A stretch of DNA of 64,000 nt from Limnomonas spitsbergensis (lineage: Eukaryota > Chlorophyta > Chlorophyceae > Chlamydomonadales), in assembly GCA_037349105.1 (NCBI GenBank), contig JAYJMM010000095.1, forward strand, positions 1,736,001 through 1,800,000, given 5' to 3'. This document shows positions 1 to 64,000 of this stretch, in pieces. A model generated the notes under the pieces. It saw only the letters and a list, made by a program, of their open reading frames with translations. It was not told where the DNA came from and did not search any database. The position numbers and the translations under genes were made by a program. Within the stretch, counting starts at the first letter, position 1. Each line of letters begins with the position of its first letter.

Positions 1-83
1 GGAGAGCAGCATCATAGCCCTGCGCCCTGACCTGGATTATACCTTTCTCTGGATGTTTTAATTCCAGTGACAGCGGAACCATG

Positions 84-359
84 GAGCTGTTAACTGATGA
101 CGGCCTCATGCACCTCACCGTTCAAAAGGTTGTTTCTGAGTTCCCTCTAATATCGATGTCCTAGGGGTTCATCCGAGCTGCTAACTGATGATGGCCTCAT
201 GCACCTCACCGTTCAAAAGGTTGTTTCTGAGTTCCCTCTAATATCGATGTCCTAGGGGTTCATCCGAGCTGCTAACTGATGATGGCCTCATGCACCTCAC
301 CGTTCAAAAGGTTGTTTCTGAGTTCCCTCTAATATCGATGTCCTAGGGGTTCATCCGAG
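84..359 (+). repeat. 91-bp tandem repeat made of a duplicated LRR exon start
   Basis: Near-identical 91-bp units start at 84, 175 and 266, and a fourth begins at 357 and runs straight into the LRR exon at 360. Each unit begins with GAGCTG and contains the sequence coding LTDDGLMHLT, the first residues of that exon. It then continues into about 55 bp that ends in an in-frame TAG. Only the last copy continues into HLVGLTRLAV. The array therefore looks like repeated copies of an acceptor plus exon start. Confidence 0.85.
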
Positions 360-3300
360 CTGCTAACTGATGATGGCCTCATGCACCTCACCCACCTGGT
401 GGGCCTCACTCGGCTGGCTGTGACGCCCATGGGCCTGGAGGTGACAAAGCGCGGCGTCAGCTCCCTCCTGGCGGCCCTGCCTGCATTACAGTGCCTGGAG
501 CTGGGCCTGCATCATGTGGGACAGGTGAGATAGCGGTCCTTGAGATCAAGAGCGGCTGGGCAGCCAGGAGCCCCAGTCGCAGTGCCTGGGGTTGGGACTG
601 CATTCCCCAACTGCTCCCCGCTCCCTCCCTCCCCCCCCCTGCTCCCCTGTTCCCCCCGCTCCACCTCCACGCCCCATCTTATACCCCTGATCCGCCTCTC
701 CCCGTCTCCCTCTGCTCCTCCCACCCAGGTGAAGGCTGAGTATGTCTCCATCTGCTGCCCTGCCAAGACACTTACTTAGACATCAATTGAATTCATATTA
801 TGCATTATAAGCCGGGGGAGTGTTGGGGACGGGTCCAACCCCCATAGTGACAGGACCCTTGCCCTGCCCCACCTCCGTGCCCAAAACAAACGCTCCCCTC
901 TCCCCCCCTAGGTCAATGCCATGTGTGAACTCACCCTTTCCATCCCTCACGGCTTCCCCCCCTCAGGTAAATGCTGTACGTGACCCCAGCAGTGCCCAAC
1001 ACGTCTCCCTGGTCATCAGCGACCCTGACGCCTCCCCCCTGGAGTGGTCCTCACTTCTGACCAGCTGCACACTGTGCATGTGCGCATCGCTGAGCAGCCT
1101 GAGGCTGGGGCTGATCAAGATGCCAGACGCGACCTTCATGCTGGCGCTGGGTGAGAGGACATGCGGGGTGAAGGGTGGACAGGGGTTGGTGGATCAATCC
1201 TGGCGCTGGTGAGAGGGCAGGGTAGTGGACAGGGCTCATCCATGCTGGCTGTGGATGCGGGGCTTATCTCGGGTTATGGGTGTCCTCATGCTGGTGCTGG
1301 GTGAGAGGCAGGGGCACGGCATCCAAGGAGGGGCCCTTCTAGAGTGTCAGGTTGTCACGTGGATACATTTTAGGCCTCCTGTGTGTGCTGATCAAATTCA
1401 CTTGTCCTTCATTAGTGCACAATTGATCAGAACGGACGGTCAGCCCTGCCTCGCTCTCCACCCCGAGTCCTCAACCCCTTCGTCCACGCAGGCGCTCTCT
1501 CCTGCCTGACTGAGCTCAAGCTGGCTGTCAGCCCAGCCTCGCTCTCCACCCCTCCCTTCTCCCTGGATCTCATGACACTGACTGGACTGCAGCGGCTGGC
1601 CTCGCTGGACGTGGCCACCACATGCAGGGTGGCGATGCCCCTGACACCGCGCATAGTGTCCCTTGCGGCGCTGGCCTGGCCAGGTGGGGGATATGGGTAG
1701 ACGGTGGAGGGATTGGGGACCCTGACCTCAACGCCGAAAAGCAGGGGCTTGAGTTTGCCAGGGATGAAACAGGAAAAATGTGTCTCATGCAATTTGCCGC
1801 TGTTACGTTGCGGCATCTCGGGTACCAGTGTAGCCTTCTATAAGCTTGCAATCGACCTCAAACCCAAAACCTTTGGGGCCCGTTGTTTGCGGGGACAACT
1901 CTCAAGCACCATCTTGGACCCAAACTGAATGAAAGGAATGACTGCTGAAGAACGTCCCCACTATTTCTACCAAATGTCAAACCTGCTGCTGGCATTTCTG
2001 TCCATGATCAAACCCACTGATCCAATTATCAAACCCATTTTCTCTATCAATTCGGAAATCGACTCCTTTGCCGTCTCTCACTACCCCTACCCATTACCTC
2101 GATCCCTCTCTCGCCCTATCCCTCTTTCGCTGCCCTAAACCCTAAATTGTAAACAAGGCCTTGCCTGCTTGCCGCTGTCAGTCAACACCCGGCAATGGAT
2201 TCTGCCAAATTGGCATCTGGAGCCAAGCCCACTATCTATCTTCCCTGGCTTGTCAATTTTATATATCTTGAACCCTTGGCCTTACCCTCTGCATTAGGCC
2301 TGACCTCCCTCGCCCTATCCGTCATGGCCCGGCCCAAGCTCGTGGTGGAGGCCCTCGGTCTGCTGGACCTCTTTTCACGCCTCCATGCGCTCAGCCTGTT
2401 CAGCCCACTGGACTACATAGACTCAGATCAGCAGGTGCCGGGCAGCCGGCAGGTCGGCACCGCTGCCGGGTGCAGGCCCGCGGCAGAGGTCAATCTCTCC
2501 TACCTCCCGCTTGGGCTCAAGCACCTGCATATAGAGCACGCACACCTTGTGACACGCACACCATCGTGTGGAGGGGCTGTAGCCGCCCTGGCTGGAGGTG
2601 CAACAGCAGCAGCGTCTGGGTCAGCCGAAACGGCGACCATTACAAACGGTACTGGGTCTCGTAGCCTGCCGGGCCTGCAGACGCTGGAGGTGGATTCGTG
2701 TGAGCTGCATGACGGTGCCCTGATGGACATCCTGCGCGCTTCGCCCGGCCTGCGGCACCTAGAGCTCATCAGCGTGAACGGTGTCTCCGGACCAGGCTTG
2801 CTGGCTGCTCTGTCAGGCATGACAGCGCTGCAGCATCTTGTGCTGACCGACATATCAGAAGGAGCGCCCGAAGGGGGCGACTGTGCCACCGCACCTAGCA
2901 GGCGCACCGCCCTGGCCTCACTTAAGCAGCAGCAGGGGCAGCCACAGCAGCGGCTGGTTTCGGAGTGCCTGGAAGGGCTGGGCGACGCGTTGGCGGCGGC
3001 AGCAGCCTCCCTGAGGCACGTGGAATGGGCGCCCGGCGCAGACCTGCTGCCGGCGGCATTCATGAGGGCGGTGGGGCCGGCCGTTTTCAGCCGCCTTACA
3101 GCCCTCAGATTTTTGTATGTCGATGCGGAGGAGGATTTTGCTCGCCTTGGCACAGAAGCCTCCTGGGCCAGCGGCAGCAGCAGCGGGGGAGGGAGGGATG
3201 TGGATCATGGGAGCGGCAGGGGCAGCGGAGGAGGGGGAGGAGGAGATAGCCATGCTGCCTGCTCTTGGCAGCAGGAGATCAGGGCCTGCCTGCCGATGTG

Positions 3301-3394
3301 CACGGTGACTGCGCGAGCGTCACAATGCATGTCAGAGTATGACATCTATGATGATGTCATGATCCATGCTAGTGGCGCGTTGAGGTGGGCATAA
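360..3394 (+). CDS. Leucine-rich-repeat protein (3' part, four exons)
   Basis: Exons are 360-524, 967-1150, 1492-1683 and 2298-3394 (stop TAA 3392-3394). Phases close at every join, giving 545 residues. No start codon is assigned because the gene probably begins upstream of the window or in earlier exons. Repeated LxxLxLxx patterns are clear: LVGLTRLAV, LPALQCLELG, LTELKLAV, LQRLASLDV, LTSLALSV, LHALSLF, LKHLHI, LQTLEV, LRHLEL and LQHLVL. Irregular 24-30 residue spacing suggests an RNI/AMN1-like horseshoe for protein binding. The last exon carries Ala- and Gly/Ser-rich low-complexity stretches. No kinase, TIR or NB-ARC domain is seen. The partner is unknown. Intron 1 contains two extra acceptor-like copies of the exon-2 start. 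Confidence 0.72.
725..985 (+). repeat. Three successive acceptor/exon-start look-alikes in LRR intron 1
   Basis: The sequences AG|GTGAAGGCTG (about 729), AG|GTCAATGCC (about 910) and AG|GTAAATGCTG (967) are each preceded by a C-rich tract and followed by similar bases. Only the third opens an exon whose phase fits both neighbours. The other two look like older copies of the same 3' splice site. Confidence 0.5.
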
Positions 3395-4582
3395 CCAAGT
3401 TTTCGTGTGTGAGATTAGGTGTTGCCGCAGTTGACTCATCCAGAGTGTGAACGCGGTGTGTTTTAACTTCAGAGGTGTGAGCTACAGTGATGTGAACGTT
3501 GTGTGTTTTAGTTCTGGATGTGTTACAGCGAGGTCTGAAAAAACGGCAGGTGTTATCTCTGCAGTTTGTTCTCCTCTCAGCCCCCTTGCCTGCCTTTTCC
3601 TGTCTCTTTGCTTCGCCTCACAGAGGCATTAAAAGCTATGGTAATAGCGGATAGTGGCTGAACACCAGGAGTGGTTTGGTTAAATAATCATTAACCTTTG
3701 GGTGCACACTGCCGTCAGATGCTTGCACCTTTTCAGGGCGGGCGCAATAAGGACGAGCCCTTCCTTGTCTCTCAAGGGTTCCATTTACTTTTTAAATCTG
3801 GCCACTTAAAAAGGTCCATTGGAGAAAGACAAGAATAATGACTTGTGTGCTTACTTTCGATTAGTCCTTACATCGGCTGCAAATGTGTTTTTAAGCAGTT
3901 ATCGGTATCTATGGCCAAGCCGTCTTCTTATTGTGGTGCTGCTGAAGCTTTGATTCATGTAAAACAAAGTTTAAAAAAACTGAAACACTAACAAAATATT
4001 GCAGCGTTATGCGTTCAACGCTGGAATTGACCAGGTTGCAGCTTCATCAAAATGATTGTGAGATCCTCAAGAGAAAAGCACGACAATGCCCCTTACTTCC
4101 CACAACCTTCGTCCACAGCCTTCCGTAGTCGTCAGGGAGGATGCCGAGAGCTTAAAAAGTGTGCAGCCCATTGGTGACCAGCAGACAGGCGTGCTGAGCC
4201 CAGATCACTCAGTGAGCGGCCTCAGTGGATGATTGGTGATTGCCGCGAAAGTACAGTGCGCAGCGCATTTGTAGGGTTGTTCAAATTACTGCCTGGCCCC
4301 TTTCGACACAAGGAGGGAGGAGCCTCCCTTAGATGGCTGTGTTTACTCTGCAACAACTAAATTGTACAGTCCAGGGTGCAAAAGGGCACTGGGGACGAAT
4401 TTCCCATCTTAGACAAATCAAACACTACAAACAGACACAATGGGGCCCTATCCAGCAGCTCAGACTAGCGATTCCTAAATTCCACCTCAGATTTCCCACC
4501 AGCCCATTAGCTCGCAGGAATGATAACGCTGCATGTGCCGCGTCCCTTTTCCCATACAGAGCGCACATGCTATGATGTATAA
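3395..4582. other. Intergenic region between the LRR gene and SDH3
   Basis: These are the convergent 3' flanks of the LRR gene (+) and SDH3 (-). The sequence is AT-richer than the exons. No open frame with recognisable protein similarity, RNA gene or repeat was seen. Confidence 0.5.
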
Positions 4583-6640
4583 TCACATGAATGCGGCAAT
4601 GAGGGCCAGGACACCCGACACTATGAAGATGCCTTTAGATAGCAGCTCCACCTGGGGCAGCTCCAGCCAGCTTGTCTTGTCGGCCTGCAGCGAGACAGGC
4701 GGAATATAACCATTTTGGGTTATCCGGCTGTCATAAAATGGGTGAGGGAGTCTTCAAAATATTAGCAGGCTCAGCATTCTATCGCAGAGGAGCACATGCT
4801 TGGCTCTTCCCCAAACAAGAAACGGGGAAACTGAAACAGGAGGAAAATAAACCAAATGACAGTTGACAGGCTCTTACCTGGTTGCCGATTTTGCTGTGGT
4901 CCCACAGAAAGTGTCTGACTGCGCCAACATAGTGGTAGAAGATGGTGTATGCAATGGCAAACTTGAAGGGGAAGAGGATCACCGGGTGCGTGGCAGCCAC
5001 GGAGGTGATGACACCGGAGAGGTTGCCGGTCAAGGCGATGTAGCCAGCGCCGATAAAACCTGCAACAAGTGCAGAAGAAAGGGTAAAGCACAAGAAATGC
5101 AGACGTCAGAGTGAAGCCATCATATTATTTATAGAGTTCAAGGTTGTGATGTTTCCATAAATCAGGTGTAAGACAAAAAGTTTGAAGTACCCATACAAGA
5201 ACAATGAATTGTTTTAAATACCGGGGCCAGAACTCCCCATCATTGAAAATGAGCAACTTTCTACTTTCGACCTTTTGGAGTACATCATACATGTTCACAT
5301 GCCTTACAGCTTTCTCAGATTGGATATAATATGATATGCTCAAGACCTTAACGAAGTACTAGTTGTTGGCACATTTACCACTGATAGTGCAGTACAGGTA
5401 GAACTGATTATAAATCAAGACCAGTACCGGGAAATATAAATTATAATAATTTCATGATTCACGCTCTTGGCAGGTGAGGTCACAATAATCACCAGATGTT
5501 GTAAGCCCAGCAGGCACGACAGAAAAATCTGGTCAACATGGAAGAGACAAAAGGTGGTGGACTAAAAGTGTACTGCAGTGCACATCAGAGACTGTCTATC
5601 TTGGGGCTTGCAGGGGACGGGCATTTTGTCATTCATCAAAAGCAAAATTGTTTAAAATATGGATTTCTTTCTCGTTTTCAAGGTGATTGCTGTTAGTACA
5701 GGTATGTTGAGTGAGCACAAAATCGACTGGCCGTGATTTGGGGGAGGGCACATTCCACGACCTCTCCCTTAGCAGCCCCTTCACCCCTGGAAGCTGCATG
5801 ATACAGAAACAGCACCATTGAAAACGTCTCCTGATCTACCCTGGGCTGGATGCCGCATGCTCCAGATTGCACATACCCACTGACAGCGCGACCCCGGTGA
5901 CCCTATTTGCAATGGAGCTGATAGCTCCCAATGGGAACTTGTAATGCGTGGTTTTCCCATCGATCTCCACAACGTCAGGCGAGAGCGGCCGCTTTTTAAT
6001 CAGCTGCAATACAGAACAAGGGTTTGGTTTTTCAAAGAAGAAGACGAGGAGGAGGGGTGTTACAGTGATGCATTACTTCACACTGACTCCATGACAATGC
6101 ATTAATGCCAGAGGATTGACAAATAGACTGAAGCTCAGGGTTGCAGGCCGATGGAGCTGAAAGATTCTCTCCTCAAAGCCATCAGAGGCAGGAAGAAACT
6201 GAGGTAATATTATACTAGAGCAGCACAGGTTTTGCCTGGTCAGCCCACAGTTGCACAGCTTTTATGGTCAGGTAGGATGGCCAAGTGAAGTCTGCAAATG
6301 CATGCTGATGGCTTTGATATCCCATGTCCATACATGGGACAAAGGGAAGAACTTCGAGAGCCCGTACAGATACAAGTACGTAGGCAAGGACAGGCAATGG
6401 ACCATGCAAGGGCAACAGCACTTTCCTTAGGTTCTGCTACTATGTTTTCAAGCAGGCATCTCTAGATAATTAGTAGTTGCAGATGATGCCCAGGCTCACG
6501 TCAAGGTGATTGGGGGGAGTTCCCAAGAATGCTGTGCCCTCGGTGTACTCGGACGGCTTTCCCCAGAACTCAGGGATCTTGTCGCCTCCGATGCCTCTGC
6601 GCATAATTTCACACAGGTTGAAACAAGCGGGGCGTAGCAT
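4583..6640 (-). CDS. SDH3: Succinate dehydrogenase cytochrome b560 subunit, mitochondrial complex II
   Basis: This is the large membrane anchor of complex II. It binds haem b and ubiquinone in the inner mitochondrial membrane together with SDH4. Exons on the minus strand are 6640-6500, 6003-5877, 5059-4878 and 4684-4583; all phases close, giving 183 residues. Family signatures are RPLSPDVVEI, then SSIANRVTGVALSVG (first helix and quinone/haem region), then YHYVGAVRHFLWD, which carries the conserved His and the RHxxWD motif, and a final hydrophobic helix, GIFIVSGVLALIAAFM. The start MLRPACFN opens a basic, acid-poor leader compatible with a mitochondrial presequence. An in-frame upstream start was not found within about 40 nt. 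The gene is divergent from SDH4. Confidence 0.9.
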
Positions 6641-6992
6641 GATGCCAAAGGCAATACTGAGTCGTTCGGAGGGGCAACGACATGATGATGTTGTCGGGTT
6701 TTTTACCTGAACTGCTGAGCTTGTGATCCGGTCAGCTCAAGCGCAAGCTCCCTTAGCGGATTAGCATGAGACTGAAGTTGCTGAAGGATGCGTCGAGACG
6801 AGTGCCGGAGCATTTCTAACTGCTGCACTAAATAAAGATCGCAATAATTGTGTAAGATTGAAAGGCCACGCGTCTATGAACCCAGTGCAGCCCCAGTCCC
6901 ATGCCCGTGTGGTTGTTCGATCGAGCTCCGAAACTTATATATGCTACATTGTGAGGTTGGGGAGACCGACGGAGTAAGTATCGTGTGATAAA
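6641..6992. promoter_or_regulatory. Putative bidirectional promoter of SDH3 and SDH4
   Basis: Only 352 bp separate the two divergent start codons, so both promoters and both 5' UTRs must lie here. A TATA-like TATATATG sits at about 6936-6943, roughly 50 nt before the SDH4 ATG. No clear TATA box was seen for SDH3. Shared control of two subunits of one complex is inferred from layout only. Confidence 0.55.
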
Positions 6993-8222
6993 ATGAACGT
7001 CATGAATGCGGCAAACCTGCAGCGTGTCCTGTCAGGTAAGCCTGTCGAGTGATGAACATCATCGTCATCCACTCCTACAAAGTTCTAACCTCGCCTTTAA
7101 ACCTTCAGCTGACACATCAGCTGGATCCCTAAAGGTCCATGAGCTGTGCAACTACGCGCTAGCAGGGGCCACGCCACTGGCCATCTTGTCGTCGCCGGTG
7201 CGTATTGGGGTTCTTAACAGCCCAACTTGCATAAATTGCCTGGAATGATCTGGCATAGTTCTCATTTGACCTACCTGTACCACCTACAGGGCAGCATCAT
7301 CCAAAAAGGCACAGACATGGTTCTTGCCTTCGCCATCCCTGCGCACATGCACATCACAATGAATGCTTGCGTCACAGACTACCTTCCTAAAGTGGCAAGA
7401 GGTAAGAGGGTAGTTGAGGATCCTCCATGCATTCCGACCAAGCCATGGAATGGCTGGTGGGCACCGGTATCCAGCCATCCGAACAGTGCTTTGCATTTGA
7501 GACAAGCTTATGTTTCTTTCCATGGTCCCGACCAGCATGTTGGGGGCTGCTCATGCCACCTCAGGCAAGGTATGTGTTTGGTGCTGACATTGTTGTAGAG
7601 TTCCTTTCGAAGGGCTTCACAGCCACTTGTCTGTCACATAGTTGCAACCGAGCATATCACAGGGGCTGCCCACATTTGCATGACTAGCACCCTGCCTGAA
7701 TATACATTATGGGTCAACTGCAAAGTTTACACCAGTTTTTCCATGCAAAGCTGAGCGCAGTAGGCCAAAACAATTGCAGTGGGTCTTACCTTACTGCAGC
7801 CAAAATGAAGCCCCCCACCTTACCTCCTCATCAGTCTTGTTGCATGGTAGCCTACACATTGTTAATTGATTCTTAATGGATGGATTCCTTAATCCGCGCC
7901 CCAGGCTTATCCCTGGGCTTCTTATCATATTATCATTTTGGTTTCTCTCTTTAAGTCTGCGGTGCATGGGGGTTTGAATGCACAAGAAGACTCATGAGCG
8001 ACTCGTCCAACACGCGCCAACGAGCACCCTGTCTTCTGTGGCTTTGCAGGGCCAGCACGCTACGCCCTTCTGGGTACATCCACAATCACGTTCCTGGGCT
8101 TGCTGAAGCTCAACCTCATCAGCGGACCTGGAATCACAGAGTCCATCCGAGGGCTGTGGTACCGACCCAAGAAGGATCCCAACGCTGAGCCGCCCGCAAA
8201 GAAAGGTTTCTTTTCGCACTAA
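6993..8222 (+). CDS. SDH4: Succinate dehydrogenase small membrane anchor, mitochondrial complex II
   Basis: This is the SDHD-type anchor that pairs with SDH3 to bind haem b and ubiquinone. Exons are 6993-7035, 7109-7197, 7290-7401 and 8050-8222 (TAA); phases close, giving 138 residues. Key features are a hydrophobic segment VLAFAIPAHMHITMNACV carrying the His used for haem binding in this family, then the conserved TDYLP, then a second hydrophobic helix TFLGLLKLNL and a short charged tail ending KKGFFSH. The protein starts MNVMNAANLQRVLS, a plausible short presequence. The length and order of motifs fit SDHD/SDH4. The alternative start at the second Met (residue 4) cannot be excluded. Confidence 0.87.
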
Positions 8223-9787
8223 TAAGAAACAGCACGAGGTGGAGGACCTAAGGCCCGGCAGTGAAGCCTTGGCAGCGGATATGTTCTGGCAGCGCGCGGC
8301 AGAGAGGCAAAAAAATCATGCAGTCGCGTCCATGGTCTTTGCTGGGGAGTGGCAGAAAGGTCATGTCCCCTACGCATGAGGCTCCCACATACGTGGTGCC
8401 ATGTAGTTAGCTAGGTATATGACTTGATGAGGCCCCAGCTTTACCTGCTCAATGCAAGTGTTCATGACAGACTGTCCCAATGTTTCCAGCTTCATGTGAT
8501 GCTTGGGTCCATGTCTGTACATCAATCAATGGCAGGCTAGCACGTCTATGCCCACATCCTGACGGTGTTGGCCCTTCAAGTCACACTAACGTATTCAGTT
8601 GACAAGTCAGTAGCAACCCAGCCACCTGGCAATTGTCTCGAGTGTTGATCCCTACGTGTACCTATTTACTACTTACCATATAGACGAGATGATAGTGCAC
8701 GTTTTCCGTCTGGTGAGGAAATGGATCGCTGATCACTGAAAGTAAAGTTGTTGAGCCTCGAAAGAAGGAAACAGGCCAGGGGCAACGATAGTGTACTTTT
8801 TATGTACCAGCATGTCAGCAGCGAAGTTTTAAGCTTAACCCAGAGATGGCATTGGCGCAGAGACACTGAGGAACCTCGGTACTTGTTCAACCAAATCAGA
8901 GAGGGGACACTTGACCAGCTTTCAGTAAGTTTCAGTAGTTTGACTGAGCGATACAGGACAGTTTGAGGCAAATTAGTGGTTAACATGGCAGTGCACTAGC
9001 AGAAAGACTGCTAAGCTTGCACGCGGCAACCAAGGTCGCGAAAAAAGGAGACGCACCTTGTCATGATAAACAGATGATAGTAGTGTAGAGCCTAAGAATC
9101 ATTGGAATGCCACAATAACTAGCATCCACTCAAAATATTCCTTAACAATCTGCTATGGAGGAGCACTACCAAGAGTACCTCAAGGTTATAACTTTGCTCG
9201 GTTGCAATGGGCTAGCGGTCGTCCTTTGTGTCATGGGGATTCATATCCTCCTTTTCCCCCTCTCAAGGATAACATATTGTTTTCTCTCCTACAGAGCTGA
9301 GGAGAACCCCTCTCAAAGATGAGAACCCGTGATCCATAGCACAAACGGGGGGTCTCGTGGACAGATGCATGCAAGGACAGTCGAAAGAGCATGTCAGCTG
9401 CTCTATCGAGAAGGGCCCTGTCTTAGTGAAACGTCAGTAAATTGTGATGGAGCCATACAACTCTACCCGCTCACAGAAAAATAACAAGTTTCAACTATTT
9501 CCACAGCCTTTTTACATGAATTTTATCATACACAGAGCGCAAGGAGGCGCAATAGGAAAAAACAATAGACACATGGAAGTCAAGCCAAGTACGGGTATTA
9601 AAACACTGTTTGCGATAGACATGTCTCCCCACTTCTGGTCCAGGTAACAACTAACAACGACCCGACATCGAAAATTGTGAGCCTAAGGAGCTGGGTCCTC
9701 ATAGGGACCGGTCTGCTGAACTATCAGAGTGGCCTGAGCCTTACAGATAATATAGGTGCACCTGACACACTGCTGTTTCAGCACCAC
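8223..9787. other. Intergenic region between SDH4 and the oxidoreductase gene
   Basis: These are the convergent 3' ends of SDH4 (+) and the saccharopine-dehydrogenase-like gene (-). Open frames around 8669-8986 occur on both strands but have no recognisable composition or motif. No RNA gene or repeat was identified. Confidence 0.5.
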
Positions 9788-12700
9788 TTACGAATTCTTT
9801 ACAGCTTTACCCCCCACCTTGGTGACCTCCCAGGTCATCCCCGCTGCCCGCAGCCTCTCCACCAGGACCATGCCCAGAGCTGCAGCAGGAGTCAAGACGC
9901 CACCCTTGGGGCAACCATTGGCCTCTACCTTGTCAGCATCCAAGGCCAGACACAGCCCCACCTCCAGCACCAATCGACTGGAGCCCCAGTACCCTGCGTC
10001 ACGCCTGGCTCGGAGGAAAGGATCAAGGATAGTGAGTGATCAAAGGGTGCAAGTGTAGAAGTTACAAGGCATAACAAGGCCATGTTAAAATAGTTTTCAG
10101 TGGCGCACCATAGTGACTAACGCAAATAGAAGGGGCCTACAGGCAGCAGAGGGCACTCCCTGGGTCAAAGAGAACATGCCTGGGCAGCTAAAATATGATG
10201 CAGACCTAGGGCGGATAGACGAGGGGGGCAGGCAATTTTTAACGCGTGCGTGCCCAAAACGATGATATCATAAATTGATTGGGGCAGGAATCATGGAGGT
10301 GAAGTAAAAGGGTTACGGCTTTGTTTCTGTTTGTGAAATGATCGCGTCTCTTCTGCATAGCAAACGGAATGTCCCCCCTGCAGCTCTCACCTGTCCCCAC
10401 AGGTTCCTTGAACCAGTGTTGGTGCCTGGCCAGGTGCCTCCTCAGTCTCCGCCAGCAGCTCATGGGTCCAGTAGCCCGTCTTCTGCATCTCCTCGGAGGG
10501 GCCTTCGCCAGGCGCTGGCAGGTACCTGCAGCGTTGCATGAAAAAACAGGTGGGCTGTTGGCCTGCCGGCAGGCATGTCACATGTGTGGGCCTGTGGGTG
10601 GGGCTGGGCGTGAGAGCAGGCATCAGATGAGCAGCAGTGCAGTACATGTGCCTGGATATTGAAGGCAGGCACTTTCCTAGCCCCTTGGCCCTTCTGTCCT
10701 ACTGCCGTCAGGGCCTACTGAATGTGCCAAAGAGGTGCAGGGATAACAGTTCAGGTTTGTTCCTAAACCTCACAACTTTTCGCTTTTTTACTGCTTCACT
10801 AAGATCCTGCTTCAATTTTTAACCTTGGAACCGGCGCTTTAGACTGCATCCTGGAAGCTAGCAGCAGGTTCGTCGGTTCCTCATCCACAGCACAGCGTTG
10901 GGAAGGTATGCGCCCTACACACCGTAACGCGAAATCCTTGAGAGCTGAAACAGTGAACACCAGCCCTATTGCCACCATGGCAGATGTGATCCCGACTGCC
11001 TTGGACCAGCCAGACCAGCCATCACCCGTCTTCACCATCTCAAGGTACCTGCATGGAGCAGGGGAGCCAGGTTAAGGGGTGAGGGTCCAGGATTTTGTAA
11101 CGATCCTAGAAACCTAAGCGGACGTTAACTACATCTGGATTAGGTTATTAGGATCGTTACAGATTTCGAGTTTTGGAGCAGGCTTAGGGGGTCATGTTGC
11201 AGACTCAGGATGGTATGATCCAGATTTCAAGGATAAGTCCAGCAGGGCATCAGAATTAATGCATGGGACAAGTGCCTGCATACCAGTTCGAGTTATGAAT
11301 GAACTATGACAGTAATTGAAGCTCTCCAGATCACTTAAGCGAAGGTCTTCCACCTCTGCCTTGACCATATTCACGACAATATAACGGAACACCTACATCG
11401 GGCGGCTGGGTGGTCACCACCGGGCTGCTGTGCACTTGACCTTGGCCTATGGCCAGTGGCTCAAGCAGCAGGGCACCAGTGCCTGATTTACATGGTGACT
11501 GAAGTGTAGCGAAATACCCCACAAGAAGCCTCTCATTTCCACGTCCGTTTTGGGGGCACCCCCCAACCCACTTGAAGTCTTTGCCGTAGCTCTCCTTGGC
11601 CAGGGCATTGCTCAAGTGCACAATCCGGGAGTTGACACCCTCCATAACAAAAGGACCGGCCCAGGAGTCCGCCTGCTTGATGAACGTCGCTGCTAGAGGG
11701 GCGGGTTTGTCACTGCCTCTCCTGCATAGCCATCCAGGGGATGATACAAGATGCTTATTACACACACGTCCTGTTGAAGACTCTGGTGTTGGACCAGGCA
11801 GGTTCATGCGCAGAGCAAATCCACTAGTTCAAGCCATTTAAAAGAGGATTGGAAAAGACTGTCAGGGCCCCTTCAACCTCCAAAACAACTTTCAAAGAAG
11901 CAACCTCAGAGAACGTGTGTTTGGAATCACTTGCAGCCCATCAGGACAACAATCCAGACAGCCCACCCAGTCATCGGAGTGCCACTCCAGACAGCCCGGC
12001 TAGGTGCGAGCTATCCTGGATCATGTGTCGCACGGCCCTGACACACTCCCCACAACACCTCGCCTCGGCACAGGAACAACAAATCACATTCTGAGCGCGC
12101 CATGTTCCTCGAGAGAGCTCCCAGCCTGTCTACGTAGGTCGCGCAGTACGCGAGATGGCATCCAAAACACAAGTCCGAAACGTTGCCCCCCAGGCCGGCC
12201 CTCCTCCTCCTGCTTGTCCCGCTCTCTCACCAGCTAGTCTGCTCAAGCTTGAACTCGTCCCACTCACCCTCCGGCTAGTCTAGCAAGGTAGTAGGCATCT
12301 GTGCCTGACGCCGTCGACTCGCTGAGGTACTCGGGTTGGGACATGAGCATACCACTGGCAATGGTGCCTCCGCTAACACCGCCCTTGGAGTCGCCCACCA
12401 GCGTCATGACCTGATTAGGATTAGAAAGATGCAGCTCGGGGCAGGTCCAAAGGTTGAGTCATGTCTTCACCTGATTCAGATGGCACCCTGTGCCTGCTCC
12501 AAAAAACATGCTTCATGTTTCAAAGCGATTCACATGACATTGAGGGCAACCATGGGGTCAATTCAAGCTTTTCCAGGGTAGCCAATTAATCACTGCACGA
12601 CAGGGAATGCACAATGAAATACTGCAACAACTATAGACCCTTCAAGAGGCCTGCACAAGGCATCCAGTGCCTCTGGGCAGCAAGGTCCAACGAGGTTAAC

Positions 12701-15700
12701 TCCATAACATGCATCAGCCTCTGCTCATAAATACATATGACAGGCCAAGCAGTCACAGCTGCTGCCATGAATGACGGAGCTAGTAACATCAAATATAATT
12801 ATATAAAGTATACTAGTTACTACCTGTATATGTCAGGGTGTTTCAGCTACACTTCAGCTTCAACCCTGCCTACGATCATGGCAACTGGCAGGGTAATCAC
12901 TGCTGCTTGGATCATTGGCCATAGGGGTCCAAGGGTTGGTCCCCTACGCTGGTTTAAACAATGCTGGATGCACAGCGGCCCCCCCAGGTCATCTGGGACA
13001 CACCACTCAAAAGTGGACGCTTCTCCCGGCTGGTCCTCCACTCTCAGCTAGGTAAGTTTGAATTCCCTCCCTGTTTATGCACACCTTGGCTGTCTTCTTC
13101 CCCAGCTGCTTCTTGATGTAATCAACCATCATGAATGTGCCCAAGTCCGAGGGAACACTGTTACAGGGGGGTAACGGGAGGGTGCAGGTGGTTACAGGAC
13201 ACTGCCACAGCTCTTGTTACATCAGGACACAAATATCAGGCAGTGGCAGTGTCACAGCTGAGGGTAAGTGAACTAATGAAGCACTTATATGCAGCTCATG
13301 ACACTATCGGGTGGAGGCACAGGAAGGCAAAAGGGAGCTTGGGGGTACAAAGCTCAGGGGAACTAAAACGCTTCCCTCAATTCAGCTCTGGACAGTACCT
13401 GTCGTAGGCACAGGAGTGCACCAGCTTGATTCCCTTCTCTTGTGCAATCTTGTTATGCTTCAGGAAGTCTTTCTTGACAAACGGCATCTCCCCTGAAAGT
13501 GGGGGAAATGAAAGCTGCTCAGGACACGTGTTGGGTCTTGGCAAACAGCGTTTCGCCTTGAGACACAAAAATCTGTCCAGGAGACCCGAGCGTATTAACA
13601 TATATCTGGGTAACTAATCACTCGCTTTCACGAGGGGCTATGCAATTGAAGCCTCTGGATTCTGCCATCTCTACCGTAAGTTGCCCCCCACTGGAGCAAA
13701 TTATTGAAAGGGAAGCAAATGGGAAACCTGGAAGCCACACGTGCTCAGACAGGCTAGCTCCGCACAGACCCAGCACCGATGGATTCAATTGAATGGAGAT
13801 GACGTCCATGTCGTGCACTATGAGTATCATCCAGGTATCAGTGGTGCTCCTATGGCAGGTGGCTGAAACAACCAACCATATGGCTTTATATCACTGACTG
13901 GATCAGCCGCCTGAATTTTTGACAAACATGACTCCCTCGCAACCCAGACAGGGTGAGGTCGCCTGGAATGCAATTTAGGCACCTCACCCGTGACCATGTC
14001 AGGGTGGCACACACATGAGGTGCACATATAAAACGCCTGATCCAGGTGGTACACATCAGATGGAGTACACCTTTTCATGTCCTTGTAGTACTCCTGCAAT
14101 AGACATGTAAGACACCTGCTAATCTCCACGTATTGCAGCCATGCTGCCCTGCCCTGTAATCTCTCACCTGTGATGTCACAGTAGTGTGTCCCTTGCTCAA
14201 TGCATTGCTCCAGGACCTGCGTTGTAGACATGGGGTTTAGAGGGGGGGGAGGGTATTAACCCAGTGTTGCTTCACCCCAGCATTTACGAGGTCCCCTTTG
14301 CAAGACTGGGCCAAGCAGACCATGCAGAATCTTATAAAGCCTTTTGCTCCAGGACCTGCGTTGTAGACATGGGGTTTAGAGGGGGGGGGGTATTAACCCA
14401 GTGTTGCTTCACCCCAGCATTGCTCCAGGACCTGTGTTGTAGACACGGGGGGCACCACAGGTGTAGGGGTTAGGGGGGGAGTATGAACCCAGTGTTCCTT
14501 CACCCCAGCATTGCTTCGCTGCACTTCCGTGTCCGGTACCTTGTGCGTGATGGATGATCCATCGGCCATTGATGCAGGGTCCAGGTCTACCCATCAGGCC
14601 TCCAGCTTTCTCCAGCACCCACCCTGCACCCACCCACCCTGCAGGATACTGAACCACTTGTAGTGCAGTTCTGTCTTTGACCCTGTTGCCTGGCAATCTG
14701 TCTGTCAACACTGCCAGGGCCCCTACATAAGTGAGCTGCTGGCTTTTGCTCCTCTCAGGACCTTGCTGGCTTCTTTTGGCTTCTTCTTTGAGTTTGTTTG
14801 GTATCTGTCTCTGGTTGCCCCTTCAATGAGGACCAGCGGGCTTCTTCGATCAGGTATAGCTGGGAGGCACTGCACAGTTATTTTGCTATCAGTGTCCAGC
14901 CAGCCTCTCTACACAAAATAGCTGCGACACTTACTATGCTTGAAGCCCCCAGCTAGAAGCTGCAAAAGGAGGAATAGCCTCTGAGAATAATGATTGTGTA
15001 TGTTTTGAGCTACTGATTATGATCAGCTGAGAGCTGGACCTTACCAGGCCACTGCTGGGCCTCATACTGGCCCCAATACTCACTCGAGCACCTTTTACTT
15101 GTATAAGGTGAAACTCGGCTACATCCCTGCCTACAGCCGGGGATGCCCGGTGAAGCAAGCTCTGCAGCTCATGTCTATGGCGATCAACCAGTCAAGAGTT
15201 CTGTCCCCAGCGGCCCAGTGGTGGCCACTTAGCAGCATGCCAAAGCTGGTATTGTGTGCACCACAGAAACACTGGAGACCATGCTACACACCTTCTCCCC
15301 GTACATGGAGTAGGGCCCCGCCATGGCGATGACCACCTTCGTCTGGCTCAGCACCTTGCCGATGGCCGGGCCGTCGAAAGCGTCGGCCACAAGGATGGAT
15401 ATATCCTGCAAGGAGGAGTAGGTGTCAAGGTGAACCACACTGATTGATGCGACAAATCAGGATCAGATTCAGGACATTGACTAGAGTCAGGTTGAAAGAA
15501 TGGCCTTTATCTGGGGAGCCATTCAGAATCAGGACACACAGTCACTACAGGAAACCAAAAGGTGGTACGCGTTTTTGATACATGCCAATTAGTTAAGATC
15601 GTGTCATGGGAAGGATCAGCCATGACACGGAAGGGACTTCTGATATTACACCTGGATTTAGGGTTCAGAGATTTAACCCTAAGCCTCAAACCCTATGGCA

Positions 15701-17884
15701 TGATAAGGACTGTAGGTACTGCCTTCAGGTGTGCACCAGGTTCAGTCATGAAATCAGTTTGAGGCTCGTTACAAGTTGGACACGATGTACGCTGGAATCT
15801 GGCTTTCGACATGCACTATATCCTAAGTCATACCCCTTCATCTTGGTGCTGCACCCTGTTGCTCATCGTTCCAGTAGGCTGCAATTCAGCTGCATCCATT
15901 CAGCTACACACTTCATCTGCAGGTCCGAAATATTGGACGAGTTGGTAGGGTACCTAATAATCTGAAAGTCCAATCAATCTAGTCACAGCTGTACGCCTAG
16001 CTTTCTGCTTTTGATTGTGTTGTCATTTCCCTCGTCTTTTGTCTTTGCGACGTTACTGGTGTTCGGATATTGGTATCCTAATCTGGCAAATGTCCGTTTC
16101 CTCAGATCTTCCTACTTGCACCCGCTGCCCCTAGCAAACAAGGCTGTTTGGTGAATGCGCGGACGCCGCAACAATGTAGGAGAGGCAGAGACGCGGCCAA
16201 GAAAAGCCAAAGGAATAACAGTCGTGTATGTGGGGGCCAAGACCCTTGGAGTCTAACACAGGCTCTAGAGAAACTGGTACAGCTGCATGACTGTACAACA
16301 CTAGGGATCCTTTCAGCCTGCAGCATGGATACTTCACCAGTGTCTGTATCAGCATGCTTCAGATACAGTTTAGCTTGATTACTCTATGACCAAGGGGCCT
16401 GGAGCAGCAAAACAAGTCTGCTTCTTGGGTCACAGGATGTAGGCCAGTCAAGATTTGGTCCCGGTTGGCCCTGTGGTGGTAGCCTGGCCGAACCCCAAGG
16501 TGCTCTCACCCCGCAATCCTTGTTGATTTTCATAAGGTCAGCTCGGACACGCTCCAGCTTGCTCTGGTCCCTGCCAGCGATGGCCCATTTTACAAGGCCC
16601 TGCAACGGAGACACGTTTTAATCTGATATGCCATCCAATCCACATCTCCCTTGCAAGATACTTTGAGCTCCACATACAGTATCCCTGGACCATACAGTAC
16701 AGTACCACTCTGATTCCCTCAGCATCCTTGTACCATGCATCACAGTGCTACACTGATTCCTGAGGTATCGTTGAACCGTACAGTACAGTACAATACCACA
16801 CTGCTTTTTACATTAATTGTACCCCACAGTACTACACCAATTCCTTGTATCGTCCAGTACTACTGATTTTTTCAGCATCCTTGTACCGTACAGCACAGTG
16901 ATACTCCGTTTCCTACATTCTTCATGTAGCATACTAAATAGTGCTGCACTTTTTCCTACAGTACCCATCATCGTGCAATATTGTACTACACTTTTTCCTA
17001 CAGTACCCATCATCATGCAATGTTGTACTACACTGTTTCCTACATTCTCCATGTACCGTACAGCACAGTACCACACTGCTTCTAACAGCATCCATACATT
17101 AACAGTACAACACTATACTGCTTCCTACCGTACAGCACATACCCAAGTGTCCCCTACAGCACCGCAACATATCACAAATAAACAGGATTGGATGGTACTA
17201 CAGACAATGTAGCAAACGTATTGAGCCAGCATGCTCAATCATCATGCAGCTGGGCCAGTCAGCGATATTACTCGTTCTAAAACCTGTCGCTCTCACACAT
17301 GAGTCTCCCCAGTCCCACCCTGCGTCCTTGACAAGGTCCGGAAGACCGAAAAGAGCCCAGCACATGGAATCCTGCAAGTCCGCTTGCAACACTCCACACC
17401 TCCAGCATCCCCCCTTCAATCACATCCTCCCTCCCATTCTCTCAGGAATCCCGCCATCCAAAATGGTAGGGGGGGCTAGGAGAAAGAGACTGGTGTGGAT
17501 CAGTGGATGAGAAGTCTTAAGATAGAGGAACGGATGCATGGCATGCTTGTCTTGATACCGAGCCAGCACCGTGAGTAATGCATCAGGAGCACTGCCCATA
17601 AGCGCCGTGATAGCACCGGATAGCGTAGACCAACCCTCAAACTCAGCCTGGCTGGTTATACTAAAAAAAGGAGATACGGTCGTACGGCCAACAGCATGCA
17701 GCCAGGCACCGACGGGTCCCCAAATAGGCGAAGGGCGTCATTTCATGACTGCAAATTCTTTGCCTCATTTACTCCTTAAAAATCCCACCTGGTAGTCCCT
17801 GGCGATGTGTTGGCATACCAGCTTCCCCGTGAAGCCGGTAGCGCCCCAGACCACCACCTCGAACGGCCGAGCTTGCAGCGCCAT
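9788..17884 (-). CDS. Saccharopine dehydrogenase-like oxidoreductase (SCCPDH family)
   Basis: Eleven exons: 17884-17789, 16599-16510, 15405-15292, 14216-14168, 13492-13399, 13157-13085, 12410-12268, 11721-11560, 11048-10923, 10525-10391 and 10004-9788 (TAA). All phases close, giving 432 residues, almost the length of human SCCPDH. The N-terminal Rossmann motif is VVVWGATGFTGKLV. It is followed by WAIAGRDQSKL, VVIAMAGPYSMYGE, GTHYCDITGEMPF, LVHSCAYDSVPSDLG, GGVSGGTIASG, NSRIVHLSNAL, a hydrophobic helix SAMVAIGLVFTV, and YLPAPGEGPSEEMQ. This is the usual domain order. Members of the family sit on lipid droplets or membranes and their substrate is unsettled; true lysine catabolism should not be assumed. 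A longer in-frame N-terminus from 17950 is possible. Confidence 0.9.
11096..11161. repeat. Imperfect hairpin in oxidoreductase intron
   Basis: TGTAACGATCCTA is answered by TAGGATCGTTACA, with a further AACCTAA/TTAGGTT pairing inside. This gives a stem of about 22 bp around a loop of about 22 nt. It lies in the intron between the 11721-11560 and 11048-10923 exons. Confidence 0.7.
14203..14515 (-). repeat. Repeated copies of the exon-4 splice acceptor in the oxidoreductase gene
   Basis: The sequence around the exon starting at 14216 (on the minus strand, CTACAACGCAG followed by GTCCTGGAGCAA) recurs at about 14341-14416 and 14411-14515. It comes with the same G-rich intron tract and the same ATTAACCCAGTGTT segment. 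Each copy holds an acceptor plus the first ~13 nt of the exon. Only the copy at 14216 is followed by the full exon. Confidence 0.75.
15111..15240 (+). repeat. Copy of a dispersed CAGCTACA...GCCTA repeat
   Basis: CTCGGCTACATCCCTGCCTA here matches sequences near 41978, 42951 and 45366, and in reverse orientation near 38541, 40423 and 43411. It lies in an intron of the oxidoreductase gene. Full element ends were not defined. Confidence 0.5.
16670..17170. repeat. Degenerate GTACAGTACAGTACCACACTG array
   Basis: A run of about 500 bp in intron 1 of the oxidoreductase repeats variants of CCGTACAGTACAGTACCAC with TTCCT spacers at irregular intervals of about 45-70 bp. It is AT-rich and has no convincing coding frame. 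Confidence 0.65.
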
Positions 17885-18480
17885 CGATATAGGATTGGAA
17901 AAAGGTGTACGGAGCAGTGGTGATAAATACTCGGCTAACGAGGTTCGCAATCGAGTTGGTAATTAGGGGCGACCTTCAGGGTGAACTGTGAACTTTTCTT
18001 GGCTGATGGCAGTGTGTAACTACGGTACATGCGGTTGTGGAGCAGATCCATCTGCACCACACACTTCCCACCCCTGCTTCCAACAGCCGTTGTTATGTGA
18101 CTCTTTTTTTGTGACCATCACGATTCTGATCAGATTCCGATGATGGACTACGGTACCCGGTTTTCTCCGTGAGGGATATTTTCCTCCATCATCTCGCGGA
18201 ACGGGTGTGGAGGAAAGGATAGAGAAAGCAGAGAAAAGTTTCCTCCATTGAGAGGGTATGTGGAGAAAAGCAATGGTTTCCGGAGAGGTCGGGGGGACAA
18301 AGGGAGGGGGACTCGGTGGACACTTTTGTCCGCGGACACTTTTGAACTTTCAACGTTCTGACACCTGTCATATTTTGGACTCACAACGCGAACGATAGTT
18401 ATATATTAAAGCCGTCATTTTTGTTGTCTAGCAGATCGCCGATTCAGCCTTTGCGGTTCCGAATTAACGAAGCGGCGCAG
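17885..18480. other. Upstream region of the oxidoreductase and left edge of the transposon nest
   Basis: The first ~250 bp should hold the promoter of the minus-strand oxidoreductase. From about 18150 the sequence changes to motifs shared with the transposon nest: GTGGAGGAAAG, TTTCCTCCA and a G-rich GGTCGGGGGGAC tract. It then becomes the 5' flank of the broken gene starting at 18482. Confidence 0.45.
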
Positions 18481-18481
18481 A

Positions 18482-19651
18482 ATGGAGTTCCCTGGCCTTT
18501 GGGACTATGCGCAAGCTCCAGCATTTGAGGAACCTGCTCTTTCCGCACAAGATCATGTTCTCACCCAACTGCCTTTTGTTGAGCGTCTTGGACAGGAGCA
18601 GCAGCACCAGCTGCGACCACATCAGCCGCAACATCAGCATTTTGCTGAGCGTCTTGAGCGTCTTGAGCAGCATCAGCATCAGCAACATCAGCATCAGCGG
18701 CATCAACAACAGTATTTTCACCCCATGCAGCATCAACTACAGCCGCATGTCCTCGTTGCCTTGCTCCAGCAGCAGAAACATCATGAAGAGCAACAGCTGC
18801 AGCAGCATAGGCAGCAGGTGCAGCACGTACAGCAGAAATTCGCCGCTGCTGCTGCGAAGCCAACAGCGGCGGACAACTAAAGCAGCGATGAAAGCAGCCA
18901 AAACAGCGGCCAAAGCAGAGGAATCAGCTGCCAAAGCAGCGGAGAAAGCAGCGGAGAAAGCTGCAACCAAAGCAGAGGCATTGGCTGCCAAAGTAGCAGC
19001 AGCCAAGGGCGGCCCATCAAGGCAGTCAGCTGACAGTGGCAGCAAGGCCGGGCGGGCAGAGAACTGGACCTATGATGAGTGCGATGCTCTCATAACCGTG
19101 TACGGTACATCGAGTTCACTAAGGTTTATGAGATGGAGAAGCGCGAGTCTAAGCTGAACGCTATCAGCAGGACTGCCAGGAATAAGGCGGGGGAGAAGCG
19201 GCTGAAGAGAAATGGATGCTTCAGAGACGCAAAGGCCGTTGATGACAAGATGAAGGCGTTGCAAGCCATCTTCAGGCTCATTGAGGACACCAACAAGAAC
19301 GTGTCAGGCTACGATTCATTCTGGCAACTTCGGGAGCTTGCATGGGACAATTATCAAACAGCCATTGAACGCATGAAAAGTGTATCATCCTTGCTGCCTA
19401 AGAAGAAGGGCCGCTGGTACACTGAGGACATGCACAACCACTTGGCAGAGGTGGAGAGGTCACGGCCAAGCAATAACCCGAGCACGGCCGTTGATATGAA
19501 TCAACCCAACTGCGCCTTTCGCTTTATTTCGATTCGGTCGCGCATGCTGCAACGCAACGACGGGGTAGCAAATCGCCACGTGGCCTTCCGTGGGCCGGGA
19601 CAGCCAGTCGACTTCTACAGAAACAACAGAGTTTATCAGCTGTTTAAATAA
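18482..19651 (+). pseudogene. Broken Myb/SANT-like, Q/H- and Ala/Lys-rich transposon-type gene
   Basis: Three reading segments follow one another: a Gln/His-rich segment (18482-18880), an Ala/Lys-rich coiled-coil-like segment ending in the Trp-containing AENWTYDECDALITVYG (to about 19095), and a basic helical segment from about 19100 to 19651 (YIEFTKVYEMEKRESK onward). The first and third share a frame and the middle one is in another, so a pair of offsetting frameshifts or unrecognised introns is needed. W-T-x-D-E-x-x-x-L-I resembles the first helix of SANT/Myb-like domains common in accessory proteins of PIF/Harbinger elements. It sits at the left of a transposon nest. The assignment is tentative. 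Confidence 0.4.
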
Positions 19652-19768
19652 ACGAGAATGAGTACAGGGCTTAAAAACAAGACTGTGAAGTATTGTCCAT
19701 CTGGCGATTGGGGTGGATGTCGCCCAAACTCACTTAGGGACCAGGACCCGAAGTGGATTTGGGTAACA

Positions 19769-21663
19769 GCACGTTTCCGACTGGGACCTGGGGGAAAATC
19801 GTGTACGACGGTCTTATGGTCTTCGGGAAAGTTCCCAGGTGGGTGTTTCTGCAAACAACCCGGAGCCAGACACCGGAACGTGAGGCCGCGTAATCTTGCG
19901 TGGTTCAGGTTTATTGCGATATTGCCGAATGTGCGCTTATAAGTTATCTGCGCTGTTGCTTCTGCTTCTGCTGCTGCTACTGATGATAATGATGATGATC
20001 TTGATGACTCGCTCGCGGAGTGAACAAGGCCGAGGCGGCCCGCGGCCTTTCTGCAGGGCCGCCCCCATCACTGCTACCGCCTGATAAGTTCATGGGAAGA
20101 AAAATGCGGCGATCAATATTGATAAACAAACGCCATTCGAAGGCCTAAAACTTCTCCCAGTCCCTTGGTCTTTCCGGGGAGGGGGGTCCCCGGAAAAACA
20201 AGAGACGTACTGTACGACTCTTGGTGGTCTTAAGGGACTGGGAACTTTCCCAGGTCAGGCGTTTCAGTTCAAAATGACCGGGGGCCCGTTCACACTGGGG
20301 GTGATCCGAGCCAAAAGTGGGCGCCGTACAGAATTCTGAGATGATCCTAACTAGATCCACACTAGAGGCGCGAGTTGGGCGCGAGTTGGGCGACAGTCAG
20401 TCGTTGTACTTTGTGTACATCTAGGATCATTTCAGAAACGACCTCCCGAGGTAGTGTTGAGAAACGATCCAAATGATCTTGCTACGCTGGCTGCTAGGCT
20501 GCCATGCCGGCTCGGTTCAGGGTTTACGCATACTCAAGCTAAGTCGATTACGTGCATCCGAGTCTCATTCGTTTACGCAATTGTTATCATTTAACGGGTG
20601 TGATTAAACAAAATGTTTTGATCAAGGCGAACCATGCTGGACAATGGCAAAATGGAACGTCTCGGTCAGTTCGAGCTCTGGTACAAGCTCGAGATACCTC
20701 AGCGATTTCTCTCGCGTTCACAGCAACACTGATAAGCCTGCCACGACGATCGTGTTGTGCTGATAACAGTATTCGACTGTGAAATCGTCTGTGGCTAACG
20801 GATTCCTGCAAGTAGCTGAAACTGGCGAGAAAGTGGGCAAAAATGATCCTACCTAGTTCCACACTTGGGCCGCAAATGATCCCAACGACTCGATTGGAGC
20901 CAATGTGAACGGGCCCCCGGAAACAACCCGGAAAGTTCCCAGGCGGAAACGTGATGTAAGTTTGGGCCGAAGAGTCTGGGAAACCAACCGTCGATTGTAT
21001 TAAATCCGGTCGTGTTTCGACGTCCAGTGGAAACGTTTTCGTCAGGGTGGCACAGCTGGCGCCTTACTGGCAGCCCACCCCGACGTCAAAACAGCCGATG
21101 GAAACACAGCCTTACAACGCGTTTCTGATTGGACCTGGGAAACTTTCCGGGCTGTTTCCGGGTTGTTTTGAGCTGAAACACTGCACCCCGGAAAATCTCC
21201 GGGCCCTTTAGACCACCAAGAGTAGTACAGTACGTCTCCTGTTTTTCCGGGGACCCCCCCCCTCCCAGGAAATTCCAAAGGACCCGGAGTGTATTTAGGC
21301 CTTCGAAAGGCTTTTATTTACAAATAAGAATCGCCGCATTTTTCTTCCCATGATCTTATCGGACGGTAGTCTTGGGGTCCGCCCTATAGAAAGGCCGCGG
21401 CCCGCCTCGGCCTTGGCCACTCCGCGAGCGAGTCATCCCTATCATCAACATTATCATCAGCAGCAGCAGCAGCAACAGCGCAGATAACTTTTAGGCACCC
21501 ATTCGGCAATATCGCTGTAAACCCTGAACCACGCAAGATTACGCGCCCTCACGTTCCGGTGTCTGGCTCCGGGTTGTTTGTAGAAACACCACACCTGGGA
21601 ACTTCCTGAAGACCAGAAGACCGTCGTACTCGTTTTTGCCGGGGTCCCAATCAGAAACGTGCT
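19769..21663. mobile_element. Foldback DNA element with ~0.4-0.5 kb inverted arms
   Basis: The left arm from 19769 (AGCACGTTTC, GACGGTCTTATGGTCTTC, TGCGTGGTTCAGG, then ATGACTCGCTCGCGGAGT) reappears inverted from 21663 back to about 21120. The arms carry GACGTACTGTACGAC and a GGGGACC/C-tract block. No transposase frame was recognised, so the element is probably non-autonomous. A second element (20282-20916) sits in the loop. Confidence 0.7.
20282..20916. mobile_element. MITE-like element with GGGCCCGTTCACA ends
   Basis: The left end GGGCCCGTTCACACTG and right end ATGTGAACGGGCCC are inverted copies. The 4 bp CCGG flanks both sides, a possible target duplication. Non-coding, about 635 bp, nested in the 19769-21663 foldback. 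It shares its terminus with the larger element at 24359-26930. Confidence 0.7.
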
Positions 21664-21666
21664 ATT

Positions 21667-24205
21667 AGGTCGTGTTTCCATTGCTATTCTGTCGGGCAAC
21701 CGACACAGAATAAGGCCCAATTTCGACCCAACTGCCGCAAACCGACACAGAATAGGCCAGAATAGGCCTTTCTGTACGAAGCCGAAACCACGCAAAAAGA
21801 ATAGCCTATACCGTCTCATTTGCCAGGTATAGGCTATTCTGTGAGTTGGTTGCCTCTTGGTTTAAGGAACCATCTCAGCGCGAAAGATCGTTCGGCATTA
21901 AAGACGCCATTTCTATAGCCAGATCGAAATAAGCGGCGACACTTGTGGTTCCGAGGTCACGAATCGTCGCAGAACGTCTCGGCGCCCCTATATCAGACCT
22001 CTGGCAGCAGGAAGTTCGCTGTGAACTTCCTGGATTTCAATTGAAACAGTTTTGGAATAAGGCGTGAAAAAATCACGATCGCGAGCAACCGGATTCAAAC
22101 CGCGCTGGTATAAGGCGCCAATGGAAACACCTCCTTACAGCCCGATTCTGATTGGTGGAGGAAACAAGTGTGGAGGAAAAATACGAAAGTTTTCGAAAGT
22201 TCCTCCACCCGTTCCTCTACCCTTGTTCCACGAGACGTGAGATGGAAGAAGAATGGCGAAGGTTGAAGTTCTGTACGGGAGATCTTCACAGCGCTCTTTC
22301 CTGCCTGCCGCCTGTTTCATTTCTTTCGTGCATTCTTCCTTGCAGTGTATATCATTGCTGCATATCGTTCTGCTATTCTCTCTAGCAGACCGACTATGGA
22401 TGTCGCACATTATTTTTGTGGCTGTAGATCGCTCGCAGTCTTGTGTGACTGTAGATCGCTCGCTCCATCATCGAAAGAGCCGTCGTTTGCTCCCTTCATC
22501 CACGCCAAATCGTCGCAAAGACATCAAAAGTTAAAGAAAGAACTTGCGATTAACGTCATATAGAAAGGAAAGGGCGCAGAAATTATCTCGGCCACGCTGG
22601 CAATGAGCTCAATAGTTCAATAGTTCCGCGGACCCCCCCCCCTCCGCGGAAAAGAATGCATTCCTCCACCCTTTCGAAAGTTCCTCCACCCGTTCCTCCA
22701 CACCTGTTCCACGAGATCGGGTGGAGGAACTTTCGAAAGGGTGGTTTCGAAAGTTCCTCCACGCATCAGAATCGTGCTGTTAGGGGGTGTTTCCATTGGC
22801 GTTCCTACGTTTCCTACGTCAAGGCGGTTCGAAATCGGTTGGTCGCGACTCTCTGCTTACATTTCTCATACATTTGTCGTGTGTTTCCATTGGCTCCAAA
22901 ATTTTCGACCGGTCAGAGTAGTCATTTCCCTTCTTATACGTGGATGATTGCTTCTGCTGCGCTGTTGTGATCGAGGTTGAGCTACTGATGTTGCAATTCC
23001 CCAGCCAGGCCCAGATCGGAGCCCAAACGGCGCCGAATGGGCCGAATCTGACCGACTCCACAAGCCTCGGCTCGAACTTCGAGCACACCAGAAAAATGGC
23101 GTCTTTAACGTTAGACAATCTTCCACGACGAGGTACTAAATATGACAGGTGGCACAACCATCCTGAACCACCCTTCGATATAGCTTAGGGGGTGTTTCCA
23201 TTGGCGCCTTATACCAGCGCGGTTGGAATACGGTTGCTCGCGATTGTGATTTTTTCACGCCTTACAGCCTGTTTCTGATTGACTGCGGAACTCCTCCGCA
23301 GGCCCTGTCGTACAGAAACGGGGTATGTGGAACTGCTCCGCAAGCCTTTAGAAGACCCACGTGCGGCCCTTTTTCCGAGGACCCCCCCCCCTCCTTGGAA
23401 CTTCCACAGCCTGCGGAACATTTTAGGCCTTCGAACTGATATTAATTGTATATTACAACCCCTATATTTTTCTGTCCATGGACCTATCGGGCAGTGGCCG
23501 TGGCGGCGACCCTGGACAAAGGCCGCGTCAGGCATCCTTCTACGACCCTTCGAGGATAAGACCGAGGGTACCGACATCCATTGGAGGCAAATTGTTATTA
23601 GGAAGAGATGTGGTCGAAACGTTGTGAAGAGAAAGAGAAATGAAGGGATAATGTGCACACAATCGGCAATACTACAGTACGCCCTGAACCCGCAACGCAC
23701 GGTCTCGTTCCGCAAGTTCCAATCAGAAACGACCTCTGCGGAACTCTTCCGCAGGCCATTAGACCGTCGTACATTTTTTTCCTCCGCAGTCAATCAGAAA
23801 CAGGCTGTTATTCTAAAACTGTTTCCATTGAAATCCAGGAAGTTCACAGCGAACTTCCTGCTGCCAGAGGTCTGATCTAGGGGCGCCGAGACGTTATGCG
23901 ACGATTCGTGACCTCGGAACCACAAGTGTCGCCGCTTATTTCGATCTTGCTATAGAAATGGCGTCTATAATGCCGAACGATCTTTCGCGCTGAGATGGTT
24001 CCTTCAACCAAGAGGCAACCAACTCACAGAATAGCCTATACCTGGCAAATGAGACGGTATAGGCTATTCTTTTTGCGTGGTTTCGGCTTCGTACAAAGGC
24101 TTCGTACAAAGGCCTATTCTGGCCTATTCTGTGTCGGTTTGCGGCAGTTGGGTCGAAATTGGGCCTTATTCTGTGTCGGTTGCCCGACAGAATAGCAATG
24201 GAACA
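21667..24205. mobile_element. Long inverted repeat pair, arms 21667-22060 and 23808-24205
   Basis: The arms of about 395 bp are near-complementary over their whole length. They include GACCTCGGAACCACAAGTG and a 15-bp-stem hairpin (AGAATAGCCTATACC and its inverse) at 21799-21842 and 24030-24073. The arms also carry iterated ACCGACACAGAATA motifs. The 1.75-kb interior contains further terminal-repeat pieces with TGTTTCCATTGG ends. It could be one large foldback or two copies of one element in opposite orientation. Confidence 0.7.
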
Positions 24206-24355
24206 GCACCTTAATCCTAGGCTCCGACCAGGTATAGCTTACATCAAAATCGGCCGCGATTTGGGGCTTACATCAAGGCAGTTGGCGTCGGTTGCCTCCT
24301 TACATTTCTTACATCACGACGGTTGGTTTCTATATCAGCCAATAGAAACAACACC
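23188..24355. mobile_element. Possible element bounded by GGTGTTTCCATTGG-type ends
   Basis: The left end is TTA followed by GGGGGTGTTTCCATTGG (about 23186) and the right end is CCAATAGAAACAACACC followed by TTA (about 24356). A shared TTA at both edges would suit a 3-bp TWA target duplication, as in Harbinger elements. Similar ends recur near 21667, 22119, 22787, 22884 and 27205, so the pairing of ends is uncertain. Confidence 0.4.
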
Positions 24356-24589
24356 TTAGGGCCCGTTCACACATCGGAGCGAAATCTGGGTTGGGGTCAA
24401 ACCGAGTTAGGGCTCGATTCGAATCGCAGTCACTTTTGCGTTCACATTGAATCCGCAATCCAACTTGTCGAATCTTCTTTCCAAGAGCTTCAAGCACTAA
24501 TTTGATCATTGCATTCGACCTCTGAAGTCTCGTTGCGATGTCCTCTAGTCTGTTCCGCCCTCTGGCCCAGAGGCCCAGAGCCCTCCAGG

Positions 24590-25744
24590 CAGGGTAACCC
24601 GGTACGGAAACACGGTACGGGAATACGGTGCGGTATGGTACGGATACGGTACGGACATAAGGGACGGTACTGTAGGCCAATACGGTCCAAGATTTTCCCC
24701 ATTTTCAAGGCTCGGAACAGCAGGATCCACACAGAGAAACACATGCATGCAACACTCACATGACTGTTTGACCCCATGCACATCCTGACATACTGCATGG
24801 CGGCATGACAGTCCCCATGCAATTTTTGCATGGCCCCCAAATAACCACCAAGGATCTCCATGCATGCATGCAGATTTACCAGGCTGACATGATAGGAGAA
24901 AATATGATCATTGATGCAATCCCAAACACCTCACAGATCGCCATTACGATGTTCCAACATGCCATTCAGCATTTCAGTAATTCAGCTAGTCCATATAAAC
25001 GCTACCCACCAGCATGGCACATAAAATTTTACATGCTTGAATATAGCAATAGAAACAAGAGGCCTCAGAATCACCTTGCATAGTTGCTGAGTTGCATGGC
25101 ATGCATGGAAATCACTTTGTAAGGAGACACGGAGCTCCTGTGTCTTGCCTCCCTCCTGGGAGTCCTGGACTCATGGGCTCCTACTCCTCCTGGCCTCCTG
25201 CCCTCCTCCCTCTATGCAGCTTTGGATTGTGACTTGGCGCCAAGTTCTGTCTTATTGTCACTAGGTTTTGGGGTAGACTTGTACTTTCACCAGCAACGAA
25301 TGCCTCTTTACCACTGGAAGCGAGCGAGCTTACGTAGATTTTGATCCCCTGGATGTGTGGACTGTGGACGGTGTGGATTTGCCAGACGAGGGAGACGATC
25401 ACACGACATCACCGCAATATGCCTGTATCACCCGTCCTAACGTCTTACACGCCGCAACTTGTCCTGTTATGCCCGCGAGGTGATTGGTAAATCGCGTAGT
25501 GTTTACGATAATATAATTACAAAATTTGCATCGCCCACGCTTGGCCTGGCCAGCCTTCGATGACGGCTGCAAAATCCAATGCGAATCAGCAGTCATTCCT
25601 GTTCTCAGCGCTACCTCCATCGCTCTCATGCAGTCATGCAGTGCAGGAAATGGCGACCGTACTTGGCCGTGTTGCAAACGGTACGGTACGGTACGGATAC
25701 GGTACGGGATTTTAGGCCAATACGGCCCGTACTGGGTAACCCTG
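24590..25744. mobile_element. hAT-family element with perfect 8-bp target duplication
   Basis: The left terminus CAGGGTAACCCGGTACGG (24590) and right terminus (inverse CAGGGTTACCCAGTACGG, ending 25744) match at 16 of 18 positions. Both sides carry the identical 8 bp CCTCCAGG (24582-24589 and 25745-25752). An 8-bp duplication and CAGGG ends are classic for hAT. Subterminal GGTACGG/CCGTACC repeats are dense at both ends. At 1155 bp it is too short for a full transposase, but a BED zinc-finger frame remains inside. Confidence 0.9.
25399..25677 (-). pseudogene. hAT transposase N-terminal BED zinc-finger remnant
   Basis: This 92-codon frame within the hAT element contains CKFCNYIIVNTTRFTNHLAG followed by a G-x-V-x-x-C segment. 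That is the C-x2-C...HLAG...C pattern of plant-type BED fingers in hAT transposases. No catalytic or dimerisation domain follows, so the gene is a truncated relic. Confidence 0.75.
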
Positions 25745-27970
25745 CCTCCAGGAGTTCCTGCTAGCTAGGGACCATTATTGCAAGGGCAACGTTCGTTGAC
25801 CTTGCTGATAGATTGAGCCACATACAAAAACATCTTGCTTTGCAACACCTCGTACTAGACACAGCCGCCATTGTCCAAGGATGAAAAGAGTGCGAAACCT
25901 GCTTTGGCAGTTGGCACATGGCTAATTGCAATATTGCATGCAACACGCGACGTTTATACCAGGCTTGAGAGGGGTCATATGCACCGTAACACAAATCCTC
26001 ACACTCATACAGCATTACGCATCATTGATGCGTGCGCATCATGTGTGTGCAGCTATCTAGGCCAGGAATCCCTGTTCTCATGCAAACCTCGACGTTGCTG
26101 CACACCTATTCCACAAATCCTTCTACTCAAGCAGCAGGCAACGCCCATGTGCACTTGTTCCACAGACCATGGCATGACCAATAGGCCACTCCCATGAAAA
26201 TAAGGACCGGCCATGCACTCATGCATGAGCATCTCCTAAAAAGCCAGAACACGCCCCCAAGGGACAGCAGCCCCGGCGACAGATACTTGCAAAAACTTGT
26301 CATTGTTGCAGGGTGTGTAGCTCATGCATGCTGCATGGCTAAGCCTGGATGCTGCCCAGTACATGTCTTCTACTCTTCTTTAAGGACGCAGCCGTGAACA
26401 CGGCCCCATGCATTATCGAGGGTAGAGTAATTTGCTTGGCTCTTTCTTGAAAAGTTTTAGAGGGTATAAGATCAGAGATTAGAACGACCAGTCTGGGCTG
26501 AGAGTCGTTCTGAGTCGCGCCTACGTCACCCCAGGGGTTCGGTTGGGTTCGCCCCCATGTATGGCCTCTGCAGCGTTTCTTGAGATGCAATCATATCCGA
26601 ATAGGTGTACAAGACAACATAGGAACAGCTAATCACTTGATCACTCTAGAAAATCACGCTTTCTAGGCCGATTTCATTGGTGCGATCCACCCGATTCCCC
26701 CCCCCCTACCCAAATTCAAATTCCTATTGAGTTGGGTTGAAGGGTGACTCGAGTCGGGGTCGAGGTAACTCGAATCGACCCGACACAGCACATGCTTCCC
26801 AGTTCATTTATGTCTTAATTGACATGTAAAATCCCCTTTGGAACACCCCTGGATCCTGCAACTCGAGTTACCTCGACCCCGATTCGAGTTACCCCCATGT
26901 CGCGATTCGACATCAAGTGTGAACGGGCCCTAAGTCCTGCTCGACACCATGCCACATTTCTACCTGCTCTGCTGCATCTGCTGATTCGCTCGCTGTTCTT
27001 CATGAAAGGCGCGGCCTGACGCGGCCCATTTCCATGGTCGCTCACACGACCACCACCCGATACGGTCATGGGCGAAAAAAAAGGCGATTCTGATATATAA
27101 TTAATATCAGTTCGAAGGCCTAAAATCTTTCCGCAGACTGTGGAAGTCCCGAGGAGTGTGGGGGGTCCTCAGAGAAATGGCCGCACGTGGGTCTTCTAAC
27201 AGTGTGTTTCCATTGGAGGAATAGCGTGGCAACTGCCGGCAACCGAACGATTTGTGTTTCCATTGGCGGAAGAACTGTGCAGGAACAGGCCTGTCAACAC
27301 GTGTAACGTGTTCTTTTGGACTCCCGTCCACATGCAGGGGGTAGCTCTGTTCCAAAAGAATAGACGACAGCGTGGCACCGTACAACATCACAAAAAAAAC
27401 GCTTGCATTCCTGTGTTTGTGTTGATTCGTCCTGGTCTAAAAAACAGCGCGATCTCATGGAACTGAACTTCATTCGCGAGGCAGACGAGTGACGTGTGCT
27501 ACTTTCCAAGCGCGCCTTGATAGCATGAGTCTTTGCGTGTAATACATCGTATGACACAGTTCATTGTGCACATTTGTATCGACGCGAAAGCTCTGGGCCC
27601 ACGCCTTGCAAGTTTCATCCATCCGGGAATTCAGATTGTGTGGCGTACCGTGTCGCGGCCAGACTCTCTGGTCACTGCAATGCATGCAATATTCTGAGCA
27701 AGAGGCTGATCAGAAGAAAACCAGATGTCGCACGTCCCTGTTCTCTGAATGGTTTCGGATGCAATGGAAACGCGCGAAAACAAATCAAAGGAACAGCCGT
27801 ATCAACCGAAGAACAATGTGTCAAACTGACAGGAACAGAAGTACAGAACTGTTCCCAAACCTCCAATAAAAACACACTGTAAAGGCCTGCGGAGCAGTTC
27901 CGCAGACCCCGTTTCTGTACGACAGAGCCTGCGGAGGAGTTCCTCGGTCAATCAGAAACGGGCTGTGAGA

Positions 27971-29300
27971 CCCTTCAACTGTCGAGATCAGGCATTATGT
28001 GATGAAGACGTTAACAAGATTGCAACACCGATGTGCCTGCTGACTTGCCTATGTATTGGAGAAATTGAGAATTTGTGCTGGGGGCAACTGGATTCGTCAA
28101 GAGGATTCACCGCGTGCTTTGAGCCGACGTGGCGCCCACGCGTATTTCCTAGCCAGAAACAGTGTCATAGCTGCGTCGTACGGGGATGGCTGCTTCAGTT
28201 ACTTGAGTCATAATCGACGCGCCTCACCACGTCAGCCCAGTGTTTGAATCCTCACTGTCGGCATACGTTTATAATGGTGCAGTGCGGCACCACTGCTGTC
28301 AGTCGAGTTGACCGAGCAAGACGCTGATATCGGTGCCGACTGTCACTCAATCTTGCTGATCTTGCACGCATCCCTCACATGTAGGTCGTCCTGGAAACTC
28401 CTGATGTTTCCCTTCCTCTTTTAACTAGGAGTTTGCAGCACACAATGGCTTGCTCCCCCAGGATGAGGTCAGCGACTCGACACATAGGCAGTTTGCCCTC
28501 GATAAAATTCCTGCCCCTAGAAACACCGTTGATCTGACGGACATCCGCGGAGGTAAGCATGCCATCTGGCAGCGCATTCATTGCAGCAGCACCGATCATT
28601 TATCAGCAGTCGATTATAGCGGCATTTGGAAATCGCCGTCGCAAAACTCGCATCGGGTGGGCACTGGCTAGGCACAAAGACTCTGCCTTGGTGATAAAAA
28701 CCGCCAGGCGAGGCATCGTACATTATCACTGAGATCACACTGCTTGGACACTTTTTCTGGCTAGGAAATACGCGCGGCCCGACGTGGCTTCACATGTACA
28801 CGGTGCAGTACAGGTCATCAGGACATCCGTGACCAACAGCAACTCACTGCATGAAAAACTAGCGCGCATTGCCCTCTCTTAAAACAGGGCACTGTCCTTA
28901 ACTGCCCCTACACAGTCCATCTTGCTCAAGGTATATTCATGAAGATCACTCACTGCTAGGAGGGGTGTGTTACTCAGACTCGGGCCAACCCTGCAACGTG
29001 GTTCTCTGTATCCTGTTCGATTTACTAGTTTTATAAGTCGCCAGGCTAATTATGTTGTCATTCAATATGCCGTGCTTGGACGCGCTGAAGAACTTGCATA
29101 TCGGTAAAACATGACTGATTGGGATCTCCGGCTTTTGACGTCTTCTTTAGCCTGGCTGCATCCTTTGTAATCACGTTTCTGTCTGTAAGCGACAAGATGT
29201 CGTCCTTGTTGACGATTCTGCGGATCTCCCACCCTACAGGTTGTCCTGAAGTCCAAGATTTTCGTACCTGAAGCCCGTTCGCACCCATCCTCAAGGAGAA
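27971..29300. other. Right flank of transposon nest and kinase upstream region
   Basis: No gene was confidently recognised. Minus-strand open frames at 28375-28599 (containing GKLPMCRVADLILGEQAIV) and 29058-29306 (containing GWEIRRIVNKDDILSL) have protein-like composition. They could be exons of an unidentified gene or a transposon relic. The kinase promoter should lie in the last few hundred bases. Confidence 0.35.
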
Positions 29301-32300
29301 ATGCAAACCGTTCGGTCTTTGCTCTCCTGCATCCTACCGGCCGCCAAGGAGTCCCCTGGCGCAATTGCCCCGGTGTCGACGAGTCATGCTCCAGCCGATG
29401 ACCAGGCAAGCTGCCGCGGGTATACCAAGTCCCAAACACGCTGCGACTCCTTCAACAAGCGACATCAAAACGCCCCTGCTTTGGCTAGGCCGCATGCGGA
29501 AGCTTGGGCTCAAATCGCCCCCTCGCAATTGCCCCCACCAGCACCAGCGCTTCGAGACAGCCTACCCTGTGGGCAGACCTGCGCCTCAGGCCCTGCGGCT
29601 CTTGGGCAGCATCAGCCGCACAGCATGCTGATTCCACAGAATCCCTCGCACCCTCACCAAGACGACACTGCTCGTCGCACCAGCGCAGGGACCCCCCTCC
29701 CCCCCTGTGCCGCCACCCTTGATACTGCCGCCCCCAAGTCCAAAGCCACTGCTCCTGCTCCCTACTCCCACCATGGAGATTATCCACAGCAGGCGTCTGT
29801 CGAGCTCCAGAACCTATCGTCTTCATTGTCCTCTCATGAGTTGCGCACGCTGTTACAGCCACTGGTCATGCCGCTGACAGAGGAGCTCTCCTCCTGGCAC
29901 CACCTGTTTCCCGAACACCCCCGGTCGAACACCGCAGATGTCTGCGGATCCAGCATACCTCAGGACCCACCTGGCCGCGGATCCAGCATCCCTCAGGACC
30001 CACCCTATGCGGGCATTGGGCCGACGGGGATGCAGGTGCTCCAAAAGTGGGTCCAAGACCTCACCTGCCTGTCGTTGCTCGGACGTGGCGGCCATGGTGC
30101 AGTATACCAGGTGGGTTGGGCAAGAGGGAGCCAACACACCGGATCAGGCTGTGCAGTAGTGTGGCTGGCCATTTCAAGCATGTTCCTTGCGTTAGTCATC
30201 AGTCAAGCCGAGCCATAATTGTTTCAGCTGCAAGCAGTACAGCTGCAGCATATTTGTTGCATCTGCCAGCAGTCCATATTTTGTGCCAGAAGCTTTTTTC
30301 CTATCAATTTTGTTTTTTTTCAGTTTTCGGTTATGAAGTCCTGTAATGGTCCCCTTCGCGTCATTTAAAATATGCAGTGTAGTTTAAAAAGGACACATTG
30401 CACCGCCCTGCTGCACAGGCCGAGTGGCACGGCGCCAAAATTGCTGCAAAGCTGCTTGTATCGGTCACGGCCGAGGAGCTGCAGCAGAGCATGGTCGAAG
30501 CAGTCACGGGCCGCATGCTGGCGCACCCACACATTGTTCACACCTACGCGGCGGTGGCCATGCCGGTGGAGTGCTCTTGGCTTTCGAAGCACACGAAGGG
30601 CGAAGCCTGTGTCCTCCAGGATTCAGATGACGAGATTGAGGAATTCCTGTCCGGCTACCCTGCCAAAGGCTTCTCGCCACCGTGCATCCAAGCTGCTGCG
30701 GCCGCCCAAGGCCTGATGCCGCCGCTCATCGATGCTGTTGCAAGCGCCAAAGTCAGCTCTATTGACCCTTGCCCATCGCCCGTCTCTACAACTGTGCCTG
30801 CAGCAGCAGCGTTTGGTTCCGTCTTGTTTGCTGCGCAGCCCAAGTGCCGGTCCGGAGTCTCCTTGGGAGAGTGCAGCGCAGATGCCCTGAGGCGACTGCA
30901 ATGCATTGACCCGCATGTCGCTACGGCCGCCATGTCCTCGGCCCCTTTACCTCAGGATGACACCCTGGGGACGAGGCAGTGGCTTCAGCTGCTGTCCGAC
31001 GGCCAACAAGACCGGATCAGCGGGCCAAGCTTTGCGACAAAACCTTTTAGCTTGCTGTCACCCGAGGTAGCCATGGGAACGGTCTGCATTGGTTGGGTGG
31101 AGGACAGGAGTGTGGCCCATCTGATTCCGGCCATGACCAGGAGAGCGACCAGCGGCCAGGTGCAGGCGACGCGAGTCGGAAGAGGCTCTCTGTCCTGTCC
31201 CTTGTCTCAGCATGCTCCCATGGCCCGCTTGGCCCCGCTCCCCGCTCGGGCCTGCTCCCTGCTTGCGTCCGCTCCAACGATCGGCGCGGCTGCGACATGC
31301 AGGGCGCAGCTGCAGGACCATGTAGGGGTGACGAGGCAGGAGCTGAGGTTCAGCGACGGGACATTTAGGCCCAAAGCTGTGCCAGCGCCTGGAGGACACT
31401 TCCTCCCCACTCTCTCTCCCAACCCGCTGCCCCAGGAGATGAGTGGCAGGCGCCTTGATGAGGACCACGCTGTGGTTGAGGCGCAGCCTGACGGCAGCTG
31501 GACCGCTCAAAGGTGTGGCTCCCTGAACACAGGCGGCGCACCCAGCTGGCCGCCGAGGGGTCAGGCCGCCTTGTGTAATGCGACACTCTCGCCCGCTTAC
31601 GCAGCGTCAGACCCCCTGGACAAAGCGGCAGCTGACGGCGAGGACTTCACATTTGGTGCCGAGGTGGTGGAGGGGCCGACCATGAGTTCGTTTGACCAGA
31701 TCCTGGGAGACATGAACCTGCGTCTGGGCCAACACGTGACAGTCATAATGGTGAGGACCTGGACATGGGGGGGGGATGCAAGGGAATGAAACATTTACTC
31801 TGGCATTAGGTCCTTGATTGGGGGGGCAGCCATCCTTGCCTCCTTCCCTCTCTTTCTCTCATCGTCCTCTGTTGCAAATTCATTTGTGAGTCAGTAGCTA
31901 GGGGTTGATGGGAATTGGGATTGGAAGGAGCAGTTGGTTTTCTTGCAGAACTTGGCATGCCCTTCTCCCAGTACATGTCAATTCCTACTTCAACTTCTTC
32001 CTGCTGAGTGGTGTCCCCCCTTCACCCACACAATCACACAAAGCACACAGGGAACGTACATCGGAACACACTTTGCGACCATGCCCTCTTACACACATTA
32101 TGTACACACACACATGCCTTACACACGCCTTGTCCTGACCCGAAGTATTATGCGCGCACATTCGCACAATCATGTCTTTCCAACCTTCTCCGCCTGCCAG
32201 ATGGAGCACTGCGACCGAGGCTGCCTCATCAGCCCAATGGAGAATGGCATGTTCCTCCCCTCCAATAAGTGGGGGTCGCGCATGGCCCTCCAAGCTCTCA

Positions 32301-35240
32301 TCAGGACGGCAACCGAGATCGTGCAGGTGGGAGCAACAGGGGTGTCAGAGCAGGAGTTGCTGCAGGAGTGCATGAGGGTGTCTGCTGCTGTTCCTACGCG
32401 CTGGTGGGCATGTGCAAGTGGGGCACAGGTTTATCTTGCATATACAATTTTAATTGAAGTACCTTGGATACCGGTGAGTAACTGAATTCTTTGTTATCTG
32501 TACAAACAATTAAATTAAATTGCAGGAATACCTCAGCTGAGTATGTTGTTCACTATGAGCGCCTGTTGTGCCAGTCACCTCATAGATCCTGACGTCTAGA
32601 TCCTGATTCACGCTGACGACACGTTGTAGCCATCACCCTCCTTCCCTGCCACATCAGCACTCCCTCATCCCTCCAGGGCCTTGCCCACCTGCACTCACTG
32701 GGCATCACCATCCTTGCCTGCCTGCCTCCAGGGTCTTGCTCACCTGCACTCACTGGACCCTCCTTACCTGCCTGCCTCCAGGGTCTTGCTCACCTGCACT
32801 CACTGGATCCTCCTTGCCTGCCTGCCTCCAGGGCCTTGCTCATCTGCACTCACTGGACCCTCCTTGCCTGCCTGCCTCCAGGGTCTTGCTCACCTGCACT
32901 CACTGGACCCTCCTTGCCTGCCTGCCTCCAGGGTCTTGCTCATCTGCACTCACTGGACCCTCCTTGCCTGCCTGCCTCCAGGGTCTTGCTCACCTGCACT
33001 CACTGGATCCTCCTTGCCTGCCTGCCTCCAGGGCCTTGCTCATCTGCACTCTCTGGACCCTCCTTGCCTGCCTGCCTCCAGGGTCTTGCTCACCTGCACT
33101 CACTGGACCCTCCTTACCTGCCTGCCTCCAGGGCCTTGCTCACTTGCACTCACTGGACCCTCCTTCCCTGCCCCTCCCCCCCTTGTGCCTCCAGGGCCTT
33201 GCTTACTTGCACTCACTGGGCATCACTCATGGTGACCTTAAGCCAGGCAACGTACTGCTCAAGAGCTCGAGGGTGGATCGGAGGGGATTCACGTGCCGCA
33301 TCACGGACTTTGGGATGTCCACCATGGGAGGTATCAAATCAGGTGAGAGGAAATGAACCATCTGACGCAGGTGAGGGGGTGTCGAGGGAGGGAAACACAA
33401 AGCTGACCCCAAGACCCTTACTGCGCCAAAGCGCATCCATTTGGATTAGCATTATCAAGTTAGCAAGCTCATACATTCTGGGCCGGCTCTTGGCGCATTC
33501 AGCGCTTCAGGATGTTAAACGTGGGAGCCATCAGCACAGGTGGGGGCACACAGGTGGGAATGTTGGGATTTAGGGGATGCCTGCATGATAACGTTAGGGC
33601 TTTGGGTCCAGACTTTTGGGCAGTCTAATTGTTATACTTTTTAACAGCAAAACAGCATGAATGCCCCATTTTCCCTGGATTGCCTTTTTAATTTTGCTGG
33701 ATTGGGAGAAAGATATTCCGGAGGAGATTGAACCATTGGGAGACGTGGCGGTTGTGCTGACGCGCACAAGCTGCGGTCTTTGCCGCCTGGGTCCGAACAA
33801 AAGACCCACTGCTATTTGAATATGACGAATGGAACCTGTCTGTGACCTTGCTGCCTTCACATGTCCTGTGTCTGGCAGCCTTGCTGGCCATGCATGCTGC
33901 TCCCTAGGGCGGGGGTGGGAAGGATACCAGGGGCTGGGCATCAGCTGAGCAGCAGCTTGTTTGCTGCCTGCTTGTTGCCCAGGTTGTGATCAGAGCAGCA
34001 ATGGCATTGGAACGCTGCTGTATACATCCCCCGAGTCCCTGGAGGGTCCCGTCACCCCCGCGTCTGATGTGTGGAGCTTTGGAGTCATGCTGCTGGAGAT
34101 GGCCACGGGGAAGGTGTGGAATGTGTGGATGGAGGATAGTGATAAGGTAGACAACGGCGGAAGAAGACACTGCGCTGCCTGTCGATAAAGATGCGGGGGT
34201 GATATGAACACTAGGAGGCGATGAAGGCGTGAGGAAATGTACTTTGGGGCGTAGATGAATTGTGCCTCACATGAGCCTCATGTTGGCCCGTGCATTGTGG
34301 GCATCAGCCTCCACTGTGTGCCTTGTGCTGCCCTTTTCCAAGGAATTGAGCATTCCCTCCTCAGTGTCAGCTTTCTGCCTTCTTTATGAACCCCCTCAGC
34401 CATCCCCTCAGCCATCCCTCACCTCTTGATTTCTGTCTCCCCTCTCCCCTCACTTCTGCGCAGCACCCTTTTTCTGACTTGCACTGGGGCGGCCTCATGG
34501 CGGGACTGCTGGATGGCTCCCTCATCCCCGAGTGGCCCGACTCCATGGAGCCAGTGCTGCGGAGGCTGGGGGAGGCGTGTACCGCCAGGGACCCGGATAA
34601 GAGACCCAAAGCGATGGTGGTCAGTAAGGTGAGAGTAAGCGGTTGTTTTGATGCGCATTTGACCACCTTCTCAGGGTGCAGCCATTTCTCCTCCCAACAT
34701 AATTAGAACTTTCCCTACTGCCTATTTACCCCTTCTTTTCAGCCATAACTGTGTATTGTATTGCGGGTCATGTAAGATTTAGGTACACAGCCTGTTACCT
34801 TCAGGGCCTGGTGCAGCAAGCCTTCTTTCTCGAGTCCCTGGTCATAGGCCGGTCAAGTTCCGGTCTGAATGTGCCCCAGCCGACCCCCTCAAGGTAGCCT
34901 GGCACACACTGAAACGAGCACTGCTACACTTTTTCCTGGCACCCTCCTTGCTTTGGCTTTCCAAATGTCCAGCGTTCCATTGACTCCATTCCTCCCGGCA
35001 CCTCCCCGCTACCTTGGAGCCGGCCTCTGAATGGGGTCTCTTCTGCACTAATAATTTATTAGTAATAAGTCCTGTCCCCTTTCTCCTGCCCTCTACCTCG
35101 TGGTTCTCTAGGTGATGAAGCGGCTGGACGAGGTCATGAGCTGCAGCCTGGCCTCGTCAGTGGCGTCGCCAATTGGGGGCTCGACGGTACCCTATGGATG
35201 TCATCCGTCGCCACCATGGGGGCCTGCTGCCGGCCGCTGA
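29301..35240 (+). CDS. TKL-like protein kinase with large N-lobe insert
   Basis: Exons are 29301-30110, 30419-31750, 32201-32326, 33195-33342, 33983-34113, 34464-34628 and 35112-35240 (TGA). All phases close, giving 946 residues. Kinase motifs in order: glycine loop LLGRGGHGAVY (about 260-269), AAKLL with the ATP lysine (about 281), HPHIVHTYA, a ~370-residue low-complexity insert, hinge VTVIMMEHCDRGCL, catalytic loop THGDLKPGNVLL (Asp about 770; Gly replaces the usual Arg of HRD), ITDFGMS, GTLLYTSPES, SDVWSFGVMLLEM and DPDKRP. The ~255-residue Pro/Ser/Ala-rich N-terminus has no recognised domain; the start could be further upstream, although an in-frame stop lies at 29269. A predicted active Ser/Thr kinase with unknown substrate. 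Confidence 0.85.
32676..33194 (+). repeat. 50-bp minisatellite built from the kinase catalytic-exon splice acceptor
   Basis: Eleven AG|GGNCTTGC acceptor copies lie with AG ending at 32676, 32731, 32781, 32831, 32881, 32931, 32981, 33031, 33081, 33131 and 33194. The central eight intervals are exactly 50 bp. Each unit contains a CTGCCTGCCTCCAG acceptor plus bases coding G-L-A-H-L-H-S-L, the first residues of the exon starting at 33195. The first copy, like the last, continues into GGCATCAC. All three forward frames are open through the array. Confidence 0.92.
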
Positions 35241-38200
35241 CTGGGTGGAACGCTTTGCGGCTTTTTGCCTGCCCTCTGACGGAAGCCCCTTCCTTGGCAG
35301 CCTCCTCTGTCCGGTGCGCAGGACGCTGTCAGCACCAGCCCATGCCTTGACCTCAACACTACGACCCGCCCGCATGTAGCTATGCTACAAGCTGTTCCTT
35401 TCTTGAGAAAAACGGTTACACAGACGACTGACATCTCCAAAAGTCTCCCCAGAACGCTCTCATACTCGGCCGTCTCGGTTGGTCCTGGCTCCCTCGTATG
35501 CCGGCTGGCATTGCCCCTGTTCAACTGGTTGGCTGCGACATACATGCTCTTACTCTTAGGTGTTTTTTCACCCGTCAGTTGACAGTAACGGCGATAACAA
35601 CCGCCATGACAACGCCAAGAGTGCCATGGCGGTTGTAATTATACCAAGAGCAGGTACAACTGCCATTTCTCTCTTGGCACCGTTTTTGCCCGGAAGTGGT
35701 GAAGCCTGACGTTACTCTCATGGAGAGTCCCTGGCTTAACCTGGCCCTGGCATAGTGCCCCGCTTCTAAATAAAGTGTCTCGGACATTTATCCACCCGCT
35801 CTGCTAGCTGACAGCAGCATCAAATAATCGTTGAAATGCTATGGACGTAGATGCCCCGAACACCTCCGTTTACAGCATGTGCCTCCGCCGCATTAGGCTA
35901 GGTTAGCAGCGTCAATAAGGATCTGTGCCCTTTCTCCTGATGCCCGCTGGCCACGGGAATCGTGACACCATCTTAAAGCTGCGGCTGTTGCCAGCATTGG
36001 CTGCTTGCTAGCATGGCCGCTGCTTTCATCAATTTCATTGGGGTTATGCATTTGTTTTCACTCGTGTCCCTGGTGCATGGGCTTGCCTGCCTTTGTTTGC
36101 TGGCCCATGCACGAGACGGTGGTTGTCGACTTGCCGATCAGTAACAGGGTGGATGCATCCCGTTTCTGAGATACAAGCGCAGTATTGGCTCAAGTGGTTT
36201 CGAAGGTTTTGTACATCCTATGCAGTGTTTTAAATTCTGCTCACACTGTGCATGTCGGGGTCTTTCCCAATGTCTTCTTCACTTCATGATTCACACTTCA
36301 TAATTCACACTTTATAATTCTTCATAGCTTTGGTCCATTGAGTCCCTAGAATGCAAAAAGGAGTCCTGATATCCTATTACAGGCCCATGTCTCCTTTGAA
36401 GGGGGATGGATCCCAGCCCCGACTTGACTGCATGAGTTAAAACATAGCAGTAACTATTATTGCGTTTTACTGGTACCGGTCAACCTGACATAGTGATGAC
36501 GAAATGTATGTCTCCTTTTCTTCCAAGTCAATTTCTGTTAGATGTTGCATGGGCAGCATGTGTTGAGGGTTCATTGCCAATTAAGCAGGCATGTCTTTCG
36601 ACTCAATTTGAGTTGCGCAGGAGGGGTGCGCAATTTTGTTTCAGAGGGAAATCGCTGATATCTTCCAATTATTTCGAAGTGTACAGTGATATGTGTGAAT
36701 GGTGCCAGGATTTTTCTGACATCATACTGCTTTTACTGTATTTTAGAAACATTGCCTATGACGAGATTTCAACGGAATCAGCAGTACCGTATTAAGCATA
36801 TTTTTCAAGTACTTATATTTTTAGGTACGGTATGGTTTGCAGATTTTTACTGGCCGTTCAGTGCCAAGAAGGCAAACTATGAGTGGCCCATTTGACTGAT
36901 GTCCAATAGGCCTCCCATTTTGCTAGCGAGCCGGGCCCGCTCTTGATGCCTTAAAGCTTTTTCACCCCTGACGAAATGTGTATCGTTCCACACTGGATTT
37001 GACATCACCGAAATTAAAGTATTTTATGTCCTGAAGTATCTTATATACCCCTCCCACCTCGTGACGTGTTTGTGCTGGGGTTTTTGTTATACCGCATTAT
37101 AACTAACCAGGAAGGTATAATTTGTAAGATGGCACCTGAGTTTGATTTCCGTTCATGATTCACCCTGAGACGTGGATCAAAGAAGCCACCCTTTCGGCCG
37201 TAGCACCAGGTAGGCTGTTGACCATTCAGGTATAGCTATGCATTCAGGAACCATGGCCTCATACAAGCAGGAGGGCTGTCCATCAGTCTCTCCAATAGCC
37301 TATTTGGGGGCTTCAAGACTGCGTCAATTCAAAACTGAGGGACGTTATTGGGCTCCGGAACCAAATAAAATCCACTTCCCAGAGAACTTTAGACCTAGCT
37401 AGGGTCAAATTTCACCAGATCAACATTGCTCTTCAAGTGGTGTCACCAATCGATGTAGCTAATTCCAAAATATCAAATGATGTACCATCAAACACAAGTA
37501 GACCAGGCCCGTGGTATCTAGTAGCTACCCACGGCCACCTGCTTAACCGTCGAGGCCTGAGACCATGAGGCTCATAATCTAATGAGCCAAGGCATCATGC
37601 CATCCTATAACTGCGCTTGCTGATGCACCCCCAAGCTACATTATCTCTTGCCTCTTGGGAGCTGCTTGGACACCACACCCTGAAGACCTAACGCTGATGG
37701 CATATCTAGTCACCCCTGCCTTCGTCACCTGATGACCAAGTCTTGCACCATCTGTTGGTATTTGTCAAAGCTGTGCCTTTGGCGCAGCTCCTGAGTGACG
37801 CGTGTACCTTGAGAGCAGCTGAGGTGTCCTAGGCTGTGTGTTCCGGCAGCAGTTTGTCCCCTCCTCTGTTTGAATTCTGAACATGCTGGGTGATGGTGCT
37901 GCTATGCTGTTTAAATGTTGGGGGTTACTGGTCATGTGTGTGTTGCTTTTGCGGTGGGGCGTACTGAAGTGGTGTGCATGTGAAGATTGCAAGACCTGGC
38001 AACACATCAACCACCCTGGGTCATGTTCAAGGCGACAACGCAGACAAGGAAGAGAGGGGGTACAGTAACAAAACAAGCTGGAAGGTCTGAGGCGAACTTC
38101 TTCGGCCAAATCCACCAAGTGGTGGGCCAAGCGGAGGGCCAATATGTGTTCTGTACAGCTGGCAGCATCCTATGAGGCTGCTGCGCCTACCTTGCAACAT

Positions 38201-38874
38201 CTGAATCAGACTTCTACGTCTATCAGGGCCTGCTGCGGCCTGCTGCCATCATGCTTACTCTGCACCCTCTGGTCCACCCGCCACGTAATGAGTATCTGCG
38301 CAGCACCAGGTGAAGATTCTCAGGGACAGGCGGATAAGGCAAATAAATAAATACCTGCCTGTGTAAAAAATCACAAAGAGCAAGGCCTCCAATGTGTGCC
38401 TTGATAAGGAATACATCCGGTTCAGCAGGCTGCTTGGCAGCCACATCTGGGCCGCTGGAGACTCTGCCTCAACAGCTGCATCAGCATATGGCCAGCAGTA
38501 CATACACATGCTGCACCATGCCCCACCCAGCATACACAGGCTGATGTAGCTGAATGGTAGCTGAAGCACCCTGAAATAAGCAGTGCCCTCAGTGTCACTG
38601 CTGAGGCCAAATCCACTTCTGCACCTTCAAGAAGAAGCTTGCCCTAATTTTGCCATTGCCAGAAACACAATGGACACGTCACGGGGCACGGACTAAGGAT
38701 GATGAGAGCCAACTGTTTAGAATGCAGCAGCAGTTTAGCGTTTCAGAATGCATAAATGGTTGTTTTTGGCATTCCGGTAGTTGTAGATTCACATTGCAGA
38801 TTTTGATGGGTTGCGGGTGTGAGTCCAGAGCACGGCGTTTGAGCCACATGACTCAGTCCGCAGCCACATCTGCA
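35241..38874. other. Long stretch without recognised genes
   Basis: This is the convergent space between the kinase (+) and the hydrogenase (-). The region around 36200-37500 is AT-rich with no coding signal I could support; the 111-codon frame at 36460-36795 matches nothing I recognise. A minus-strand frame at 37765-38142 might hold a distal hydrogenase exon but shows no family motif. A dispersed-repeat copy lies near 38541. Confidence 0.5.
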
Positions 38875-39219
38875 ACCCGCACCTGCAACCACCTTCCGCC
38901 CCCCTGCTCACAACCACACGCAAACCGCATCCTCCCCCTCGTATACCCCTCACACTCTCCCGCACCTGCAACCACCTTCCGCCCCCCTGCTCACAACCAC
39001 ACGCAAACCGCATCCTCCCCCTCGTATACCCCTCACACTCTCCCGCACCTGCAACCACCTTCCGCCCCCCTGCTCACAACCACACGCAAACCGCATCCTC
39101 CCCCTCGTATACCCCTCACACTCTCCCGCACCTGCAACCACCTTCCGCCCCCCTGCTCACAACCACACGCAAACCGCATCCTCCCCCTCGTATACCCCTC
39201 ACACTCTCCCGCACCTGCA
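38875..39219. repeat. 83-bp minisatellite downstream of the hydrogenase
   Basis: About four nearly identical 83-bp units containing CCTGCAACCACCTTCCG, CTCACAACCACACGCAAACC and CTCGTATACCCCTCAC end about 110 bp downstream of the hydrogenase stop. The unit is strongly C/A-biased on the + strand, and the array is open in several frames by composition. Confidence 0.9.
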
Positions 39220-39326
39220 ACCCCCACCCCTGTCCCTCAAACCACCTGCTGTCCTGCACCCGCCTTCCCCCCCTATCCCCTAATCACCTGACTCCACCCC
39301 CTACCCAATCGAAGCCACACCGATAA

Positions 39327-42300
39327 TCACTCACGTAACAGCTGGTGCGCCTTCTCGCTGTTGGGCGCTCCGAGGAACCTCCTGTACAGCTCCTGTATAG
39401 CGGGATTCTCGTGTGAGCGCCGGACGGTCTTGCGCTCATCGATGCCATACATGGCCTGCTGCCTCTTCTTCAGGATCTCCTTGTCAGTGCTGCGGGGCTG
39501 ACCGCCTCCACCGATGCAGCCGGAAGGGCATGCCATGATCTGTGGTTCATAAAGCCATTCATAGAGGAGTATGTCGTGATCTGTCAGTTTTCCGCAGTGG
39601 GACCTCGCGCGCCAGCGCTTAGGGGTGGGGGCGACAAAGTGGAAAAGGTGGGGATGGTGGCTCAAGGTGGCACTCGTCATGCAGCATTCTCCAGGTTATA
39701 ACCAGTATGCTGTTGAGTGCGCACCAGACCACCTGCTGGGTGGTCACCGCTCAGCTGCTGGGGACCACACTTTGGCGACCCAAGCAGCAAGGCTTGCAGC
39801 GCTTTACGCCCCACCGTAAGGCCCAGGGTCATGGGGGACCATTTCATTTTGCTCGGGCCGAACCCCTACTTTTTTTCGTCGGCTTAAGCCGACCCGACAT
39901 TAATCTGAGCTCGGGTTTTTTTCGGGACTGGAAAGTGTGAAAAAGTGCGGAACGCTGATTTCGTTATTTTTACAAAACGGCCCTGAATACGTGTCGATGG
40001 CAAAGAAAGAAAGCTAGCTACCGACTGATACACATGGATGCAACATGTCCCGACATAGAAACTCGCATATAACCGAGTTGCTATGTCGGGACGGATGCCA
40101 TGCGGCATCCGTCCAGCGACGAGGGAGAAACCCGAGCTGAGCTGGCATGCCGCTTGAAATGGATCCAAACACGCATGCCTTGCCCATATTGTAACTTTCC
40201 ACATTCTTTCAGAGTGCACGAGCTTTATCGACATTATCGCTAAAGCTGACAAGCCGAGTTGCCGAGCTGCCATTAAAATCTATCCGGCTTTGCCGAGCCA
40301 CGTGTCTAAAAAGGGTCGTCTGGCATCGGCTTGCGCCGAGACCATGGTTTCACTGAGCCCGGTTTTTTTCGCCTCGGCAGTTCTGGGCTCGGAACCCGAT
40401 CGGCTCCCAGTTCCCTGGTAAGGCCATTGGCCATGATGTAGCTGAATTGTAGCTGAAGGGCCCTCAACTAAATAGTGCTTCCAATGTGCCCAGGCATACC
40501 AGTACATGCAGGCTCCCCACCCCTTATTCCGTAACCCCGCAACGTGCAAACTCCCCCAATAATTGTGTTTTGCAGCTCCTCACCTCAATAAAGTCGTACT
40601 TCGCAGTGCCCGCTTTCATCTCGTTGATGAGCTTCTTTGCATTGCCGAGACCGTTGGCCACGGCTATGTGGAGGTCGATACCCTTGCCTTCGAAGTCGTA
40701 CTTGGCGAAAGTGGAGCCGGGCGCGGGCACCATGTTCACAGTCGATGCTTTGATGCCCTCCAGCCCCCGCACCTCCTGTCAGCTCCCAGGGGCACACAAC
40801 ATCAGAAATTCAAACAGGCAGATGATACATGTCCATAGCACCCGCTCGTACAAGCTACCACGGTCTGGTTATAGCGGTGCATTCAGAACAGGACACGGAG
40901 CAGGGTTATTCTCATCGTTGTTCATGTACGAGTCAGCTATATCCCGGCCTGTAGCCAAGGGGGCCTGATGCAGAATGCCCTTCTGCTCAGGTCAAGGTTC
41001 GGTCCTCATCGAACCAGTGAGTGGCAGCTACTTAGCTGACCCCAAAGTTGCCTGGTGGGCACTCAACAACTGTCGAGTCCAGCAGTTCATGCAAGCTGTG
41101 TGCCGTTTCAAGCAAGCTATGCTCCGCTTTACCACCCAGAAGCTCCACCCAAACAAATCTGTTAATCTTGCACAAAACTGGACGTCCAAAAATGTATAAA
41201 TCCGCCAACGAAGACAGCTTGAAAAAGCATATTGTAAAATCTCTACAGCTACATATGTGAACGATGCCCCTGGGCCATGCATCGTACATCAAGTCAGATT
41301 ACCCGCTGGACTTCACCTACGAGTTCACAATTTCACACTTCACCTTCAAATGTTCACACTACACCCAGGAGTCCATCCTTCCCATGGACTGAGCACGATC
41401 AGCTTCAGGAACGATTAGGGTTAAAGCAGGAGAGATAGTGTTGGTGCTGCTGGGTACCTGGAAGTCGATCCTGCTCATGGGTTGAGCCGTGACCAGCTCG
41501 TACACGGTCCGCAGGGCTGCCTCCATGACACCCCCTGTGGTGCCAAACAGCAAGCCAGCACCGGTGCCAGCTCCAAGGGGGTTGTCAAAGTCCTCATCTG
41601 GAAGACTCTGAAAGGACGGACACCGGAGGGAACAGGGGGGGGGGTGTTTGAGCAAACCTGAAGAGCACATAGGATGTTAGGCTACCAGGCTCCAACAAGG
41701 CTGTGAAGTCCTCATCTGGCAGACTCTCAAACGGTAGCTCAGGGGCAAGAACTACGCACACTGACATTTCCCAAGGGGACATAAGGGTTGCATGGCTCCT
41801 TACCTCTTGTTCAAATTCCATGACATGTTTGATGTTTCCCTTCCTGTCTTGAGTTCAATTCAATCACATCTGTCATTGTAAATCTGAGCACCAGACGGCA
41901 GGCAATTTTGTTGCTAGACAATGTTCAGCATAGCTGCTCCCTGCTCAAATCACCGCACTGTCTCTTGCACAATGCGTCAGCTAAAATCCAGCTACATCAC
42001 GGCCTAGGCCGAAGGGGACAGACACAGCTACTCACGCTGCTTGGGCCACTAACTGGCCGGTCAAGGTCTGGTTCCACACGTCCAGCGGTGACCGCACGGC
42101 AGTCTCCTAAAGGAGAATGGCAATAAACAAAAAAACGGGTACGGCAATACAAAAATAAAACCATCACTGGCCATGTCACCTCACATCACTCACCGTGAGG
42201 TCGATCCCTCGCTCCTGGAAGATGGATGCCATCTCAGTTGTCAAGATCACATGATCCACGTCGTGGACGTCGTCTTCCGCAAACCAAGGCCGGTCCGCCT

Positions 42301-45300
42301 CACCTGCGGGTATGAATGGGGGGACACACCACGCAGGAGTGGCTGTCAGGACACACACGGCCGGTCCACCTCACCTACATGCACAGGGCGTCCAGGCTGG
42401 AGCAACTAGGGTGGGTGGGCTCGGAATATGGACTACATGGTGGTTGGGTTTGAAATACGGTATGGTGGTTTGTTTCTCAAACTTGCTTCAATGTGCACAC
42501 AAGATGCAAACAAGTTAAGCTGCACAAGGGTCGAAGGAATAGGGTGCAGTGTTACAGGTTCAGGGTTCAGGGTCTAGGTGGCACTTAAGCTCTCACACTC
42601 CTGCCTGCAGTGCAAACCTTGCTTGCGCACGCAGGGCATGACCGAGCAGCTGAGGATGTTGCTGGGCTTGACATTCATCTCCTCGGCAAAGAAGTGCTTC
42701 ACGACCGACCCCATCATCATCTGGGGGGACTTGCAGCTGGACAGGTACGGGATCAGCTCTGGGTAGGACTTCTCCACCATGGCTGCAGCAGAAGCAGGGA
42801 CGAGATATCAGGATGCCTCCACCATGGCAGGAACAAAGGCTTTGACACAAAATGAAGGGGCCTAGGACCTCACCACCACGGTAGTGGCACGGTTGCAATT
42901 TAAGCGGAGCCAATCAAAACGCAGCAGCATTGTTTTTTCCATGGCGCGCTTCAGCTACAACTCAGCTACATCACGGCCTATGGCAAATCCAAGGGGCACA
43001 GGATGGAAGCAAGTTCCAAACCACACCCCCGGTCTACCAGTGCACACCAGCAGTTGTATTACCAGCAGCAGTTGTATTACAACCGACAGTGCGGGCCTGG
43101 TCTGAAATGGAGTGACATCCGCAGTCTGAAAATGTAGTTCGATGCCAGAAGAGCAGGCATCGTCTGAATTCCTATTTTTCAACCCACATGTCCAGCTATG
43201 CTTGACCGTCACTTGCATCCTGGTGTCAGGTTTATAGGCCTGGCTTACAGGAGTGCTTTGGGCCAGTGTCTTTTGAAGTGCACTGCAACACCTCACGCAG
43301 GCCACTAGGCAGCCACCACAGGGCTCATGTGGACCAAACCTGGATCGGCCCACGGCCAGGGGCCCAAGTAGCAGGACGAAGGGCCCTTGCTGCACCAGGG
43401 CCCCGGCCCTGGCCCTGGCCTGTGATGTAGCTGAATTATAGCTGACGCGCCCCAAAACAAAACAAGCCCTGAAATATATACGAAACCAACCCTGCAATGT
43501 TGAGGGTTGCTCACCAATCCAGCCGGGGCAGCAGGATGTGAACATTGGCAAGGGCTCCCCCTCCTTAGGGTGGGACTCCAAATGCTCCGCAAGCCTGTGC
43601 AGCAGCTCATGGCCCTCCTCCATAATCGTCAAGTCCGCCGCAAAAACGGTGTCTATGGGGCATGAAGGAAAGGAGGCAGGGGTCAGGGAGTATCTCTCAA
43701 GCCTGCCGCAAAGACATTGCCTGCTGAACAAAACACAAGGTCCTGTTACCCAATCCGACCCGAGGGCAGGATGAGGGTTATTACAAGGGGGGATGAAGGG
43801 ATGGGGGTGGGGGTGTAAGGAGGCAGGAGGCTAAGGGAGGTGGGGGCTTCTGATTTTGCTGTTCACATCGGAGAGAGAACCAGGGACAGGCCAGCGACAA
43901 TAAATGGAGCAGGTTCTGTTAGAGGGCAATCAAGACATTGACTGTGTGTGATTTAGTGCCTCCTTGTTCAACAGGGCATATCATGCTCCACCAGTTTGGG
44001 AGCCAAGGAACCGACAAACTATCGACGGCATGCCCCGCCCCTCCTGGGACCCTGGATATCCCCCCCTCCTTCTCACTGACCACTGATACGCCCCCGATAG
44101 ACCACGGACCCTCAAACCGTATGCCCCCCTTGCTCTCAACAGATATTTGCTAAGGAGGACATGCCCTGCCCCCTAAACCCTGAACCCTCCTCCCCATCAC
44201 ACTCACCAAAGACGTAGTCGAAGCCTAGCTTCTTGATGCCTGCTACCAGCTGGCCCACACGGATAGTTCCGGGCGGCAGGCCAAACGCCTCGGATATTGA
44301 CACACGCACGGCGGGGGCCACTGAGATCACCACCAACTTCCTGTCACCTGTCTTGGCTGCGTAATAGGTTGAGTAACGCTTCACATAAAAGTTAAATAAG
44401 TTTGTTTAGGCTTACCGGCACCCCCCCTGCTGGCTCCAGTATTTAGGCAAATTCAATTATGCAGTACCGTGTTTAATGTTAGCTACCTATCTTGTGTAAT
44501 TGAGTGCCAATCCCTACGCATGTGTTTCTGGAGATCGCGGTTTCAGGGTGAAGGGTATGGTATGTCAACATATCACCACCAACCACCTGCCTTCTCTCTT
44601 AACTGCGGAATGTAGCAGGCGTGATCCACTAATAGGTGCATGGCACTTCAGCCAGATGACCACACTTCCACAAGCAGCAAAATGACAAGTTTTTATGCAT
44701 GTTATTTCATTTCATAACCGGTATGTGCAAAATTAAAAAAAGTGCAAAAAGCTCCTTTGCGTACGGTAAGGTACATTTGCTTGTCCTCCTGCACGCCTCA
44801 ACTATTTTGAAGGATCGTTTATATTTCATGTTCGTGTTTGAGAGAAATGTCTCATTGCACAACCTTCTGCACACACTTAACATGTGGATGCATGCAGCAT
44901 GGCATAGAACAATAAAAATATCGAAAAACAGCTTCTCCGCAGATCTCATGCCTGAGGCATTTCTGAAGAAGTAGTCATTGAAACGACAAAGGGAGAGCGT
45001 GAGACACCCTGCTGTGAAGGCGACTGGCATATCTTACTAAGTCCTAAAGAACGAATCGTCATCTTGTTCCATTCTTGATTTCAGCCCTCGAGTCACGGAA
45101 TTCAGCGCCCCAGTATAATTTATTTATTTCGTGGTCGTGGTCTCTACTGTAATTAAATTATGTACGGCATTACCTCGGAATCGTAGCTTAGGTGAGACAC
45201 CAACAAGCTAACAGTATTCGGGCCCAAGTAATAGTAATATTTTTGTGTTGGTCGAGGCCTGGTATTGTAATAATGGTTTAGCGCTGCAGTGTTCTCGGTT

Positions 45301-46329
45301 TCATTGCTGGAAACAAATCATATGCACCCCTTGGCCTGCCTGATTCCTGCTTATTGAAGCAAACTTCAGCTCAGCTACACCCCTGCCTATGGCCGAGGGG
45401 TCTGGTGCAGGGAACACATTCCAGCCCGAGCTACCCGAGCCCATGCCTAGGGCCACTGGCGGATCAAATTTGTCCCTCCCGTCGACCCTGTCGCTGGCGG
45501 CCCTATTAAAGATGGTCAGGCGTGCAAGAAAATAAACAATACAATACTCAGGGTACTATGACCTTGAAACTGATCCAGCTCTCAGCAATGTTAATTTCAT
45601 TACGCATGGGACCACCGTGAAGAGCCCGCTGGGCAGCCACCACTGAGCGTACGGAAACCAAATCTTAACTGGCTGTTGGCCCCAGCAGCAGGGCTTGATG
45701 CGCCCTAGGCCACACATCGTGTCCTTGCTGAATCGTAGCTGAGGCAATCTGGAATAAACACTGCCATGAGCCTGACACTCACCCAGCTCCTCAAGCACAG
45801 TCTTCCAGTGGGCCGGTCCGAAGGCCGCTGTCTTCTTCTTGGCAGCTGCTGCAGGCGGGGGTGGGCACGGCTTGGCTGCAGGCGGGGGTGGGCACGGCTT
45901 GGCTGCAGGCGGGGGTGGGCACGGCTTGGCTGCAGGCGGGGGTGGGCACGGCTTGGCTGCAGGCGGGGGTGGGCACGGCTTGGCTGCAGGCGGGGGTGGG
46001 CACGGCTTGGCTGCAGGCGGGGGTGGGCACGGCTTGGCTGCAGGAGCTGTTGGCTCTGTCGAGGCCTCCTGCTGAGTGACGGCGTATATAGTGAGGGATC
46101 TCCTGCCGCTCAGATGTCGAACAGATCCTGTGTTCAGTGGGCAGGGACTTTGTAGCGAGACGAGAGAGCTGGTTGTTGAGCCGCGGTTCCATGACTACTT
46201 TTTCCGTCAAGGTGCAACTGCACAGTGAAGCTTCCAGGGTTCCATGAGCCCAATTAGCCCAAGGTCCCAAGGGCACAGGTCAACAGCGGCACAGGTGGCA
46301 CGCATACGTGAGTGTAGTCGTGTACCCAT
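39327..46329 (-). CDS. HYDA: [FeFe]-hydrogenase, chloroplast type
   Basis: The protein reduces protons to H2 with electrons from ferredoxin, normally in the anoxic chloroplast stroma. Firm exons: 46127-45783, 44356-44207, 43652-43515, 42782-42618, 42303-42194, 41607-41458, 40775-40584 and 39539-39327 (TGA); all phases close. H-cluster motifs are complete: TSCCPGWI, MPCVRKQ and EIMACPSGCIGGGGQP. Also seen are VAPAVRV, DTVFAADLTIMEEG, GAGLLFGTTGGVMEAALRT, NMVPAPGS and VANGLGNAKKL. No N-terminal Fe-S domain is present, as in other green algae. The first exon (46329-46308, MGTRLHS) is inferred from phase and would give 495 residues; the leader RRSLTIYA|VTQQ looks like a transit-peptide site. The stop overlaps a GTGAGTG donor-like site, so a further 3' exon is possible. 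Confidence 0.9.
40047..40114. repeat. Two adjacent perfect hairpins in the last hydrogenase intron
   Basis: GTCCCGACATAG (40047) pairs with CTATGTCGGGAC (40081-40092), with an inner AACTCG/CGAGTT pair. Directly after it, GGACGGATGCC pairs with GGCATCCGTCC around a 4-nt loop (about 40089-40114). Both lie inside a segment (about 39860-40410) bounded by CTCGGG- and T-tract-rich sequence that may be a MITE. Confidence 0.8.
40423..40456 (-). repeat. Copy of the dispersed CAGCTACA...GCCTA repeat, reverse orientation
   Basis: GGCCATGATGTAGCTGAATT is the reverse complement of the core seen at 42951. It lies in the last hydrogenase intron, upstream of the TTGTTG-poor 40584 exon edge. Only the core is delimited here. 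Confidence 0.5.
41694..41735 (-). repeat. Duplicated splice acceptor and exon start in hydrogenase intron
   Basis: On the minus strand, TTTGAG followed by AGTCTGCCAGATGAGGACTT copies the true exon start at 41607 (AGTCTTCCAGATGAGGACTT). It lies about 120 bp upstream of it. It would encode S-L-P-D-E-D-F, then diverges. The downstream copy is the one that phases with the rest of the protein. Confidence 0.8.
42951..43000 (+). repeat. Copy of the dispersed CAGCTACA...GCCTA repeat
   Basis: TCAGCTACAACTCAGCTACA followed by TCACGGCCTATGGC. It is the clearest copy of a short element that also occurs near 12841, 15111, 40931, 41978 and 45366 (+) and 38541, 40423, 43411, 45728 and 50768 (-). Nearly all copies are in introns. 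Confidence 0.6.
45851..46039 (-). repeat. Seven 27-bp units encoding a Cys-Pro-rich linker in the hydrogenase
   Basis: Seven exact 27-bp units start at 45851, 45878, 45905, 45932, 45959, 45986 and 46013. In the hydrogenase frame each codes nine residues, A-K-P-C-P-P-P-P-A. The block lies between the presumed transit peptide and the catalytic domain. Being a multiple of three, changes in copy number would keep the frame. Confidence 0.93.
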
Positions 46330-47603
46330 GTATGTAGAGAAAGCGACGTCATCAGGATTCAGGACACGGTCTGCTCGCTCCACGGTGGTCTGGTCGAAAT
46401 TTTGAGCCAGATCCGACACATCTCGGAGCGCTCCGAACACCAGTGACATTGTCAGGAAATGTCCGTGTGCGAGGCCTTGCGAGAGCTTACCACCAACCGA
46501 ACGGGAGCTACAAAGGCCGTGACTGTTCGGGTGGTTACCGAGACGTCCGCGAATCAGGAACACCTTATGACGACCGCCGCTTCCTCCGACTGTGATTACT
46601 TGATTGCTATGTCCTGGCATGGCACATTTGTTTTCCGTTATACTTTTTATTCTTTCGAGGTACAGATGACGTATATTTGGATAGCGTCAATCAGATGTCG
46701 ATTAGGGCTCGCCTGGCCCATCAGGTATCCCATGTCGGAACCCTAGTCGGAACCCCTCGGGGAACGAGTTACACGCCCTGCGAAGTGACGCCCGGAACCC
46801 CTCCGGAACCAATTAGCGATCCATCTTGTGCCTGGACGACAACGAATATGTCAATTTCATGAGGGTAGCCAGCTGAATCCTGATTAATTGATTATTCTGA
46901 CAGGCTGGATGAGTGATAAGTGATACGCGCGTGGAGCAGGCGGGCTCCGCGGCATTGCTTGTGCAAGCAATGAAGCTATCAGTCGATGCAGGTCGTTCAA
47001 AACAATAAAGGTCCTCGCAGAAAAAATCGCTGCCACTCAGTCCAGCACTCCAGCCGCAGCGATGGGGGTCCCAGCAGGGAGCGACATGCCTGGCCGGCCT
47101 AGTCGCATGCATGGCCACAAGCATTGATTGCGCACTTTGCTTGAGACATAAGACCAAGCAATCAAGTGTAGTCACCTATCCCATGCAGCCTCATGCCCCA
47201 TTTAGAAACATGCATGGAATCCCACCCACACATGGTGACTAACATGGCGCACTAGGACGAAGGAAACGGAGTCAAGTGCAACTCGCCCAATCGGCGCCTA
47301 GTTCCATTGCTTGCACATTTTAGGTCATTGGCAAGCCAAGCCCATAGCCCAACATTGCATTTCTTTGAGAGATACCAAAATGAAATGGGTTTGGGGTATT
47401 CTATATTTTCTGAAAAGAGCATGTCCCATGTCACAGATCAGTCATGGTGTGAAGTTTGTGAAATTTTTACAGTCCATCAGAGCATCACATTTGATGATCA
47501 AGAGGTAACATGCCAAGGACAGCCCGGAAGGGGGTCACACATTTAGTTGTCATACACAATCATTTCCCCCTAGTTTATTTAGTGCTCAACCGGTTTGCGG
47601 GAA
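46330..47603. other. Hydrogenase upstream region
   Basis: This should contain the hydrogenase promoter, if the inferred first exon is right. A minus-strand frame from about 46450 (MSLVFGALRDVSDLAQNFDQ) runs toward the gene and could be an alternative N-terminus, but it does not resemble a transit peptide. The rest, to 47603, shows nothing recognisable. Confidence 0.4.
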
Positions 47604-47936
47604 CCTGTCCCATACATTAATCCAATGCTCCACAGAACTTCGAAAGCTTACATTTTCATATTCTTGCAGAACACAATTTCACCCTGCACAGAGGAGCCAC
47701 TAGGCCCAAGATACCCGCTGCGTTTTCTGCTGACGGCCTCAAATGACAACATGGACTAACATAAAAATACTGTATTCTTATGTTCATCCATGCTGTCATA
47801 TGAGGCCGTCAGCAGAGAACGCAACGGGCACCTTGGGCCAAGTGGCTCCTCTGTGCCGGGTGAAGTTGTGTCCTGCAAGAATATGAAATTAAGCTTTTGA
47901 AGTTATGCGGAGCAATGGATTAATGTATGGGACAGG
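47604..47936. mobile_element. 333-bp foldback element with ~150-bp arms
   Basis: The outermost ~21 bp pair perfectly (CCTGTCCCATACATTAATCC with its complement), and the arms stay highly similar inward through GAGGAGCCACT/AGTGGCTCCTC to TGACGGCCTCA/TGAGGCCGTCA. The loop is short, near 47765-47785. No clear target duplication is visible. A related left-arm sequence occurs near 59830-59945. Confidence 0.88.
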
Positions 47937-48559
47937 GATAGTATTTACTGTACCGTATATTTTACCGAAATATATGTGTATGAGACCTGAACATATTCAT
48001 AAGCCTTGAAACCTCAAACATTTCATGCCAAGACCTCCACCTATGACCGAATCAATTAAGAAGTTGAGTTAACTCATGTCAGCCTCAAATTTATCTCAAA
48101 TAGAAGTACACACCAATATTGGTGTGAGCTACATGGCTGCGTCATTTATTAAATGGGCAGACCGCGCAGATCTGCGCCTCATGTATGACTGGTCAGCCTC
48201 CGCTTTCTCAAGAAATCCTTACTGTTGAACGTGTCCCTTTCCCAAATTAGGAAGGCTTCACACTCGATGTATTGCAGCTTGGCCAAGAACGGCCAGGTGT
48301 CTGATGATTTATTCTCCTCAGTCATTTGCTTGCTGCCAGCCACACATCAATTTCGCTTGTTCCAACGCGGAGTTCTGCCTTTCTCTCTTCATATCGATCA
48401 GTTTCATGTAAACGTCATGGGGCATGAGGTCTTTTCATGTCAGTACAGACTGTCGAGACTCGATACTATGCGGGGGTAAACTCGACCCCATCAGCATTGT
48501 ATGCAGCCCAGTCATCCATTGAAAGCGAATGAAAAGAGAGGAAAGGATACCGCTCATGC

Positions 48560-49080
48560 GGCGTGAATGCGTCGGGGAAACTGTGCGTGGGTATACCCAC
48601 GGCCACCCAGTGGGGATGCCACCCGACAACTGTGGGTTCCCCCACGTGGGTCCACCCCCCTCCCGCGTGGGTGTACGCGTGGGGTACACCATTGGGTGAA
48701 CACGCGTGGGTGTCGCCACGGTGGGCGGACCCGCGTGGTGTAACCCAGATGTGTCACCCCGCATGGGTGACCGCGACGATGAAACCCCGCATGGGTAGAC
48801 CCACGCGCACCCCCGCGTGGGCATACCCATGGGGTACACCATTGGGTGACCACGCGTGGGTGTCGCCACGGTGGGCGGACCCGCGTGGTTTGACCTGGAG
48901 GTGTGACCCCATGTGGGTAACCACGGTAATGCAGACCCGCGTGGGACGGCCCACCCAGTCCCCCACGTGGGTCTACCCGTGGGGTACACCATCGGGTGCA
49001 CACGCGTGGGCAGCCCCGCGTGGTGTGAACTCGTGTGGGTGATCATTGCGATGCGACACCGTGTGGGACGACCCACTCGG
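48560..49080. repeat. ~148-bp satellite dense in CCCACGCGTGGG-type palindromes
   Basis: The block GGGTACACCATTGGGTG recurs at about 48684, 48833 and 48981, so the period is about 148 bp and there are about 3.5 copies. Within it, CGCGTGGG, CCCACG and ACGCGTGGGTGTCGCCACGG recur every 10-25 bp. Frames on both strands stay open because the unit is GC-biased. I do not regard them as genes. Confidence 0.85.
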
Positions 49081-49310
49081 GACTACATTGATTTGTTTCC
49101 ATATCGAGGATTTCCGACTGTGTGTCCACCCATTCGGGGCTACATTGCTTTGTTTCCATACCAATGATTTCTTACTGTGCGTCCACCCATTTGGGGCTAC
49201 ATTGTTTTGTTTCCATTCCAAGGATTTCCTAATGTGTGTCCACCCATTCGGGGCTACATTGATTTGTTTCCATACCAAGGATTTCCTTTTTTGTGTCCAC
49301 CCATTCATGG
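49081..49310. repeat. 57-bp minisatellite, four copies
   Basis: TACATTG...TTTGTTTCCAT units start at about 49084, 49141, 49198 and 49255. The unit is 57 bp, so a forward frame repeats 19 residues (core LFPYQGFP...CPPIRGY). It directly abuts the palindromic satellite. There is no signal for a real gene around it. Confidence 0.9.
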
Positions 49311-49788
49311 CTGCCTCTTTTTGTTTCTATACTATTGTTCCATAATTAAATTATTGTAGAAATGCTTTCCTCTTTTCAAGCTGCATAACAAGCAGCGACA
49401 GAAAACAGCAAAAAGGAGCAGCAAATGGAAAGTTGTTGTAGCCATTGTGCTGCCAAAATAGTGATTCCAAGGTGTCCTCAAGTTATGCAATCGTAGAGAT
49501 ACGCACACTACTCAATCAGAAATCACAGCACTACTCAATCAGAAAGCTCAGCATTGCTCAGAGGCTGCTAGAAGAACTGATCAACCCGCTCGGGATCCGA
49601 CGAGTAGCTGAGTGCCCCAGTGGGTTAGACTCTTGGCTGAGACTTGCTGCCATGATGTTAATATAAAGTGTCCTGCCTGAACGAGCAGTTGCGCAGTGTA
49701 GAGCAGGGCGCGCTCTTTTATAATCGGCATGGACGAAAACAATGCGATACGATAGCCCCACGACGGCGGATTTCCCACCACCCTCCTT

Positions 49789-49848
49789 GGTCTCGGAGCT
49801 AAATGCGTATGCGTCATCCGTCACGTCAAGGGGCGGGGTTCGGCAGGA
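49789..49848. repeat. Left arm of inverted repeat flanking the wall-protein gene
   Basis: GGTCTCGGAGCT, ATGCGTATGCGTCAT and CACGTCAAGGGGCGGGGTTC occur here. They recur inverted at 52372-52430 with about one gap and one mismatch over 60 bp. Together the arms enclose 2.6 kb containing the pherophorin-like gene. Confidence 0.85.
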
Positions 49849-51150
49849 CGCACAGTGTATGATGTTGACGTATATATAGGCCGAACATTTCTCATTAAAT
49901 ATTGACGTATATATATCAGCAACGGAAACGTCCCCTTAGATTTGACTTACGACTTATATACCGCCGCCCGTGTCGAAATTCGCCCCCCCTCCGGCCACGC
50001 CCACCCCCGGCAGACCGTTGCGCGTCGATCACAGGCTATCTACATAGTGTATGAAAGAAAGAAAACGCCTGGGCGTGTCTTGAGGAATACGATGCTTGTG
50101 CACCGTACTGGCACTACAAGGGAGCCACCGTATTTGTCTACTTCTGCCCCCCACAGAAATGCCACCAGGCGTACCAGGCAGGCGCCGGGTACAACATGCG
50201 TGCCCCATCGGCCGGCAAAGTGCCCCCACAGGGACTGTACCATGCGATGGTTCAATTTTTAGAGAAGATAAACAGATTTCGGTTATGCACCTTACAGGTG
50301 TTGCACAACAAATTATGGACTACCAACAAACTTGTCTCGCTCAAATTACTTTTTTAATCGGAAATATTACTGTTTTTCCCTATGAAGGAGGATCACCAAA
50401 TCGTGTTGATCCAGGCACAAAGTTCCAATTGTTTTTCTATTCTGTGCATGATTGCTTTGCATTTTCTCCATCCCCTCTTTGGATCCACCATCAACATAGT
50501 AGGTGAGGGAATGCATATATCTGGAGGGTTATGTTAGGCAAGTAGGGGCCAAGGGCTCTTATATATCCCATACATGCATCAGGAGCACTACAGTTTTATT
50601 TGCATGGAGATTTATGACTGACATGGTTCCTCCCTTGCAGATCCTCTCACCATGTGACTGTCGACATCAACCAAATAGGATTTCCAGGCTTCACACAAAA
50701 CCTGAACCTGCGTATAGAAGGTGACCCAAGCAGCATGGATGGCCAAGGTTGGGCTATTGGCTGGGGGCCACAGTGTAGCTGAACTGCATATGAAAGCATA
50801 AATAACACAATTACACATAACACTGACTTGTAGTAGACAGAAATGTCACTAACTGCCGATTCGCGATGATATCTGATTGTGCACACAAAAGCATATGCCA
50901 CCGAAAGAGCGTCTTAACCAACCTCAATTAAATGACACTCATATATGCAATAAGGTATCGCAACACTAATCATCCGAGGATCAGGTCTTCAGAGAGAATT
51001 GGAGTACAATGTACATCGTGGCACTTATCAGGACTCGCCCCTTCTAGGGTCCCCCATGGAGGAGCAAGGGAACGCATAATCTCCCTCATCCGTGATACCC
51101 TGATCTAGGCTAACAGTACAATCAGGGACTAGGGAAGAAGCCTGCGCCTT
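49849..51150. other. Non-coding stretch between inverted-repeat arm and wall-protein gene
   Basis: Duplicated TTGACGTATATATA motifs at about 49864 and 49903 may be promoter-like. An open frame at 50096-50506 (+) has no recognisable domain. A dispersed-repeat copy is near 50768. No RNA gene was seen. Confidence 0.4.
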
Positions 51151-52152
51151 TTAAACGCAGCAGGGACACAATCTATGTCCATTCGAAGCGCCCTGGCATG
51201 TGCCATTGCCATATGGATTGTATAAGCATATTTTGGAAAAAGGGTCTACTAAGTAGTATGGAGCTGCATCGCTAGACGTTGGACCCGTACTTTCCTCTCC
51301 GTTGTCCATACAAAGTATGGATGGGTCAATGGCCACGCTCTTGAGTACATCATACAAGGTGGAAATGGAGGTGATGGTGGCCAAGCCGGCGCGATCGCAT
51401 GTCGTGTAGGATGTCTGGGTGCTACATACGTCGTAACAGCTCATATGTTGATAGGTTGCTATTGACCAGATACATCGTGGTGGGGAAGGAGATGGGGAAG
51501 GAGAAGGGGGAGGAGGAGGGGAAGGAGAAGGGGATGGAGAAGGAGGTGAAGGGATAGGAGGGAGGGGGGAGGGGGGCAGTGGAGGATCTAGAGAACAAAA
51601 GAGGGGCAAGCAAGTATTGAAGTGATCAGAGTTAAAGACGGAGCTTGAGGGGTTAGATAAGGGTGCCTCATGTGATGCGCAAGACAAGCCATGTCATCAT
51701 TTTCACATGCAAGTATCACAATGTGGCATGTCTTTCATGAGCAAGATTGACTTACCGGGGAATGGGCTTGGTGGCAAAGGGGAGGGAGGAACAGGAGGGG
51801 AGAAAATAAACTGAGGGGGATGGGGAGGAGAGGGTGGAGGTATGGGTGGGGAAGGAGGGAGTGGTGGAGATGGAGGGAGTGGAGGGGGAGGGGGGCTAGG
51901 GGGCAAGGGTGATAGGGGCGAGGGCGAGGGCGGGGGATTCGGTGAGGGTGAGGGAGGGAAAGGGACAGGGGGAAGGGGGGGGGGAGGGAGACGGAGGTAG
52001 AGGGAGCCCAGATGGTGCAAGCGGAGGTGAGGGGCTTGGTGGTTGCGGGGAAGGGGTAACGTAGCCAGGGGGGAAGGGGGAGGGAAATGGGGAGTGGGGA
52101 GGGGAAGGGGGTGAGGGAGGTACATGAGGGGGGGGCATGGGAGGTGTTGGGG
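51151..52152 (-). CDS. Pherophorin-like Ser-Pro-rich wall glycoprotein (3' part)
   Basis: Two exons are supported: 52152-51756 and 51587-51151 (TAA), joining in phase at PSPFP|DPPLPPSP. The upstream part is a long (hydroxy)proline-rich rod of PPSPPP and SPSPSP repeats. The C-terminal ~105 residues are Cys-rich: CIWSIATYQHMSCYDVC, then ILCMDNGEES, SSDAAPYYLV, CLYNPYGNGTC and GHRLCPCC. A Pro rod joined to a Cys-rich globular domain is typical of secreted extracellular-matrix proteins of green algae. Around 51973-51984 the best Pro-rich frame switches across a poly-C run, suggesting an indel there. The N-terminal exons and signal peptide were not found. Confidence 0.68.
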
Positions 52153-52371
52153 CTGTGCGGGCACCAAAGAGAGAGTATGTGCGGATATTTCTAGGAGTAC
52201 ACCATCAATAAGTCAGGATGGAAAGAAGGGGAGTAGTGCAGACGGTTCAAGGCTGATGCCTGTAGGATGATATTGACGAGAATTGCACGAGCTGACGTCA
52301 GATATTCGCGTCGGGATTTCGGAGCCGTGACTGTCCACCGAAAGCCTGTGGAAAAACAGTGCGTCCTTCAC

Positions 52372-52430
52372 TCCTGCCGAACCCCGCCCCTTGACGTGAC
52401 GTATGACGCATACGCATTAGCTCCGAGACC
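52372..52430. repeat. Right arm of inverted repeat flanking the wall-protein gene
   Basis: GAACCCCGCCCCTTGACGTG, ATGACGCATACGCAT and AGCTCCGAGACC are the inverse of 49789-49848. Confidence 0.85.
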
Positions 52431-52440
52431 GCATACGCAT

Positions 52441-52945
52441 GAGCAAAAAAACTACACTCCTCGTTTATGCATGACGCACAGACACGAAACGGTGTCCGTG
52501 ACGCGTCACGCGTTTTCACATTTTCCACGCTTGCATTTCGCCCGATCCATCATTTGGCTTCGCTGCCCTGGTGTGTCACGCCGTCACATCGACACGCATA
52601 CTACCCAAAAGACAGCTCCCAAAACGTAGCACACGCCTCACAGTAGGGCATGACGCCGACCGTCACGCCCAAAAGAGCGAGTGTGGCCGACCCTTAAATC
52701 TTAATGTGTGTGTGTCCTCAGATGCCAGTTGCTGCGGTGCTTAATGCCGCGAAAAGGCCATGGTCTCAGCACTGTCAGCAGCCTGACAGCAACCCTTCCC
52801 ATCAATGTTCGCAGTCAAAATAAAAAAGGCAAGCAAATTTGCCTAGATGACGAGTTCAAAGCGCTTGTTAGGATTGTGTTGAGCATAGATAAAGGAAGGA
52901 TTTTTTTGTGAATCTAGGCCGGAACCTCCGCGGTTCGCCTTCTCT
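52441..52945. other. Intergenic region
   Basis: This lies between the right inverted-repeat arm and the stop of the CPSF_A-type gene. It contains a short GACGCGTCACGCG-type palindrome near 52500 and otherwise nothing recognisable. Confidence 0.45.
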
Positions 52946-55900
52946 TTAAGTATTCACTTGAGGGCAGCTAGCCAGAAGATACTCCAACTGTTCCAGCGGC
53001 AAGCCCATAGCCGCCGCCAGCCTGGCTCGCTGGCTGCCAGGCAGGTCCAGCAGCAGTCCAAGCAGCGCCCCGTCCACACTTCCGCTTGGAAGGTCATCGT
53101 GGGATGCTGTGCCCACCCCCTCTGTGTCCCCACTCCTCATCCCTCCTTCCCCAAGCACAAGCTCCCAGCTGCGGGCATGCCCGGAGTACCCGTCGTCCCC
53201 TGCTTCCAGCCAGCGGGAGACTGCTGTCAATCGTTGCAGCTCCTTGTCAGGCAGCCTCTGCAACCTGGCCTGCAGATCCAGTAGTGAGGCAGAGATTGGA
53301 TCCGAGCGGGCTCTGAAACCCAGCGAGACCACTGCCCCGTCAGCAGCAAAGCACAGAACCTGCTGCGGAAGGAGGCTGCCGGCCGCCGCCGCTGCTGCTG
53401 TGTTACAGCCACCTGACGTTGCCTTCTGGACGGCGGCGGTCGCTGTGATCTCGGTGGAGCCCTCGACCGGCGTAGGCTGCATGGAGAGGCCCAAGTGCCC
53501 CGCTGCCATCTTGTACACCGGGTGGCTCAACCTTGCTGACAAGGCCTGCGAGAAAAACGGCAGTGTCATACACAACGAGATGAAAAAGCGAGAGAAACAG
53601 AAAGACACGGAATGCATGCAAATAAAGCATCCCAGCTGATAAGCCCCTTCCGCAGTCAAACAGCTCTAGTCGGCGGTCTGAGGCACATGCTGTCTCTGCT
53701 CCTTCAGGTCATATTGACAGGCCCTCACTAAAAAGGCTCTGGGGGGAAGCGCCGATGCAACGACCACCACCACTGACCATGTGCCGCAACCTGGTGCCCT
53801 ACCCTGTCCTCTGCCCTGCCCCGGCACGTACCGCCTGCATTCCTGGGCACTGTCGTGGCTTGAGGCCGAGCAGGTGCAAGTGGTCAGGGCGGGAAGCAGC
53901 TGCTGCCGCCGCAGAAGAGGACGCTGAGGAGCCGTCCGCCGGGCGCTGCGGACGGCTCGCGCTGATCCTTTGTCGAACACCTGCTTGTGTAGCAGGGAGG
54001 CGGGAGCATATTCAAGGAGCAGCGCAGCCCTAAGGGAGAGGGAGGAGCAGGGCAGAGGACCTGCGCAGCGGAAGAGGATGCGGGAAGGATGGTCGCTGGA
54101 CGCTGCGCTGCAATGCATGCCTGAGGCCAACACCTGCCCATGGAGGGCTTGGAGGTGTAACGTCATTGACCTGCCCATGGATTGCTTGGAGGTGTAACGT
54201 CATTGACCTGCCTATGGAGAGGGGTGGCGTGGAGGGCACCTTCATTCGCAGCAACAACGAGGAAGGAAATAGGAAGCTGCTTTGGGGGTGATGCGTATTC
54301 TGGGTTTAGGGCTTTGTCCTGTGAGGCTGCAGTGACCAAAGAGGACCAAAAGTTGGTTGGGCGCAACCGTATCCGGTTCAGCGATTTAGGGTTTAGGGTA
54401 TTTTTGTCAGGGCTCACATCTATTTGTTCTAGGGCCAATTATCGTCATTGTATCCTAGAGGATCAGAAAGGGGTGACACTGACCTGTTTCATGCTCGACC
54501 TGCGCCTTCCTCTGGGCGGCAAGCAGGAAGGAATCCTCACGCTGCTCATCCCTCCGAAGCACAATCAAGCCTAAACAAGGCAACCAGAGTGTGGAGTCGA
54601 TGGAAACAAGACAGGACTTAACGGCAGCCCCAAATCAGAAGTCGGTTTTAGTCGAATGCTGTGTTTATAAAAAAGGTTCAGCAATACTCTGTTTTGATCA
54701 CAACTCCATTTCAGAGGCTCTCCCAAATTCCAGGACTCCCGGATATACCTCCCTTCACACAGGGGGCTGACCACCCGGGACATTAACCCGCTCCTGTGAG
54801 GGTGGCAGCGTTGCAGTCCAGATGTATGAACTGCTCGTTGGGCGCCGTGAGGTAAACCTGACCTGCCCAGGCTAGACCCTTACAGTCAGGAAGAATGAGG
54901 GCATCACCAAAGGCCAACAGGGAGACATAGGCAAGCTGATTTGGGGGACATGGGGTTTCGGAGGGTCAGGGTTACACTTATGTTTACAGATAACACTTGT
55001 CACATATCTTCCGCCTTCATATTTTATACGGTGAACAAAACCATTGTTTTAGTTTATTAAGCGTTGCCTTGCTACAAGGATGCATACTTTCTGATCACAT
55101 GCCTTAAGGCGTGTGTCCAGGCTCTCTCACCTGCCCCACGCATGACCTGTCACCTGTCACATGTATGAACCCACACCTGCCTCATGCATGCCCTCACCTG
55201 TGGGATGCACTGCTGCCACCACCTCCGTACTTGACAAGGGCAGCATGCACTGAGCGAATAGGGCATGCCTACAGGGGGGGGAGGACGTGATGCAGTGGAT
55301 TGTTAAATTGGGTGGCAGCAGCCCCAATGTGCTGGGAGGTGAGATCTTGTTGGTTTGTGTGTGGCCGTGGTTTCCTCCTCCCCCTCCCCCCCTCCCCCCC
55401 TCCTCCTCCCCCCCTCCCCCCCTCCCCCCCTCCTCCTCCCCCCCTCCCCCCCTCCCCCCCTCCCCCCCTCCCCCCCTCCCCCTCCCCCCTCCTCCTCCCC
55501 CCCTCCCCCTCCCCCCCTCCCCCTCCCCCCCTCCCCCCCTCCCCCCCTCCCCCCCTCCCCCCTCCTCCTCCTCCTCCCCCCCTCCCCCTCCCCCCCTCCC
55601 CCTCCCCCCCTCCCCCCCTCCCCCCCTCCCCCTCCTCCTCCCCCCCTCCCCCTCCTCCTCCCCCCCTCCCCCCCTCCCCCCCCTCCCCCTCCCCCCCTCC
55701 CCCCTCCTCCTCCCCCCCTCCCCCCCTCCCCCCCTCCCCCTCCCCCCCTCCCCCTCCCCCTCCCCCCCTCCCCCCCTCCCCCCCTCCCCCTCCCCCTCCC
55801 CCCCTCCCCCTCCCCCCCTCCCCCTCCCCCCCTCCCCCCCTCCCCCCCTCCCCCCCTCCCCCCCTCCCCCCCTCCCCCCCTCCCCCCTCCTCCCCCTCCC

Positions 55901-58900
55901 CCCCTCCCCCTCCTCCTCCCCCTCCCCCCCTCCCCCCCTCCCCCCCTCCCCCCTCCTCCCCCTCCCCCCTCCCCCCTCCTCCCCCTCCCCCCCCTCCTCC
56001 CCCTCCCCCCCTCCCTGTCACATACCTGCCGCCATTGGCACTAGTCCTGTCCCTCAACTCCCCACGGATGAGATCACTCTCACTCACCCACACCAAAGGT
56101 ACCCCCCTCCCCCCTTCCTCATCCCTCCTAACTAACTCCTCTCAGCTACCTGCCCCCACAGACAGGAGTCTGCCCCTTCCTCAAGCAACCGCCATCATGT
56201 GTCACCTCCCCCCACACCTTCATCCCCCTTCCCTTCACATGTCAGCTGCCAGTGCCTTCCCTACCTTGGTACTCAAGTGACAGAGCACCATCACAGGCCC
56301 CCTCCCCCTCCCCCTCCCCCTCCCCCTCCCCCTCCTCCTCCCCCTCACGTGTCAGCCGCCACTGGTACCAGGCCCACCCCTCCCTCGTTGCTGACGAGGC
56401 GGAACACGGTCATGGATCCCAGGAACTCGGAGGCGAAGATGATGTTGCCCTGGGCGTGTACCGAAGTGACCACAGCCTGGGCAAAGGCCTCCCCCTTATC
56501 AACCTGCGGAAAGGAAGGGGGGAGGGGGGGTATTGAATGGTTCAGAGGATTTGTAAGTCCAGAGAGGATGTTGCCTAGAGCATACACCGACGTTACTCCC
56601 GCATGATCACAGGGCTGCTAACCTGCGGGAGGGGTTGGGGCGGAGAAACATGGAAGCGGAGAGGAAGATATCTGGGCATGCACCGAGGTGACCATCAAAC
56701 GTGTCCAAAGGCCTTCCCCTGATCAACCTGAAATGCGGCAGCGGGATGAGAGTTCAAATCAAAACCAATATTGTGAACCAGCATGTGATATGTCTTTTGT
56801 GGTTTGTGACAGCATTCATGAGAAATCTGTTTGAAAGTCAAAGTCGTGATCCCCAACTTCCACATGGCTTTTCCGCTTTACGCATCCTTTACACTGGATA
56901 GGACACTCGAATGGACAACTCGTATGTCAGGGAGACATACTAAAAAGATCTAAGCGATGCATGTTGGCTAAACAAAATGGGGCGAAGAGACTTTCCTGTA
57001 ATATACACTGGCAGATTGGTACCGGTACAGTCATTGCGATGTACAAATCAAGGTTTCATACCGAATATCATATCATTGCTATCTCATTGTCCACATCCTT
57101 CATGATGGCTTTAGCTCACATAACTCTCACGTCACATCAAGTGCCACGCGCCACACCAAGTAAGAGTGCCTCTGAATAGGGTACCCATGCTCCACTCTCG
57201 CCTTAACACATTTGACATTTCACATTGACCATTTCCAACACCTCATCCGCACACGAGTACAGTGCTACACTTGTCACACCAACAACACCATAGTGGCACA
57301 AGTCACACCTTTCACACTTGTGATTCTCACCAGGGTAAGCGTGACGTGCTGGTTCCAATCGCGCCTCAGGTGGGCCTGTGCCGCCGCCTGGGCCTGCCGC
57401 GATCTCCGGCTGCGTGGGTGCGGCCATGGGGTCGTTCCTGCGCCGCTGGATGGCCCCGCTACACCTGCACCACACATGCGACAATTCATTGCCCACATTA
57501 AAAACATTTTATTTTGGAAAGCTGCTGCTTATGCCGTGTTATCTCCTCTTGCTGCGATATTGATATGTGCTCATACAATGTATACCATCGTCGAGAGAAG
57601 CGTTTTTTGTGCGGCAGAGGTCTTCCTCTTCATACATGAGACTGCATCTGGACTGCACTGTCGTATGGAGATATGTCAGTAACCCTCAAACCCTAGACAC
57701 TAAACCAGGAGGCCTTGAGAAACAGCTCCGCCATTATACTGGAGTCTCAGTCATAATGCGTTGCACAGTTCGGTTTTCTGAAATCAAATGGTTAATTTCG
57801 CACGCACCGGTACACTAAAAGAAGGAAATAACAAAACAACATTTCCGTCCTCAACCTTCAAAACACCGGCCATCACAAATGGGCGCTGTTCATGCCGCAG
57901 ACACACTTCGACCGGGATAGATGGGTACGTTTATTTTGCCGAGTACTTGCTGGAATGAAGGCACTGGCTAGTTTGGAAATGCTGAGTGGTTCTGGAGCAA
58001 AAATTGACCAGTGATCAGAAATGAACAGAAACGATGTACCATGTGATCGATAATCATTTGGGGATTAAAGCCAGAAAGCGAACTTTAAAAAGACGAATTT
58101 TGATTTCCCCCCCCCCTCAAGTTATTATTATTAGAGTACCGTAGACTTGTTTTGCCTCTGCGAACGAGAAATAAATTAAGTTTTTAGCTAAAGCGCTTCG
58201 CTGGAGATTTTTTTTTGACGTCCCAAAAGTGGCGTTTTCCGCTCAAGTTGGGGTTTTCATAAGGGGCCTGTCACTAAGGGGGTCGGACAAGTCCCATGAC
58301 AACCGCATTCGACCCTTAGGATGGGGCCTTTCCGCGCAAAAAGCTTTACTGGCGTCCAGGCTTAAGCTTTTTAATACGGAACGAAAGTTCGCTTTTTTCC
58401 CTGACGAACTTTTTGTGCGGAAAGGCTCTGTCCCGGCCGATCCCCCCTGTTTTGGGGGGACTCGTTCGACCCCCCCAGTGACAGGCCCCTTGTTTTCATG
58501 AGGCGACAGCAAAAAACATAAATTTCTTGCGGAGGCAAAGAGTGTCTATGGTTTAAAAAGTTAAATTATGATTTTTATGCTACCCTCAGTACGAAATTTC
58601 GACAGCCATTCTCCATTTCCGACAGAAACTGTTGTTGATGATATGAGCATATTGTATCCCCTCACCCCCAAACTTCGTAATTATTGGGGAAGGCAGAGCA
58701 CATCAACAACAACCCAAATCTTCAGCCCTTGTCGTGCAGACCGGCCCCTACCTCCGCCTCCATCTGAGCCTGAGCTGTCGTCCTCGTCCTGACCCCCCCC
58801 TGCTCCGTGTCGTGCCCTGAAAGAGGTAGGGTTCAGGTAGATGTTCAATGACACTGACATCAGTAAGTCACACTATCTGAGCAATGTCAGGGTTTCAACA

Positions 58901-61900
58901 GGATGCAGGTGCTGCAATCACATCTGCTCCCTGTCCGGCCCTAAGGCAGTGTGAGCGGAGAGGCGACGGCAAGTTGAGGGTTAAATATGAGGGTTTGGTT
59001 AGAAAATAAATCACACCTGCTTTCTGACAGGACCTACAGGAGCCCCGGCAGAGAGGCAATGTGCAGTACATTTAGAATGACTACTTCATGGTTCATTTTT
59101 ATACTTAACATGCGGTACTTTGGGCAGCATCAACGTTGACCGATTCGTGTTGCCCATAAAGCAGCATTCACCCCCCCCATCTGATGTCCCTCCCTATTGC
59201 CGATGTTCATCCCCCCTCCCCCCCTATCACACCTCTCATACACATCTTGCAGGTCCTCCTCCCCGCTGCTGTCCCCGCCGCCACCTCCCGCCCCGCCCCC
59301 GCCCGGCCCCGCAACCAGCTCCTCAGCAGGCGGGGGGACCATGAAGGGCAACATCTCCACCTGGGAGATAGTTGCAGCCAGGCCATGTACCTACACAGGC
59401 AGAAAGGTCCACAAGGAGGTTTAAATATGCTGCAAACTCGAATGGAGGGAGGGACTTCACGTGATCTCCTGCCCCTTTTGCCCAGACCTTTGCTTTTACT
59501 TCATTTCCATAATTTCCATAATTTCACAAGAGATAGGATTCGACCATGAATCGGTGTATGAATGGTTGGGCTAAATGAATGATATTGTGCATCTAGCTTG
59601 CGAAAAAATATTGTTAATTTCATTTTTTTATGTACCAAATGATAAAAAGGGAGAATTACAACACCACTTTGCCAAACAGTCGGTCTCCTTCCTACTTCTG
59701 TAGGCGGTGTGCTCAACTAGACTCCTTTCCACCCACGGCAAGTTTTTGTATTGGGGCTTAACTTTCTGCGCTGTGGGTTTCATTCTCTTGAAACTGGTCA
59801 GCACTTGTGTGTTGTTTGCTTGCCCAGGGGGGTCAGTATGTTCTGCTCTGTCCTGGTTTATTTAGCCCTCGGAAATCGAGTTGCGGCACCTGTCCCATGC
59901 ATCAAACCTGATGCTCCACTGGACTGAAGAACCTTCACTAAAGGGCCTAAAGGAAACCCTGCTTACCGCTCTCGCCCCATCCGTGTTGAGGTCGTCGATG
60001 TGGACTCGCAGCGCAAGGACGCCCTCCTGGCAGCCCGCAATCAGCAGCGGCGCTTCCGGGCCGCGGGAGGCTGGCGGCGTCAATGGGGGCCTCGATGACG
60101 GACCTGCCGGACGTGAGCACCCAATAAAAGGAGGGGTTATCCAGGAATGAAGGCAGCATAACATATTGAAAAGGGTGGGGGGCGAGAATCTTCCACTGCT
60201 CACCTGCTGCTGCTGCTGCTGTGGCCTGCCACTCTGGGCGGGCGCTGCATGTTGCCATGCAAACGCTGGGCAGCGGACACGTCCCGTGCAGGAGCAAGCC
60301 GTAACGCACTGAAGAGGCGGCGGCAGCTCCAGCTCCTGCGGCCGCTCCTTTTCCCGCTGCTGGTTCCAGCACTTGCAGGGTTACCTCAAAGAAGGACAGC
60401 AGGCCCTGAGGAGTATACCAGAGGTACAAAATCAGGGGCTGAAAAGGGCGCTGAAGGGCACACCATATACACATAAACACACAGCATGTCTTCAACACAT
60501 AAACAAATACACGTACTGGAACTCACACTTTTAAATCCTGAAAGACAAACATATACACACTTGTATTTGCATAAATACACACACATGTACAAACACCCCG
60601 TCCCCACCCCATGCCACGTGATTCTTTTTTATGCAAACCCTCCGCCCTATGCCACAGCCCTAAATGTGCAATAGCATCCACTCCCTTTGCTCCATCCACA
60701 CACTCTTCCCTCCCTCAAACCCAATCCATCTGCGTATTCTGCAACCCTCAGGCCATCCAATTAAACCATACACCCTCAACCCCAACCCCTCAACCTACCC
60801 ACCTGCGTCTTCTGTAACCCAGCGGCCATCCGTTCGTCCGTTTTTTTGTCATATAGGAGATATGAAGCCAGGACCACAAAGGCCTTGCCGGCGGCATCGG
60901 GAGCCGTTACTTGTAACCCCACATCTTTGAGCCCAGTCTTCCCGTCATCGCCCGCAGAAGCAGGGGCACGTGGAGCAGAGTGTCTGCTGGAGTGTGAATG
61001 CACCTGGGTTGCGGATGAGGGCTCAGGGTTCAGGTTCAGGGGTCAAAGTTCATCACTTCAGCTGAACCCATAGGCCGAAGAGTTTGGGGGGTTCAGGGTT
61101 CAGGGGTCAGTTGAGCCACTCCTCCAAACGGGTTCAGAGTGGAGGACTGGAGCTGAGCCCGTAGGGTGAAAGCTTCAGAGTTCAGGGGTTGAAAGGGGTC
61201 AGGGTTCAGAGATTTCAGGGGTCAGGGTTCAGGGGTCGGGGTGGACACATTGCTAGAATAGCACAGGACCATCATTAACAAGAACACACAACTCACACAT
61301 GAGGGTGCAGGGGTCGGGGTGGACACATTGCTAGAATAGCAAACGTCCATCATCAACAACAACACGCAACTCACGGCAATGCGTTAAACAGCATATGTAG
61401 AGAAGCTCACGTCTCAAATCCCCCCAATAATAAACACATCCGGTCCGGCCATACATATTTACTTACGGTATTAGATATCGTCGTTTCAGGGTTGAGGTTC
61501 AAGTTTGGGAAAGCCTCACCTTGCCCTGCTTGCCCGTCTGAGACCCATCCGGCAAGAAGCCCTGGGAGCTACACGGAAGCTGCTCAACGCCCAGCGAGCT
61601 GTAGTAGTGCCCGCCCGCCAGCCTGCAAGTCGAAAGCCCATACACGATCACACATGTATGAACACACGGAAGCTGTGAGGAAGCTGACAGGTTTCATACT
61701 ATGGAGATCATGAGGGGATCAGCAGCTGTGCTACTTAATTAGCCTGTACTAGACAACCTTCAACGACCGGCCGCCGGCTGGGCAGCCACAAACGGGCTTA
61801 TGGGGACCAAAACTTCACCTCCCTCCCCCTGGCAGACCAGGCATCAGGCCTTACTGCACCATGATCCCCCCCAGCCACAGGCTGAGAGGTAGCTGGCACA

Positions 61901-63535
61901 CACGCAAAATGACATGCTGACTAAATATGCACCAACTAGCTGCATGGGGAGCAGCAGCAACAACAGAAGCATCAACAACGGCATCAACAGCAGCAGCAGC
62001 AACAGCAGAATCAACAGGGACCTCTGGCTCTGATATGCATCCAGGGTTTAAGGTAGCCCCGGTAAACTGGGCTCGGGGCAAACACATACAATATTGCCAC
62101 TCTCCCCATCTGCCACAGCCGAGAGGTATTGGCTGAGAGCTTGAAGGCGCAACTGGCTGCATTGGGGGTCGGGGATTCATGCTGTAAATCAGGGCTGTTA
62201 GGACCGGGCTGGAATTTCGACTTCCCAGCCCAGCCCTAACAGCCATGACTTGCAACAGCGTGTCAGCATGCATCAGCTAGAGCCAGGAGTCCCCCAAAAG
62301 GTCCTGGGCGAGCACCACGTAACAGTGGCTGACAGCAGTAGGGTTTAGGGTGGTCGTTTCAATTTTTGAATCTCCCCCCTCACCTGACAGCCATGACTTG
62401 CAACAACGTGTCAGCATGCACCAACCGAAGCCAGGAGTCCCCCAAGAGGTCCTGGGAGAGCACCACGTAACAGCGGCTGGCGGCGTGCAGGCAGGCGTGA
62501 TGGGGTGTGTCACCTGAAGCAAATGAGGATAAAGGAAAGGTTGCAACGCTTGGAAGAGTTAACAAATAATACCGGGACAAAACCTGAAATCCTGAGAATG
62601 AAGATGGGGATCTGGACGGAAATCAGGATTGCTTTTCGACTGCAGCGGGCTTTGGCTGGATTGCAGTGCACAACAAATCATTGAAAGCTATATCAACTCA
62701 GTCCTCAACATCATATTGAGCTCCCGCACGGCATTGCTTCATTGTGTTTACTTCCAAGCACTGCCGGAGTCTACCCGATTCCAACCTAGTCCGCCCAGCA
62801 ACATTATCACGCACCCCCAAATTAGATAGATGTGTGCGGAGGTAGAGAGAATGTACAACAACTTTTGAACAGGGTATCAGCTGTACCCCAAGAGGCCAGC
62901 AGGGGTTGAGGTTGAAAGGGGTTGCAGGGTCCAGGTCTTACCGGATCTTAAAAGGTTATCAGGGTCTTAGGTATAAGGCCATTCAGGGCTTTCCAGGCCA
63001 AGGGAGAAGAGAACAAGCCACTACCAACCCTTCCCTTCCCTAGCCCGCCCACCCACCCTGGCTGTCCCATCCCAGCCATCCAAGAACACCTCCCCCACCA
63101 CCATTCAACACTTTCACGCCACCAGCAGTGTCTTTTTAGGCTGCACACGATACCCCACCCCTCTCCGAAAACCGAGAGAATAATACTTCCATCAGAACAA
63201 CAACAAAATCGAAAGAAAAAAATACATACCCGGTTATGCCTCGCAGGGGGGGTAAATTTTGTGCCTGCGGCACTCTTCTTCAAGATGTCAGTTGTAAGAA
63301 TGTTGATCCTGACCATCCCAACATCTCCCAACTCTCCATCACCAGTATCCCCTGCACTCCCTCCCCCCACCTTACCAATATGTGCCGTGCTCCATCTGAG
63401 CCTTTCCCTGACGTCCAGGAGGCCGAACAGCAGCCGCCCGTCCCTCCCCACCCACGCCATGCTCCCCGCTGGCATGGAGGGCGTGTGGACTGGGCAAACC
63501 GCACGCAGCCCGCCAGCACCATGGACTCGGAGAAC
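52946..63535 (-). CDS. CPSF_A/DDB1-superfamily protein (5' end not found)
   Basis: Exons accepted: 63535-63376, 62513-62384, 61622-61520, 61003-60803, 60405-60204, 60103-59967, 59395 to about 59240, 57458-57331, 56503-56349, 54570-54484, about 54060 to 53990 (tentative) and 53545-52946 (TAA). Most phases close. The motif order follows the beta-propeller C and C-terminal helices of DDB1, SF3b130 and CPSF160: SMAWVGRDGRLLFGLLD; IGDTPHHACLHAASRCYVVL; SWLRLVHADTLLQVM; FVVLASYLLYDKKT; GLLSFFEVTLQVLEP; LLIAGCQEGVLALRV; AQGNIIFASEFLGSMTVFRL; LIVLRRDEQREDSFLLAAQR; LCFAADGAVVSLGFR; and LLDLQARLQRL. Members scaffold ubiquitin ligases or mRNA processing; which branch this is cannot be told. The exon near 58790 (DEDDSSGSDGG) is uncertain, and the 5' end probably lies beyond the window. 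Confidence 0.72.
54143..54216. repeat. Short direct repeat of about 38 bp
   Basis: GGAGGTGTAACGTCATTGAC followed by CTGCC(C/T)ATGGA occurs twice in tandem, at about 54149 and 54189. It lies just upstream, in the minus sense, of the tentative penultimate exon of the CPSF_A-type gene. Confidence 0.75.
55371..56016. repeat. 646-bp uninterrupted homopyrimidine tract
   Basis: The + strand contains only C and T across this whole stretch, built from C4-C8 blocks separated by single T or TCC. The minus strand is all purine with dozens of G4-G8 runs. It lies in an intron of the CPSF_A-type gene. All three + frames and some - frames read through as Pro/Ser/Leu or Gly/Glu/Arg purely by composition, so these are not genes. 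Confidence 0.97.
58261..58491. mobile_element. 231-bp MITE with 15-bp perfect ends and 8-bp target duplication
   Basis: The ends AAGGGGCCTGTCACT and AGTGACAGGCCCCTT are perfect inverse copies; similarity continues inward (GGGGGTCG, CCTTTCCGCGCAAAAAG with its near complement). GTTTTCAT occurs on both flanks (58253-58260 and 58492-58499). It sits in an intron of the CPSF_A-type gene. The 8-bp duplication suggests mobilisation by a hAT- or P-like transposase, though the AAGGGG terminus is not the canonical hAT CAGGG. Confidence 0.92.
59830..59945. repeat. Half copy of the 47604-47936 foldback family
   Basis: GTTTATTTAG, GCGGCACCTGTCCCATGCAT and GATGCTCCACTGG resemble the left flank and left arm at 47575-47640. 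No inverted right arm follows. It lies in an intron of the CPSF_A-type gene. Confidence 0.5.
61020..61260. repeat. Degenerate TTCAGGG array, telomere-variant-like
   Basis: GGGTTCAGG, GGGTTCAGGGTTCAGGGGTC and related units recur with irregular spacers, resembling diverged TTTAGGG. Short TTTAGGG pairs also occur at 54388 and 62341, and CCCTAAACCCTAAA at 2133. It lies in an intron. Confidence 0.6.
62238..62340 (-). pseudogene. Decayed duplicate of a CPSF_A-gene exon
   Basis: This segment copies most of exon 62513-62384 (coding CYVVLAQDLLGDSWL, then MHADTLLQVMAVR) but reads TAG where the real exon has CGG (Arg). It has also lost its donor: AG|GTGAGG is replaced by AGGGCTGG. It lies in the next intron, with about 45 bp between the two copies. 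The real exon alone satisfies phase on both sides. Confidence 0.85.
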
Positions 63536-64000
63536 CTGGGAGGCGGAATTCAAATACAAAATTTTAAATTTCAGGTTTGGGCTGTAGGCATGGAGGAGGT
63601 GCATTCAGGACTTGAGATTTCATGTTTCAGTGGAGGTCAGCCACCCAGTCTTAAAAACACGTAGGAGGGTCCGGCTCATGTCTTATTGCATGCTTTAGAT
63701 GACCATAACCAGTGCCACGGCCAAAAAAATATGGCATCCTTGATCCACCCTTAACTTTCTGCGCCCCTTCCCAATATTTAATATTTTGTGGTCCTGGTAT
63801 CTCATGCAGGGCTGCCGACTTCAGTTACTTGTACCTGCAGTCAACCTCACATCTGTACAGGATATGGTAATTATTTACTTTATTGACCAATTTACCGCAA
63901 TCACACTTGTCCCTCACACTCTCCCCTCAACTAATTTAATTTGATGTTTGCAGCGCATACAATTTATCATGCAGGGTCAGAACAACTTAATCCCTGTCTG
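63536..64000. other. Right edge of the window
   Basis: This is probably an intron or upstream exon region of the minus-strand CPSF_A-type gene. No further exon could be supported before the window ends. Confidence 0.4.

Follow-up and report, generated by a model that had tools for sequence, protein, structure and literature searches.

Known systems and the present locus

Introner elements act at introns, a likeness that they share with the duplications described here from a 64,000-nt window (the whole stretch of DNA analysed) of the green alga Limnomonas spitsbergensis. Unlike introners, however, these duplications show no sign of one sequence spread to many introns: the 91-bp unit of an LRR gene has one match, at a single place, in the genome, and the array part of a kinase unit matches other sites in the genome at only 66-70% identity, a paralogue excepted. 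Minisatellites and local tandem duplication are alike in another respect, since head-to-tail copies of whole units are found in the LRR gene, at kinase exon K3, and at exon S4 of an oxidoreductase gene. Many copies, in contrast, are single, spaced, decayed, and missed by Tandem Repeats Finder, and in the old single copies the intron side is not recognisably copied, a difference that decay could explain in part.

When introns arise through tandem duplication of exonic AGGT segments (PMC2891723), a splice site is likewise involved in the duplication, whereas here pre-existing introns contain the copies, 55-246 nt from the acceptor. Tandem repeats have also been found enriched towards both intron ends in C. 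reinhardtii and V. carteri (PMC3887541), which places similar repeats at the same positions in green algae and runs counter to the remark of the initial annotation that no standard element is known to do this. As far as the compared portion of that survey goes, it counts repeats, and decayed exon-edge copies are described here only; among the papers listed in literature searches, no title or displayed abstract reports such copies at intron ends.

Exon set and tests

The exon set consisted of 42 exons annotated by hand in the window, with HC3 removed because its splicing disrupts the frame. This exon was excluded from the 24-nt edge test and included in the gapped z-score, exon-tile, and cluster-placement tests, where it gave no acceptor or donor match. 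The edge test compares exon starts with the upstream intron (acceptors) and exon ends with the downstream intron (donors), set against other introns and wrong-side controls. De novo gene prediction was dropped, as it merged the whole region into giant genes, and a codon-usage scan for exons in sampled stretches proved too weak (0.17 nats per codon).

The kinase was identified by Pfam, as was the SCCPDH-like oxidoreductase (PF03435), while the hydrogenase exon start at 41607 was placed by alignment to the C. reinhardtii Fe-hydrogenase. The name LRR comes from reading only, because Pfam assigns no family to 2153-3388. The spliced e1-e7 protein and exon e10 of the minus-strand gene at 52.9-63.5 kb received no Pfam family either, and Pfam likewise found nothing in two raw frames of the minus strand at 49-64 kb; this gene may be CPSF/DDB1-related. 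A phage search gave no match. In the SCCPDH-like gene a further candidate exon, lying between S4 and S5, was left out because these two join in frame.

Exon-edge copies in the window

For many exons of the window, the adjacent intron contains a short copy of the exon's edge, frequently decayed, and such copies occur at both intron ends. The features are listed below.

84-392, plus strand: LRR array of candidate acceptors, 91-bp unit x3.4 with 99% matches, ending in exon ELLTDDGLMHLT...
729-1150, plus strand: LRR exon L2 (967-1150) with weak AG-anchored start copies at 729 (15/24 identical) and 912 (16/24)
1136-1308, plus strand: end and donor of L2 copied downstream (1136-1158 versus 1286-1308), from the duplication scan and edge tests
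13399-13556, minus strand: SCCPDH-like exon S5 (13399-13492), decayed start copy at ~13556, 16/24, AG kept
14202-14515, minus strand: SCCPDH-like exon S4 (14168-14216), intron copies of tail, AG, and 15 nt of exon at ~14355 and ~14431
32670-33226, plus strand: 50-bp x10 array of tail, AG, and ~25 nt of exon start, preceding kinase exon K3 (33195-33342)
41365-41458, minus strand: donor side of hydrogenase exon HD, exon-end copy ending ~41365, 17/24, z 7.1
41458-41731, minus strand: hydrogenase exon HD (41458-41607), exon-start copy with AG at ~41725, from the duplication scan and edge tests
42194-42374, minus strand: hydrogenase exon HC2 (42194-42303), start copy at ~42374, 18/24, AG kept
42618-42881, minus strand: hydrogenase exon HC (42618-42782), start copy at ~42881, 17/24, AG lost
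43515-43720, minus strand: hydrogenase exon HB (43515-43652), start copy at ~43720, 18/24, AG kept
44207-44602, minus strand: hydrogenase exon HA (44207-44356), start copy at ~44602, 16/24, AG kept, z 7.9
56349-56730, minus strand: exon e10 (56349-56503), copy at ~56727; a second, more strongly decayed, was noted by eye near 56622
58752-58940, minus strand: exon e8 (58752-58816), decayed start copy at ~58940, 16/24, AG kept
60730-61003, minus strand: exon e4 (60803-61003), end copy in the downstream intron ending ~60730, GT lost, 19/24, z 9.4
62235-62513, minus strand: exon e2 (62384-62513), its 3' 96 nt copied at 62235-62331 on the donor side, GT lost

The copies adjoin, on the intron side, the exon edge that they resemble, at acceptors and donors alike, and do so much more often than is seen in other introns. 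In the 24-nt edge test, 11/39 acceptors have an exon-start copy in the upstream intron, against 20/1482 in other introns, and 7/37 donors have an exon-end copy in the downstream intron, against 14/1332; the wrong-side controls gave 0/35 and 0/35. In a strict scan for local duplications, six Markov-resampled windows gave no cluster, compared with 22 in the window itself, so the clusters are not due to chance. Duplications near splice junctions in unrelated genes, as claimed by the initial annotation, are real, and commoner than stated there; the copies of hydrogenase exons HA, HB, HC, and HC2, of S5, e8, and e10, and several on the donor side, including that of L2, were absent from it. Two paralogues of genes in the window have exon-edge copies as well.

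The individual cases proposed earlier fared differently. The LRR array, previously placed at 84-387, is present in the form listed. The copies proposed for 729/910/967 stand in the AG-anchored comparison, where the two upstream sites contrast with 3-9/24 at 12 other upstream AG sites and the 912 copy passes the 24-mer edge test; a gapped search for copies of the L2 start was not significant (p 0.196). The kinase array was borne out, with ten 50-bp units at 32670-33172, each consisting of CCTCCAG and ~25 nt of the exon starting at 33195. The oxidoreductase copies exist, at distances of -139 and -215 from the exon start at 14216, a few bases from the proposed 14343 and 14415, and the S5 copy reaches p 0.02 in the gapped search. 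In the hydrogenase gene, where 5/7 acceptors have a copy, the AG and exon start proposed as duplicated at 41607/41727 are indeed copied, without significant similarity of the intron tail. The exon copy in the fifth gene was likewise found, on the donor side, where the 3' exon end is copied into the downstream intron; its identity is 34/36, but no similarity extends to the intron side.

Possible origins of the copies

Ordinary, frequent local DNA duplication probably explains the edge copies better than a novel mechanism directed at a single type of splice site. Slippage, or template switching over short distances, would often duplicate DNA locally in this repeat-rich genome. A duplication straddling an exon-intron junction would leave the protein unchanged if the exon-proximal site is spliced, and the other copy would turn into intron and then decay. 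Such junction-spanning copies would be neutral, and some, as in the kinase and LRR genes, expand to minisatellites. Coding selection on one partner may be part of the reason why exon edges are conspicuous, since it would keep old copies recognisable there and not within introns. The array-rich genome, the copies at both edges, the whole young units, the kinase paralogue with its two copies of the tail, AG, and exon-start module, the intact frames, the S4 junctions of homologues without insertions, the simulated loss of tails, and the published repeats towards intron ends make local duplication the best explanation. When exon-proximal sites are used, the spliced SCCPDH-like and hydrogenase frames have no internal stops, while with the tested upstream copies of these genes even the best frame has at least 1-6 stops.

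Young arrays were copied as whole units, intron tail included (S4, z 16.7; K3, z 3.0), which fits the replication slippage suggested by the initial annotation, whereas the old copies of HA, HB, HC, HC2, HD, and e10 have no tail similarity (z -0.7 to -0.1) and that of S5 is borderline (p 0.047). The view that missing tail similarity excludes tandem duplication was withdrawn, as simulation shows that high divergence could account for part of it: exon copies remain visible and the tail is often lost with 0.25 substitutions and 0.05 indels per site and lineage, while at a divergence of 0.15 tail similarity is expected almost always. Besides these dissimilar old tails, the intron side of e2, the acceptor lean of clusters, the concentration at exon starts, the retention of AG, the kinase exons elsewhere, and the kinase frame speak against local duplication. 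It leaves unexplained why 10/11 acceptor copies have retained AG (at 75% identity, p 0.017), why only 8-31 nt of exon are included in them, and why old tails are nearly without similarity.

The retained AG and the dissimilar old tails would favour a mutational mechanism confined to 3' splice sites, which is considered unlikely; AG together with the exon's initial 15-30 nt would be copied upstream through, for instance, a process coupled to splicing or template switching at the pyrimidine tract. Upstream copies are confined to the exon start, with 8/36 exon tiles having one (z>=4) at offset 0-14, 2/36, 2/35, and 1/30 at the next offsets, and 0/129 thereafter; the proportion of hydrogenase acceptors with copies points the same way. 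Strict clusters overlap acceptors in 6/10 cases, against 3.27 expected under random placement (P 0.055) or 2.56 if exon content is limited (P 0.011), and donors in 2/10, with no donor excess in the placement test. However, donor edges are copied too, not significantly less often than acceptors (Fisher p 0.42), and their copies likewise include short exon parts (15-34 nt in 6/7). The specificity for 3' splice sites suggested initially is thus not supported, although strict-cluster placement leans to acceptors. Kinase exons outside the window have edge copies at 0/21 acceptors and 0/19 donors; a uniform genome-wide effect, as had been proposed, is therefore not supported, and the acceptor figure further weakens a 3'-specific process. 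RNA-templated repair and retrohoming, also suggested, found no positive evidence, and the whole window has no Rfam match at the gathering threshold. In a bolder version, which seems quite unlikely, the introns of this alga would grow stepwise from their ends, with splice-site modules, above all AG and the first 15-30 nt of exon, re-copied beside the real site, breakpoints at the splice junction, and ladders of AG-keeping mock acceptors as the outcome; such growth could be coupled to splicing or act at the pyrimidine tract.

Selection offers another reading, judged improbable: it would maintain the upstream copies as functional alternative acceptors or alternative exons, preserving AG and exon start as the tails diverge. 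The higher retention of AG than of GT in donor copies (3/7; Fisher p 0.047) would agree with it, as would the kinase reading frame, which stays open with some upstream acceptor copies. Against it, the tested hydrogenase and SCCPDH-like copies give stops in every frame, the exon overhang is short, and 5/5 aligned SCCPDH-like homologues have no insertion at the S4 junctions. Assembly or polishing artefacts are a very improbable source: the copy number of near-identical arrays could be wrong (LRR, 99%; an 83-bp array, 100%), but most copies are decayed (16-20/24 identical), which is not a product of misassembly, and what is likely the published assembly was built from PacBio reads with an L50 of 32.9 kb (PMC11228838). 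The published annotation of this species comprises 18,277 genes and comes with RNA-seq and full-length transcripts.

If local duplication at exon edges is general, decayed copies would form a fossil record of intron lengthening, readable since coding selection freezes one partner, and would reveal how splicing ignores near-perfect duplicate sites. For gene finders they call for caution, every copy being a plausible false exon start.

Tandem arrays in the genome

Tandem arrays with a period of 20 or more make up 24.9% of a 200-kb genome sample (75 arrays in 20 ten-kb stretches); in the window, 15 such arrays cover 4.2%.

Exon-edge duplication and gene models

Duplications had been described in the initial annotation at acceptors of four genes (LRR, oxidoreductase, kinase, and hydrogenase), and all four are found in the sequence. 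In a fifth gene, the reported exon copy is also present, although not as an acceptor module, since it is the 3' part of the exon that is duplicated into the downstream intron. A gapless scan detected 22 local-duplication clusters in the window at a score of at least 18, and the same scan detected none in six Markov-resampled windows, even at score 16. The observation of exon-edge duplication in the window stands, and extends further than first reported.

A total of 42 exons were annotated by hand from splice sites and reading frames:

LRR gene, plus strand, 2 exons
SCCPDH-like gene (the oxidoreductase), minus strand, 11 exons, including S3 to S5 (S4 starting at 14216)
Kinase gene, plus strand, 6 exons, including K3 (33195-33342)
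Fe-hydrogenase gene, minus strand, 8 exons, including HA, HB, HC, HC2, and HD (41458-44356)
Unnamed gene, minus strand, 52.9-63.5 kb, 15 exons, including e2 (62384-62513), e4 (60803-61003), and e10 (56349-56503)

The spliced SCCPDH-like protein has 428 aa, matches Pfam family PF03435, and resembles a Chlamydomonas eustigma protein (64% over 98%); its S3-S4-S5 junctions are free of gaps in 5/5 aligned homologues. The kinase matches PF00069, and the hydrogenase exons are alignable to the Fe-hydrogenase of C. reinhardtii. HC3, counted among the eight hydrogenase exons at first, was rejected, as the frame is open once it is left out of splicing.

Copies at acceptors and donors

Copies of exon starts were sought in the upstream intron, and those of exon ends in the downstream intron. 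When 36 nt were compared by Smith-Waterman with at most 400 nt of the neighbouring intron under a Markov null (HC3 counted in), 8/40 acceptors passed at p<=0.01 and likewise at z>=4, as did 5/38 and 4/38 donors, respectively; searches in the opposite intron gave 0/36 and 0/36 at p<=0.01. With 24 nt, up to 600 nt of intron, and at least 16 identities (HC3 left out), copies were found for 11/39 acceptors versus 20/1482 in other introns, and for 7/37 donors versus 14/1332, the opposite introns giving 0/35 and 0/35. The acceptor and donor rates of this second test do not differ significantly (Fisher p 0.42), and the hydrogenase gene holds five of its 11 acceptor matches (5/7 there versus 6/32 elsewhere, p 0.012). 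Anchoring the comparison on AG lets 10/40 acceptors pass versus 5/1560, and anchoring on GT 3/38 donors versus 1/1406. The edge tests lend no support to the proposed 3' splice-site-specific process, donors being copied too, although two results lean towards acceptors.

Ten strict clusters of the gapless scan are located wholly inside annotated genes. Six of them overlap an acceptor, against an expectation of 3.27 (P 0.055), or of 2.56 (P 0.011) when exon content is limited; of these six, 54132-54218 just abuts exon e14 and 1439-1552 duplicates an exon interior. Two overlap a donor (expected 3.07 or 2.34). The cluster at 54132-54218 is a 37-bp unit repeated 2.4 times, ending exactly at the e14 acceptor, with CAG|GT in every unit. 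Exon tiles copied upstream at z>=4 number 8/36, 2/36, 2/35, 1/30, 0/55, and 0/74 with growing distance from the exon start; the donor-side series is 3/36, 1/36, 1/35, 1/30, 1/55, and 0/74. AG immediately precedes 10/11 acceptor copies, and GT immediately follows 3/7 donor copies (Fisher p 0.047).

Intron interiors are copied as well: at z>=4, a copy is found for interior 36-mers in 22/209 upstream and 20/243 downstream tests, concentrated in 9/36 introns. The count is 17/250 for positions spaced 250 bases through the window, and 87/270 for positions in 18 stretches elsewhere in the genome. Per segment, exon edges show no striking excess over intron interiors; per independent event the excess is present, presumably because coding selection acts on one partner.

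Origin of the edge copies

The intron tail is duplicated along with the exon start in S4 (z 16.7) and K3 (z 3.0), and the tail similarity of S5 is borderline (p 0.047), while it is absent in HA, HB, HC, HC2, HD, and e10 (z -0.7 to -0.1). On the donor side, the copies of e4, e10, and e14 have intron-side similarity in 30-nt flanks (z 4.4-5.1, the e10 sequence being of low complexity), and no donor copy is significant with longer intron-side segments. Simulated tandem duplications nearly always kept tail similarity at a divergence of 0.15 substitutions (per site and lineage); at 0.25, between 4 and 14 runs out of 20 lost it, depending on the case. Old whole-unit duplications are therefore possible, yet not favoured for every case. 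The e2 copy, with 34/36 identities in its exon part and a dissimilar intron side, is better fitted by a short templated insertion.

Five upstream copies in the hydrogenase gene and three in the SCCPDH-like gene were tried as acceptors, and each of them introduces stops whichever frame is read, whereas for the kinase copies at -63, -213, and -363 the frame stays open and gives no decision. On balance, the edge copies probably represent frequent local duplication, visible thanks to exon constraint, which leaves the short exon part, the retained AG, and the absent tails as a residue.

Outside the window, kinase exons were picked by Pfam hits, excluding two loci as whole-domain hits (L031, L032) and one neighbouring hit at a locus end. 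This sample, biased to strong, conserved hits and unfair as a sample of all genes, gave 0/21 acceptors and 0/19 donors in the 24-nt test, and 0/16 and 0/13 in the 36-nt test. The exon-edge pattern is present in two paralogues of window genes: a kinase on the same contig (L049), with two modules ~68 bp apart counted by hand, and an SCCPDH-like gene (L002), in which 41 nt of the exon start are copied at 83% and a third copy was noted by eye. At another locus (L036), a 31 bp x3 array across an exon end was detected by Tandem Repeats Finder only.

Tandem arrays and other repeats

Twenty ten-kb stretches (L009-L028) were surveyed, comprising both flanks of the window and 18 stretches positioned by round coordinates along six large contigs. 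Tandem Repeats Finder arrays with a period of at least 20 cover 24.9% of these 200 kb (75 merged arrays; 0 to 100% by stretch, a few giant arrays dominating) and 4.2% of the window (15 arrays), which is therefore array-poor for its genome. The published repeat table lists 0.10% satellites, <0.01% simple repeats, and 22.78% unclassified repeats (PMC11228838), and tandem arrays may make up many of the latter.

Rfam gave no family matches within the window. A short dispersed repeat lies inside one S4 copy (14286-14344; 11/40 non-self matches), and a dispersed intronic repeat at 15105-15282 takes up ~25/40 non-self matches, mostly at 69-79% identity. The hydrogenase introns carry a GCCGTGATGTAGCTG-type motif at 41974-42006 and 42948-42980, 974 bp apart, with look-alikes in other introns by eye. 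Just past the final annotated exon of the hydrogenase gene, on its downstream side, an 83-bp unit is repeated 4.2 times at 100% identity (38876-39222); a 27-bp unit at 45848-46044 (x7.3, 100% identical) holds an open frame with LQAGVGTAW repeated. At 55373-56015, ~640 bp of intron consist almost wholly of C together with T (read as GA on the strand of the gene).
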